Below the pieces are notes generated by a model, which had not been told where the DNA came from, did not search any database, and worked only from the letters and a program-made list of their open reading frames with translations. A stretch of DNA of 64,000 nt. It comes from Kappaphycus alvarezii. Taxonomy: Eukaryota > Rhodophyta > Florideophyceae > Gigartinales > Solieriaceae. Shown here one piece after another: positions 1-64,000 of this stretch (position 1 is its first letter; each line of letters starts with the position of its first letter). The translations under genes were made by a program, and so were the position numbers. Where the stretch lies: positions 1,364,001 through 1,428,000 of the forward strand of contig NADL03000513.1 of NCBI GenBank assembly GCA_002205965.3, given 5' to 3'.

Positions 1-1
1 T

Positions 2-593
2 TTAAGGAGTTTGGTTTTTAGTGATCATACCTTTCTTTGCACGATACACCTTACTGTAAATACAATGGGCACAGGGGAAATTTTTGGGTAATTTATTATT
101 TGGAAAGTACTGTAATGCCATTTGTTGAAGTGAGGCCACATGTTTCATTAACATTAGGGATTGAGGTGAGTAGGTGCGAGTGTGGGTGTAGAAGCCCATG
201 CCAATTTTTTTAGGATTTCACATAATTTCAACGTCAGGCAGCCTTTTTGGGTATTGTACAGTACTGTATCATCGCAAAGGTTGTGATAGATATTCATGCA
301 TTGTGCAAAAAATGGGTAACCTGTTTGCCCTGGTTGGATACTGGGCAGCACTACATTACTGATCCATTCTCGGTCTAGGCCTCTCACCTTCGGAGGTAGC
401 CTGGATAATGTCCTTTACATCGCACATAAACTCGGTGCGATGTACAGTACGATACTGAGCTGAGCTGAGCTGTGCTGTGCTGTAATGGGTACAGCTCATG
501 TACATTACACTTACAGAAATGGTTCATTTTAGCCTCTTGAGTAGCCGTCATGAAGCAATCTGTGCATTGCACCTTACGGTAGGCAATTGGCAT
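2..593 (-). pseudogene. Cys-rich ORF of unknown function, broken into three overlapping frames
   Basis: Three overlapping minus-strand frames (593-384, 387-154, 199-2) follow each other with the same one-base shift direction seen in the real genes of this window; the second shift falls at an A7 run near 206-212. Read together they would give about 197 residues with CxxC and HFCKC near the start and a PCAHC...K...R stretch near the end that loosely recalls the zinc-binding pre-integrase region of Copia polyproteins. No catalytic motif is seen. GTAC-type and GAGCT/GTGCT simple repeats lie inside the frame near 258-270 and 440-485, which argues against a functional gene. It could be a retroelement fragment or a chance ORF series. 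Confidence 0.25.
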
Positions 594-618
594 TTTGGTA
601 AAGTTCTGGATGGTAAGA

Positions 619-890
619 TGTACAGTACAGTACAGTACAGTACAGTACGGTGTACCCTTTGAAGAGACGATTCGTACGGCACTAAATAGGGCAATAGTTA
701 TTAGTACTAGGTACAGTATTTGCTCCCTGGTATTGAGGAAAATCTGATCGGATGCGCATTGGATTCAAGTTTCACGCACTGGAATATGAGTGGTTGTTAA
801 ACGGTAGCCGTCGGCAATGCTAATTTCTGCTCCAGTCAAAAAACTGTACGTGCTGTATGATACAGTACAATACAGTACAGTGTACAGTAT
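619..890. repeat. TACAG microsatellite and GTAC palindrome cluster upstream of the bZIP gene
   Basis: About five and a half tandem TACAG units occupy 621-648, and a second looser group (ACAGTACAATACAGTACAG) lies at 860-890. The word is built on the palindrome GTAC. Similar clusters recur upstream of the other conserved genes in this window, so this may be a promoter-proximal element rather than a neutral microsatellite. Confidence 0.8.
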
Positions 891-1421
891 TGGAAAAGGC
901 GCCTTGCCAGCCTCCCAATCAAATCTGATTCTGAGTAGGCGTGGATGCCTCTGGACTCTACTAGCAATTATGCGCACATCAGGAATGCAAGTGCTGGCAA
1001 CAGCAAATTTCTTGTCCTGTACAGCCTTTAAAAAGACTCTATCTTGTGTATCTTTGTTGCTGATCTCACCATATTGGCGCCCATGCGAATGGTTCCTTCT
1101 GCCTCAACATCGCATTTGCCTCTCAAAGTTTTATGGTCGACTGCCATTCGGAAAAGCAATTGTGATCTACTCGATGATGCTGTAAAACAACCTGCAACTG
1201 CATTGAAAACCGTCCGCGTTACAATAAATTCACCGCAATTGAAACTTTATAGTATGGATCCTTTGACAGCACGATCCCTCCTTTTCATCATAACTATCCG
1301 CTGCCGTCATAATTTCTATGCAGCCCCTCCTCCCCAACTTAAATAGTTACATATCCCCACCCACCCTCCACTTTTCTACCTACACCTGTTTCTTGCCAAG
1401 CCCTCACATTCCTCATCTACA
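891..1421 (+). promoter_or_regulatory. Likely 5' region of the bZIP gene
   Basis: No credible gene: an ORF at 817-1185 has repeat-derived codons and no recognisable motif. An AT-rich CTTAAATAG at about 1337-1345 sits 80 bp before the ATG at 1422 and is the best TATA-like candidate; the stretch between it and the ATG is C-rich and pyrimidine-biased on the coding strand, as in a leader. Inference only. Confidence 0.3.
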
Positions 1422-2958
1422 ATGGAACCCGGAAACGACTTCCCCTCGGACTTTCTTCTAAACTCCACAACCACCGCCTCCTCCTCTAACCCAACCTCAT
1501 CAATACCCAACGTCACCGCCGCCTTTCCCTCCTCATCCCTCACACCCCCCTACCCGTCCATGCAAACTATAACCCCTCACTTCAAATTAACCCGCACGCC
1601 TCCGCCCCCTTCCTCATTCTCCCCACCACCAACAACCCACCCCCCCACCTCACCATCACATCATCACCGCCGACCTGCAATTCCTTTCCAACCGACTGCC
1701 TCCCGCCCCTCCCGCCACTCCCAACTCCACCGCTCTCATCCTCCATCTCCTTAACCCACTCACCCCTCAGTGGATCTCTGACTTTCTCTTCACCCCTGAT
1801 CCCACCCACATTCCCCTCTTCTCCCGGCCCCCACCCTCCAACACCCTCCTCCTCAACACAAACACCACCCGTCTCCACTGCTCCGACCTCCAAACCCCGT
1901 TCACCCGCCCGCAACCCACGTCGCCGCCTCCGTCCTCCTCCTCCCCGCATTTTGCATCGAAACCCGCACCCTGGGCTTCGGCGTCGCGCAAGGACTGGAA
2001 CTCCAAGGCCTCACGCCCAACATCACCACCCCCCCCAACGCCCCCGCCTTTCGAAAACACCTCCGCTTCCTTCATGACGCTACAAACCACTCCCTCCTCC
2101 TCCTCATCGACTCCCCTGCAGAAGACACCCTCATCATCGCCGCCTGGTGGCACCAACACCTCACAACTGCCCGCACAATCTCCGCGCGACTCCATCGTCG
2201 CACCTTTCTCACCTCCCTTCGCCAACATCAAAACGTCCCCTCCTTGGACCTCCTCATGGCCTGTTTGATTTCCATCACCGATCAAGCGCAGTTTCGCACC
2301 TGCCCGCGTTGCGGCTCGGCGTATACTGTCGGCTGTGGGTGTGAACCTTGTGTGAGACGCGCGAGGCATGCGTATGACTTTGTGCCGTTTCGAGAAAGCA
2401 TGGGTAGTGGCTTTGGGTCGTTTGTGGGGTCTGGGTTTCGGCACCGGGGGGAGGAGGTGCGCAGTTTCGGGGTGGTGAGTCGGATTTTGCGAGGGGTGGA
2501 GGAAGGGCTGTTGGAGGAGATGATGGAGTGGGGTTTGAACATGAAGGGGTTTCAGGTAGGGGGGATGATGAGGATTTGAGTTTCGGGTTTCTCAAGACTA
2601 CATTGGAATCGGACTCTTCGGACGAGCCGATGGAAGAGTGCAGCGTGGATTCGGTGGGCAAGGCATGGGCGGGTGGGGAGGGGGAGAGGGTGTGAAGAGT
2701 GTGAGTAGGGAGGAGGAGAAGAGTCCGGAAGAATTGGCCCGGTTGAGACGGGCAATGGACCGGCGGGAACGGAACCGGTTGGCGGCAAGGAGAAGTAACA
2801 GGAAGAAAAAGCAGGAACGGGACGCGAAAAAGGCGGAATTGGAATCGCTAAAACGACGGGAGGATGCGTTGCGAAAGCGAGAAGCGAGTTTAAGAAGAGA
2901 ACAGGCTTTATTGAAAGAACTGGTGACGGCTCGGGAGGACAGGATGGGGCGGGATTAG
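1422..2958 (+). CDS. bZIP transcription factor (frame interrupted at five homopolymers)
   Basis: The C-terminal part (about 2770-2930) carries a clear bZIP: basic region NRLAARRSNRKKK followed by a zipper with leucines at four heptads (ESLK...DALR...ASLR...ALLK). It should bind DNA in the nucleus as a dimer. Upstream lie a Ser/Pro-rich N-terminus, a conserved-looking middle region (LTPQWISDFLF; ITDQAQFRTCPRC), a Cys cluster CPRCGSAYTVGCGCEPC near 2300-2350 and an acidic SDSSDEPMEE segment. The ATG at 1422 is the first in the frame. Coding potential moves through frames 0-2-1-0-2-1, each a single missing base, at C6 (1545-1550), C7 (1640-1646), C4 (1895-1898), G6 (2559-2564) and a G run (2675-2684). 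With those bases the gene is 513 codons. A sixth shift at G4 2945-2948 would extend it to 3083. I infer sequence error; a young pseudogene is the alternative. Confidence 0.8.
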
Positions 2959-3083
2959 GTGGGAATGAGAGCGAGTTGGGCGAGTTTAGGATATCGAGTG
3001 GCTGGAAAGAGTGCGTATCGGAGTTTTGGGGTTTCAGGTGGAGGAGAGGCGTAACTGCAAAAGGCTGGGTAAGGGATGCGTGA

Positions 3084-3860
3084 ATTGGTACAAGCGCAAG
3101 ATGGTTTTGCTGCAAGGTATGGGTAGAGGGCGATAGAGGATGAGGACGGACGCGGGGAAATCGGGTAGTGCTGATTTGGTTATCGACATTCACGCGTTCA
3201 GAGGCGTACGTGGGCTGCTAGCAGCCGGGGAGGGGGTTCTATGGTGCGTAGAAAGCCGTAGAGAAGTTTTGTCGTAAATGGGACATTGTGGAGAGGAATT
3301 TCCGTCCGTGGAGGTGAATGGGCGTGGCATGTGTCGACGTCGGGGCTATTCTTTGGGGACGAGTAGTGGATGCGGGCACGTAAAGTATGATAGATTATGA
3401 ACAGGTACAAAGTGGTACAGTACTGTACAGTACAGTATCAGCAAATAGGAAATCGGTTTATGCATGGAAATACAGAATCTGGAAGGCTATAGGTACAAAG
3501 TACAGTTGACTTTGATTACATTTGCGTCAGCATAGATTTAGATTGAATCCATTCGGAAGGAATCAAACTGTACATTCACGGATGGACACGTGTGGACATG
3601 TAGAACAATTCATGCAAAAGGAAACAGCAAATATTGGTGTGCTGAGCTGTTATTCAAATAAGCACCCGTTATGTACGGGAAAAGAGGCGTGGAAGGTGGG
3701 TACAATAACAATGCACAGTTATCGGAATCCTCCTGGCTGGAGACTGCGACTCTCGCTCACCCATCCCTTTTCGACGCATAATGCCGCGCTGTACACGCTG
3801 GCATCATTATAACCCTCCTAGCATTTGCATTGCATCAAATGCACCGCCTACACCTTGCAT
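3084..3860. other. Intergenic stretch with a GTAC cluster
   Basis: No supported gene; the ORF at 3522-3812 has no recognisable motif. A GTAC palindrome group (GTACAGTACTGTACAG) lies at about 3416-3437 and a single related word near 3493-3505. Confidence 0.5.
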
Positions 3861-3887
3861 ACATTAAAATAACCCAAAAATTCCCCC
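3861..3887 (+). mobile_element. 3'-terminal stub of the C-tailed non-LTR family
   Basis: The 27 bp match the extreme 3' end of the element at 49395-50106 read in its own sense (TTAAAATAACCC then AAAAATTCCCCC). Upstream the match fades within a few bases, so this is either a tiny 5'-truncated insertion or an old decayed copy. No clear target duplication is seen. Confidence 0.45.
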
Positions 3888-4329
3888 GTCCTAAAATATC
3901 CCATACGTGTTAACGACACTGTTTCCACATCATAAACCTCCGATGAGGACCGCCGATCTTTCCCGCTTACATCCCCCACTTTTCATTCGCCACACAATGC
4001 CCAATATGTACAGTACCAATGCCCCGCTTACAAAACTATTATTATTCCCATATCGACATCGTCACAAAAAAACACCGCCAGTCCCGAGACCCCACTATAA
4101 ACCACTCTCTGATAAACTACTTCCCACTCCTGTGACCCCCGCCCTCCCTCCATTATCCGCCCTATACTACCCCAAACTGCCACGTGTAACACGTGCGTCT
4201 GGTCTTCACTTCATAAAGCGGTCAGACCTACACGCATGTCAACGGGTTGAGGTAACTCAAGAATGCGTAAGTGCCAACTTTCCCAGTCTTATGACGTTTC
4301 GTTCAAGCCATGATTCAGCCTCTTCAATA
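3888..4329. other. No recognisable gene
   Basis: An open plus-strand frame covers 3907-4569, but its first half has low-complexity composition and its second half is antisense to the retrotransposon fragment at 4330-4790. Nothing else is visible. Confidence 0.4.
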
Positions 4330-4790
4330 CGAATACATTTCCACCAGCTGCACAGTAGCTGGTGGCCCGGTCAACATGCGAGCGGCGTTGGAGGTGACCA
4401 TCAACACGGCATGCGCTTCAAGGAGAGTGGCATTACCCTAGAGTATTGGTGTAGGCCTCGGCTAGCAAACGATCGCGCCACCTCCTTGATTGTGGAGAAC
4501 GCATCGGGGTACCACCCTTCGATTCACAAATGTCAAATCACAGAAATATGTCTCCTTCGCGTCCTATAATCCTGATATCAGGCCTCGCGCAGTGTTGACC
4601 GTCCGGACAGGGCACCATGGCCGGGTGCTTGGAGGCTCTTGCCAAGTCAGACATGAGGAAATTACACTGCCAGTCATGCCTTTCAATTCGCTCTAGACAG
4701 GCAGTCGCTGCTCATTCTCCTGCCTGCCCGCACGCTCACGCCCCCGCGGTTCATCAATATGGTCTAGAGCCACTCGCAACCTCCGTTCCT
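4330..4790 (-). mobile_element. Fragment of endonuclease-type non-LTR retrotransposon
   Basis: Translated on the minus strand this aligns with the C-terminal part of the element at 49395-50106: RHDWQ...FLMSDLA then HCARPDIRI (restriction-like endonuclease core, RPDI being the PD of PD-(D/E)XK), followed by a LLEAHAVLM tail equivalent to the WHPDAYAVL segment there. Nucleotide identity to the copy at about 25.9 kb is also visible. Frames are broken, so it is not functional. Confidence 0.6.
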
Positions 4791-4842
4791 CATCGCAAAA
4801 CGCGAGCGTACAGCTATTCCAAGCGCATAGGACACCCAACAA

Positions 4843-4905
4843 GGGGGGAATTTTTGGGTTCTTTTAACAGGAAAGGGTTAGGTGTTTTACTTTTGGAAGA
4901 TATAT
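4843..4905 (-). mobile_element. 3'-terminal stub of the C-tailed non-LTR family
   Basis: Starts with GGGGGGAATTTTTGGGTT, matching the first bases of the copy at 49395 (the minus-strand 3' end), then diverges over about 40 bp while keeping a GGAAGAT...TATATCC echo. It is a short or decayed copy separate from the fragment at 4330-4790, which lies on its other side. Confidence 0.45.
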
Positions 4906-5129
4906 CCGATGTATCGCATAGTTTTCTAGACAATCACAATCGACCCATGAAGGTATGCAGACACAGTAATGGGGAAGGAACTACGCTCCCTGAAAGCCTA
5001 CCTTCAGGCCAGCCATCAAAGGAGTAGTATCCTGTACATTTTTTTACTTCTGGTACGGATATCCCTGGTGTGAGCAGAATAGAATCAATTCTACATTCCA
5101 TAGAATCCTGTGTCAATCACCTTTGCATC

Positions 5130-6418
5130 ACGGAAAACTACAATAGTCCCTTTCTCAGGCAAATGAACCTTTTACCGACTTACACAATCAAAAGCAAAAC
5201 GAACGCCCTCTTCTACACGCTCCCAGAATTTGTCTGCTCGATTCTACTTGGGAATATGAAAAAATGTTTGTGCTCCAAACTTTCTAATATGGGACTGGTC
5301 AGGGCATTTTCGGTGGTAACTTCCACTGGAGTTCTCAACTGCTCACTGCAAGCAACATTCATTTTCTATATAGCAAGCCGTTTTCATCGCCTCTGTCCAT
5401 AAGCGTTCAAGTTGCGGGATGTAGTAAACCATCTGCATCATTGTAGGAGCCATATCCATTAGTGTGATTTAATCGCTCAGGTTTTCCATTTTATTCTGGT
5501 GAGTACGGTGCGCTAAACTCGTGAATAATACCACCGTTGTTGAGACAGCGGTTGAAATTTCTAGAAACAAACTCTCTACTATTATCAGTACGGCGTCGGT
5601 GTATTTTCATGCACTCCACTGTTGCGTTACAGTTTGTTCCTAGTTCAATCACCATCTTTTTTAATGCTTGGGATGCCTACTTCTTCGATTTAAAAAACGA
5701 AAAAACGAAAGGGCGCCATCATCTTCATAAATTGCTTTGCAGAAACGAAAGCCACCCGGAGAGTGATAGCGGGTGGAGTCAACCAGGTCAGCGTGCAAGA
5801 AATCCAACGCCTTCGTACTTCGATCGTTGATCGGATTACGTGTTTCTCTCACAGACTTTCCTTTTAGACACTTCTCACAGCTTAACAGCTCTTTGAAGTT
5901 ATTTATGTCAATTCCATCAACTAGTGGAATTTTTTCTCGATAGTTGTCTTCCCCAAATGCCCAAATCGTGCATGCCGTATGTCTTGTTTCTATGGAGTGA
6001 AAGCGCAGTCCCGAACTGCAAGTCAATGATTGACGTGCTCAGTTTATGATTCACTTGATTCTGCATGTAACTTAATCTCGTAAAGGCCATCATCACAATC
6101 GTAGCCATTGATTAAAATCATAGAATCATTCTGTTCCGCAACATTAAAGATACATTTGCGCCGAAGACTGGAAACTGGTAGCAAGTTGCACATAAGATTA
6201 TGAGTATGGAGTACATCGTTCAAATGTATGTTGAAGAGGGATTCCTCAAATGACAGGGAGTTCTTGACGATACCACGAGCACTTACTTCGGTCTGTTTTC
6301 CATCGCCGACAGAAATCGAGTTCATGTTCGCAATAGAAGTGCTAACGTAAAAGAAAAGGTCGGTACTGTACTGTTTGACATGTGTATAGTGGCTCCAGAA
6401 TTCATAAACACTCTTCAT
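5130..6418 (-). pseudogene. Copia pol remnant: protease, GAG-pre-integrase, integrase
   Basis: The protease part keeps the spacing ISVGDGKQTEV...GIVKNSL...VLHTHNLMCNLL typical of Copia. The pre-integrase finger reads LSCEKCLKGKSVRET (CxxC...GK..R). The integrase first catalytic Asp is in FLHADLVDS, the second in YEDDGALSFF, and the SAPYSPE.NGKPERLN block carries the Glu region. An in-frame stop interrupts SAPYSPE.NG and others occur downstream, and the reading frame changes several times. Confidence 0.7.
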
Positions 6419-7263
6419 TTAACTTTTCGGGCTTTTCAGGGGACGAGGCAAGACAATTGGCAACAAATGAAATGTATCCGTTTCCAACACGGTCACTGTT
6501 TCCATGGTCATGCGAACTCTGGAAATACTCCTTTCTATTGCTCCTCTCGCTTCCATGACAGCCATTGTGGCCATAGTTCTTCCTGTATTCCCAACCTGGT
6601 TTGTAGGAAGAATTATCGGGATCATCCTAGAATTTAGATTCAATATGGCCGTTTCTTCACACAGTGATGAAACTTATTCTCTGAATATCCTCTTCTGGCG
6701 GTGGGATCAGTCTAGCCCTCGTAATTATGCTCTCGTTTACGAGAGCTGCTGCTATCTCTCGTAGCAGACTACTTTATGATCAGTGTACCAATTGCTGCTG
6801 ATCTGCCTTTGTCGAGTTCCCTAATCATGTCTGCGTTGTGGTCAAAGTCATCCGTTAAACCACGCAACAGTGATCTTGGTTGCTAGTCTCTGCTAACAGG
6901 ATGACCAATACTAGCTAGTTTGTTTTTGAGTACAGTAAGGCGGTTTACGAACGGCATGATGCTTTACAAGTCATTATCTCGCATAGACTAATACTGATCT
7001 AAATAAGAATCAAACTCAGCATTAAAAACGGCATTGAAATGTCTCTTTATTATATTAAAGAACTCTCTTGGGTCTTCAAGGTTAATGACGGAAGCATTGC
7101 ATCCATCAATGACACTGATTAGGATGTCAGCTAACGCTAGGTTCTTCCTAATCTCATGCTTCTGAAACTCCTCAGCACTTTCATTGGTTGATACAGCCAC
7201 TTTTCGGCTGAAAATTACCCATACGCCTTTCTTCGTCAGTACGAGTTTCATTTTCTGGACCAA
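6419..7263 (-). pseudogene. Copia gag remnant
   Basis: The ORF at 7263-6988 reads as the N-terminal gag region (KGVWVIF...ALADILISVIDG...LEDPREFFNIIKRHF), matching the usual Copia pattern in which transferrable residues precede an 'x-W-x-x-L' block. A basic, Gly/Asn/His-rich stretch with a lone knuckle-like GHNGCHGS follows at about 6590-6540. Between them the frame is broken at 6770-6980. Confidence 0.6.
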
Positions 7264-8808
7264 CTGCGGTACGTTTCAGTCCTGAGTTTCTCTATCTCAT
7301 GACCGCTTGCATCAGCCTTGTTCTCTGCCCTGCCCATTGCGAGCCGCAAAATTTCTACAGTTTTCGATATCGATTATGATAAAGATTATGATGTAGGAAA
7401 AACGATGATACTCGGAACCTCAGAACAAGCGTAAATAATGAGCCTATAATCTAATACACCACAATATTACACAAGTTCTTGGACTTACTTAGCTATCTTT
7501 ACTGTTTTGATCCCAGCAACATATTAGGTAGAGAACTTGACGATTTGAATTTTAGCGATTGAGTCTATGACAAATTATCTACGTGAAGACCGAAAGCACA
7601 TGTAAGTCTCCTTTCTTGGAACAACCATGAATAGAAGCACTTTGAAACAACGCTACAGCATTGAAAATCACAGCAAAGCTGAAGCAAGCATAGTGATGCA
7701 CTTTAAATTAATTGTAACCAGTTGAGTTTGTAACCATATACCGCAACATAGACCAGAGAAGCACCAGTGGGAATTCTCGAGTTCGAGTCACCGGAGATGA
7801 ATTGGGAAAGTTAATTTTCTCTGGCGTAAGGATTTGACGTTAGTTACGTAGAATGTGTTATAGTAGCCCCCTCCGATGCTCACCAGAACCGGTTTGCCTT
7901 ACTAGAACCTGGAGGAGATACGTGATTACAAGTTTTACTGCAAGTAAATGGGCAAAGGGAGTTCTTAAGGTAGCCAAGTGGGATTTCTAACACAGCTTCA
8001 ACGAAAACGATCGAGAAAACAACTGTTGAAGTTTTACTTTCTTTACATCCCTTAAATTTATTTCAATTTCAGCCAATGAAACTGTCAGGCGGTCTCTCGA
8101 AGACGGTAGCCAAGACAGTGACGCTCAAGGTCTGCCTTGCTTGGGACTTCTATTTCGCAAATATTGCAGATGCACACTTTTTGTCGGCGCGGTGTTGGTG
8201 CTTACGGGAATGAAGGTGCTCTTGATACTGCACTCGATCTGTGCAGGTGAATTTTCAGAGACGGTAGTGGAAGGGAGAAGATCGAGTGTTCATGTTCAGT
8301 CGAGGCCATCTGGTCTTCTTACAAATGCAGTGGTTGGCAGGTACCTTGATGAACATAAAAGTCACGTCAGGATTAATCGGTAAGATATGCTTGCGCTTTT
8401 CGGACTTGCAGCGAAGGACTACGGGGCTTCCCGGTATCTTGGGGAGAGTGAGTGGCGACACAGTCGCAAGCAGTCTGAAAGAGGATGGTCTTGGTGTCCT
8501 TGGTTCTTCCACCTGGATTTTTGGGGGTTTTCTCGGTCCAAATGTAAACTTAAAAGTCTTCTGGTCCTCGTAGCTTTTTGGAGAAGAACGATTGTAATTC
8601 TTCTTCCTAGTACTAGTCCGGAGATGAGGGGCGACCCCTGGAAGATTTCTCTTTCTGCACTGATCGTTATAAAAAATAATCAAATAAAAAACAAAAAAGC
8701 TCGGCTCTGCCTGTAATCGAACAGAAAGTCAAATCTAATAGAGATTTTAACTTACTTCCAGATGGAAGAACTCGAAGTACTAACAAACGAATATGCGATG
8801 CTACCAGA
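7264..8808. other. No supported gene; one weak 142-codon ORF at 8255-8683 (-)
   Basis: Most of the stretch is AT-rich with no motif. Both strands are open across about 8255-8716 where composition is more balanced; the minus ORF is basic and Pro-rich with no domain I recognise. It might be a gag fragment of an LTR element given the solo LTR starting at 8809, but that is a guess. Confidence 0.35.
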
Positions 8809-9341
8809 TGTGGAGTGTTGAGCGCAAGAAGGATAATCGATGGTTGAACTGTTAGTTGATGCTTCCGGAAAACATACCGGATTTTCAGACCAGGAGGCAA
8901 ATGAAAAAATACTCGACGACAGCCGGAGTGAATTGTAATCAGATAGTGCTTCAGAATAATTTAGAACAGATAAGTAGAAATTGTCCTAGAATAGCGTCCT
9001 TAAATGTATCAAAACTCCGAGGTTCAGAAGGCTCATATAGCCCCTATCAGTGTGACTGACAGCGCTAGGCATCATGGCAAAGTTCTATCTGTCCAACTGG
9101 AAAGAAACAAAGTAGTTCCCGATTGTTGAGGAGTGAGAAGCTTCGAGAACAACGTTTGGTCTACATGATGGCTTCAAGTCATTGTCTTGGCACAAAATGT
9201 TATAATCTTTTGTTTTACACTGGTATATGGGCACAGTGCACATGTTTCACTGATGCATTGGTACATTATAAATCCTTGGTAACAGTTACTGCTAGGGTTT
9301 TTCCAGGGCATATTAGTGGATATATGGACATAATCGCCACA
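8809..9341 (-). repeat. Solo LTR, inverted relative to the copies at 14.1 and 58.6 kb
   Basis: The reverse complement begins TGTGGCGATTATGTCCATA and ends CTCAACACTCCACA, matching the LTRs at 14071-14584 and 58640-59156 over their whole length at visibly lower identity. The ends TG...CA are conserved. The flanks CCAGA and TAGGG do not match, so the target duplication has decayed or the ends recombined. Confidence 0.65.
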
Positions 9342-12300
9342 TAGGGGGTTGAAACAAGGCGACTTGTACTAAGGATGTTCTGATGGAGTCTTTTAAGGGT
9401 ATTTTATACCAGTTGTTGAGTAAAATATGGCGTTACAGGAAAAAAAGCAGTGAACCCAATGATGGGGCTGCTTTCAGATATGCCCTTTCCCTAGCCATTG
9501 CTTTCACTCCGTGATTACTAATGTTACGTAACTATGAAAAAGTTGGATGTTAACAATCCATCGTGGTTCATTTATTAATTTTCTCCTCTCAAAGAATCGT
9601 AATATGCCTATTGTTCTATAACTCCATTCTGTGCTTTATTGTATCGGCGTTGAATTGAAAGTCTTTATGTAAGTTATGAGTTGATGACTAAGGTATAACA
9701 GCCGGAAAGAAAAAATTTCGCTAATTAATTCTCGGTACCTGGATGATTTGAAGTAAAATCGAAGATGATATTATTTTTCATCTTTTCATATGCCTCTTAC
9801 AATAATTTATGCATTTAATAGGGGTATTTATCATTCTATTGATAAGTGTTGCAAAACTCTACTGAATGAACTCAAAGGATTCCGTGCCGCTGGTAAGCCC
9901 TTTAGCCCCAATGTAAGGTATGGTGCGGTGAGGCCCTTCTCACGGTGCCAATACTGGGTGTCGAGATTTATATTGGAAAGATGATTATACACTTTATTAA
10001 AAGCTCTAGATACTCCGCTTGTCATGTAGGATTAGTGCAGGCAATAAAGAAACGAGTCCATGCATTTTCAATGAAATTGGCACTTAACTTAAACCGCCCC
10101 GGTTATCCGGCTGCATAATTCTCTAGATATGGATTAAATACACTAAAAGATCAGTTTCGCGCTATTTGGCGCTTCAGACCGAAATAGCCAAATTGTGAAC
10201 GCGTAAGTTGAGGGACGTCCGAGTTAGTTGTTGGTTGTTCTGCTTATTACTATGTAATCAGTGTTCCCTAATTTGGCGCTACAGACCAGTTAACGCAAAT
10301 AATCGCCCTGGAGCATATAATAACTAGCTATTTTGACTAATTCAGTCAAAATCTACAACCGAATTCATTCATGACTGTTAAAAAGGATATTTACTGAGAA
10401 TTATCTCCAAAAAAGTTTTTTCAAATAATAGAATGGCTCATCGACATCTGTTTATCTGCGGAAGAGTTCAACTATTTTTTAATCATCAAACTCCACTGAC
10501 TCGAATCCATTGTCCGCCGTGACCTCTACAAATCATTTAGCTCTTGTTTTTCCTACGTATCAGTCGGAAGATACATTTCAATTACCGAGTAGCTACATAC
10601 CTTCTTTGAACAGGAAATTAACTGGCATGTTGATGATCGTTACCCACTTAGTGTTGCCAGTAATCTTCTTCAACCTTTTACCGTTTGAAATGACCCCTCA
10701 GGGAAACCGAATGTAAAAACCCGCACAAAACCAGACTTTTAATGAAATTAGAGGTTCTAGTAACACAAAAAATGATAAAAGATCACACAATATCCCTACC
10801 ATTGATTATCCCCTCAGATGATTCCTCGCAAATATTCTCAAATTCCACAACATTTCTGACCGCTTAAGTGGATCTAAATTCGAAAATTTAGACCGCACTT
10901 TGACGACTCGTCTCGAGCGCTGTGAAAATAAAAAATTTCGGGAAGGTTATCGGCAAATATTTCTCCATTTGATTTGACTTACAAATAAATTATATTTTGG
11001 AAGCTGTAAAGGGAAAGGAGTGAAACTCAACTTACCAGTGCCGTAAAGTTATCATTACCTTGTATCTGCAGTATGCAGTCGTTTCCAGACCTCCGAGAGA
11101 ACCACGATAATCTATCGAGAATGGGAAATATCAATATTCCATCCGTCATTGGGCACAACGCAAGCAAATCAGCATTGAATTGTCTCAATAGTCTTAGTTG
11201 AAGAATTGTTTTCGTTCCAGTTTACCTTCTTTCTCAGTACATTATTGTTAATATAATGAAATATAAACTAATTAACTATGTTGAAGATTTCATTTCTTCT
11301 CTTTTTGACTACAATATTAAAGCCGATAAAATAAGAGTATCATATCCGATCTCCATTCACCTTTCACTATCGAGAAGAGGCAAAATTATGATCTATATAA
11401 ACTTCCAAGGCCTCTATAATCCCCACACCAAACTCATGGAAGTGGTGGAAGACTTGTTTCGTCGGAAAGAAACCATGCTGTGGGTCAAAATTCACTGTAA
11501 CAGGGAAAGATTTGAATTTTTGCACAAATAATACGTTCGGTAAATTCATGACTACAGTAAGGAGTAATGAGGTGAAAAAACATGGAGATGTGAACCTAAT
11601 TGATGAACTAGAGGTTATGGCACTGCACATCGCCCGTGCCGATAACATAAATATAGAGGAGATTCCTGATCCTTTTATGAACAAATTGATGACTAGGGAT
11701 GATAAATACGTCTCATCTTTTGACGTCTAGTTCTGTAAATCTGCTGTGCCTTGTGATAATAAATGAAAAGAAATGAAAGTCCGCAAGCTACTTCCCGGAA
11801 AAGGAAAATATGGACGATAAAGTTGAAATGGAAAAACTCGCATAGAACTTGGTCTTCGCATCAAGATTCTTTGGTATGGTTGACCGAGGAATGGTCTCCA
11901 TTTTGAAAATCCTCAGGAAATAGAAAAGGGAGATTAATTCTAAAGTTATTCAGGATTTTGAATGAGGACCTCGGTACCTTTTTGTGCACAGATTCTAGAC
12001 AATTCAAATAAGGAAGAAAAATGGAGGTTTAATTCTCATTTGATTAGATCAAAGTGATCTAAATGAACTCGGCTTACAATAAAGTGTACAGGAAAGTATG
12101 GATTATATCTCGATGTGGCTTTCAACTTAAAATGTTGCGAAAGTTGCAACATTAATAAAAACATTTCTCTTTTTGTCACAATATAAAATTTCCAATGGGA
12201 AGCTAACTCTGGGTATCCTTACTATTCAGAAAATGCAGCCAATCAATAAATTATTTTCCCACTGGAAACATCTAAAATGATAGTAAAATTTAATGCTCAC

Positions 12301-13535
12301 TGAATACCATTTTGAAAAAAAATTCTATGAAAATCCAATGCACGGAAACTCAAAATATTATAATGAGCGGTGCAAAATTCAGAACCAAAAAACCATGACA
12401 ATTTTCTGCAATACATATGCATATATTCCCCAAAAAATTAACTAATATTTCAGAAAGGATACTAAACATATTTTTGCTAATTGAGATTATCTGTCTATTA
12501 AAACAATCCTCTCTAATGAAACAACGGTTTCATATAAAAGTGGAAGGACCTCAACGGCAGCACTGGGTTACTAGCTACTTTTTAGCCGGTGAAATCCATT
12601 TGCTTTCAGTACAATAGATCTTGAAGTGTGATTTGAATGCAAGTTAATAGGACTTTATACCTTGGCACCACTTATAGTAAACCAAACGTTTCTATTCCCT
12701 ACATCATAAATAAATATTTTAGGTCTTTTCACACGGAGATAAAATAATACGGAAAATTAGATCTTCAGATGTTTCGAAAGGTGTTCTGGGGTTCAAAAAA
12801 ACGAGGAGAAGGTGAGCAAAGTCATTATTATTTTAGTTTGTTCAGTGATCATATGTGAACGGAAGAGAATGGAAGATGCGGAACTTACTTTTCGATTTGA
12901 ACGAATTAAAGATATAAAGCTATATACGCGCTGTATATATATATGCCTTAATTCATGTCTGTGCGCATTTTTCTGGCTGCGATACCTGATGATATTTTTG
13001 CGGGGCCGAAATACACCAAATAATTGAGAATATGTTCATTCAATAAATCTTTTATTTGGATCTGAAAATGCTTTGAAGCAGTGTAATTAAAATTTAAGTC
13101 AATAACTACGTGATATATTTATCTACAAGTCGCTGAATCAGTTATCAAGCAGAAAAATTAGATACAAGCCATTATCTTTGGATTGAATTTTGGAAAATGT
13201 AGAATAAACTTTATTCCGGTCCTTTTATATTAAAATGAAAAGTTTTTATAGCTGGTGACTTTGTCGATAGTTTACGATCTTCATCCTCCTGTTCATCTAA
13301 AGAAGAAAAATATACGACCAAATATCACATCATAACCTCTAAGCAGTGAAATGATACATTAACTCATTGATACGATATCTAATTGTATGGTTACATCGAA
13401 ATTTAGGTGGAATATCCTGTCTCAAACATTTCAGGAAAATATAACAGGAAGAGTTGAAAGAAAAAATAATGCATTTCTGTATATGAAAGTTACAATTACG
13501 ATTTATTAATCAAGATTTAAATTCAAATTTCATCT
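9342..13535. other. AT-rich gene desert
   Basis: No conserved gene. A short direct repeat around ATTTGGCGCTTCAGACC (about 10158) and ATTTGGCGCTACAGACC (about 10272) is present. Paired open stretches at 11256-11531 and 11512-11730 (+) may be a coding remnant and are listed separately. The rest is AT-rich with scattered stops. Confidence 0.5.
11256..11730 (+). pseudogene. Possible coding remnant, unknown function
   Basis: Two overlapping plus frames (11256-11531 and 11512-11730) sit in an AT-rich desert with protein-like composition: VEDLFRRKETMLWVK in the first, DELEVMALHIARADN and IEEIPDPFMNKLM in the second. The shift between them is not the one-missing-base type seen in the conserved genes. 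I do not recognise a family; a minus ORF at 11684-11367 overlaps it and cannot be excluded. Confidence 0.2.
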
Positions 13536-13608
13536 CTACGTGAGGGGAATTTTCGGGTTATTTTAATGCATGGAAGAAGTGGTCGGTTATATCCACGCGG
13601 CTACGTGA
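13536..13608 (-). mobile_element. 57-bp 5'-truncated non-LTR tail with target-site duplication
   Basis: Bases 13544-13600 match the first 60 bases of the copy at 49395 (GGGGAATTTT, then GGGTTATTTTAATGCATGG, then TTATATCCACGCGG). The insert is flanked on both sides by CTACGTGA (13536-13543 and 13601-13608), a perfect 8-bp target duplication. This is what very early abortion of target-primed reverse transcription leaves: only the 3' end is copied. Confidence 0.8.
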
Positions 13609-14070
13609 TGATCAGAACGACTTCAACAAAAAAATTTAAAATATCCAGATAAAAATACATTGGATGTTTACCTATGTTAAACTTTAGTAGTTCATGATTG
13701 GTTCAAGAATAAACCTTAGGAATGACATTTTGCCGCCAAAACGCGCTGAGTAAAACAGGTCCATGGACAACTGAGTTGACCATGCAGCGGAATTTTCACA
13801 AAAGAGGCCTGGGATGGACAAACCGGCACAATACCGTAGTGAAGGTATTTGGCCGACAACTGTTCAAGGCAGCTGAGGTCAGCGTCCAGTATGAGGTGAA
13901 ATACTTACGTCCCGGACTTAATGCACTGCCTGCCAACAATGTAGTGTAACCGAGGTCAGAAGAGATCAAAACCTTGCCGCCCCTCCCAGTGGCGTACGGT
14001 GTCACAGTACCATCGCCATTCCAAGAGGGTTTCATGTCCATTGGATCGCAGCCGCGCGCCGTTGCCAATA
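13609..14070. other. No recognised gene; open frames on both strands
   Basis: Balanced-composition DNA with a minus ORF (14134-13796) and a plus ORF (13722-13949). The minus frame runs into the LTR that starts at 14071, so it is not an intact gene. No domain is recognised. Confidence 0.35.
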
Positions 14071-14584
14071 TGTTGCGATTATGCCCATAAATCACCAAAT
14101 ACCCTGACAGTATCCCTCCGGTAACCTGTACCAAGGATTTACACTGTAAGAAGACATCATTGCAACTTGTGCACTGTACTCACGCACCAGTGTAAAAGCA
14201 TAATATCATACCTCTTTGTACCGAGCCAATGACATGGATCCATCATGGCTATCTCCCGTGGTTTTCGAAACATTTCGCACCCACCAATCAGCAACCACTT
14301 TATGCCTCCTTGCCAATTGGACCAATGGGACTTTGCCATGATGTTTGTTGCTGTCTGTTATACTGATGGATGCTACATGAGCCTTCAGAACCTTGTAGTT
14401 TGATACCTCTGGGTCGCTTTTTCTAGAATACCTTTGAATTCAGAACCGTTTAGTTACAATTTATCTCTGCTGGTGTTGAGTACTTTTTCTATATAAACCC
14501 TGGTCTGATGTTCCGGCCTGTTTACCGGAAGCATCAACCAACAGTTCAACCATCGATTACCTTTTGTGCGCTCAACACCCCACA
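14071..14584 (+). repeat. Solo LTR with near-matching 5-bp target duplication
   Basis: Begins TGTTGCGATTATGCCCATA and ends CTCAACACCCCACA, giving TG...CA ends. It aligns along its whole length with 58640-59156 and, inverted, with 8809-9341. A promoter-like TCTATATAAACCC at about 14490 is shared by the copies. Flanking CAATA (14066-14070) and CAATG (14585-14589) look like a mutated 5-bp target duplication. No internal retroelement sequence adjoins it. Confidence 0.75.
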
Positions 14585-14589
14585 CAATG

Positions 14590-14906
14590 CAGTTAAAAGA
14601 CGTAAAAATAGGGAGCTTTCCAGCAAAATAGCAGCCACCCCCGGTGAGGCCCTCCTAGGACGATCGAAATTGGGATGGAAGTTTGTGCCGCTAGCCTTCG
14701 ACTCGCCTGGATCGCCACCTGCGACGACGTCGAGGGTAATCGAAAAATACCCGGCAATTGTCGCAACCCGTAGCGGATGCTCAACGGGAGGAGTGAAGAC
14801 TCGGCTTTATCAGCAGCTTAGTTATGACATTTGGTTCACGTGTGCCGCGTCTGTAATATGTCGCGCCCCACAACATGCAAAGTTTAGCCACCCTATTCAA
14901 AAATAA
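14590..14906 (+). mobile_element. C-terminal tail of non-LTR retrotransposon polyprotein
   Basis: The frame reads ...GWKFVPLAFDSPGSPP...RLYQQLSYDIW...SVICRAPQHA, closely matching the minus-strand tail at 25270-25545 (GWQFVPLAFDSLGCPS...GYGIWPTCAASVIGRAP-like) and more distantly the tails at 21340 and 39700. This is the region after the endonuclease in retrotransposons of this type. The solo LTR immediately upstream interrupts it, so the LTR element may have inserted into this copy. Confidence 0.65.
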
Positions 14907-16495
14907 TTCATTTAGGCTTGTCACAGTGGGGTATTCAGGACTTTTCATATTGCACCTGCATATGTCTGTGGTAAAGTAAAGAACGAAACTTAAAAATAAA
15001 GAGCTACTAGGTGCTTTTCTGCACCATTTTATATTGAAAATGTATAACAATGAAATTATTTTTCACAGGTAGAACTCCAAACACGTGGATTTATCTGACC
15101 TAATATTAGAGGATTTCCGAAAATATGAAAAATACGTGTTTAATATTAATAGGCCGGCGATAAAAAAATTTAAAACGCAGATATTGAAGAAAGATCAAAA
15201 AAAGAGAAGGAATCAGCGCAAAGATGAAAGAAAGAAAGAAAGAAGTTTAATGCGTTCAGTATCTACTAAGCAAATGAGTTTTGCAACGCGGGTGGTACAA
15301 GTGGCTGAAAGCCAAAAATAACACTGTACTCTTCTTTTCCCTTGTCCTAAAAGCCTTTCTTGGGGTACGACATAATCAAAAGTGCTCGTTGTGTCGAGAT
15401 AATTTTAAAATAAAGTATTTTCTCCAACTAAAGCTTTTTGAGGTTCTTTACATTGTTATACTGATACTGGCGTCTCAATCATTACTTTCATTCTATTTTA
15501 AAGAAATGGGCAAACAATTTCCAATTTTCCCATTGATTGACTTAAAAACAACACCGGTCCGTCGAGTAGGCAACAAACATCTCAGGTGTCCCATGAAGTA
15601 AATGTAGCCTATGGTACTACCAAAATTGAGTGTTCTCATATGGTTACTCGTCGCTTTGTTTACAAGATGCCGCGAGTTTCATCTGTTTAGAGCCAGTTTA
15701 TTCTATTAATCCCCTGTTAGCTCCTCTTGGGCTTCAACCTCTTTTGCTGTCCAGCGTTCAAAATCAATAAATTCAATGTTTTCCTCCCCCACGCTTCTTG
15801 GAATATTTTAATGCTATCTATGATACCTTTCAAAACGAATTTCAATATTCTTCTTATAGTGCTAGTAGAATAATACTTACGTCTCTGATACCTTCTTGCA
15901 TGTAACTACACGACTCATTACATTATAGCTATTGTGACGCCTTTTCTGATACATTAAATGAAGTTATCCTCACTTTTTCCTGAACAATGATCTCTTGTGC
16001 TGCTAACAATTTGCAAACAATAAATTAGGAATGGGAGTATATACACTCCTTTTTGAAAAGTAAAAATTTTCTTGCTGCTATCATTGTGTTCAATCTATTG
16101 CAGAATATTGAATGGGTGTTAGTTATTCTTCACTGAATCTGAAGCTGCTGTGTGAGTATACAGGCCAGGGAGAGGCTTTCTACGAATCAGTCTCTGCTGC
16201 AGCTGCATTTTGAATAGCGGTGCTGACCTGAGAAAGAATGGAGCACGCTGGCATCTCATGCCGAACCTCTTTGCCTATAATTTCCTAAAAGATTCAGCTC
16301 TTAAAGCCATTTCGCAGCTTTACAGCAAAATTCTATCGCGGAACAATTTTCTAGAACTCTACATTGTACTGTACACTGTGTACCTAGTGACTTGGGCTAA
16401 TTTCCACTCTCAATTACACAGACCTTTCCCCCTAGTCTTCGGCAAATAGCCATCCTGCATTCCTAATCATTAAAGCACCCCAATTTCTCCCCCCC
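14907..16495. other. No supported gene
   Basis: AT-rich. A Lys/Arg-rich ORF at 15085-15321 (+) and hydrophobic short ORFs downstream have no recognised motif and look like chance frames. Confidence 0.45.
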
Positions 16496-16600
16496 TGTAC
16501 GTTATGTACATAATACAGTAATGTACGTATCATGTACATTATATTGCACATACATATTGTACATCATTATACAGTACTGTACTGTACTGTACCGTAGTAC
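16496..16600. repeat. GTAC palindrome cluster
   Basis: Dense overlapping GTAC words: GTACGTTATGTAC, ATGTACGTATCATGTAC, then CAGTACTGTACTGTACTG at about 16573-16590. The nearest plus ORF starts at 16609 but has no recognised function; this cluster is therefore not tied to a known gene. Confidence 0.7.
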
Positions 16601-17029
16601 AGCGCACAATGCGTAGTAGTGAAAGTATTGCCTGCGTGCATATACTGTACAGTAATTTGATCACTGACAGTAATAAAAAATTCCAAAACTTGCTTAATTT
16701 TTTCCTCAAATTTCATGGCTACCGATCAATTTTTTTTGTTTTTGTCAACAATGCTGCAGAAACACGTGATTTGATTAAATTTAAGATAACAATTCATTCG
16801 TACATACATACTCCATACTGTACGAAGAAGATGTGAGCTCTTATTCAAATGCAGTATGGGGGACTGATATGCTTATATTTTTTACTTCCTTGCTGCACCA
16901 AGCGTAACCACTGCCTTCCCTTAACTCTAATTCAAAGCGTCCCACCTTCCTTTTGCATGACTCCAACGCATGAACGCTGCCAGTTCTTACCTTTCCCAAC
17001 TTGGAATCCCCATTCCCGGTAGAAAAGGG
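16601..17029. other. No supported gene
   Basis: A 75-codon plus ORF (16609-16836) without motif. Bases 16876-16945 resemble 20104-20175 on the other side of the Gypsy relic (CCAAGCGTA, TTAACTCTAA, AGCGTC), possible LTR remnants. Confidence 0.4.
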
Positions 17030-17210
17030 TACATCTCCAGTGGCACGAGGAGTCGTGCTGGGCCAGAAGAAGGAGGATAAAAAGGTACTATCGATTCAAT
17101 TCGCGTCCCGTACACTGATCGAGCAAGAGCTCCGGTACTCTACCAGCGAATAGCGGCGTTTTTAGATTCTACTTGAGGTCCTCGAAAGCTACCTGCATCT
17201 CTTTGACCGT

Positions 17211-17980
17211 TTAAAGGATTCCTTCACGTATGTAGAAGCATGCAACACTGCCGAAGATTTTTGCGAAATTCCCTATGAACGAGCGAAAATATCCGGTCAA
17301 ATAGAGAAAATAACTGAGCTCGGGTACTTTCTTATGAGCCAGAGCAAAAATGTCCTTGATCTTATCTTTGTTCAATTTCACCCCAGCGGCGTTGAAGATG
17401 TGGCCGAGCAGCTTCACCTCAGAGTGAACAAAGCTGCACCTAGACACTCTGATCTTCAGTTTTGCCTTCTTAATCCTTTCAAGGACTTCCTTCCAATGGT
17501 CGACGTGTTCCTCCATGGTTTTGGAGAATATGATCACGCATTCGACATAGGCCATTGCAAACAGAGAGCTCTGAAGAACGCCGTCCATAATCTTCTGGAA
17601 CGTTGAAGGTGCGTTCATTAACCTGAACGGCATCACTTCGAAATTGTACGTTCCATAGGGACATACGAATGTCGTCATCTCCTTGCATCCCTAAGACATA
17701 TTCACTTGTCAGTATCCCGTGTAGATATATAACGTCGTGAAGACCCTGGTTCCCGCGAGTTCATTGAAGATTCATTTGATCTCTGGCAACGGATAACGAT
17801 AAGGCTTCCTTACTATATTGAGCTGGCGGTAGTAGAAAAAAGAACGGGGACTTCGATTTTTCTTTGTCTCTATAACAACCAGGAATGACCAGGCCGAACT
17901 CGCAGGCGTGATTATCCCTGCTTCCAGAAGCTCGTTAATATCCTTCTTCACGACGGCATTGTGCTTAGGGGAATCCGGTA
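17211..17980 (-). pseudogene. Gypsy reverse transcriptase remnant, catalytic site mutated
   Basis: Conserved blocks are in order: ELLEAGIITPASSAWS, YYRQLN, YRYPLPEI, then FVCPYGTYNFEVMPFRL, NAPSTFQKIMD, and the active-site block MAYVECVIIF where YVDD is expected. GHIFNAAGVKLNKDKI follows. Stops interrupt the fingers region near 17695-17770. The change of the two catalytic Asp residues to Glu-Cys means it cannot be an active enzyme even if the frame were open. Confidence 0.75.
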
Positions 17981-18237
17981 ATCCATTGAGTGAATAGGAG
18001 TGTCATTCGTCAACTCAAAGAATACACAACTGCAAGGTTAGCCGGCTCGAGATCGTGGATGTCCCAAGCTATGACGTACGTGTCCTGTAGTGCCCTCACC
18101 ATTTCCCTCTGGTCGTTTCTTTCCAGATGCTTAGCATAAGGTACGAGTAGAGAAGCCCGTTCTTTATCTTCATCTTCCCCGTTAGAGTCTATGACCCTCT
18201 TTTTATACTCCCAAATCAGGCTCGTAAGGTTCCTTGT

Positions 18238-18822
18238 TCAAGATTGCCAGCACCAGCTCATACACAGTATTCGATCCATCATCACTGCTGCCCGACCCCG
18301 ATGAGGATGAAGCGGGAGACTGCTCATTCTACAATTCTTTGGGGATGTCAAATACTCACTGTCATTGCGCGGCCCATCGATCATGAGAGGCTCTCTGAGT
18401 AGTGGAAAAAAGACCTTCTTGTTCCCAACCGCCAGCGTGACCTGTTCTCTTCCGAAATCAAGGTTCACTTGCAGAGAATCCAGGGTCGGACTTCCGATAA
18501 TGGCATCAAACTGGGCGTTACGCACCACCGAGAACTTCAACGGCACGACTAACGATCCACAAGAGATTGGGAACTCTTCCGTGGGAACGACGACTTGGGA
18601 AACCTTCCCGGCCGCGATGGTCACTTGGCGATCGGTAGAAGTAGAAAAAAGTGCCATTTTCTTGCAAAAATACCATGAAATGCGGTTTGGAAGAGCTCCC
18701 TTGTTCAACAGGGCATGTGTATCCATCTCGTATGCCTTTACCGCGACGACCTTCAACAGAAGAGGGCCAGACAAAGGGTTAGATACGGAAGCATGGATCA
18801 GCAAAACAGTCTCCGCAACCAA
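18238..18822 (-). pseudogene. Gypsy retropepsin-like protease remnant
   Basis: A 194-codon open frame with the retropepsin layout: VKAYEMDTHALLNKGALPNRI in place of the usual ALIDTGA block, a middle VVVPLKFSV segment and AQFDAIIGSPTLDSL corresponding to the conserved IIG-type motif. The catalytic DTG is replaced by NKG, so protease activity should be lost. It lies just upstream of the reverse transcriptase as expected. Confidence 0.65.
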
Positions 18823-19193
18823 TCTTTTGAGTTTCTTCCTAGCGTCGCCAGCATCCCGCGAGAAATTTGCCCAATGCTCATCTATGAAGGGGTTTATGCA
18901 AGCTCCATGACCAAATTATACTTTCTCATGTGGTACTGCAAGCTTTTTGATGCTTCCTTGGCTCTCAAGACCTTTCATTTCTTCTTGTCGGACTTTGGGG
19001 AAACGAACGATGGGCAAGCAATCGGTGCTGTGTTCATAAGGCCTTCAATGTTCATTTTGTTGTCCCTCCTTCGTTTTCCAGGAGCTCCAGCATTCCTTTT
19101 GGCCGTGGCCACCAAATACCTGTTCTATCACTTGCAAATGAATGGTACGGGCTCTTTGTCTTCCTTTTTCTTCAAATCAAGCTCTTCTCCGAA

Positions 19194-19543
19194 TTACACC
19201 GTAGCCGCTGCAACCCCAGGTAGACAACCGCCGTTGTGCTGCTCCTTGGACCCACAAAATTCCTCGAAATGTGCGTTTATCCCACAAAAGGTACAAAGAG
19301 TGTTCCTGTGGAGATTTTGTGGACATTGGGATGCGAGGTGACCTCTCTTCTGGCAAACACTATGAATGAAGTCCTTGCCGACAGACGGTCTCGGTCTGGC
19401 CTTATCCATCTTCTTCTTAAAGAACGAAAAGAGCTCGGTGAACTGACCGGCGGGCTAGTAGACTTTGATTTAGAGCTTTTTCGTGTTTTTTCAGCGATCA
19501 TCCGGCTGTTGCAGAATCTTCTCCGGGTCCACATGCGCTTCAA
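19194..19543 (-). pseudogene. Gypsy gag remnant with zinc knuckles
   Basis: The minus frame 19409-19194 carries a perfect CCHC knuckle (CTFCGINAHFEEFC) preceded by a second one lacking its first Cys (HSVCQKRGHLASQC). The overlapping upstream frame (19543-19277) is Ser/Lys/Arg-rich, as gag tails are. Nucleic-acid binding is the expected role of the intact protein. Confidence 0.65.
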
Positions 19544-20189
19544 ATCTTTATCGGGTTGGTGGTTCCATTCAATGCCATCTGACAGATAAAAAACTCTCTT
19601 ATCGACATTTCAGTCCAATATAGTCTGCTGAAACCCTATAAATCACGAAATGCGGAAGCTACGGGTGTCCTGCGATAGCCTTACGAAGCAAAACGAACGG
19701 CGCCGCATCATTGAAGCCGCTCTCCTTTAAAGGGCGTCAGTTCTTGCTGGTGAGCTGCCTAAGTCCTTTATCTCCAATCCGGCGACCACGGATTCGTTGA
19801 TTTCTTTCTTCGGATTGATCCTATTCGAAGAGTCAACATGAAACTTTTCTTCACGATATCGCACTTCTGGGTCTAATAGGTGAGTGATTTATCTTGCGCG
19901 AAATTCTAGTTGTACCGCTCAAATGCTTTCCCTTCAGAAAGAAAAGAATCTGGAGGGACTTCTATTTGTCGCTTTTCCCGCTCGTCGAGACATTTTCGTA
20001 CGCAAAAAGGAAGCGTGAAACGTCAGACGACGAGGATCCGTCAAAGGAGACATTGGAGGCTTGTTTTCGTTCATGACACTATACCCTGGATGTGGTACCA
20101 TGAAACGCAAGTACGTTTACTTGCTTCCTGGGCCAAGCGTAGCCCTGCCTTTAACTCTAACTCTAAGCGTCACCCCATTTCTTTAGTAC

Positions 20190-20790
20190 AGTATGCCGCC
20201 AAGGTATTTGCCGCCAAGGTATTTGCGGTATACAGTAGCGAGCCATCCTGCGCCTCACGTCGGGACACTTTTCATGACAAACGGGACCCTGTGGGGAAAC
20301 TACTCGTGCCAACCAGCAGTCGTTATATTTCTTACCATCTTCCAGCTGTTTCTTCGAAGTCGGATACCATACCTTTTCCATTCTATGGTATCCTATACTG
20401 GGCCTGCTCTATTACATTTAGAAGGCGGAAAAAATGGCAAGCAACCGTCGGTATCAATTCACTGGCTCGCAACTTTTGTTTTGAAGAAGTAAAAAGTCGG
20501 ACTTATCCAGTTCATGCACCACTGGCCGGCCCTACCTATCGTGGACAAACGACACTCGATAGGCAACAGTCGTTGAATATCTTACCGGCCCCGACTGTTG
20601 CTCCGAAGGCAAATCATAGCTCGGACCTATTTAGTGTATAGTACACTGGGCCGGCTCTACCTAACATATATGCACGACTGCTGATAACCAACAGTCGTTG
20701 TCCATCCTACCGGCCCCGACTGTTGCGCTGAAGGGCAAATCCATGACTCGGACCTATCCGCACTACCGCATACTGGGCCAACTCTGGTTA
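20190..20790. repeat. Diverged tandem array, unit about 125 bp, at least four units
   Basis: The core CAACAGTCGTTG (or variants) recurs at 20314, 20442, 20564 and 20689, spaced 128, 122 and 125 bp. The last two units share long identical stretches (CCGGCCCCGACTGTTG; CTCGGACCTAT; CTGGGCC). A 17-bp duplication (GCCGCCAAGGTATTTG) starts at 20190. Not recognised as any known satellite. Confidence 0.7.
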
Positions 20791-21286
20791 CACATATTTT
20801 TCTGCAATACACGATTGCATATTAGGTATTCATAGCTTGACTAAGCTTTTGTGGAAGAGTTGTTTACAAATTAGTATTTAAGATAGCTCCAGTAGATACT
20901 GAACGCATTAAACTTCTTCATTAGACTAGCCATCCTCTTTCAAAAAAAACCAATCAATCAACTCATCAACCAAACCTCAACTAATCAACAAATCAACAAG
21001 TGTCAGATGTAAATAAGTTCTACCCACAGACCATGTGGACCTTGTACATAAGCGGTACAGTACTACTGTACTGTATTATACTGTATCTTGGTTTAAAATT
21101 GCCACCGTTTGAAAAAAAATTTCTTTTGTGGTAATTTTTGGTCAACTCTTTATTACAGCAATGCAGTAGCAATACTGTAATAAATATTTCACCAAATTAA
21201 CAGTACTGTTCTGTACAGCGTACCCTACCGCACTCAATCAGAGCTGTCTTCGTCACAGCAAGCAAGGGGTCCTACGGTACTAGCTG
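20791..21286. other. Intergenic, GTAC words
   Basis: No gene. GTAC palindromes at 21054-21083 and 21203-21219. The segment GATACTGAACGCATTAAAC at about 20897 recurs (GATACTGAATGCATTAAAC) at about 21615 just after the retrotransposon tail, suggesting it belongs to that element's 3' region. Confidence 0.45.
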
Positions 21287-21289
21287 TTG

Positions 21290-21583
21290 CTGTCCTACCG
21301 CTTCCCTGCTCCCTCAACTGGCCCACCTTCTACGCCCTACACGCCGAACTTCACATTTCGACCCCTGGCGTTTGATTCCCTGGGTTCCCCTTCCCCTGGT
21401 ACAATTGCGTTTATCGAGGAGTTAGTTCCGCGGATCGCGCCCAAGTGTCACTCGACACCTGGTGTTATCCGCCGTCGTATCTACCAGCGACTGAATTGCA
21501 CTCTCTGGTCATCCATTGCTCAAGCTATCCTGTCCCGAGCCCCGATGCGCATGGACGACGAGGTACATCCCGTTAGATCTTAG
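21290..21583 (+). mobile_element. C-terminal tail of non-LTR retrotransposon polyprotein
   Basis: Open frame with FTFRPLAFDSLGSPSP...FIEELVPRIA...RRIYQRLNCTLW...QAILSRAP, matching the tails at 14590, 25270 and 39700. Only the tail is present; the endonuclease and reverse transcriptase upstream are missing, consistent with 5' truncation. Confidence 0.6.
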
Positions 21584-22202
21584 CCGTATAGTTAGGACGT
21601 GGGCAGTCCTCAGTCGATACTGAATGCATTAAACAAATTAAATTTCTTTCTGGTGTTACTCAAGCTCGCTCACTTCGAGAATTCGTCGCTGTCGTCGTCG
21701 CTTTCTGTAAGCATATCGCTTACACTGGGAGTTTTTCAACCCGTTGATTTCTCGGCTTGCCGAAATTTTAATGAGGGAATTTTCTTCCGTCCACTTTGCT
21801 GGAATAGGCATTGGTCGAGCCCTTGCCCGCTTGCGTCTGTTTAGCAGGCCCAATTAAATCTTGAAGTGAAGGTCCCAGTTCCCGCCTGTACAGTACAGTA
21901 TTGCTGCACAGAAGAGTATGTCAGACACCGCGGATTCTTAGAAGAATGGAGGATGTTTTATACCGTTCAGTATTGGTGATGAAATTTCATCCATTTTTCT
22001 AAAAAGCGCAACCATGGGTTGGCATCATCTCGTGTGTCAACAATGAACGACCCTTACAGTAATGTTCTGTAATATCGCAGTGTGCTGATCACGACTGCGA
22101 GATTGCAAGGTTCCTTCAAGCAGCTACGGGTGATTCAACAGGGCGATGTTCGCGTGGCCGACAACCGGGTTTCGCTCAGCGATCCACCAGTCACAACAAG
22201 TA
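21584..22202. other. No supported gene
   Basis: Short Ser/Leu-rich ORFs on both strands at about 21600-21850 without motif, then a GTAC word at 21888-21900. The minus ORF 22374-22135 continues from the open frame described at 22203-22598. Confidence 0.4.
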
Positions 22203-22598
22203 TCAGACGAGCAGATGGCTCAATAAGGCCGTCATTGCGAGTCCCGCCTCGTCGAATTGCAGATACATCCTCGTGCCTTTGGCGGACAGGAAGAGCCGAT
22301 GCTTGCCGCAGATTAGTGACTCGCCTTGCTGCATGACCACGCAAGCCAACCCCTGCTGTCCGGCTGGCAGACACTTCCGTGGACGTCTCTCAGGGTATAA
22401 CATCCCGTGCCAACACCAAAGCACAACAAATGCTTCCCTGTCAACATAGGAGCAACGGTTCCACAGGAATTCCTTGAATGAAACATGACTTTTATCTCCA
22501 TGAAGATTCGAGAAATGGTGACAATTCGACCCATCGTTACTCCTCAAGATTGCCTGTACGACTGGCATCAGAACTGAAACCTCCACAGCATCCAAATC
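22203..22598 (-). other. Open frame continuing in phase after the GATA-PB1 stop codon
   Basis: Directly after the TGA that ends the zinc-finger gene, the same phase stays open for about 131 codons (starting DLDAVEVSVLMPVVQ and including CLPAGQQGLACVVMQQGES). No family is recognised. It could be a C-terminal region normally joined by splicing or stop readthrough, an unrelated small gene, or chance; a GGTTTCAG, plausible as a 3' splice site, lies about 30 bases after the stop. Confidence 0.25.
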
Positions 22599-24185
22599 TC
22601 ACTCTATAACTGATCCACCCGACGCTGTCGCTGGATCCATGGCCCAACCACCGCTTAACCTACTCACCACCCTCATTCGCTGAGGAAGCTTTCGTCGCTC
22701 GACCTTCAACAGCAGCGGTGTTAACTGCAAATGACGCACCAAGTGCACCATCTCAATCAAGTCCCCCTCTGTCCCCACCGTCACAAAGTCCCCCTCATCG
22801 TCGCGATACAGCACCTCAATCTCCCTATCCTGTACAGCTCCTAACCTTCTAACGGCCTTGCAAAACCCAGGAAAGGACAACCCCACCTGAATCCAACCAG
22901 ACCTCCTTACCCCATGGCTCTCCACCTCCACTGCTAATCTCTCCTCCTGTTGGTAATCTGTCACGTCCGACTCAACCTCATCCGACTCCACCCCTTCGAT
23001 CACCTCCTGGTTTCCCGGCACCACCGCATCCTCCTCATCACCCATGTCCATCTCCGCTTCCTGAACCACAACATCTCCCGCACCGATCGCATGCGCACTC
23101 ACTTCTTCCACCACATCCCCGGGTTCTATCTCCATCTCCTGCTTTCCAACCAAATCCTCCACGTCCTCCTTTTCGTGAAAGCACAGGGGTTCCTCCTCCG
23201 TTTCCTCCTCTTTCTGCACTCCCTCCGCTTCAACCTCCTGCTCCTGCTCTTCCTCCTCCAACTCCATCACCTCGCCAACTTGTAACGCCCCGTAGTACTC
23301 CTCCACCACGGGGTTGCGATAATCCACCCGGCCCCTCTCCACGCCTCGCCACGCACGCACCAGGCATCTCCTTCCCCCTTCTTGCGTAACCAAACTTGCC
23401 TTCCCTGTACCAGTCAAGGCCATCACCATGCCGCCCTCCTTAAATACAGTCCAACAGTCGTGACACAAGCTGCCGGTCCCATCCGGCCCACACCACCCCC
23501 CACCAACGGCACCACACCTCGCACACCAACACACAACCACATCCCCATCGAGTTTCCACCACAAGCCGCCGGTTCCATGACCGGCCTCCACCGTATGCAC
23601 GGTCCACCCATGCCTCGGGAACACACTCACTGCTCCATTGCTTCCAAACAATCGAAGAGCATTAACCGCATATCTGCCGCTACATTTTAGGCACAAGGTC
23701 CTCGGCCCATCCGGCCCATTCGCCCTGTACCTTTCCGTGGACCCTCACAATCATCAACCACACACCAAATGCGATCACCATCCCCTGCGCAATCTCCGCA
23801 CACGCCTCAACTCCATCCTCCGTGACCGAGCGCAAGCCGGACGGATACGGCGGCAGATTAGGTTGCACAGGGCCGCCCCTCCATGACGGGGCGTTTGCAC
23901 GGGCAACGAGACTCTCGGATGCGGTCATGGGACGGACGATTGGGCGGGATAAATCGCGGCCGTGTGTGCCGGGGGGAAACCAAGAATTAGCATCGGGCGG
24001 GCGGTTGGGGACGGAATGACGGTGAGTTTTTGAGTGTAGATATCTTCGTAGAGGGTGAGTCGGTGGTGATAGTAGCGCGAGTAGCAGCGGGAGCATAGGG
24101 TGCGTGGGCCGTCTGGCGATAGGCCCCATTGGTTGGACGATGTCGCGCTGCAGGAGGGGACGAGGCAGCGTGGAGGGGAGGGCAT
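22599..24185 (-). CDS. Protein with three GATA-like zinc fingers and a PB1 domain (three homopolymer shifts)
   Basis: Finger 1 (CLVPSC...SPDGPRTLCSRC) and finger 2 (CVVDDC...GPDGPRTLCLKC) both have the form C-x4-C-x18-C-x2-C; finger 3 (CARC...GPDGTGSLCHDC) is C-x2-C-x16-C-x2-C. All carry the GPDG...LC turn of GATA-type fingers. A long Glu-rich acidic region follows, then a PB1-like domain near the C-terminus (LYRDDEGDFVTVGTEGDLIEM). I infer a nuclear regulator that may oligomerise through PB1. The start is the ATG at 24185; a TTTATAAGG box lies about 105 bp upstream. Phase changes 2-0-1-2 need one base each at G6 23971-23976, C4 23782-23785 and T3 23732-23734; the equal x18 spacing of fingers 1 and 2 after correction supports this. 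Corrected length 529 residues. Confidence 0.8.
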
Positions 24186-24540
24186 GGTTGGCGGTGTTGG
24201 CTTGTCGGTGGAGGAGAGGTTGGAGAAGGGCAGAAGGGGCAGAGGGGTGTAGAAAGTGGTGGGAGAATGTGATGGATGAATCAGGGGATCGCCTTATAAA
24301 CGATTGGACGGGTCACCGGGCGGTGGGCTTGCAGACTTGCATATAAACGTTACAAGACAAAAGCCGGAAATACGCCAGTTGCACTGTCTCCGATGCAGGT
24401 CGGAGACACGCCGGAGACACGCCAGCCCCTCTGTCGCCGCTTGGATCGCGACACGACTGTATCGTACCGCAAGTTCCAAAAACAGAATTCAAGCTTTACG
24501 GGTACAAGCTTCAAGCTCTTCAAGCTTTTCAAGCTTTTAA

Positions 24541-24825
24541 GGGTACATACCGTAGGTACAGTAAACAGTACACGGTAGCTTTGGTGGTCTATAAATTTGA
24601 AGGCGTGTACGCGGTAACTCGGTAAGAAACCAGTTTAAGCTACTGTGTGTACTGTACTGTACAGTACAGCAGCACCATCTTTCGGAAACGCTTGCCAATT
24701 TCTTTTGATAACTAGCGCAGCCTGCCCCGCGTACGTTTACAGTACAGTATTTATTACATTAGTCCGAGGTTTAGCGTACGATAAAGCTTTGTGATTGTTC
24801 CCGTGTGCTTACTGTACCGTACAAA
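24541..24825. promoter_or_regulatory. GTAC palindrome clusters upstream of the GATA-PB1 gene
   Basis: Words of the GTACAGTA type lie at 24541-24575, GTGTACTGTACTGTACAGTA at 24645-24664, TTACAGTACAGTA at about 24738 and TACTGTACCGTACA at about 24811, that is 350-640 bp before the ATG at 24185. The same word family is found before the other host genes. A run of AAGCTT-like short repeats (CAAGCTCTTCAAGC) at 24490-24538 is also present. Confidence 0.6.
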
Positions 24826-24940
24826 CGGTCATGGCCAATCGTGGGCCACGACAGCCCTGGCTTTGGAGATGCGATGATATGCTCCCTAACATGTCATCTG
24901 CCACTAATTTTGTATACTGTACTGCACCTGTTTGCAAAGA

Positions 24941-26120
24941 GGGGGGGGGAATTAGGTTATTTTACTGAGTCGGGATGCAGGACGGCTATTTTCCGAGGAC
25001 TGAAGGGGGGCAGGTCTGTGTATTGGAGAGTCTGAAAATGAGGCAGATTCATGAGGTACGACCTCACAGGGGTGGTGTGAGGCCAAGCCGTAAGGCATGC
25101 TGCGTTGGACGAAACCGTCGCTGCAGCGTGTCTCTGCATAAGGACAGATCGCACCCGCCCGAAGGTCTCTATGGCTCTATGGCGACGTGGCTAGCCAGGT
25201 CTGTCCGGATGCCACCCGCCAAGAGTGGAAAGAGACTGTGCGTTATCAACAGACTAGGGCAGAGGGAAGTGCAACATGCAGGGCCATTAAAATTGACCAG
25301 CTTTGGAGGGGGAGGCAAACATCTGCATGTTGCGGGCTACGACCAATCACTGAAGCTGCACACGTGGGCCAAATGCCATAGCCCAGCTTTTGATGAAGCC
25401 CAAATGACACCTTCGCCTTAGAGCTTCCGATACGGGCCGCGATGACAGCCGCATACTCGTCGACCACTGTTACTGTGGTCACCGACGGGCATCCCAGGGA
25501 GTCGAAGGCTAGCGGCACAAACTGCCATCCGAGTTGCGGGAGTCTAGGTGAACTTTGGCCAGGAATGGCAGCGACTTTGGTCGCAAAGTCCCTCAGTTTC
25601 CGTCGTTCCGCAGCATTGGAGGCGCTTCCCGGGCTCCGTTGGAAAGGAAGCACTGTTGGTAAGGTGAGGAGACTGTAATGTAAGAGTGGATATCGGCATT
25701 GAGATTAGTCGGGAACTGGCATGCGTGGTGATGAAGTCTTGAGACCTCCCGAACTGTGACGCTTTCGCAGCGTTCAGAGATGTCAAGGGGTTGAAGCAAC
25801 GGGCCCCTATGTTGGAGGGTGTAAGTGAATTGCCGAATGTAACGTCGAAAAAGTCTGTCTCTCTAGAGCTCCGTATAGCCGTGATATCTGGCCTTGTGCG
25901 ATGTTGGCCATTAGGACGGGGTTCCGTGACCGCGTGCCACGCGGCCTTTGCTAAGTCTTACGTAAGGACCCTAACCTGGTCGTCGTGACGATCGATTCGC
26001 TCTCGGCCATGCAAGCAGTCCATGTGGTGGTCACCGAAGATGTCCAGGGTTTCCGGGCAGTTGCTCCTTGGGCAGGGGGTATTGGGCGCGAGGAATAGTA
26101 CCTGGCAATAATACGTAAGC
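24941..26120 (-). mobile_element. Endonuclease-type non-LTR retrotransposon, 5'-truncated and decayed
   Basis: The 3' end is a run of nine G on the plus strand at 24941-24949 followed by AATTAGGTTATTTTA, a variant of the family terminus. Going up the minus-strand frame: tail with GWQFVPLAFDSLGCPS (25545-25270), central block FDVTFGNSLTPSN (about 25850), RPDI of the endonuclease (about 25880), RHDDQ and the Cys/His cluster CPRSNCPETLDIFGDHHMDC at about 26060-26000. Reverse transcriptase is largely missing. Frames are shifted several times. The region up to about 26400 has the same composition and may belong to it. Confidence 0.7.
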
Positions 26121-26429
26121 TTCTTTTACGATGGTCGGTTGTTGGAGCAAAAGGCGCCGAAGGGAACTATCTGCGACGGCGGACATGAGGCAGACCACAC
26201 CCTAGAGGCGTTGACTGCATCTTTGCATGTGCTCAGCGGTAGTTCTGAAGCCGGTAAGATGGAGCGGCCGACCAAGGGTACCAGCAGCGGCAAAAGAAGC
26301 GGGGAAAGCGGCGGCGGAAACATACTGGCCCCCAACCTACGACAAGTCTCATTTGGGATTATTTGCCACAACAGCAATGGAAGTTAGCCATCCAATAAGA
26401 ATACTACCCGAAGATGGTGCGGGCATATA

Positions 26430-29249
26430 AAGCAATGACGAAAAATCCTTGTCAAAAAATTTATACTTCTTTAACAAAATGTGCATAAACTGCCAACGGT
26501 AAGAGCCAGAATCTTCTTTATTGAAAACTAACTTTCGAGGTAGATGTGCATAGATTTGTAGATAGCTTTAATTAGGAGTCTGCATACGACAAAAATACAA
26601 TTGAATCCTTGGAAAGCGAGGTGTTTGAATCCTAAAGAGCTTCAAAAAACTGAAGAAGATGGAAATTTAATTACTATAACAGAAAAAGGAATCATTTTTT
26701 CGCTCAAGACTTAGTTATACATTCCTTTACCAAAATTCCATTTGAAGTATCACCATACAAAGAATTTCATCTTTCCAGTACTTTAATTTCCATGGAAATA
26801 ACATGACCAACCAAAATTAAGAAAACTTGTCGCCGATATGAAGCTAAATTTCAATATATATCCCAAAAAAACTTTATAATAGTTATTTTCCCCAAATGGC
26901 GGAGAAATTTAGGTGTAAACTCTAAGCGGAAGTTCCTCGCAGAAAAAAGACTTACTCAGTTTTTAAAAATCAATTACAGGGGTTTCGACGCCATCTGAAC
27001 AGCTTACGTAACCAGAGTCCCATGTATCCTAAAAAGAGTCCATGAGCAGTTAGAATCCACTTTGAAGGCAAAAATGGTTTGGTGTACGAATAAGCGTATA
27101 ATAATGGGTTTGAAATTGTACCCGTCGAAAAAAGCTACCTGATTCTCGGGATAAATGGATTTCTAATTAATATTAGCATTTTCAAACTTTTGAGTACGAT
27201 GGTCCTACAAACAGGTATCTCATGAAGAAAAATTTTTTACCTCTGATCGCCTCTAGAACTGAACAACTTCATTTTGATTTTTAACATATTCCATTCGGTC
27301 TGTCCGTTTTCTCTATAAGATTCACATCTTTGGTTAATATATATATTAATAGAACTTCTGGAGTATTTTTAAAGGATACGATATAGTGAAATATTGATCT
27401 GGGCCAATAAAAAATATTGCAGAAATATCTTCCACATCTTGATAAACGAGAATAAATATATGACAAAAAACCTCATGTTAAAATTTTCAATACCACTAAA
27501 ACAGTATTAAGGGCTAATAATGACATAATAAGATGTCTTTTATCATATTTGAGAGAAAGATGCGATAAAAAGGTGGCCGAATATAACAAATTAGACAATA
27601 TATAAAAATATACTTGCTTAATTAATAACTACAACAGATCTATTCTAATTGTACCAGATATTTGATTTTTAACTTAGATATAGAGCCACATCAGATAGGG
27701 CGCTCTAAATTCCCATGAATCGTCGTTCATTTCTCTACAGCATTCAGTTTTCAGAGCACCAGGTATTTATAATTTTAATACTTTGTTTCCGCTACAATCC
27801 TAAAACTATAATTCGAAGTAATTAATTAAATATTTTATTCACCAAAAAAAGATTGACACCGGCATTTGAATCCCATACAATCAGAATACTAAAAAACACC
27901 CAGAAAAGACAGATAGCTCCTTGAAGTTTTTCAGTACTTACGGGGGATTTTTATGCATGAAATTAATGTTTAGAAAAATTTTAAACTAGGTTTTAAATCT
28001 GTTTCAGTCTCTAAAAAATTCTACTTGCCATCAATAAACTCTCAAGAAGACCCTGGAAGTAAATTTGCATTTAAAGCAAGCCACAAAATACATGATCAGG
28101 TAGTTCAAATTAAAAATGGTTCCCATATTAATTCAATTCCAACCGTGGTATTTTTAGTCGTTTATTTAATGTTACTGGGGCACGCATATCAAAATTTGGA
28201 CTAATGAAAACAATATATATAACAATACCTGATTTTTTTCGAAATATCGCATTCAATTGCGTCATAATCAGAAATGTGCATTACCAATGCTTAATTTTAT
28301 CTGAAAATACTCCATCGATGTAAGTTAATAATGTAATTGTAAAAGGGATAACATTTTTGCACTAATAACATCTAGAAAAATCTCCTGGTAAATTTTGTTC
28401 AATATTATAGATCCTATCTGCCTCAAACAGCGAAAAAATTAAACCCAATTCTTCCAAAATTAGATGAATTCCTGTATAATTACCTCAATTTTGGGAATAT
28501 CCGTCGTCATAATGAACGAACAGTCACCATGAACTTAGCGAAACCACTTAATGGGCATAATGGATGAATTTCTGCCATTTTATCCGGTTTAGACCGATCG
28601 AATGGTCTTAATGATATATTCAGGATCAGAATTCCATGCTCTAAAATTATCACATTTAATTGGAATAATTGCCTTAGAAAAAATTTTAAAACTGCAAATA
28701 TCATAGCAAGTAAACATCCGTACTTAGGAGCATTTTTAGGGAATAATTTTCAGAATTTGGGGATTAAGTAGTTCTTCGTTGCCGATTATTCTCTCTTATA
28801 TAGCTGAATATAGTTAAATAATTGATTGAATATAGGATATATGTCCCGCGCTTTCATGAACTCAGACAAACAAAAGAGAAAGCAGTTCCTGATAGATTCA
28901 GAAACTGTATTTGGCTAATCAGTTCATAATTATACGATATTATGAAATTTATTTCCTAAATTTATTTTATGTTGTGAGTGTAAATACAGTTTTGTAAGAC
29001 AAATGTAAATATAAAAATCGTGAATACAAAAGACATCTTTTTCTTGTTCTCGTCCCTTTTCTATTTTACTGCAACACCCTTTGGTCAGTACTTATATGAT
29101 TTCAAGTCGTACTGTGATCGCTGGTAAGGATGAATTCTACACGCATGGTAGCTGGCCAAAGGTGCAAAATTTTGAGATCATGTGAATAAAGTGTATCCTT
29201 CTTGGTAATACAGTGCAGCTATATGCCAGACATACAAATTTATTTGCGA
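26430..29249. other. AT-rich gene desert
   Basis: No ORF of note on either strand; the sequence is strongly AT-rich with homopolymeric A and T runs. A GGGGGATTTTTATGCATG at about 27942 faintly recalls the non-LTR terminus but is too short to call. Confidence 0.6.
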
Positions 29250-29299
29250 TAAACATGAATCAAAATTGACAGTGTACTGTCAATTGTGATTCATGTTTA
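29250..29299. repeat. Hairpin-forming inverted repeat, 24-bp arms
   Basis: Left arm TAAACATGAATCAAAATTG plus ACAGT (29250-29273) and right arm 29276-29299 are complementary except for one position, separated by only two bases. The surrounding 100 bp contains partly repeated segments (CAGTGCAGCTATATGCC; AGTGTAGCTATACGGC), so the palindrome may mark the end of a foldback element. Confidence 0.75.
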
Positions 29300-30250
29300 G
29301 TGCAGCGATGTTGCAGATATTTGTGTGATAAATACGTATCCCAATTTACAGTAAAGTGTAGCTATACGGCAGAAAAATTATTGCATGACAATATCTCCTT
29401 TCGCGGTAACTGAACAGTACAGAGAACAGTACAATGGAATAATTTGTATTGCACCATAGAGTGTGACGTATGTAAGCCCCAAATTGATATACTACATTAC
29501 TGCAATCCAGTTGACCCACACACCGTAAGTCACTGTACGCTGTACACCTTCAGGCACTGTACGCCATAAATGAAAAGCAGAAGAATGGCCCTTTATTGTT
29601 TGTAGACAAGTATGAACTAAACAGGACCTCGGGTTCTGCTAGACGGACGACTCCGGAAAATGGCTGAACCAATTTCCCACTCAAGCTAGAAAGGGACCGG
29701 AAGAAAACTCCACCACCTGAACCGAGGATTCAGGAGGCTTAAAACACTATCACTCTAAGAAAATAGGCTTACAGATAGAGACGGTGACGAAAACGGCGAG
29801 AACTCCGGACGAGCGAGCTTGAAAACTGGCCAGCAAGGCTGTGAAGACCGCAATCCCTCACAGTCCGTCAAAATGACGTTGGATTTAAGCGCAGCAGGGT
29901 ACGATGGACTTCACAAACCTTTTTGGAGTAGTAGAGCCATCCTTATACACCTTTCCCAGTTCAACTCATGTGCACTGGGGGCGCGGAGAGGCAATCCACT
30001 CGATGTGGCCATCGACAAGAACGTTGCGGCTAGAGCTCTGCAGCCGTGACGGGCAATCTTCTGAGGGAAGAGCCGGATGAAGGCCGGCGCCCACGCCGTG
30101 CGCGGGCGCCGAGCGAGATGAAGTGAAGGTTGGGTGTAGCCAGTCAAGAAGAGATGGGCGTTGAATACTCTGGGGCCTGTAGAGTCAGTAAATGGAAATG
30201 ATAAGTATGACTTATGCATCAATTGGGACTTTACAACAGCCTTATCGATT
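29300..30250. other. GC-richer island without a recognised gene
   Basis: From about 29460 to 30220 the composition rises, with overlapping open frames on both strands (29819-30049 + and 30222-29911 -). Neither has a domain I recognise and the strand cannot be decided. It could be a decayed transposon fragment. Confidence 0.35.
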
Positions 30251-31130
30251 CATTCATTTACTTCTACAAAATAGGTTGATCGAACCACAAGTATGAGAGA
30301 CTTTCAGGCACTCGAAAATCTCCAGACATGTTTAGAATCAACATTTTCGATTGATAACTAGTGAAAATATGTCATGAAATATTTCAGCTGCTATTGATTT
30401 TGTCGGTAAAGGCTATGAAAAAGAAGTATATATAAAAATCTAAACTTTTTATCACGTAAAAACTGAGAATATCGACGGGGAATGATATCCAAACCACCAT
30501 CGTATTTCGTAAACTTCAAAGTTCTCAAAAATAAAACGTCATCAACTGTCTGGAATCTTCAGAATGAGTGAAACAAAATATACGAGCAATTACTTCTGTG
30601 TCAGTCGAATCTAATCTCCAAGATTATTAAAGTTTGGAAACAAACTTTAGCTTTCCGCTTCAAATATGGCTTTGAAACACTAATTAAATAGATCCAAATC
30701 TAGGAAATCGGAGTATTGGAATCAAGTTCAGTTACTAACGAAATGAATGGAATGAAAAAACAGAAGACGCTCTGGCTTCCCGAAAGAGACTTTAAAGATT
30801 GTAAACAAATAGTTCCAATGTACAATATAGGGATATATTCACACCCTTCACAGTTCATGAAATCCCGTCTTTGCAGCAGTTAGAGATTTGTGAAATTGTA
30901 CTTTTTAATTTATTTTATGTAATTTTCTCGTCTTTATGGCTGAATAAGGTATTGATTAATGCTAGGCTGCCATTAGCTCTTAACCCTTCACAACAGGATC
31001 ATTCATACTTATTATTCGCTCCTAACTTACCGATTACTGAAATGAGTTATATAGCGTACATAAAGAAGTTATTTTTTTGTTTATCGTATGTTATATGTTG
31101 TTTCTAATTATTTTTTTCTGAAGGTACCGT

Positions 31131-31427
31131 TTGCGATATGTTTCAATACATATATGTGTATTAATTTCCCAGAAATGTGCGTTATATTGGTTTCAGGAGT
31201 CTCTTAAACTCCGTATGTACAGTAAATTCCACCTCAGAGAAGGTAGCTACCGATTTACAATCTGGTTTAAGCTAAATCCGTACCATCCCCCCCTAGTGCT
31301 TGTCCTGCATTTATTTGGCGCGTTCTTGATATTTTGCATCGAAATCCATATTTTCGAAGTTCAATTACGGGAAATACTGTATTTCTTTAGTGCCCTGGTG
31401 GTACTTTTGTTGATATACTGTAGATGA
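31131..31427 (+). CDS. Small hydrophobic ORF, paralogous to the minus ORF at 31690-32109
   Basis: Ninety-eight codons ending in two hydrophobic stretches (LVLVLHLFGAFLIFCIEI and FFSALVVLLLIYC), likely membrane segments. The LHLFGAFLIFCIEI...VQLRE block resembles LHLFGYFMALCNEV...MQLST of the opposite-strand ORF, and the DNA is alignable there. Function unknown; may be two relics of one repeat. Confidence 0.25.
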   Translation: MRYVSIHICVLISQKCALYWFQESLKLRMYSKFHLREGSYRFTIWFKLNPYHPPLVLVLHLFGAFLIFCIEIHIFEVQLREILYFFSALVVLLLIYCR

Positions 31428-31689
31428 TTTCCAAGCAGCTAGTGCTACTAAGAATTAATGAGAATGGGTAAAATTGATTTTTAAATGTCCGTTAATAACC
31501 TCATAATTCCTAAAATAGCCGTCTCGAATTAGCCGAGTAGGTAGGAGGGGAGAACCAAAGGGTTTGGATCCTTGCCAGGCAGCGTTGGTAATTTTTTTTG
31601 ATAAATGCCGGGTAAGGTTATATTCTTATACTTCTTCACGCGTAGCTTCTTTTCAGGAGATTTGGGGGGGTTGAAATGCAAAAAACCAA

Positions 31690-32109
31690 CTAAGATGTCC
31701 GCAATGATGCTTTTAGTGATTCTATTGCTGAAAAAACATCGCTATGAGCAAGGGAAAAAAGGTATTTTCGAAAGTTTCCCTTGAAAAGAAAAAATCGCTG
31801 TGCAACAGCTGGAGTATATTTTAGCATTTTCGGTGGCGAGTAGAAGAAATGATACCCCTCATAACCCTCTACCTGCGTTGAAAGTTGCATCATGTACCGC
31901 AGAACTTCATTGCAGAGGGCCATGAAATACCCGAAGAGATGAAGAGATCCTATACAGATAAAGAAGATAGCAGGTTCAAGCCATAAGTGGGGAGTAAGAC
32001 AGACGTACCACCGCTTTCCAATCCCCATGATTGAATATATATTCGTTGAATTGAAGGGAAATCGATCTTTATAACCGTATATCTCTTCGCAAGATATTGT
32101 TGGGTCCAA
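31690..32109 (-). CDS. Hypothetical ORF, one possible membrane segment
   Basis: One hundred and thirty-nine codons with more balanced composition than its AT-rich surroundings. PAIFFICIGSLHLFGYFMAL is a plausible membrane segment. The block around it resembles the ORF at 31131-31427 on the other strand, so the two form tail-to-tail diverged copies. No known family recognised. Confidence 0.3.
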   Translation of the reverse strand: MDPTISCEEIYGYKDRFPFNSTNIYSIMGIGKRWYVCLTPHLWLEPAIFFICIGSLHLFGYFMALCNEVLRYMMQLSTQVEGYEGYHFFYSPPKMLKYTPAVAQRFFLFKGNFRKYLFSLAHSDVFSAIESLKASLRTS

Positions 32110-35100
32110 ATGAGCGATTAGTGCAAATAAATGAATAGTTTCTTCACCCTTTTCGGTATCTTAAAATTTGAAGTAGTGTCTGTTGGCTTTTTGAACGCTC
32201 CTCTAACTTTGTAGCTCATAACAAAACACAATTTGAGGTATATAACTCCTGCTCACGTCCATTGGAAATATTTAATGTTGTTCTCCAACTCTACAGAGGA
32301 GAACATGGAGCAATAGCATTTCGTCTCAGAAGCCGTTGTAGTGACAAAAGTGAAGCTCAAGATTACGAACTTTTATTGTACAGCCGTTACTCATATTACT
32401 GCGGCAGAATGTAGATAAATATAGAGTGCATGTCGATGATGAAAAGAAGAGGCCATCAATGAATCAAATTTGACTACGACCACAACAAATTTTCGCTTTC
32501 TTGGCTTACCGCCGGTAAATCAAATACTTGAAAGGGCAATCGAAGCATTACATGTCGCAAATCGTGGGGAAAATAGAGTAGAATAGTACAAAGATGTCAC
32601 TGTATATATAATCCTAAAGTAAAAGCTTATATATACGCCAGTACTATCTTCTCCATACTTCTACCTACCTTTTATTGTCAACAAGGAGGCCCCAAACAAA
32701 GCGAAATTATTCCGTCTGCGAAATAACATTTATCGCCTTCATTTTCGACTTCAAGAAATTCCGAAATCATCTTTTATCAACTAAACAATTCAAGCTGGTA
32801 AAACCCATCAAATACTATGGTAGGCTTTTAAGAAGAACAATATCCATGAAATTCTTGTGAGTTGGGTTAATTTTCTGTCGAGGTAAGAATTCGAGGTTGA
32901 ATACAGAACGGGCGTAGATAGTGGAACAGCCGACTAATTATTTCAATCAGTCTCATCTGATCTCCAGCCCGCCTGAAATATCGACCAGGTAGATCTAATC
33001 TCCACGTTGAAGCCTGTCGCTGCAAAGGAAAGGTCCCTCTTTGTAGCCCTTTATGTTTGATGACCCCTGCTACATTCAAGGACTGAATAATACAGAACAA
33101 GATATAGATAAGCGCCGTTAGATAAAACGCGCCACAAAAACCTTCATGATATATTCAAATAACTTGCTCAGTTGCACAAAGGATTGACTCAGATCTATAC
33201 CAGATTTCACCAACCGGCCGGGGGAAGTAAGGACCTTCTTTGTTGAGATTAGACACTGGGACAAGTAGAAACCGAAGCAATTCGTCTTCTATAGATATCT
33301 GTGGCACTGTGTCTATCAAGATGCACAATACTAAGTTTGGAGTTCCGACGGATGCCAGAAGGTCAAACCGTTTATCCGGTATCGAATGACGTTGATATTA
33401 GCGCCCAAAATATCTTCAAAACATACTCGGTCGACTTTCGGGACCGATTACAATGTATAATGGTGGAAGAAAAGTTATCCTCATTGCCTTCGAGCTATAC
33501 ACGGGAGTTTTTTTGCCATTGAAACCAGGAAATAATCCTCTGAGGTCGTGAATGAGTTCTTTTAAAATTATATTGTCTCCATATTTGGTCCTCTTAAAGC
33601 ATCTAAATCAGCTCTAGTTGAGATATGCAGCCCTCGTCGTCTTTTCTGAGCTTTTTTGTTTTCACTATCCTATTAATCCACGGAGGTAATTTCGGAGGCT
33701 ATGAATTATTTTTCCATTCATTAATATTCAAAGTTATGGGCCTAATGCAGAAGTATTGGTATGATCTGAACTAACATGATTTTAATCGGAAGCGGTACGC
33801 AGCGATGGAAGATAGCACAAGGAGCGCACTGAAAGTACATTACAGAGCAAAAAAGTGTGAAAACAGAAGAAAAAGCACTGCAACTAGCGTAAATTACGCG
33901 AATCCGAAACTATTCGCGTAGTAGTAGTAGGAGTAGTAGTAGTCACAAAGTGGGTGAAAAACAGTGAGCACAGCGTAAAATAGCAGTCGAGACCGGGGAT
34001 CTTGGTGGTTTGGGATTTTCCTAGGTGCTTTGTGCTTTTTTTATTACTTTGAAGTGAAAAATACTCCAATAGGAGGTGATTTGTGTGACTTTCTCGTTTG
34101 TCACCTGCAACAGATTCTGAGTTTCTAACTATATCTATTAATACTTTTTGTACTACATCGACTGTACGTGTTTTCTTGCGAAAGTTTTAGTCTTTTTTTG
34201 GCGGTAATCTTAGCCACTCAAATCTGGGTGTTAGGCATATAAAACCAACGCAGCCGATCTACCGGGCCACTGGTAAAAAGAGATTGTTCTTCCTAAATCC
34301 TTCAGAGCAAATATCCACTTTTTAACATTTACCACCCCTTTGCATCTTCCTTCGTTCTTTCTTCTTCATACTGTCCCTATTAATTACTACCGTATTAGCC
34401 TACCCAATTTTGACGTAATCTATCCCAGTGTTTTCTTAGTAATCTGACACCTACATAGCGGCTTTCAAGGTAATCTCAAATTGAGCACCTAATCTACGAG
34501 TAGTAAACTCTTCAAACTTCTACCGCTTCTCGCAAAAACATTTGCTTTATTTCTAGGTCGCCTTTATCGCAGCTGATCTGAGTTATTTGCCACGATTTTT
34601 TGCGAGATACCGAGTTTGAGTTTCCAATAGGTATCTAACTTAAATAGTGAGAATATTACATATTACTATCTGACTTCCCAATGAGTAATAAATATTAAAA
34701 AGATACCCTAGTAAAAACTGAGACAATTATTCATTACACTGCAGAATCCTTGATTATTTAGTGTAGTTAAACATAATATAACAATAAATAAAGTATTAAA
34801 TTTTGCAAATAATTACGAAAATGATGAAAACGTCATAAATCCTTACATTGATACTTCTTAAAGGCCTTAATAGCCCTAAACTGAACATTAATATGTGCGT
34901 TACGACGATTTATATATCTACCTTTATTACTATACTGTACTTCGCAAATATCTGGCTCGAGCCAGTTTTAGGTATTCAAAAGTGCATAGCATTAAAGTGA
35001 TTGTTATCCTCTACTAGCAAAAAGCGCTGAATAGTCCGTAAATCCGTTAGAGAGATAAAAGGTATGAATTGATTATCAATTGTGTTACTTTCACACCTCT

Positions 35101-35286
35101 ATTTGCCTCTGAAAACATTCTAAAGCCCACCATCTGTCTAAATACAATTTCGAAAATTTCGCAGTCGCTTGAAATCTTATCATTACAAGTGGCTTTTTTT
35201 CTCGGCAATTTTCCTTTGGATGGTTTATTTTTACGCACAAAAGCATTAAAAATCCTTCCATGCTTCCTCATACGCTTATTTCATAA

Positions 35287-35602
35287 ATAAATCCCACATG
35301 TCTCGGTGCTCAAGCAACAACTTCCTATCCTCTTGCCACCCAACAACCGCACTGCTATTTTAAGCTCGAGCATATAAATATCAAATTTCTCTGATATCTT
35401 TTTAGATAATAAACCGATCCTGAATAAGCAAAGATAAATCAACTACAGTACCATTCGCAAGCACTGGCCCCTCTATTTTGTACCTATAAATTTGTGCTCC
35501 CTCAAAAATACTTTCCCCTTCCTTTACTGTACCGCTTTGTCTAAAAGAGTGCTGAAATGTAACGGCCGTAGCGTAGCTGACATGAATGAATTCCTTTGAT
35601 TT
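35287..35602. other. Possible 5' LTR or leader of the Copia element
   Basis: Sequence with GCATATAAATATC (about 35370) and AATAAACC (about 35408) precedes the Copia coding region, as in an LTR with promoter and polyadenylation signals. No matching right LTR was found, so this is an inference from position. Confidence 0.25.
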
Positions 35603-36324
35603 ATGATCAATGTCGCACCACCTGAACCCGAACCAACAGCCCCCACTGCAAACCAAACCCACACCTTTCCAGAAACCTTTCCAGCAACAAACCCGACTTT
35701 ACATCATATTACCCTCGTGATTCCACAAAGTTGGCCCCACGCCGCATACTCCACTCCAACTGTCGTTCCGCACCAAGAAGAACCCGTTGACGAACCCGCA
35801 GACACCCACGATGTTGAGTTACGTTCATACTCGACTCAATCGCACACCCTTCAAATATACAAAACCCACCCTCTTCCTTACCCCGATCTTTGGACACCTC
35901 CACCCGCACCGCTGCTAGCAACAACACGCATTGCACGCAAGCTTGTGGCATACATATTCGCCTGCACAATAAGCACCCACCACTCCGAGTTCCGTGCGTC
36001 GCTGTCCCATCTCTGCACTCAAACTTCCTATCGTTCCGCGATACAGCTGCCCAATACGGCGCTATCCTTTTCACGCCAGACCATGGCTACATCCTCACCT
36101 TCTAGACAGAAATCGACCATACATAGTAAGCACGGGTCCACGGGATAAACACTGTTACTCCCTCCGCTCTCTTCCCCCCTCCCACAACCTCATGCATATG
36201 GCGCACACACGATACAACTGAAGCGCAAAAGGAACACATCTCTCAAACTCACCTCCAAACACCTGCAACGCCCCATCCCACGTCAAACCCCAGCACCCCC
36301 TCCAAACGTCACGCAAGGCCACTT

Positions 36325-37104
36325 ATGACTCCACGACTACACTCAATACCGGAACTTCATGGCAATCCACCACCCAATCCCATCTCTCAGGATTTCTTTC
36401 ATTGGCACGTCGTTCTTAACCATACCAATCCCCCCAAACTTCAGCACATGGACCTCAATAATACACTACCAATATTACCGAAAACCTTCCGCCAATCCCC
36501 TCCGTCGATAACCTGCTCCACCTGCCTCGCCGCCAAATAGTTGCCCCAAAGAAACCCTACTCGACCACACATGTACCCGGTCGGTTCCTACATTAGCAGT
36601 GACACCTGTGGCCCATTCAAACCACGTTCCTGCTATATAAACTTTCATTTCGTCACCTACCTGGATGCCAACAGCCGACATCTCATCATTTTCTTCATTC
36701 CCAACAGATCCTCCTTCAAACGCACAACAACACTTGCCATAGCCTTCATAACTTTGCATCAACACCGCTCCCCTTCCATATACAGACCGCACAAAGCTCG
36801 CGAATTATAGAACAACGAGATGAACAATCTCTACAACTCCCACGGCATAGAATACCGCTCCAACAATCCACACCAACTGCGAGAAAATTCCTTAGCCAAA
36901 CGCATTAATAGGACGCTCGTCACCGACACCAGAGCCGCTCTCCATCACTCCCAACTGGACGATATATTTTGGGAAGAAGCCATGCGTGACGTCATTTTCA
37001 AGTACAACCTTACCATTCACCACGCAACTGGCAAATTATCCGACCAACTCTGCACCAACACATCCCCAACATTCTACGCCTATTTGCCTTCTGCTAATTG
37101 GTAA
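36325..37104 (+). pseudogene. Copia pre-integrase and integrase remnant
   Basis: The pre-integrase part reads HWHVVLNHTNPPKLQ...ITCSTCLAAK (HH-CC finger). Integrase keeps SSDTCGPF (first Asp block), TYLDANSRHLIIFF (second Asp) and NNEMNNLYNSHGIEY, then LRENSLAKRINRTL where a catalytic Glu is expected before R-x-NRT; that residue is Lys here. Internal stops at 36538 and about 36808. Confidence 0.7.
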
Positions 37105-37404
37105 CGATCCCAAATTAAAACGCCCAAAAGAAGAAAGTCGAGCCCCGCGCCGATCTCGCCTGATTCATGCCCAATACTTCCCCAACTCACATGGTCGCCC
37201 TGAACCTCCGCACAAATCAATACACGAATCTACGCCCCGTCTACTTCAAGCCATACTTCCACCATCTGGACCCCCTCTATCACCACCTACAGGCACTCGC
37301 TACCTCCACCAACAGGATAAACCTATACCTCATACTATCACCGATTCTACCCCACCCCTGACCTCCCTCAAACAAGCCCGCCAATTTTCAGATGCCGAAC
37401 AATA

Positions 37405-38254
37405 GGCCTTCGCTCATGACGAGGAACTCGATACTCTGGACACAACGATCACCATAGAATGGGTACCAAATTCCACCATCCCTCCCGACACCAAGCTCAT
37501 TCTTCTAAAAATTATCTGCCGATACAAACGCTCCGACAACGGCGAAATAATACGACACAAAGGCAGGTGCACCGTACGAGGAGACCGAATGAAGCCATGT
37601 ACTACCTTTGACCCCGACCGAGTCACAACATACACAGCCGAACTCCCATCAATTCGCACAATCATGTGCCTTGCTGCCGCATTCCACCTCTCTTTTGAGC
37701 AATTTGACATTTCTTCGGCCTTCTTACGCGAATGGTACGAGCACTCAGCCTCCGTCTGCATTCAACTACCCCGCTTAAATGGCACAAATAAGCACCCAGA
37801 CAAAATTATCAAGCCCATCCGCCACCTCCACGACACACCTACCGCCTCCCCACATCTACTTCAACGCACTCAAAAAGTTCTTCAAATCTTCACAGTACCA
37901 AAAAGCCGACAGAGATCCGTGCCTTTTCTTCCTTTACACAGAAGAAGGCCACTTTTCATCACCATTGCCATCGATGATTTCTTTGTCTCCGCTGCCTCGC
38001 CAACAATTATTTCCCACTTGTACACTACTCTCAAGTGCCAATACAAAATTCCCCGTCTTGGCGTGCCCAAGCTTTTCTTCATCTGGCAAATCGAACACTT
38101 CCAAGACGGCTCCATACATATATCCGAACCTCACAGAGTCCACTCCATACTGCAGAAACACAATCTGGCCGACTTCAATCCAAAGCCCACACGCTACACT
38201 GACACAATAAAACTCCAAAGGTACCATATCCCCCCCCTCTCTCACAACCAGTAA
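37405..38254 (+). pseudogene. Copia reverse transcriptase remnant
   Basis: Recognisable blocks: KGRCTVRGDRMKP (usual K-ARLVARG block), AAFHLSFEQFDISSAFLREW (usual DV..AFL.G block) and ITIAIDDFFVSA, which keeps the two active-site Asp residues of the YVDD box. The palm region around 37800-37930 is out of frame and a stop ends the frame at 38252. Confidence 0.7.
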
Positions 38255-38347
38255 GACCTTCACGTTCCGCCAAACTGTCGGCAAGCTCCGCTACTTAGCG
38301 GATTCAACACGCCGGATATCGCTCATGCCGTCAGTCGCCTCGCCACT

Positions 38348-38900
38348 GTGATGCACAGCCCAAAGGAACATAACTTGGATCAGCTTCGGTACCTTCTTAA
38401 CTACCTGAAAGGATCGGAGACTCAAGGCATTCTTTATAACTCACTCCCTTACGAAAAATTGATCACATACGCGGACGCTAAATTTGTCAACTCAACCGAC
38501 CGCAAATCTTATACCAGTATTATTCACCTGCTTACCCGCAGCCCAGTCATGTGTAAATACAGTAAACAAAATATTGTCTCCATGTCCACATGTGAAGCGG
38601 AGTACATCTCCGCACCCTCCGCAAAGCAGAAGTCTCCCTGGCTCCAATGACTTCTCTCTGACATTTTTCACGCTCCGAATACGCCGACACCGCTCTTCAT
38701 CGACAACCACACTGCCATTCAAGTCGCACGACAAACCGCGCCAACCAAGCATCGAAAGTGTATCGATTTGCGGCACCACTTCCTCCAAGACCTCATCAAA
38801 ACACACAGCCTCGCCGCCAAGCATGTCTCCAGCGTCGCAATGCTCGCTGACCTTCGTACAAAGCTTCTCCAACCCCAACGCTTCCGCCATCGTCGACATG
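38348..38900 (+). pseudogene. Copia RNase H remnant
   Basis: Blocks HNLDQLRYLLNYLKGSETQG, LITYADAKFVNS, SKQNIVSMSTCEAEYIS, then DNHTAIQVARQ and KCIDLRHHFLQDLI followed by MLADLRTKLL. These are the standard C-terminal landmarks of Copia polyproteins. The Asp of YADA and the Glu of CEAEY are kept. One stop at 38648 splits it. Confidence 0.7.
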
Positions 38901-39084
38901 CTCTCAACACCCTTCCGCTTCCGTCACAGACTCCCATCAGCGTGCCGGGGGTTCCAGACCGCACATTTTCCACACTGATAACAGTCCGAGCTCCTGCCAG
39001 ACCACTCACACGGATGAAACGTGCAGAAGAATCATAGATAACGACGCAACCGGCGTCGGCGCCACCTCGAAGTAACGGTATCAA

Positions 39085-39960
39085 CTCTCCTTCGTCACAC
39101 TGTCAATTCACTAAAGCACTGGAGCGATAAGCTCTCTGGGTAATCGGCCTGGCGTTCCACAAAGGAATCAACGATGCATTCCTCCTAGTCCATCCCCCCA
39201 CTGACACGGAAGTGTCAGCAGTACACTGGAAGACCATGGTATGCCGCTACCTTGGACTGCCTGTCTACGATGACTCGCTCCTTCCGAACTGTGAGAATTG
39301 CAAACGACCCATTAAAAGGCCAAGAGACCACGAAGTGGACCTGTTTCCTTCGGGTTTCGGTCGCAAACACCGTCATGACTCGCTACGCAACGTCATTGGC
39401 GGCCGTATCGCCTGTGCAGTCGGTCTGGACTGCCAGTTTGAAGTCCCGCTCCTGGTGCATGGCACAGAGCTAAGACCCGCTGACATCCTCATCCATCCAC
39501 TGCCAGCTCCCGGCGGCACTGCGAAACGCCCATCGCCTGCGATGTCACCGTCGTATTACCGTTCAAGGCCAATGCACGATCAAGGGCTACCCATGAAGTG
39601 GGAGTTGCTGCGTCAATTGCGCACCGCAACAAGGTCATTGACATGGCACGCAAACTGTCGCGTCGAGTCCCCCGCCCTCCGATAACCCCACAGAATCCCC
39701 CAATTTCGATTTCCAACCGCTGGCTTTCCATTCCCTGGGTTTGCCTCCCCCCGCTATTATCCGCTTCATAGACGACCTCCTCCGGCGCACCACGGAAAAA
39801 TTGCATACATCTGTTAGAGTCATCGGAACGTGAATCTACCGACGCATTAGTTCCACGATCTGGTCTTCTCTGGCGAACGCTATCGTGTCCCGTACACCTG
39901 TGCACGCGGCCGACGTGGAACACCCGGTTGGCACTTTTCTAGCGTCTATAGGACCGTTGT
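39085..39960 (+). mobile_element. Non-LTR retrotransposon fragment: endonuclease domain and C-terminal tail
   Basis: Open from 39212 to 39685: LGLPVYD...NCENC...DHEVDLFPSGFGRKHRHDSLRN, then CQFEVPLL and RPADILIHPLP, the finger plus PD-(D/E)XK region that follows reverse transcriptase in endonuclease-type non-LTR elements. A CDVTVVLPFKA block continues in another frame, then FQPLAFHSLGLPPPAI and HPVG at the tail. The third finger Cys is lost (DLF instead of a Cys). It sits directly behind the Copia remnant. Confidence 0.7.
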
Positions 39961-40329
39961 TCTCATGTGATGACTACTTTTGGCACTTCTTTTTAAATAC
40001 AAATTTCTTTTACCTCAGCGCATTTCTTGTCCCTCCGCATTAGTTCATGAGTTTAGATGGCCGATCAAAACAAACCTTTCAAGATTGTTGACCTCAGTTA
40101 AGGCTAGAGCAATTTTCGTTCACCAACTTCCGCTCTTCGCAAGAAGTTGCGAAAACGACTTCATTTGGAAGGAAATATAGTTCGCATTATTGTGGGGTTT
40201 CAGAAACGAGGGCTCATGTACGGTAAGAATTACTGTACTGTAACTTAACATAAAAAACCTTTTTGGCAGCAAAAATTTCGGGCTTCCAAAAAATTTACCT
40301 TTCCAAAATGTAACGGAAACTGTCCTCAT

Positions 40330-40502
40330 ATGAGGACGAAGGGGGGAATTTATGAGGTGCTTTACTGACTAGGCAATCAGGACGGCTATTTTCCGAAGGC
40401 TAAGGGGGACGTGTCTGTGTAATGTAGAGTCTGGAAATGAGGCCGAGTCACGAGGTACTACCTCAAAGGGCTGGTGTGAGGCCAGCCGTAAGGCATGAGG
40501 AC
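40330..40502 (-). mobile_element. About 157-bp 5'-truncated non-LTR tail with ATGAGGAC target duplication
   Basis: From GGGGGGAATTTATGAGG at 40341 the sequence follows the 3' region of the element at 24941 (GGACGGCTATTTTCCGA, GGCCAGCCGTAAGGCATG) and similarity stops abruptly at about 40494. ATGAGGAC is present on both sides (40330-40337 and 40495-40502), as expected for a target-site duplication. This is the second aborted copy in the window. Confidence 0.7.
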
Positions 40503-40589
40503 AACGTGTGCCTCATGTGAGGACAGTGCTATGACGGATAGATAGTAGCAACATAGTCGGTTCCTGCACGGGACCCCGATATTAATGCA

Positions 40590-40870
40590 GTAAAGTTTTC
40601 TCAATGTGACGTTCACGCCCATCACGATTGACTCTTTGGGAGCCCCGTCCACTGCCACCACTCGCCCCTTGATTTTATACCCTTGATCGCCCTGCCCCTC
40701 CTTTCGGGCAACCGTACAGTTCGCCGAAGGATCCACCGCCGTCTCAGCTCAATCACTAGGGTCGCCCATGGCAATGTCCGTCCTGTTCCGCTGTCCCAGG
40801 CACAAGACGCTGACGTGGCACATCCAGTTGGTTCCCAACTATAAAAAGTCAGTCACGTCAGTGCACTCGC
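40590..40870 (+). mobile_element. C-terminal tail of non-LTR retrotransposon, decayed
   Basis: The plus frame FTPITIDSLGAPSTATT recalls FVPLAFDSLG of the other tails, and RIHRRLSSITRVAHGN...DADVAHPVG aligns with RIYRRISSTIWSSLAN...AADVEHPVG at 39840-39930. DNA identity is plain over the last 30 bp (GACGTGGCACATCCAGTTGG). Frames are broken. Confidence 0.5.
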
Positions 40871-41329
40871 CATGAACCCATTAAAATAAAATATGAAACC
40901 AAGTTTGAGTACCAGTAACATCTTTAGATCAATCTGTATAAGTGCGGCTCACTGCCTGGTTCGACCATTCGGCCAAGATCTAACCGGATGTAGCACGTTG
41001 GCCACGTGCAGTGGGGTGCGAGATAGGATGGACATCGCTTTGGACGACAACCTGGCCCTACCGAGGCGTCGGTAGTTGCGCCAACGAATCGCACCGTCGT
41101 ATGTGAGGTATCGGTGAGCTACGCAAGGATAAATTCGCCCAGCAGTTAGGTGGTCCCGGGAGCGGGTACACCTAGGAAGTGTAGGGCGGAAATCTAAACC
41201 AGTGTCGCAGTCTGGGCTATCGGAGGGGGTGTTGAGCGACGTGCGAGCTTGTGTCCCAGGTCCCTGAGCTTTTCCCGGTGGGCGGGACCGGCGGCTCCAC
41301 CAGCAGTCTGGGTTGCCTCTGTTATGGCG

Positions 41330-42130
41330 ATAGTCATGAATGGCGAGACCACCGTGACATCGAAGGCGGTGGGTTGGGGCTGGTCAGTGGCAGGGAGGGT
41401 CGGATGGTGGATGGTGGACTAGTGTGTGCGCGGCCGTGAGTTCCGTACTCGGGACGAGGAGTGGGACCTCGAACTGACAAACTAGTCCTGCAGCGCGGGT
41501 GACGTGATATTCCAAGGTGTTGCGTTGAGATTTGTACAGTAGCGATGGATGAGCCCGTAACCAGACGGGAAAAGGTCGGCGGCGTGGTCGCCAAAGTCGT
41601 CCTGGTGGTGCAGTGTTGGTACTGGAGCAATAACGGGTCCGAGTACACCGGGAGATGTAGGTGGCCGTGGAGCGGTGGGCAGAGAGGAAGGCGGATGCCG
41701 GGGTTGGCCGGAAGGCAAGACCGCAGATGCGAGGCCTGATGTCATGGACGCTGTAATGAGTCGGGTTGGGGTCGGCGCCCAACCGTTGTCGATCCAGTGC
41801 ATCTTAGCTCTGGCTTCTTGCTGCACTCTGTTAAGCAGGGTTTGAGTTTTGATAGGGAAGCAGCAAGACGTTCCGGGTGGAAGGGGCCCGAGGCTGGGGC
41901 CGCGCTGGGGCGAGTGTGCGGGGACGTCGGTCGGGAATGTTGCTAGTGACGATGGAAGGACCGGTCCCCACAGAAGCGGATCCGGATTAGCTCGCGGTGG
42001 CGGCGCTAGGCGCTAGGGAGTGACCGGCGGATGAGTGAGAAGTCGTGGCCGCCCAGCGGAGTCGGGAGGCATACTTGATTCAAGGTGGCGTTTGTAAGTG
42101 GGATGCTGTGCTGTACCTGGTTCGAAGACT
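41330..42130 (-). mobile_element. Non-LTR retrotransposon fragment: end of reverse transcriptase and endonuclease
   Basis: On the minus strand, LNQVCLPTPLGGHDFSL (about 42090-42040) fits the end of the reverse transcriptase thumb (Q..LP...GGL), and DHAADLFPSGYGLIHRYC with CQFEVPLLV (about 41600-41440) matches the endonuclease part at 39300-39480. It is GC-rich and has several shifts. It ends close to the promoter of the Rrn7-like gene. Confidence 0.6.
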
Positions 42131-42310
42131 TCTGTAGGATAACTTTACCACAGACTTATGCAGGTGCAACATGCATAGTCTTGAATACCCCACTGTAACA
42201 AACCCAAAATAATTAGGACTTTTGTAACAAGACTTTGAGTAGAGCGTGCGCGCATTACAGAATCACACTGTACAAGGGATTACGAGTGGCTCATTTTGCA
42301 GAATATTTCT

Positions 42311-42332
42311 CAGTACTGTACCATACTGTACA
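42311..42332. promoter_or_regulatory. GTAC palindrome pair upstream of the Rrn7-like gene
   Basis: CAGTACTGTACCATACTGTAC lies about 135-155 bp before the ATG at 42466. Same word family as at the other host genes. A CTATACAG at about 42390 is nearer the start codon. Confidence 0.5.
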
Positions 42333-42465
42333 CGAGCGTGATGGATGCACCATTGCACGATTCCCAAAACGACCGAGTCCGCCGTCGATACTATACAGTA
42401 GTTGATGTCAGCTCCAAGCTTTACCCAGAGCCCTGCTCATTTGGCGACTTTGCCTCGGCCAAAGT

Positions 42466-44036
42466 ATGCCAGAATGCCCAAGCTGTGGATCCCAGGATTT
42501 CTCACCCGATGGGTCGGGGAGTCTCATCTGCTCCGTATGCGGAGAGCAACTGGCCACCTTCCACGAAGAAGCCACGGACGAATTCATCAGTGGTACAGCG
42601 CTTTACAACCGCTTCTCCCAGTCCCAAATCGCCTCCCAAACCCGTGAAAGGATCGCCGCCCCACCGCGCCCAACCCCGATCACCTCTGCCAAAAAGACAT
42701 CCTGGGTACGCAACAAAAACTACGGCCCGTTCTCAGTCCGCCACACCGTCACCCTGGTCCGTGAAATAGTCCGCTTGCTCCAAAAAGCGGGCTATCAAAT
42801 CCACAACCTGCGACAAGTGCTTGTTTTCCTTGTTGCCTTTTGGGCGGAGCATGTCTCCAACACGGAAGTTCGTCTCATGCCAAGCCAATCAACCATGACT
42901 CATGCCTTTGCCCTAGTTTCCCTAGCATGCTTGCACATAGCACTTCCCATTCTTCCTCGTGACATACGCGCCCTGATCACTGTCATGTCTCCGGGAGCCC
43001 GCCCTCACGCCGCTAAATTTGCAAAGCTAGACGGCGGCAACTGGATCACACCATCGGTCAGAGAGATGACCATGGTTGCCCTGTGGCATGTTTCAAGCGG
43101 TGATGCGTGGCCCCGGTTGTATCAGTGGTTTCCGTTTCACAATCGCTACGGTCACATCAACACAAAACGACTTGAGTTTCCCATCGCCCATGTTTCGCTA
43201 ACCGTGCTCCGATTGTGTCGCCTCGTCGGAGCCAGCGATAACTTTGGCCAACGCGTCTGTCGATATCTCGACCTTGAACCGGTCGCCTTGACCTACGCTA
43301 GGGACAAGGCGAATGCTACTCGGCGTACCGCCGCTGCGGAACCCGAGAAGAGAAAAGATGATCACGAAAAATGGGTCACCACGGATGAAAGCCTGCAAAT
43401 AGCTTTCATTAACACCATGCGACTTTGTTACTATCAGGGACAGCTCCATACTTTGGCGTCTGCAGACGAAAAAAAGGCGCTCATCGATGAGTGGAACGCC
43501 ATCAAGGAGAAACTCTTTGAGTGGCTACAAAATGGTCACTACGAGGACGCAGCCTCTGTGACTTGGGCATGCTTGTCACCCCTGAGCTTAGCGACGGCTC
43601 GTGGGGATCAAATTGAACTACTCTCTACTATTGCAGACGCCACTGAAAGAGTGCCCCAAAATGGAGACCGGGTCTCAATGCGCACGTCTTGGATGCCTTT
43701 TCCTGGATAAGTGAGGGTGCCAAGAAGCAACACTTTCCTGCAGATATTTTGTCATGTTCGCGCAGTTTGTGGCATGAGATCCCCAGTCTTTCCTCCCTTG
43801 ATGACATGCGCGCACCGCACATGAAAACCCTCACCAATTTGGAGATACCTCTCACCAAAAATTGCACCAATCATTCGAATACCTCCATTGCGGATGCATC
43901 ATGTGAATCTAGTGATCCCCCAACATTTCTGATACCCAAAACGACTCGAAGCCACCATCGAGTGATCAACGAAGAAAGGCTGCCGGCGGTGCTGAGGAAA
44001 TTTGTGACGATGTTGTTATCGGAATGGTTTGGGTAG
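42466..44036 (+). CDS. Rrn7/TAF1B-like RNA polymerase I initiation factor (one homopolymer shift)
   Basis: The first 25 residues form a zinc ribbon, CPSCGSQDF...LICSVCGEQL (Cys 4, 7, 22, 25), as in the TFIIB-like factors Rrn7 and TAF1B, which help load RNA polymerase I on rDNA promoters in the nucleolus. Behind it is a helical region suited to a cyclin fold (VRHTVTLVREIVRLLQKAGY...VLVFLVAFWAEHV...ALPILPRDI). The start is the ATG four codons before the first Cys. At CCCCAAAA (43654-43661) the frame moves by one missing base and continues with KWRPGLNAHVLDAFSWI to the stop at 44034. Corrected length 523 residues, close to the family's usual size. Family assignment rests on the ribbon plus general layout; another TFIIB-type factor is possible. 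Confidence 0.7.
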
Positions 44037-44178
44037 TGATCAGGGCATTTTTCACTGGTTGTCACCGGTTCTCCTCGGTGACCACACCATACGACACGGA
44101 CGTTCGCAATTTGAGTTGGCTCGAGGGAGCAACAGATCGCTAAAAGCCGTGTTGCTATACTTGCGCGATATGGAGGGC

Positions 44179-44595
44179 TCATAGAGGTCTTGGATGTGCT
44201 GCTGCGATCATTGCCGTGCAGAGAAGAATGTCTAACTGTAAGAACATTTCAGAAATTCCCGCGAAATCTCTCACATAGCTCTTTCGGACAGTAAAGCACA
44301 TGCGCTGCACATTGTCGGGGTGACCCTCAACAGCGGCCTTCAAGAATGGTGCAGATATTGTTGGAAACTGGAGGAGGTCCATGACCTTAACGAAATCACC
44401 ATTGGGAAAACGAATTCGGTTCAATACCATCTGGCATTCGAATATGCACAAACACTTACAACCGGGGCCATTTGTTCTAGACCAGTATCGGCTCCCTCTT
44501 TGCGCTGATTTCTCAAATAACTCGTAAGTACTCCATGTGCTGACCGGAAAGGGGTAGTCCTTGGTTTGAAACCGGTGATATGTAAACTGAAACCG
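44179..44595 (-). other. Open frame continuing in phase after the DNA2 stop codon
   Basis: After the TAA of DNA2 (44598-44596) the same phase stays open for about 138 codons, with protein-like composition (KDYPFPVSTW, YELFEKSAQRGSRYW, CKCLCIFECQ, FPNGDFVKVMDLLQFP). The first in-frame ATG is at 44430. No family recognised. DNA2 itself has a natural C-terminal end before the stop. Either a separate gene, an alternative extension, or chance. Confidence 0.3.
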
Positions 44596-47500
44596 TTACA
44601 AAAGTGATAAAGGATAGACCATGTCGTTTCGTTGCAAGTAGGTCAGCAAACTCTTCAAGGTATGTCCATTGTTCTCAAGCGATACGGTGGATCCCACAAG
44701 AACAAGTTTCCTCTTCGCTCTCGTTATGAGCACATTTAATCTCCTCCAGTCGCTTAGCAGTCCACCATTTGGCCCATTGCTGACGATACTTGCAATCACA
44801 CAAGTGTTCTCCTTTCCTTGAAACTGGTCTACAGTAAACGAGGATACCTCGATGTTTTCATCCCGGAACCGTTTCAACACCGCCTCCACTTGTGCGCGAT
44901 AAGGGCTTAGGATAGAAATGTTGTCGGCACTCACACCGTGGGTGAGAAACAGTTTTGTTACTTTTACAACGCCCTCTGTCTCTGTTACGTCGCTTTTGCT
45001 TGCGGCACCGCGACGACGGGACTTTGGAACTGGTGTTGACTGCGCTGTGTTGAGGAAGAATACAGCTCGAGCAGGGTCGAGAAGTTTCTTCTCCAAGGTC
45101 CCCAACCCGGCAGCCGTGCGGACATTCAGCGGCCCCCCGTAGTTGCGGTACCGCACATCAAGTTTCCGCTGTAGACGATGTGGTTTCCTAAGTCCATAAT
45201 CTCTTTGCACATACGATATTGCCGCCGAAGGCTAACAACGGTGTCAGGGTGAAGCTGGCAAAGCCGTCGGAACAATGACTCAGTCCCATGCCTCACGCCC
45301 TCAGATTGCTCATCTGCATGCATAGTAGAGTTTTGTCGATCGTTTTGCGCCCGTATCAAGGGAGGCAACTGGTAATGGTCGCCAACGAGGATGAAAGGGC
45401 CCTTCGAAAATCTTAGCGGTGAAATGCATATCGGTTGCAGAATCTGAGAAGCCTCGTCCACCACGGTAACATCGAAATTTGACCGCCTGCCGAAAAGAGG
45501 ATGATTCATTCCAAGACACGTTGTGGCGACAACAGATGGTTTACTATACGCTTTCTCCCACATCGTTTCGTCAAATATGTTTCGGTCCAGCAGGTTGCTT
45601 TCGTGATACTGGCGTATCTTTGGATGCACGACCCGATAGTTCTTCCCCAGGCGAATGAAATCGTTACATCCAAGGCTTACTAGTGCCAGAAGAAGATTGT
45701 CTACGGCTGCATTTGTGTAGGAACACAGCAGGACGGATTTCCCCTGTTGACAAATGATTTGACGATTGCAGCTAATGTCGTTGTCTTGCCAGTCCCAGGC
45801 ATACCGAGGATGAGAAGATAGTCTCGCAGGCGTTGGGCGGCTTCGTATGCTTTCTGCTGATCAGCGTTAAGGCTGAGCGCCATGTCCTTGTAATCGTCAG
45901 ATCCAGACAATTTGCCGTCGAATCGTGGAGCCCGTCCGTCGATAATGAGCTCCCTAAGTTGCTGCAAATCTGGACTACAAATTAAGTCATCCAAAGCATC
46001 CTTGGCTAGATTGTACGATGAAGCCATTTCGCTTACATCAATGCGCCATTTGACCTTGTCGAGATCTACAAGATGTGCTAAAGCCCATCCATTCAGATCC
46101 GTATCTACAGCGACTTGAACCCTTTTGGCATCCAAAGACTGAAGGAACCCAATTGTAACTGCTGTGAATGAAGTTTTTGGCACAACGTGTGAAGAGTCTC
46201 TATCGCAGTGCTTAAGTTCTGCTGAAACAATGACAAAAGCCCCGTTTGAAATAGAAACCGTACTTAACGGCGCGTTTGCCGAGGCGCGCTCAAAAGACAC
46301 CCGAAATCGCTTCGCATTGGAATCCCCTGGTTGAAATTTGTCAGAATACGTCTCCGTTGCAATTATTTTCAGGTCCGCAATGCACTTGCCGAGCGACTCT
46401 CTTTGCAAGCTGCTCATGGCCCAGAGTTCATCTTGAGTCTCAAACACGGACTTCTCTTCTGCGCGAAGAATGCCTCGCCACAATGCGTAGTAAGACGCAT
46501 GTCGTTGATCAAGATGCCGCGTCTTTTCGAGAAACAACTCCTCGCCTGGTCCACTGCGTGCACTTTCTGCAGTTCCACCCTCCAGCAACTTGAACTGCAT
46601 CATGCACTTGTGATTCACAAAGCACTTTGAACAAATTCTTTCCCCATCTTGTAAAAGACCTGGAAATGTTTCGACACTATCCATCCGGAGAAACGTCGCA
46701 AGCTTATTGCGCTGCATGAGCAATCCTGAGACACTGGCGCGATCTCCAGTGACCATTTTGATCTCTACATCGAGATTCGCCGGAGGCTTATAAACGCCGG
46801 GCATGCTGCCGTCCGCAGTGCCAGACGGAGGGTTTGCTGCTTGCAATTTGCTTCGATCGTATCGCAAATACGAAATCATGCCCATTTTAACTGGTCGACG
46901 ATAGCGCTCAGTCATTTGCAAGGCGTAGAGCATGACCTGTGCGGAATGGGAATTACCCGCTATGCCAGATGATGATCCCGTTTTCAACTCGAGAGGGCCA
47001 ACGACATGTGCGGAAGCATTTGCGGCAAGATGAACAGAGGCATCTATCTTTCCCTTGAGTCCAAAAGTTGGACTCCAGATCAACTCCTCTATATCGGCAA
47101 CGTCCGTGATGTGCGGATGAGGTTTGGATTGGACAGGGGGATTGTGAGTGGATTGTGGGCAAGGGCCCTGCATGACCTCGAAAAACCAACGGTCGATTTG
47201 CGGGACAGCAGTATGTAGGGCCTCCCGTGCTGTGGAAATGGGAATATGAGTTGCGTACAGTTGGTCGCCGTAGTCATTGAGGACTTGCTCAATAGTTTCA
47301 AGTATGACGAACATAAAGTCGTCGGTGCCCACCTGCAAAGATCGAGAGGATGACCTGAACTGGGCTTCCAACAAAGTCTGTACAATAGAGTGAATCATAG
47401 AGCCGAACAGTGCGGATGAGTCGATGCCATGGCCGCGATTGATAATCACTGGGGCTCTGGCGTTAATGACGCTCTTGCGAAGACAGTAAAAGGAGTCGGC

Positions 47501-47860
47501 AACAACGGTGCTGGAGATAAGGGTATCTGGATGGACTATTAAATAGTTTGCATGGCGTGTAACGGCGATGGTGTCTCCGGCAATGTGCGACGCGCCTTCT
47601 GCGGAAAATGTGGGTATCCAGTCACAGCCTTGGTCGTTGGTGCCAGTGAAGACAATGCCAATGGTGTCGCCGTGAGAGACTTGCGTTTCCACCCACTCAT
47701 CAAGCAGTTGGACGCAGACTTGAGAACCTGTGGAAAGATCAATGGTTCTCAGTTGCTTCAAGGTGTTGGAATGATGAACATCTAGAACAGAAAGCCTTCT
47801 TGTGACTATGGTGAATGATGGACGGGCGGCATTCGCGGTGGAGATTGATGGCGGCTTCAT
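44596..47860 (-). CDS. DNA2: DNA replication helicase/nuclease DNA2 (two homopolymer shifts)
   Basis: The N-terminal half is the PD-(D/E)XK nuclease with its iron-sulphur Cys residues: FYCLRKSV (about residue 125) and CSKCFVNHKC (about 409-419), with LKGKIDAS and LELKTG carrying the acidic and Lys residues. The C-terminal half is a superfamily 1 helicase: GMPGTGKTTT (Walker A, about 685), VVDEASQ (about 800), VGDHYQLPP, RRQYRM, TVDQFQGKE and NVLITRAKRKLVLVG. DNA2 trims Okazaki flaps and resects double-strand breaks. The first in-frame ATG is at 47860. Phases 1-2-0 need one base at GGGGAAA (45738-45744) and at the G6 run (45133-45138); the first correction restores SYTNAAVDN, the conserved motif Ia. 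Corrected length 1088 residues, near the animal enzyme size. It converges with the Rrn7-like gene. Confidence 0.93.
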
Positions 47861-48002
47861 TGCATCCAAACCATCCACGGCAGGGCACGTCGCCAGAAAT
47901 GGCGGGAGTGGTTTGCGCGTCAAGTTTGGTAGTGCGGGTAGTACCGAACCGACAGTGGTACGGAAAAATCGCAGAATGAGCGATCATCGTCCCAATTTGA
48001 AA

Positions 48003-48081
48003 GGTACAGTACTGTACTGTAATGTTACTGCGTTGTCGTTGTAAGTACTGTACAGTACAGTACAGTAGCTGTACTGTACTG
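48003..48081. promoter_or_regulatory. GTAC palindrome cluster upstream of DNA2
   Basis: Two dense groups, GGTACAGTACTGTACTGTAA at 48003-48022 and AGTACTGTACAGTACAGTAC with CTGTACTGTACTGG at 48042-48080, lie 145-220 bp upstream of the DNA2 ATG on its transcribed strand. This is the clearest pairing of the word with an essential gene in the window. Confidence 0.6.
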
Positions 48082-48171
48082 GAACGTTTTACTCAAGGAA
48101 CTTTTTTTAGTCGTCTGTCCTCGATGGCCTCCTCGAAAGCTTTCGCCCCCTTCTCAAGTTGAGATCTTTTC

Positions 48172-48231
48172 GTGGACGGCGGCGGAGGTTTTGAGAATGT
48201 TGAGATTCTCAACACCTCCGCTGCCGTCCAC
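48172..48231. repeat. GC-rich hairpin, 27-bp arms and 6-base loop
   Basis: Left arm GTGGACGGCGGCGGAGGT continuing to GAGAAT (48172-48198), loop GTTGAG, right arm 48205-48231. Only two positions in 27 do not pair. Located between the DNA2 promoter and the hAT element; may be a foldback element, a structured RNA end or a terminator-like feature of a transcript not otherwise seen. Confidence 0.75.
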
Positions 48232-48583
48232 CGACTTATACACCTCAGGGGAGATATGGCGCACGATGGTCGACCTTCGCTTAGGAGACCCAGTACAGTA
48301 TTCTGCGGCCTCTAGCGCTTCCCTACCTGTCTAGAAGGTAACTGCACTGTTCCCCTCTCCTCGATATCATGGGCCATTACCAGGCCTCATTATTCATGGA
48401 CTTTTCCAAAAAGTCCATAAATAGCTTATTTATGGCGTTGCTGAAAGCTAAAATATGGACTCGATATGAACTCACTTCAGAGCACGTTTCATTGGTAGAT
48501 TATTGTCTATACAGTACACCCACCAGCACTAAGAACTGTTTGGATTTAAGTACTCCCTCGAGAGAAAGCTCGGCGATGAGAGC

Positions 48584-50950
48584 TCAGAAGTCATTTTTTT
48601 TGGCCTTAACGGTCGACAAGTCGCTCTCGACCTGCGATGTACCTGAGAATAAGGACGCCATCCTTCCCGTGAAACACTGCAAAGATGAGAAGCGGCTTTT
48701 CACAACTGACCAACAGTCATCAAACGACACGTGATATTTACAGGCCTCGACGGCAGAAAGTAAAGCTGGCTCATTGCCAACGGCCCGAACAAGGTGCTTG
48801 TACTCTTGTTCCATTGCCTCGATACGACTCGGCGCCTACCCAGACGAAACGAAAAGCTCGCGGTGAGTCCGAATGATTGTGCAGAACTCAGAATTCGAAA
48901 TCTTAGCCACCTGGTAAGGAACGACTGGCGGCAGTGCATTATCACTCTCGTTCGCATGGTCCCGTTCAGCAACAATACTGGAAACGCCTGCAGCACACGA
49001 GACCTGGAATACCGCAACGTCGTTCACCTCATGTTCGACAGCACATATATCCAAAGTCTGAAGCATGTTCATCACGAACGACCCCAGTTTTGTCACGAGT
49101 TGCTTCGTCGCAGTGATGGATACTGAGAAACAGTGGCACTCAGAGAGGACCTAATTTGGGACCATCGACTAACGAGGCTGGCTCCAACTCGGACAAACGG
49201 CCGCGTCCACCAACATACTGAAGCAGAGACGTCTTTAGGGCCATAAAAGTCGCCCGTTGCATCGAGATGGTTACATAATGGCCTTGAAGACACTTGAAAC
49301 TTGAGGTGGCCAGAACGGGAAACTCAGCAACAATCATGATGTAGACCCACCACTCATTCGACGGTGCATTGTTCTGCTTATTCTGCTCTATATAGGGGGG
49401 AATTTTTGGGTTATTTTAATGCATGGAAGATGTGGTCGGTTATATCCACGCGGCTAATGCGTTATGTGGGATAAGTCGTCGCTGATGGGTAACACTACAG
49501 TACAGTACATGACCTTCCTTACAGAGCCGGCTCAATGCCGGCGAGCAGGCATGCCGCGTTGGACATGACGGCCGCAGCAGCGTGCCTTTTGGGTAAGCAC
49601 CGCTCTAACCATCCCATGGGTCTCCATCGCTCGAACGGCCACGTTCCGCGCGACATCGGTTAGCACCGCGTACGCGTCTGGGTGCCAGCCTCCAAGGGTG
49701 GATATTGGGATAGGCACAAGCCTCCCTCTAGTAGCAGTCGCGAGCAGTGGTTCATACCTTCTACGTTTGGCGGAGATGGCTGCGTTGAGGGGGGTGAGTG
49801 GGTTGAAAGTACGCACTCTCCTATTGGAGGGCGCAAGGGGATTGACGAACGTGACGTCAAAAAAGTCCGTTCCTCCGTTGCTACCCATTGCCTCGATATC
49901 CGGCCTTGTGCGGTGAAGCCCCTGTCGCCGCTCGATAGCCGGATGACGGACTGCCTTCTGGAGGTCTTGGGCGAGGAGGACGACTTGACGGTCGTGTCGT
50001 CGGGTGCGGTGCCCACCATGCAGGCAGTGCATGAGGTGATCCCCGTGGCAGTCGAGGACCTCAGGGCAGTTTGGGCGTGGGCACGGCGTGTCTGGGGCGA
50101 AGAGCCCTATATATGTATGCATAGAAATCTCGTGCTGTTGGAACCACTCGCTGATCCTGCCCATCGACTCCCAGCGCGCATCGAACACTTTCGGCGCTTT
50201 GGATTTCATGACATTGATGAGGTTCTGCTGGCGCCGCAGATACAAGATGAAGGCAGTGAGTTGCTTGTAGAACCTTTCGTCGCCCAATTTCGTGTACGCG
50301 GACTGAAGAACGATGTCGAGTTGATAAGCGCCGCACCTTATTCGAATAAACCCTCCCTTTGCGACGTCTTGAAACCGCGTCGCAATACCAGAGACGCAAT
50401 CCGTCATCTTTTTCTCGCCGTGAGCCGAAATGTCGATGATGATATCCAGCCATGTCGGACAATAAACAGTGAGACCTTGAACGGCCGTGCCGAAAATCAC
50501 TGCAGCCTTGTGCATTTCAAAAAAAGGAACGACTGGTGTATGCACGTTGAAAATTCATGTTATGTTGAGGTGCGGTCGTACGCGAATGTCGAGATACGAT
50601 GTGCGCGTGTGCGCGGAAACTTCCATGGCAATCGCGAACGTCCACGCTTCCTCGAGCAGCTCACACACCTTTTGAATGTTTACCGCAGGAAATGCGAGCA
50701 TACTTTGACATCGTGTGGTCAGAGCACGGTCTAATGCTTTCCAATTCACTATGTTCCTTAGTGATCAGAAATACGCGAGCTTCATGGCGGAATGATAGCC
50801 CGACACAGAGATAGTCGATGTAAAGAAATAACTGCAGCTGGTTCTTGATGACGACACTGTAGCGATCGAGACCTTCGCCGCCTGGGAACTATTCGGAATT
50901 GTCGCCCACGTCCTCGAAATACGCCATCACGTTCGCGTGTGTTTGCCCCT
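48584..50950 (-). pseudogene. hAT transposase, interrupted by a retrotransposon
   Basis: N-terminal part (about 50950-50560): LQLFLYIDYLCVGLSFRHE, EEAWTFAIAMEVSAHTRTSY. Core (50545-50114): CVSGIATRFQDVAKGGFIRI, CGAYQLDIVLQSAY, LRRQQNLINVMKSKAP, RWESMGRISEW. After the insertion (49387 down): NEWWVYIMIVAEFPV, CLQGHYVTISMQRATF, PPVVPYQVAKISNSEFC, and the C-terminal dimerisation block SFDDCWSVVKSRF...GTSQVESDLSTVK (48800-48590). I know this arrangement from hAT-like proteins abundant in oomycete genomes. Besides the insertion there are shifts near 50555, 49150, 49096 and 48836, so it is inactive. A zinc-finger (BED-like) start near 51050 is possible. Confidence 0.75.
49388..50113 (-). mobile_element. 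5'-truncated endonuclease-type non-LTR retrotransposon inserted in the hAT gene
   Basis: The insert is 49395-50106 (712 bp), flanked by the direct repeat CTATATA (49388-49394 and 50107-50113). On the minus strand it codes from CPRPNCPEVLDCHGDHLMHC (finger) through RRHDRQ, RPDIEAMG and FFDVTFVNPL (endonuclease), and ends in MPARRH. The 3' end is AACCCAAAAATTCCCCCC, a C run in place of poly(A). Removing insert plus one repeat joins HTYI to EQNKQNN in frame, which proves the insertion. GTAC words at 49496-49510 lie in its 3' untranslated part. Confidence 0.88.
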
Positions 50951-51929
50951 AGACGTCTTCGAGGTTCCTCAGCATCCCGCCAATGATCATATTGACAATG
51001 GCAGCGTTGATCAAGACCTGATTTGTGCCGAAATTGTAGTGCAATGCACGGGAAAACCTTTACAGAGGTATCAACAAGAAATACCTAAGACAATGAGCGG
51101 GAAAAAGGTTGAAGGACCGTGCAACTACGTGGCGTCCTAAGTAATCTCTTTGTCTTTAAGCCCTGTAAGGGGAAGCAGCTCTTTGTCTTAGGAAACGTGT
51201 GGTAGAGGTTTTATAAGCTAGAAAACACTGAAAGTATGCTAGAAATACCTAATGGCAAAAGCAAGTGCTATGGGGACGGTCCGGAGGACTTAGATGAAAC
51301 GGCAGAGCTGTGGACAACAGGAAAAAGTGGCAAAAGCCGAGCATGAAGCGGCGGGTGAGGCCTTGAAAGGGGATTCAGATCCTCTAGAGGACGTAAATAA
51401 GCCTGTGGAGCGTCGGTAGTAGTTCCCGACTAGCATCGACGTGTCATCTAACTACAGAAATAGCTGTGCAGTGCTTCCTTCGCAGGCAACAGATTCTCAA
51501 AGAAAGCGCGTTTTTCGGCATCATCCGCGTTCTGATACTGCTTCTACCGCTCTGGTGCTGCTTTTACACATCGGGGCGAAAGGGCACCTTGATTTACTTC
51601 GTGTTGGTCGTGCGAGCCCGCTTGGACCCGAGCTTCACTTCACGGCCAAAGTAGACGGAGAAGAGATATTAGACGGAAACAAAAGCACCAGATACACCAG
51701 AGTCTGAATAAATGCTCCGCTAGGCCACACGCACGCAGAACTGAAGAGTGTGGCGCTTCTGGAATGGTATTTCATGGTCGCTTGAAGACATGTTGGTGGA
51801 AAACAACATCAAACGCGAGCGGAAAACAGTCAAACGCAATGATTTATTCATGGAATGCGCAAAATATTAAATATGGACCCGTATGAATTTTTTTGGCCCA
51901 AAGTGCATAAATACCGAGGCCTGGCTATG

Positions 51930-52330
51930 TTGCATTAACCTGCAAAAGGGTTGTCGGTGCTGTACGCCGTCACAACCGTCTCCGGTTTATTCTCTACCGC
52001 GAACTCACTAGCCTGGTTATTTCTCTCACCGTAATTCGGGAGCAAGTCTTTACCGCCGACCTCCACAAAGGCCCAGCCGAGCAACGCGCACTGTACCTCA
52101 TCATCGACGACCCTCTATTCGCGTCCACCCTAAAGGGTCTTGATGTGACCATTTTCAGTCCTCAATCCGCGTCATATCGCAACCAGGCCGTTAGAGGTGT
52201 CTCAGCACTTACACGAGCCGAACAGCGGAAAAGGGAATACTATGCGCTACCTTTTTGTGCCGAGGGTATGGACCTTCTACCTATTGCTACTGATATTTAC
52301 GGACAAATTGGGTAAACCGGACTCCAGGGA
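51930..52330 (+). mobile_element. Non-LTR retrotransposon endonuclease fragment, different subfamily
   Basis: Plus frames read CKRVVGAVRRHNRLRFILYREL, LIIDDPLFAS, LKGLDVTIFSPQSASYRN, then ALTRAEQRKREYYALPFC and MDLLPIATDIYGQIG. This is the RHN...LDVT...K..Y...F.P.....G pattern of the endonuclease and tail of this retrotransposon class, clearly diverged from the copies at 39 and 49 kb. It begins immediately beside the right end of the hAT element, whose left flank (CLEGNC at about 48340) could be its other part. Confidence 0.6.
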
Positions 52331-52515
52331 CTTCATGAAGTTAGTAACTTTTAAGCCGACCGTCGAGTGAAACCTCCTCTGTCTGGGTTCCAGAAGCTTA
52401 AGACACGTGTATCGGCATTTGTCCTCCAGTACAATTCGGTCATGCCGAATCACCGAAAACAGCCCACGTAACCCACCATGGGACATCCAGACGGGGCTTT
52501 TGCCTGATCCGTCAC

Positions 52516-52747
52516 TAGAATCCATGAAATAAAAGGTCTCCTTTTCTCTCCAGGAATAAAGGAAAAATGGACGGAAATTAAGTTGGAATTTGGTAGCAGT
52601 GGAGCTGCTAGTGGTGGAATAAATGCAAAGCTAGAGGGAAATCCGTCCTATTCGGGATAAATCCCCGAATACTACACCCTCCTGTGAATGCAACCGAAAG
52701 CAGTGGTGGAACAGAGTCAGAAGTAGAAGTTTTGAAGCAATTCATAG
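52516..52747 (+). repeat. Left arm of a 232-bp inverted repeat (gag-like fragment)
   Basis: Matches 55555-55786 in reverse complement with only about six or seven differences in 232 positions. It carries the same coding stretch as the right arm (TEIKLEFGSSG, INAKLEGNPSYSG) but with a stop where the right arm reads Ser, so the left copy is the damaged one. Confidence 0.85.
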
Positions 52748-55554
52748 AATCCTATTTAGCTCATTATAAGGATTTTAGTAATTTTTGACAGGATTATTAT
52801 AAATCTGGTAGTATTTACTGTAAATTAATTTTTTCAGTGTACGTAAACTATTTTCAGTCAATTATAGATCCGACCTCTCACAAGCACAGAATGAACGATT
52901 TTTGTCAATATTTTCGGCTCTGCTCTTTAGTTTATTTCCGCAATCTGGTCTTCTCTTAGTTACTGTTCCAACAGCGGGTTATTTTTGAGCCATACTGAAC
53001 ATATTTTTAAGAGAGTAACTAAGAAATTATCTTTACCTGTAGGCATTCTTTCTCGTTATGTTCCCCCTTCACTTTTTGGCTTTATTCCTTTAATATTCGT
53101 TTTCTTTTACGCGAGGAAAATTATACTTCTTTATAGTTTTTTCTTTTCTCTTTTTTGGTATATTCTCCTTTGACAGTAAATCTTTTATTGTTCGCGGCTC
53201 CTTTGATCTTCTTCGACCCTAAATATCTTTTTTCATAATCGAGATTTCTTCATGTGATATTCCCAATAAATAATTCTTTTAGAGGCGTTTTTCATTAATC
53301 CCCACTACAATGCCATTTTCCGCCTACTTCTTCAGTTCACCAAGAATGACAAGGTAAATATTTTGACGCTACTTAAACCTGTCTGGTGCGGCCTAAAATT
53401 TATCCATGCCCCTCCAACAATAAAAAAATGACAACTCACACACTTTTTGATACCCACCATGCACAGACTACCCCTTTCTAGTCCCATTGCCAAATAAAGT
53501 CATCCTCGCCATATTCTTTTCACCCCTTTATTCTCTTCGGGCCCAACAGACGTAGATAAATAACTTCGTCGCCAAAACAGGAAGCGCCTGACGGAGCTCG
53601 TTATCCGTCCCCTGGTCGAGATCGATGCTTAGAAAGTGTCACGGGGCTTTGAAAAGACATTAGATGATTCATTTGAGTGCTTTGAAGGATGGGTGGCACC
53701 AAAGCTCGTTTACGAAGTATAAGAAGGGGATGAAAGCTGTTTAGAGTCCGAAGAAGAAGACGGGAGGTTCCAATAGTCCAGGGATGAAGAAGAGGAAGGC
53801 GGAAAGGTTAATGCCAGAGGGTGGGGAACTTATTATATGGACTAGGTGATGCTATCCATGGATCCGGTTGAATGTACATTAAATATGTTGGATTTCTCGA
53901 AGGGATGGATAAGAAATAATTAGCCATTCAGAAATATTTCATGGGATTACATGGGTACTTATCATCTTTTGAGGGAAGTGCTAGGTTTTAATCTTGGGGA
54001 TGAAAATTTTGATGAGTACAGTTATTTAGTTTCTTTCAAGTATCTTCTCTCAAATTCTCTGTGTCCAAATGAGTTATTTTCCTTCTTTTTCTGGTACGTT
54101 TAGTAGTTTTATCGGGATTTAGGCTTGAGAAAATTCTATAAAAGCTGAGTAAATTACTTCCCCATGAGAGGAAAATCAAGTTTGGAGTAAACTTTGAACC
54201 ACAAACATTTAATCAGCTCTCTACTCTTGAAGCAAAGTCATAAATCTGTCCTCTTGGAGTCAATTACTAGATACATAACTCTTTTTTCACTTCTACTCCT
54301 CTCGTTTGTAGGTTAACGTATACAGTTGCACTTTGGTAGCTCGCAAAAACTCTCATTCCCAGAAGGTCGCGCTTCTTTTTCCCGTTGATACCATTTTTAC
54401 TCTATCACAGCTATTCGAGAATCAAATTTAATCGTCTTCTGGAATGGAAAGGATTTTCACTTTCGTCCTTCCACCTCCAGCCGGAAGTTGACGGCGCCGA
54501 CAGTCTCTTTTCTCCATCAATTACTAATATCTACTTTTGGTTAGTCCGTAAATCTTCTAGGAAAATGTTTAATGGAGTAGAAGGAGTACATATAGGTGTG
54601 GAATAATGGCGGTTCGATATTAAAAGCCCATCAAGACCAGCTTCTCTCCTCGCAGTTCACCTACGCACCACTTGCTGCTGAAAGATGAGAGCCAGACATA
54701 TTCTGTGCCTGACGAAATCCCTCGTCGATCTTTCTGGAGAAGAAGAAAGAATAATGTTCAATCACTGATCAATCGGCAAAAGTCTACATCCCTTTCAGGG
54801 TCCCAATCAAACCTCTCTGCTCTTTCTCCAATCCATCTTCTACAATACTACTGGTCAATCCTCTCTGCACATCTGTCACTCTATTAATGAAGTTGAATTC
54901 AATTGACCAAGCATACTCCAACTATCTCTTCTGGCCTACAAACGAAAACAACTGCCGTAATAACATTACTATTGTCGGTTCCAAGAGTTATAAGCAATTT
55001 ATAATGGATCTTCAAAGGGTTCATCATTTGCTAGAATAGTAATGTAACGGGTATTCGCTCTGGGAACATAGATAAAGTCGAGGTATCCAAATATTTACTG
55101 TTAAAGGAGAAATTAAAGTGCCTGCTTCACTAGCTGTGGCACGTAAGAACAACAAGTTAGTCACCAGAAAGTAGTTGACTTTTTAGGCCGCTGAGTTGGC
55201 TTTCATGAAGTTCAAGATTCATTGCGTTACAATCTTTGGATCAAAAGTAATTAAATTAGTATCTAAGTCTTCTTATAAACTATTTATAGCGGCTGTGCTG
55301 ATTAAATTAGATGAAAAGCTTTCAAAAAAGCACTGTAAAATGTTGTGATAAGCAGAGGGAAATATCTCCAAATCACAGCTTGAATCCTCTTTCAACACTA
55401 TAGTATCATTTTATGGCCGCTTTTATTATATGCCTTTTTGTGGAGTTACTCAATCCTCCGAGAAATGTATAAGAGAATTTCCTGCTTCGCTTCCCTGGTA
55501 CCCTAAATTTTATAGTTACCAATCTCTAGCGACACTTATATTGGCTGTATCTGC
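52748..55554. other. Spacer between the inverted arms, no recognised gene
   Basis: Mostly AT-rich; short ORFs at 52985-53173, 54385-54606 and 54672-54887 (+) lack motifs. The second half has slightly more protein-like composition and could be internal sequence of a decayed LTR element. Confidence 0.4.
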
Positions 55555-55869
55555 CTATGAATTGCTTCACGACTTCTACTTCTGACTCTGTTCCACCACT
55601 GCTTTCGGTTGCATTCACAGGAGGGTGTAGTATTCGGGGATTGATCCCGAATAGGACGGATTTCCCTCTAGCTTTGCATTTATTCCACCACCAGCAGATC
55701 CACTGCTACCAAATTCCAACTTAATTTCCGTCCATTTTTCCGTTATTCCTGGAGAGAAAAGGAGACCTTTTATTTCATGGATTCTATTGAGTAATTCTTC
55801 TCCTTTAAAAGCTGTGGTAAGCCTCTCGCTATAATTAATGTAAAATGTCCCTATCCATTTTGGTAGCAT
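55555..55869 (-). pseudogene. Gag-like fragment and right arm of the inverted repeat
   Basis: The minus ORF 55869-55615 (WIGTFYINYSERL, LLNRIHEIKGLLF, TEIKLEFGSSGSAGGG, LEGNPSYSG) has the look of an LTR-retroelement gag N-terminus in which a 'P..YSG' block precedes the capsid core; this is a resemblance, not a firm match. Bases 55555-55786 form the inverted repeat with 52516-52747. The frame ends in a stop shortly after and no capsid core is found. Confidence 0.4.
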
Positions 55870-57619
55870 TTAAATTCGACCACGTGACCTCAAATGCCGC
55901 CAAAAATGGCATCAGTATAACTTTGCGCACTCGCTCAGCAGTTAGCCTCACATTAATTCCTAATTTTAGATTGTACAGTTGAGAGCGCACTCAAAGGACT
56001 CGAGAATATTTATGGTTTCTGTTCGGGTGGTGGGGCATCATGCGTGAATAGAGGAGCAGAGGTCTGATCTCGACGTATTTTTGCAAACTATTTTGAGCTT
56101 TCGATCTGATAGTTCATAGATAATATAATACCATGCTCATTGCTCAGTTTTACTCTTCGTTTAGACAGGAGAGAAAGAATTTATCTGGCAATTCAAGTGC
56201 TTTTATGAACGCTGCGGTCCAAAATGATCAGCGCGCATGGAGTAGACTGGAGATCGGTTCTAGCCTACGTAATGATGAGTAAAAAATGGGCCGTGAGGAT
56301 GTTGGGAACAATCAAGCGCGCCAATAAAAGTTCCGTTGTACGGAATGGAGGCGAATGGGACAAGGCCTTTAGTTTGGCATCGTTACAGTTTACATGATCC
56401 AGGAACCCTCATCTAGCCGATTAGATTGATGTACATGATCAGCCCGAGAATGTTTTAAGGCAATGCTGTGGCTTTTCTAAGCGAAAAGGACCAGAAAAAA
56501 CGACTTCTCAATATCTTGGGGAGTTTAGGCTTAATGAAATGGTATTAGAAATATCTAGCGTTCAACGAGAGACCAAGTTAAAAGTTAAATCATTTAGAAA
56601 GTTTGAAAAATTCCTATTTGTTCATAGACGGGCACTTAGGTAGAATCAAAAACTGCCTGTCTTCGACTCATCCTTGTACAGCTCATGCGCGATGATCAAG
56701 GCAGGCAATTACAGTTAAGAACCGGCGTCTTCTACTGCAAAAGTTACCCGTAATGATACTCATGCGAGGAGGCTTTTCAAGTAAAGGAAGACACCCACAA
56801 ATTTTCTTACATCAGGGGACAGCATGAAATATGAGAAACAACGACTAGGGGAAGGAAAGGACATAAATAGTTGCAAAAAGTTAATGGTGGAATGCTAGAT
56901 AGGGAAATTATGAACCTTAAACAGTCAATGTGAAATGCGGGCAGCTTAGGCCTGGATTGCAAGATGGGAAATCACTAGCACTAAGACAAGGTTGATTTAC
57001 ATTCAGCTCTCTTCCTCTTATCTCTTCCCTGCTTGTAACCATTATCTCCCTCGAACTTCACGATGTCTATGAGAACTCGCATTTGTATCGCCCCGAGACG
57101 GTTGATGACGCAGACTTCTGTAATTAGAACACGAAGGGCCTTCGTTGCGACTTCTTTTCGCGAAGGCTTCCCCCATTCTGATTCTCGCCTTCTGTTTCGT
57201 ATGGGCTACGAATTTTTCCGGGTTTTAAGGGAGGAATAGCGAAGGGAATGTAGTAGAAGGATATACGACCGTGAAAAATGACAGGGCATGGGCGGCACTT
57301 GTGGATAAGTAGGTAATCGGGGGTAGGTAAAAAAGGGTCGAGCAGCACAACCTTGTTTCCGTAGGCCATATCACGTCTTCAAGGCTATTTTAATTCCTCC
57401 AACAAGCACACCTATAGCTCAGCTGCACCCCCGTGCAAGCTTCGTACTTATTATTTCATCAAGCAAGACGCCGCTAAAGTATACTCGCGAGAGAAGGGCG
57501 GGCGCCAGAAAGTTACTGGAGGTGGTGCATTTTTGAAGGCCCAGGAAGGTGCAGCGGTGAGGTGGGCATTTTTAGTCGTGCGGAGGACAGGTGTGGGGGT
57601 AAGAATGTAAGGCTGGTGG
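55870..57619. other. No supported gene
   Basis: A minus ORF at 57369-57124 has no recognised domain. The rest is AT-rich with scattered stops. Confidence 0.45.
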
Positions 57620-57937
57620 ATGGAGCATGCGCTTGATTTTTGTGCACCCGGAATTCACTTTGAGTGCGGGGGCGTGTTGGGTGATGAATGGTCATGTATC
57701 GTTAGTGATGCTGTATTTGTTCCAAAAACTGCGAGACGTACGCAGCATATTCTCTCCGCAGCGCATAATTTTGACTACAAGAAAGCGAAGAAACCTTTTT
57801 TCTCAGGGAAACACACAATGAAATCGCGTGCATTGGGCCCAAGCCAGAGCATCCTGGCCAATGGAGAATTGGGGCCAAATTGTTCTTTGATGAAAAAATT
57901 GAATCTGGATTTTCCTGATAATATAGCGTATTATTAG
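57620..57937 (+). pseudogene. Possible Copia protease/pre-integrase fragment
   Basis: One hundred and five codons with IVSDAVFVPKTARRTQHILSA followed by KKAKKPFFSGKH and SILANGELGPNCSLM, an order that resembles the stretch after the Copia protease active site (VLYVP...NLLS...F...G.LYL). The active-site Asp region is not recognisable and no neighbouring domain is found. Confidence 0.3.
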
Positions 57938-58639
57938 CACGTTGTTAGGAAAGAAGAAATTGTTCCGGGTCGGCAGATGCGAGGTAGGTCGGTGAAGACA
58001 TGGGCTGCATTTTCTGAAATCTGAAATCTCATTTCATAGTGGGAAACAAAATATTACGGCGTACAAAAGAACTCTCCAGTAATATATACTGTATTCTCTT
58101 GTTGCACAGCCCAAGATAAGTAATGAAATGTGGCCATTTCATAATATGCACATCATTAAATTTAATCAAACATTTAGTCAAGCGCTACCTTTACTACGTA
58201 CAAGGAGTTATTTTCGGGCCTCCTCTGCTGACACTAGAAGTGCATATTCCGTAATATGGTTGCTGGCAGTCGCCTCGTGAACCGTCCTGAAACTGCGTAC
58301 ACGCAATTTACAGCCTGCTCTGGTGCAAGTCGCCAAGGTCCTTACTGCCACCGCTGTCAAAGATGCCCGCTCGCTCCAGCTGCGGTGTCCCCACCTCGCC
58401 TGTTGCCGTCATCACAGGCCTAGACTTGCCCTTCGCCGCTGAGATCACACCCAAAGAGGCCGAAACCGCAAAGACCGCGGGCCCGATCCCCCACTGCCGT
58501 TCACGGCGCTTTACACACCGCACCCACACGACATCCATTATCGGGCCCCTGCAGTTTAAGAATACCAAGATGGCTGAGAAGGTGTCTCATAACCTCCCCA
58601 ACAACTCCAATCTACTTTGCCGTTCATAAGAGGTCACCC
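57938..58639. other. No recognised gene
   Basis: GC-richer open frames on both strands at 58308-58629, without a domain. The stretch ends at the solo LTR. Confidence 0.4.
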
Positions 58640-59156
58640 TGGAACCACTATACCCATAAATTTCCTCAAATACCCTCACAGTATCCCTACAGTAACCGTT
58701 AACAAGTATTTACACGGTAGAGTGTATCAGTGCAACTAGTGCAATTTACTCACGCATCAGTATAAAACAAAAGATCATACCACTTTGTGCCAATCCAATG
58801 ACATTAACCCATCGTGGCTATCTCGTATGGTTCTCGAAACATTTCGGACCCCACCAATCAGCAATTACTATTTGATTCCTTGCCAATTTGACAAATGGAA
58901 CTTTCCTTCGATGTTTAGTGTTGTCGGTATCACTGATAGGGGCTACATGAGCCTTCAGAACCTTGTATTTTGATACCTCTGGGTTCGCTTTTTCTAGAAC
59001 ACCTTTGAATTCAGTACATTTTGCTTACAATTTATCTCTGCTTATGTTGAATACATTTTCTATATAAACCCTGGTCTGATTCTTCGGCCTTTTTACCGAA
59101 ATAATCAAGCAACAGTTCAACCATCGATAAAATTTTGTGCTCTCAAAACCCCCACA
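58640..59156 (+). repeat. Solo LTR with near-matching 5-bp target duplication
   Basis: Begins TGGAACCACTATACCCATA and ends CTCAAAACCCCCACA. It aligns end to end with 14071-14584, including TTCTATATAAACCCTGG. Flanks CACCC (58635-58639) and CACCT (59157-59161) look like a mutated 5-bp duplication. Confidence 0.75.
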
Positions 59157-62100
59157 CACCTGCAACACCCTCATACTAAACCATTCTAGTGCGAAACGTC
59201 CACTCTAGCTCCTTGAAATCACTACCACCGAAGAATCCTCCGAGTATCATGATCACATTTCGGTGGTGCTGTAGGTGCATGGCGAGGCCCGCTATGCTCT
59301 CCTCACTTCAGTACTTATGTACTATGTCTTAATCAAGTCAAAATTTCGAACTGCCGTCTACTGCATCCATACCATTTCATGAGCCCTGATAGAACCAAAC
59401 ACCTTGAGTCCGTGGTGCTCACTACAGTAGATCAATCTACACATTGCTCTTTTGCTTAGACAATTTGTGGGAACCAAGACATACATTGTTTGACTTTCTA
59501 CCACATATTAACGAAGGTTGCTCAATCGTGGCATGCATTTTATGATTCGTGGTGTCCTGACTGGCAAATACACCCCGTAACTTTGATATTGATAACTTTT
59601 GTTATTGCTCGGATCATTTGTAGAGGAATTGGACGTGCCTACATTGACAAAGTAGTATGATATTTTTGGAGTAAATCACCCCGTTTCAACGCGATAACTT
59701 TTTTTGATGCTTTTCGCATAAAAAAAAAGAAGCGCTTCCCAGAACTAGACCAGTTGTTCCCGAAAAAAGGTCCAAAATTGATGCAGGCACACAAACATGC
59801 CGAATGCCAACGCTCCTTAATCATCCTACAGGAAGGGCTGCAGACCATCGATCAGGTATCCTCCATACAAATTGATGACACTGCACAGTGCCTTCAAATG
59901 AACACCTCTATTACCTTCACACTACCGCAATACCTTCGATGTCGCCTGAGATATAGGTAGTAACAAACTTACCTCTGCCGCAATTCACGATGCGTTATTC
60001 GCACATTCTCAGTTTCGCATCTCCCCTTGCTCAAGGATGATCAATTTTCGTGTAATTGGGTCTATTGTCGCGGTAGGGGAGTCCGCAGCTCGATGGAATA
60101 GCCTTGAGCTGCCTAATTCTGGATCAAATCCTTCAATTTCGTGGGAGTTCATGGTGAAGCAAGTTCAGAATCGCACGTTATAACAGAAATATGTACAGTT
60201 TTTGATTTCACTAGTCAAAAACGATTACTTATCATTGAATACTGCTTGACCAGCTGTTTACAAGCACTTTAATTGCATTCCAAGGATTCAGTGATGTCGA
60301 GTGCGCTCATGTTGTAGAAGTCGAGGCGAGTCCGACCGTCTGTGACTGATTAAACCATGTCCCATGCTGTCCGGCTTTTGTCCGTAGAGAATTAAACATT
60401 TTGGGACAAAAAGGTGGCTGCTCAGCAGAGTGGCGTTAGATTTGCAGGATGGTGGTCTTCACATATGCTCAAGTCTGACGCCACTTTAAAACAGCAATTG
60501 AACCCTGGAGTCATCGATTGCAATCTTCATGAATGGACCAAGCCTCTGCAAAACAGGGGGCCTTCGGCCATCTCAGCGATGCCCCTATCCGTGCATGCAT
60601 CGGCAGTTCGACCAACCTATTTCTCCCCTTACTCATCAATCCATGTATTAGCGCAGACGATGCTAGCCATCGACCCCTCCCTATTCTCTCCAGATTGAAA
60701 AGATGCGGTTTTAAAAAAATGTTGTTCCCTTTTTGAATCAGACTCAAACTCTCTACCGTTAAACTCTACAGTACGAAACTGAAATTCAAATTGCCTGCGC
60801 CGCTTGTAATGATAGCGCTACTGAACATTTCTGCGCCTTTTGGAAACATCCTTGACCATGAAGTATATCCTCTTTTTAAACTTCTTTTGCTGATTGTTGT
60901 CTTCTCATAGTGCAATTGGCACTTACACTGTACTGCTATCGGCAGAGCTGATTTTGGGGATCTTTTTTTGATCTGATTCACTGGTAACCAGCAGGCACTG
61001 TGTTGTGCCGTACGGGCATTTTTCGCTTGTCGCACTATCACTCTTGGTACCGTATAACCCCAAGAGGGTTTGAGGGCTTGCAATCTGGAGCAGTCGGCCC
61101 CAAATTGGACATGATATTTTCGCAGGTGAAAGGCACCTATTGGGCCAAGTGTCGACTTTACTTATCTCTAGCATGGATCTCCATTACTTGACTGACTTTC
61201 ACTTTACTCACCCCGCCGTGGTAGATAAACCTAACCTATCTAACTATTATTTTTACTTACCTGGCCACTAGGGCCCCAGATTAAACAGCCACCCCGATGT
61301 TGGCTCTGAACTTGACTCCCAAATTCCGCCTTTGCAGAAACCTTGCCAACGGCAACTTTGGCTATATCCACGTTTATCCGCCCGGGTGCCCCTTTTTATT
61401 TACCCCTCTCTATCCAATATTATAATACCCCTTTTGTTGTTTGTTTTTGATACTTACTCACGCCTTGCGCTCCGGACTCCGGCGTCTATATACAAATAGG
61501 AACTTCAAGATTGTTGTTGGTGACAACATTCATATCTCCAAAGGAGACATTCAGCACTCCTGACCCACTACTACATCTTCTTTGTCCATTATTACACCCT
61601 GGTGTCTACGGTTCTTTGGAATCGATCCTTATCGAGTTTCTAGCATTCCGCGGACCACGGCCCAGCCTTACAACCCTGAGGACAATTATACCATCCAGCT
61701 GTCCAAGGAATCACCCCCGCTCTTCCAGTCCCACGTCTCCTCGCCGTCAGCGAGCTGTGCTACTGCATCACAGGGTGCTTAAAGAGAAACAGGGACAGCA
61801 AACACCCTGAGGGTCTTGATGTGTGTGTGTTGGTTTTCTCATTGTCTGACTGTGTTCCGTTCCTAGACGAGAAGAACTGCGCACCGCGCATTGCACTACA
61901 CTTCTGAGCCCAGAGGATGCATCTGATTGTGAATAATTGACAGCGCTGTACAAAGAGGGGGAAAGTGATCACATCGGTCTTTTTTACTGCGCCAACTAAC
62001 CCCAACTGCCGTCCACGGTTAGCACTACCACCCGAAAAAGTTTTCCACAACAATACGATCAGACGACATTTTTGTTTGCGAGCTCTTCTTCACGAGTCAA

Positions 62101-62967
62101 ATTTCCACTAGGTAGCTTCTTTTTGGGAATCAATGTCCTTGTCAACTCTACCGCCCTTTTTTACCCTTTATCGATTAATATATCAAGACGGTCAGGGAAA
62201 TCATCCTAAAAGGGGACGAAAGTCCGAATTTTCTCCCTTGGATCTTGTTTTTTCGATGCTGCCTCTAAGGCAATCAATATTCCGCTAAATCAGCCAGAGA
62301 CCCAGTGTAGCTCTTCGATCATTTCAGAGCCTGTCCGTTTCGTAGCACTGAAAATTCAACTTTGAACCCATAAGGCTTGTGGTTACCTCCAAGAAACCCC
62401 TTACCTTCCGGCATACCTTCACTCAGTCTATTCGTTTTTTGGAAAGTGACATCAGTAGCGTACCTAGAGGTCGTCCAGTACTCATACTTTGTGCCGTCTC
62501 AAATCATTTGAATAAAAGAAAAAAGGGACCCTTTAGGTTCTAAAACTGCTTCAAAAATAGGATCAATGGTCAAATCCGTGAATTTTTAATAATTTTCTTG
62601 CACTTTTGGTCTTTCTAACTGATGATTTTCGCTAGTTTCTCCCACTGTCTCCCAATTTTAATGGTGTTTAAAGCACAAATAGCATATCCTTTCTACCATA
62701 ATTCCAATTTATCCCAGGCCCCACATTATAGCGCTCGTTTATCCAGGCCCTACATTATAGAGCTCGTTGATAACTGGCTCTACGTCCCCCAAAGAGTGTT
62801 AAAGTCTTAATTATCAACTTTTATCATATCTTATATGCCTTTCTTACTGCCTGCTTCATAAAAGATACCTTAAACTGGGGAAGGGGATAACATTTCTTCA
62901 TCAGTGGTATATTCGCTTTCGATACCATCAGATGCCTGTAATTCTACCTGTCTGTATACAGTGAGTT
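59157..62967. other. No supported gene
   Basis: Many short ORFs on both strands (for example 60414-60698 +, 61083-60766 -, 61511-61810 +) without motifs. The stretch 61190-61560 has LTR-like features (TATA-like words, C-rich leader), but no partner copy was found in the window. Confidence 0.4.
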
Positions 62968-63183
62968 ATGTTAGAATATGTAGTTCATTTGCCGCTTTTT
63001 GATGGGAGGAGACAAAAGCGAGTGTTTCAGGAGTTGTTATTTGCTGAGTTGAGGGCCTTTTTGTTGGGGGATCGGGAACAGATAGCAAAGGGTAATCAAA
63101 TTCAGGTTCATATGGGGTTTTTGAGATCGAAAGTATTCGCGGTTCCTATATTTAACTTAGATTCTGAAAAGATTGCGCTTTGA
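62968..63183 (+). CDS. Short hypothetical ORF
   Basis: Seventy-one codons from an ATG, with charged, protein-like composition (QKRVFQELLFAELRAFLLGD). No family recognised, no conserved neighbour. It may be a fragment. Confidence 0.2.
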   Translation: MLEYVVHLPLFDGRRQKRVFQELLFAELRAFLLGDREQIAKGNQIQVHMGFLRSKVFAVPIFNLDSEKIAL

Positions 63184-63416
63184 GTAAACGACTACGTCGC
63201 TGACAAAGAGAGCGGACTTTTTACTAAGGTTTGCTCTCATTTCTAGTTGATTTAATGGTGCGTATCCCTTTCAGTCACTCTGCGAAATCATTGTCGTATT
63301 CTACATAGTTTTTTTGTCTCTTAGTGGATCATTGCGAAATTGTCGACAGTATTTATCGGACAACCCTTGTATTCAGGAATACCATACACTGGCTCTTTCG
63401 GATGATCTCTCATATA

Positions 63417-63475
63417 CGGTACAGGGTGTGGGCTCTGGACTCTGCGAGTATATATATACTGTACTGTGTTCTGCT
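63417..63475. promoter_or_regulatory. GTAC words upstream of the right-edge ORF
   Basis: ACGGTACAGGG at about 63418 and ATATATACTGTACTGTG at 63452-63468, the latter combined with an AT-rich TATA-like stretch about 120 bp before the ATG at 63589. Consistent with the arrangement at the other genes. Confidence 0.4.
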
Positions 63476-63588
63476 TGCATGGATGGAAGGAGTTACTATG
63501 GATTCCGCTTTGCCTATGGTAGGACAGGAAAAAGAATAAAGACCGTGATGAGCATTTCGTGGTATCGCATCCAAGGTTCTGCGACGCC

Positions 63589-63998
63589 ATGACCGACTCC
63601 AACGCCCCTCACCTCTCCTTTGATGTCTCGTTCTCTTCGGGCATTGTCCGTTTCCTTTTCGCGTTCGAAAAGGTCGCTATGCGCGGAAAGACGAACAGCG
63701 AGAAGGACCTCCATATTATGTATTATATGCCATCTGGAGGGGACCGCTTTCAATTTCTACTTCGAGTCGTTTGCGCAGGAGTGATCCCCACTGAAGAAGC
63801 CGAGAAGTACGATATCGTTAAGAAGAAGCTTCTCGCCGGCTCGCCGACTTCGCGAAGAAGGAGAAGCCGAAGGAGGAGGTACACGAAGCCGTTGCCGCAG
63901 GACTGGACGCTAGAGACATAGGAGGGTCTGTGGCGCGAATGGATGCCCTCTACAAGAGGGTAGGCTTCAAGAAGACGGCTTTCTTCGGTTCGCTTTGA
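63589..63998 (+). CDS. Hypothetical small protein at the right edge
   Basis: The frame from ATG 63589 reads MTDSNAPHLSFDVSF, VRFLFAFEKVAMRGK, DLHIMYYMPSGGDRFQFLL and GVIPTEEAEKYDIVKKK. It then either continues to 63921 as an Arg/Ser-rich tail, or, after one missing base within about 63821-63835, continues as RRLADFAKKEKPKEEV, AAGLDARDIGG, MDALYKRVGFKKTAFFGSL to a stop at 63996-63998. The second version is less low-complexity and shifts in the direction seen elsewhere, so I prefer it. About 137 residues. Family not recognised. Confidence 0.45.
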
Positions 63999-64000
63999 AA

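Follow-up and report, generated by a model that had tools for sequence, protein, structure and literature searches.

Two described systems come closest to the locus analyzed here. For a long-read assembly, the Kastor paper (PMC12007338) describes deletions linked to homopolymers 2 to 8 bases long, together with the loss of a few bases outside such runs. For the collapsed assembly of Trypanosoma brucei, nearby allelic variants are described that led to wrong read alignment and thereby to indels (PMC8445201). The present locus lies in a stretch of 64,000 nucleotides from Kappaphycus alvarezii (the window), taken from the assembled contig C509. It resembles the Kastor-paper assemblies in that the changes are mostly deletions, lie at or after short runs, and leave genes fragmented. 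It differs in that the assembly is large and eukaryotic and holds the region in two divergent copies, the second of which loses many bases away from runs. The mechanism of the collapsed diploid assembly of T. brucei, where neighboring allele differences caused misalignment and indels, is suggested here by five sites; unlike in that case, each copy has a contig of its own. We conclude that the frame changes in the window are almost certainly false single-base deletions in the consensus of an assembly probably built from noisy long reads, and that the genes are probably intact.

Four genes in the window are split between reading frames. The most readily identified occupies 44596–47856 on the minus strand, where three frame pieces are separated by two one-base steps. 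The pieces separately match the Pfam domains Dna2 (E 7.1e-43), AAA_11 (7.8e-24) and AAA_12 (7e-30) in order along the gene, and each of the three, again in order, matches the DNA2 chain 5eaw of the PDB. On the strength of Pfam domains and PDB DNA2 chains found with separate pieces, the predicted product is certainly the nuclease-helicase DNA2. The middle, frame-shifted piece carries the SYTNAAVDN motif, which an earlier sequence-only reading had listed among the family features recovered on restoring the frame; a search with this piece against viral contigs found no homologue.

A second gene on the minus strand, at 22599–24186, comprises four frame segments and three steps and is predicted to encode two GATA-type zinc fingers and a PB1 domain. 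The PB1 domain matches its Pfam profile with an E value of 1e-6. The first finger reaches 26.6 bits (E 4.5e-6) against a cut-off of 26.8, and the piece holding the second half of the second finger scores 1.5e-4, under the cut-off. The spacing C-x4-C-x18-C-x2-C, counted by hand in the translations, is present in the first finger and also in the second, where it spans the step near 23742, which confirms the identical x18 spacing that had been reported for the two fingers. Together, the PB1 and GATA matches make this predicted identity well supported.

The remaining two genes lie on the plus strand. The first, a bZIP-type gene at 1422–2958, has six frame segments and five steps, and its bZIP_2 profile match at 2683–2955 (E 0.0046) falls under the curated cut-off. 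The second, at 42466–44036, has one step and resembles Rrn7/TFIIB-like zinc-ribbon genes through matches to Zn_Ribbon_TF (E 7.2e-4) and Zn_ribbon_RRN7 (E 0.0037), both likewise under the cut-off; its piece had no match in the PDB up to an E value of 1. Since their profile scores lie below the cut-offs, the names bZIP and Rrn7-like are likely rather than proven for these two predicted genes.

Other features of the window include a palindromic GTACTGTACAGTAC-like motif that is matched 12 times when up to one mismatch is allowed, whereas 100 shuffled sequences gave 0.00 matches on average. It occurs at 251–264, 620–648, 3420–3433, 16574–16592, 24649–24667 and 48045–48063, and several of the occurrences lie in spacers that adjoin the bZIP, GATA and DNA2 genes. 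An RVT_2-type reverse transcriptase was detected at 37406–38254 (E 8.6e-17). At 49532–50734, each strand carries a long open frame, one of 340 and one of 356 codons from stop to stop, with no Pfam match up to E 0.01. Rfam and tRNA scans over the window returned nothing.

To follow the frame through the split genes, the one-base-loss phase at both DNA2 steps was derived by hand from the ends of the open reading frames, while the segment frames of the bZIP, GATA-PB1 and Rrn7-like genes were read off three-frame translations. All 11 steps of the resulting path run in the same direction, as had been claimed before. For the bZIP gene, codon usage ranks the frame of the path highest in all six segments, narrowly so in the third.

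Searching the same assembly (336,021,096 bases in 884 contigs) at the protein level turned up DNA2 a second time, on contig C122, where it is also split over several frames. Synteny led to the bZIP and GATA counterparts on C122. Window positions 173–48048 are collinear with G000:C122:102483-183194, interrupted by sequence unique to one copy or the other. The C122 stretches compared amount to 109 kb, and 27 matches longer than 250 bases join them to the window; 25 of these were listed, the other two having an identity of at most 85%. Rates were calculated from 24 blocks, leaving out an out-of-order match at 60908–61900. Within the four genes the two copies show 20.7 substitutions per kb (about 2%), against 100.8 per kb (about 10%) elsewhere, and C122 may represent either a second haplotype or a homeologous copy. 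The roughly 10% of substitutions outside the genes compares with a dS of just 0.05 to 0.06 inside them, so that the rest of the region stands at about twice the synonymous divergence. Outside the four genes, transitions make up about half of the differences (1742 versus 1703 transversions).

With this second copy, base counts could be compared at each of the 11 flagged sites. C122 is one base longer within 12 bases of nine sites, and within 2 bases of seven, and it is shorter within 12 bases of none. When the 14 single-base events in which C122 is longer were placed at random over the coding spans, not one of 100,000 placements attained either seven sites within 2 bases or nine within 12. At unflagged runs of at least 4 bases, C122 is longer within 2 bases in 2 of 106 cases. 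The agreement extends to all four genes, with the extra base found at 3/5 sites in bZIP, 3/3 in GATA-PB1, 1/1 in Rrn7-like and 2/2 in DNA2.

In the bZIP gene, C122 carries one more base beside a run of six at 1545–1550, within the run at 1908 for the step at 1895–1908, and beside a G run at 2559–2564. In the GATA-PB1 gene, the additional base lies within the run at 23742–23744 for the step at 23732–23744, beside a run of four at 23782–23786, and within a run at 23971–23976. The Rrn7-like gene has it within a run at 43654–43661, and DNA2 beside a run of six at 45133–45138 and beside a short run at 45738–45744. Two positions proposed by the sequence-only reading are off: the losses it had placed at 1895–1898 and 23732–23734 align some 8 to 10 bases away, at 1908 and 23742–23744.

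The two remaining bZIP sites are of equal length in the two copies. At 1640–1646, a run of seven, three substitutions before the site and two after it support the frame change, all of them (3/3 and 2/2) falling at third positions of the path frame. At 2675–2684, a G-rich stretch, the upstream frame soon reaches a stop, and third positions of the path frame take 2/2 substitutions before the site and 5/8 after it. The frame changes predicted at these two sites thus rest on stops and a few substitutions. It is conceivable that these two steps exist in the genome and are compensated when the gene is expressed, for instance through transcript slippage at runs, with the other nine being errors; we regard this as very unlikely.

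The number of losses may also exceed 11. Among the 14 places where C122 is longer, nine are at flagged sites and five are not: 42782, 43765 (which adjoins a loss at 43756), 43986, 44603 and 45511. Of these, 43986 lies close to the end of the Rrn7-like gene and 44603 close to that of DNA2; both could be further losses in the window, and the 3′ end of the Rrn7-like gene is uncertain because C122 differs at 43986 as well. The earlier count of 11 one-base losses is matched by 11 steps in one direction, nine of them with a longer second copy, but given the five unflagged places it is not closed.

All of these losses had been ascribed to homopolymers. Every one of the nine located losses indeed lies in or beside a run of at least 3 bases, compared with 29% of coding positions; however, the missing base itself belongs to such a run in only four, and in the other five it is a different base beside the run. 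At each of those five, the base present in C122 and the base of the run are transition partners. Flanking bases of this kind make up 37.7% of the background, so that five out of five would arise by chance with a probability of about 0.0076, a value that refers to five sites. From C122, in turn, another 25 single bases of these four genes are missing, eight of them in runs of at least 3, eight beside such runs and nine in neither position. Of the eight beside a run, three are of the transition-partner kind. Since the C122 losses are also enriched at runs (15 of 25, versus 29% of coding positions), the two contigs differ here in degree rather than in kind.

If the genes were truly decayed pseudogenes, stops and frame changes in both copies, which do occur, would be expected. 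Selection between the copies points the other way. Along the shifted path, dN/dS is 0.14 for bZIP, 0.41 for GATA, 0.11 for Rrn7-like and 0.21 for DNA2, after exclusion of codons at the sites, gapped codons and codons with a stop in either copy; this range of 0.11 to 0.41 does not agree with relaxed selection. Reading the second and third DNA2 pieces in the frame of the first gives a dN/dS of 6.15. In the path frames of the three DNA2 pieces, substitutions at codon positions 1, 2 and 3 number 7/10/24, 0/0/8 and 3/2/9. The GATA gene, with its dN/dS of 0.41, is the weakest and least clear of the four: by hand count, the phase of its substitutions gives no support, as third positions take 4/7, 3/9 and 11/28, and in the last segment first positions take 12/28. 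Overall, substitutions between the copies have mostly been kept from altering the protein along the shifted path.

The spectrum of differences argues in the same direction. Coding substitutions occur at one fifth of the outside rate (20.7 versus 100.8 per kb, 21%), and indels of at least 2 bases at one eighth (0.38 versus 3.19 per kb, 12%), neither of which fits decayed genes. Single-base indels, in contrast, are reduced only to 62% (4.9 per kb in coding sequence versus 7.9 outside). Real single-base indels would be expected to be depleted in coding sequence like the other changes, which indicates that they are errors rather than divergence.

Loci elsewhere in the assembly were compared in the same way. 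The Pfam profile PF04998, of the largest RNA polymerase subunit, matches on seven contigs, and stops interrupt the match on C8, C585, C19 and C736. Six of these contigs form three locus pairs, which were aligned over the match and 1.5 kb on each side and thus include more than coding sequence; the seventh, C556, had no partner among the loci compared. In the alignment of C19 with C52, 31 single bases and 6 base pairs in tandem (two-base gaps) are missing from C19 and 2 single bases from C52, with 40 substitutions in 4,039 columns. Similarly, C8 lacks 36 single bases and one pair against C590, which lacks 5, with 62 substitutions in 4,849 columns. That nearly all losses fall in one copy in two of the three pairs might suggest a decaying copy. 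In the third pair, however, each copy has its own losses (10 single bases in C585; 11, and one pair, in C736), with 3 substitutions in 3,081 columns, which is difficult to reconcile with decay. Over the three pairs, single-base gaps and substitutions number 33 versus 40, 41 versus 62 and 21 versus 3. Of the missing single bases, summed over both copies, 71/95 have at most one identical neighbor in the longer copy. As the window's shifts are moreover missing from C122 at 9/11 sites, we consider it highly improbable that the four genes are pseudogenes. The conclusion of the sequence-only reading that consensus error, not decay, explains the shifts is thereby upheld by the C122 lengths, by selection along the path and by the weak coding depletion of single-base indels.

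Programmed −1 ribosomal frameshifting at slippery runs could in principle connect the pieces, since every step of the path has a −1 phase, and an in-frame X XXY YYZ heptamer is present at both DNA2 sites and at one GATA site. These in-frame heptamers account for only 3/11 sites, however; another 5/11 have a heptamer out of frame alone and 3/11 have none, close to the phase expected by chance. The second copy needs no slip at 9/11 sites, and five slips within one gene would leave almost no product, which makes this explanation barely credible. Equally implausible are short introns, which the eukaryotic domains would permit and for which about 20 residues unaligned to chain 5eaw at the second DNA2 step might speak, given that this stretch is shorter than the chain's own unaligned one (residues 851 to 886), that the 5eaw alignments join without a gap at the first step (chain residues 665 and 664), and that C122 differs by single bases at the sites.

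We infer that long reads were the source of the assembly. In a contig with a better consensus, such as that of the window, the remaining deletions would cluster in and beside runs as run length is under-called. The transition-partner sites (5/9) further suggest that, where the copies differ at a run's edge, reads may have been misaligned and one base lost. In poorer contigs such as C122, probably of lower coverage, deletions would be more scattered. The artefact is ordinary in kind, and it is useful as a warning.

The aligned coding columns of the four genes total 7.98 kb, over which 9 losses are supported and 11 claimed; this corresponds to about 1.1 to 1.4 per kb, compared with about 3 per kb for C122 in the same genes. 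In the two better RNA polymerase contigs, 2 single bases are missing over 4.0 kb and 5 over 4.8 kb. As few loci were compared, extrapolation to the whole genome rests on the three RNA polymerase pairs. The earlier advice to distrust gene calls that end at homopolymers was too narrow: because 9/25 C122 losses are neither in nor beside a run of at least 3 bases, and 71/95 RNA polymerase losses are not part of such a run, gene calls in this assembly are suspect in general. The second copy offers an error check within the same assembly. If other contigs are alike, many genes of this assembly contain one or more breaks, and any gene count, family size, pseudogene call or selection test based on it would be misleading.
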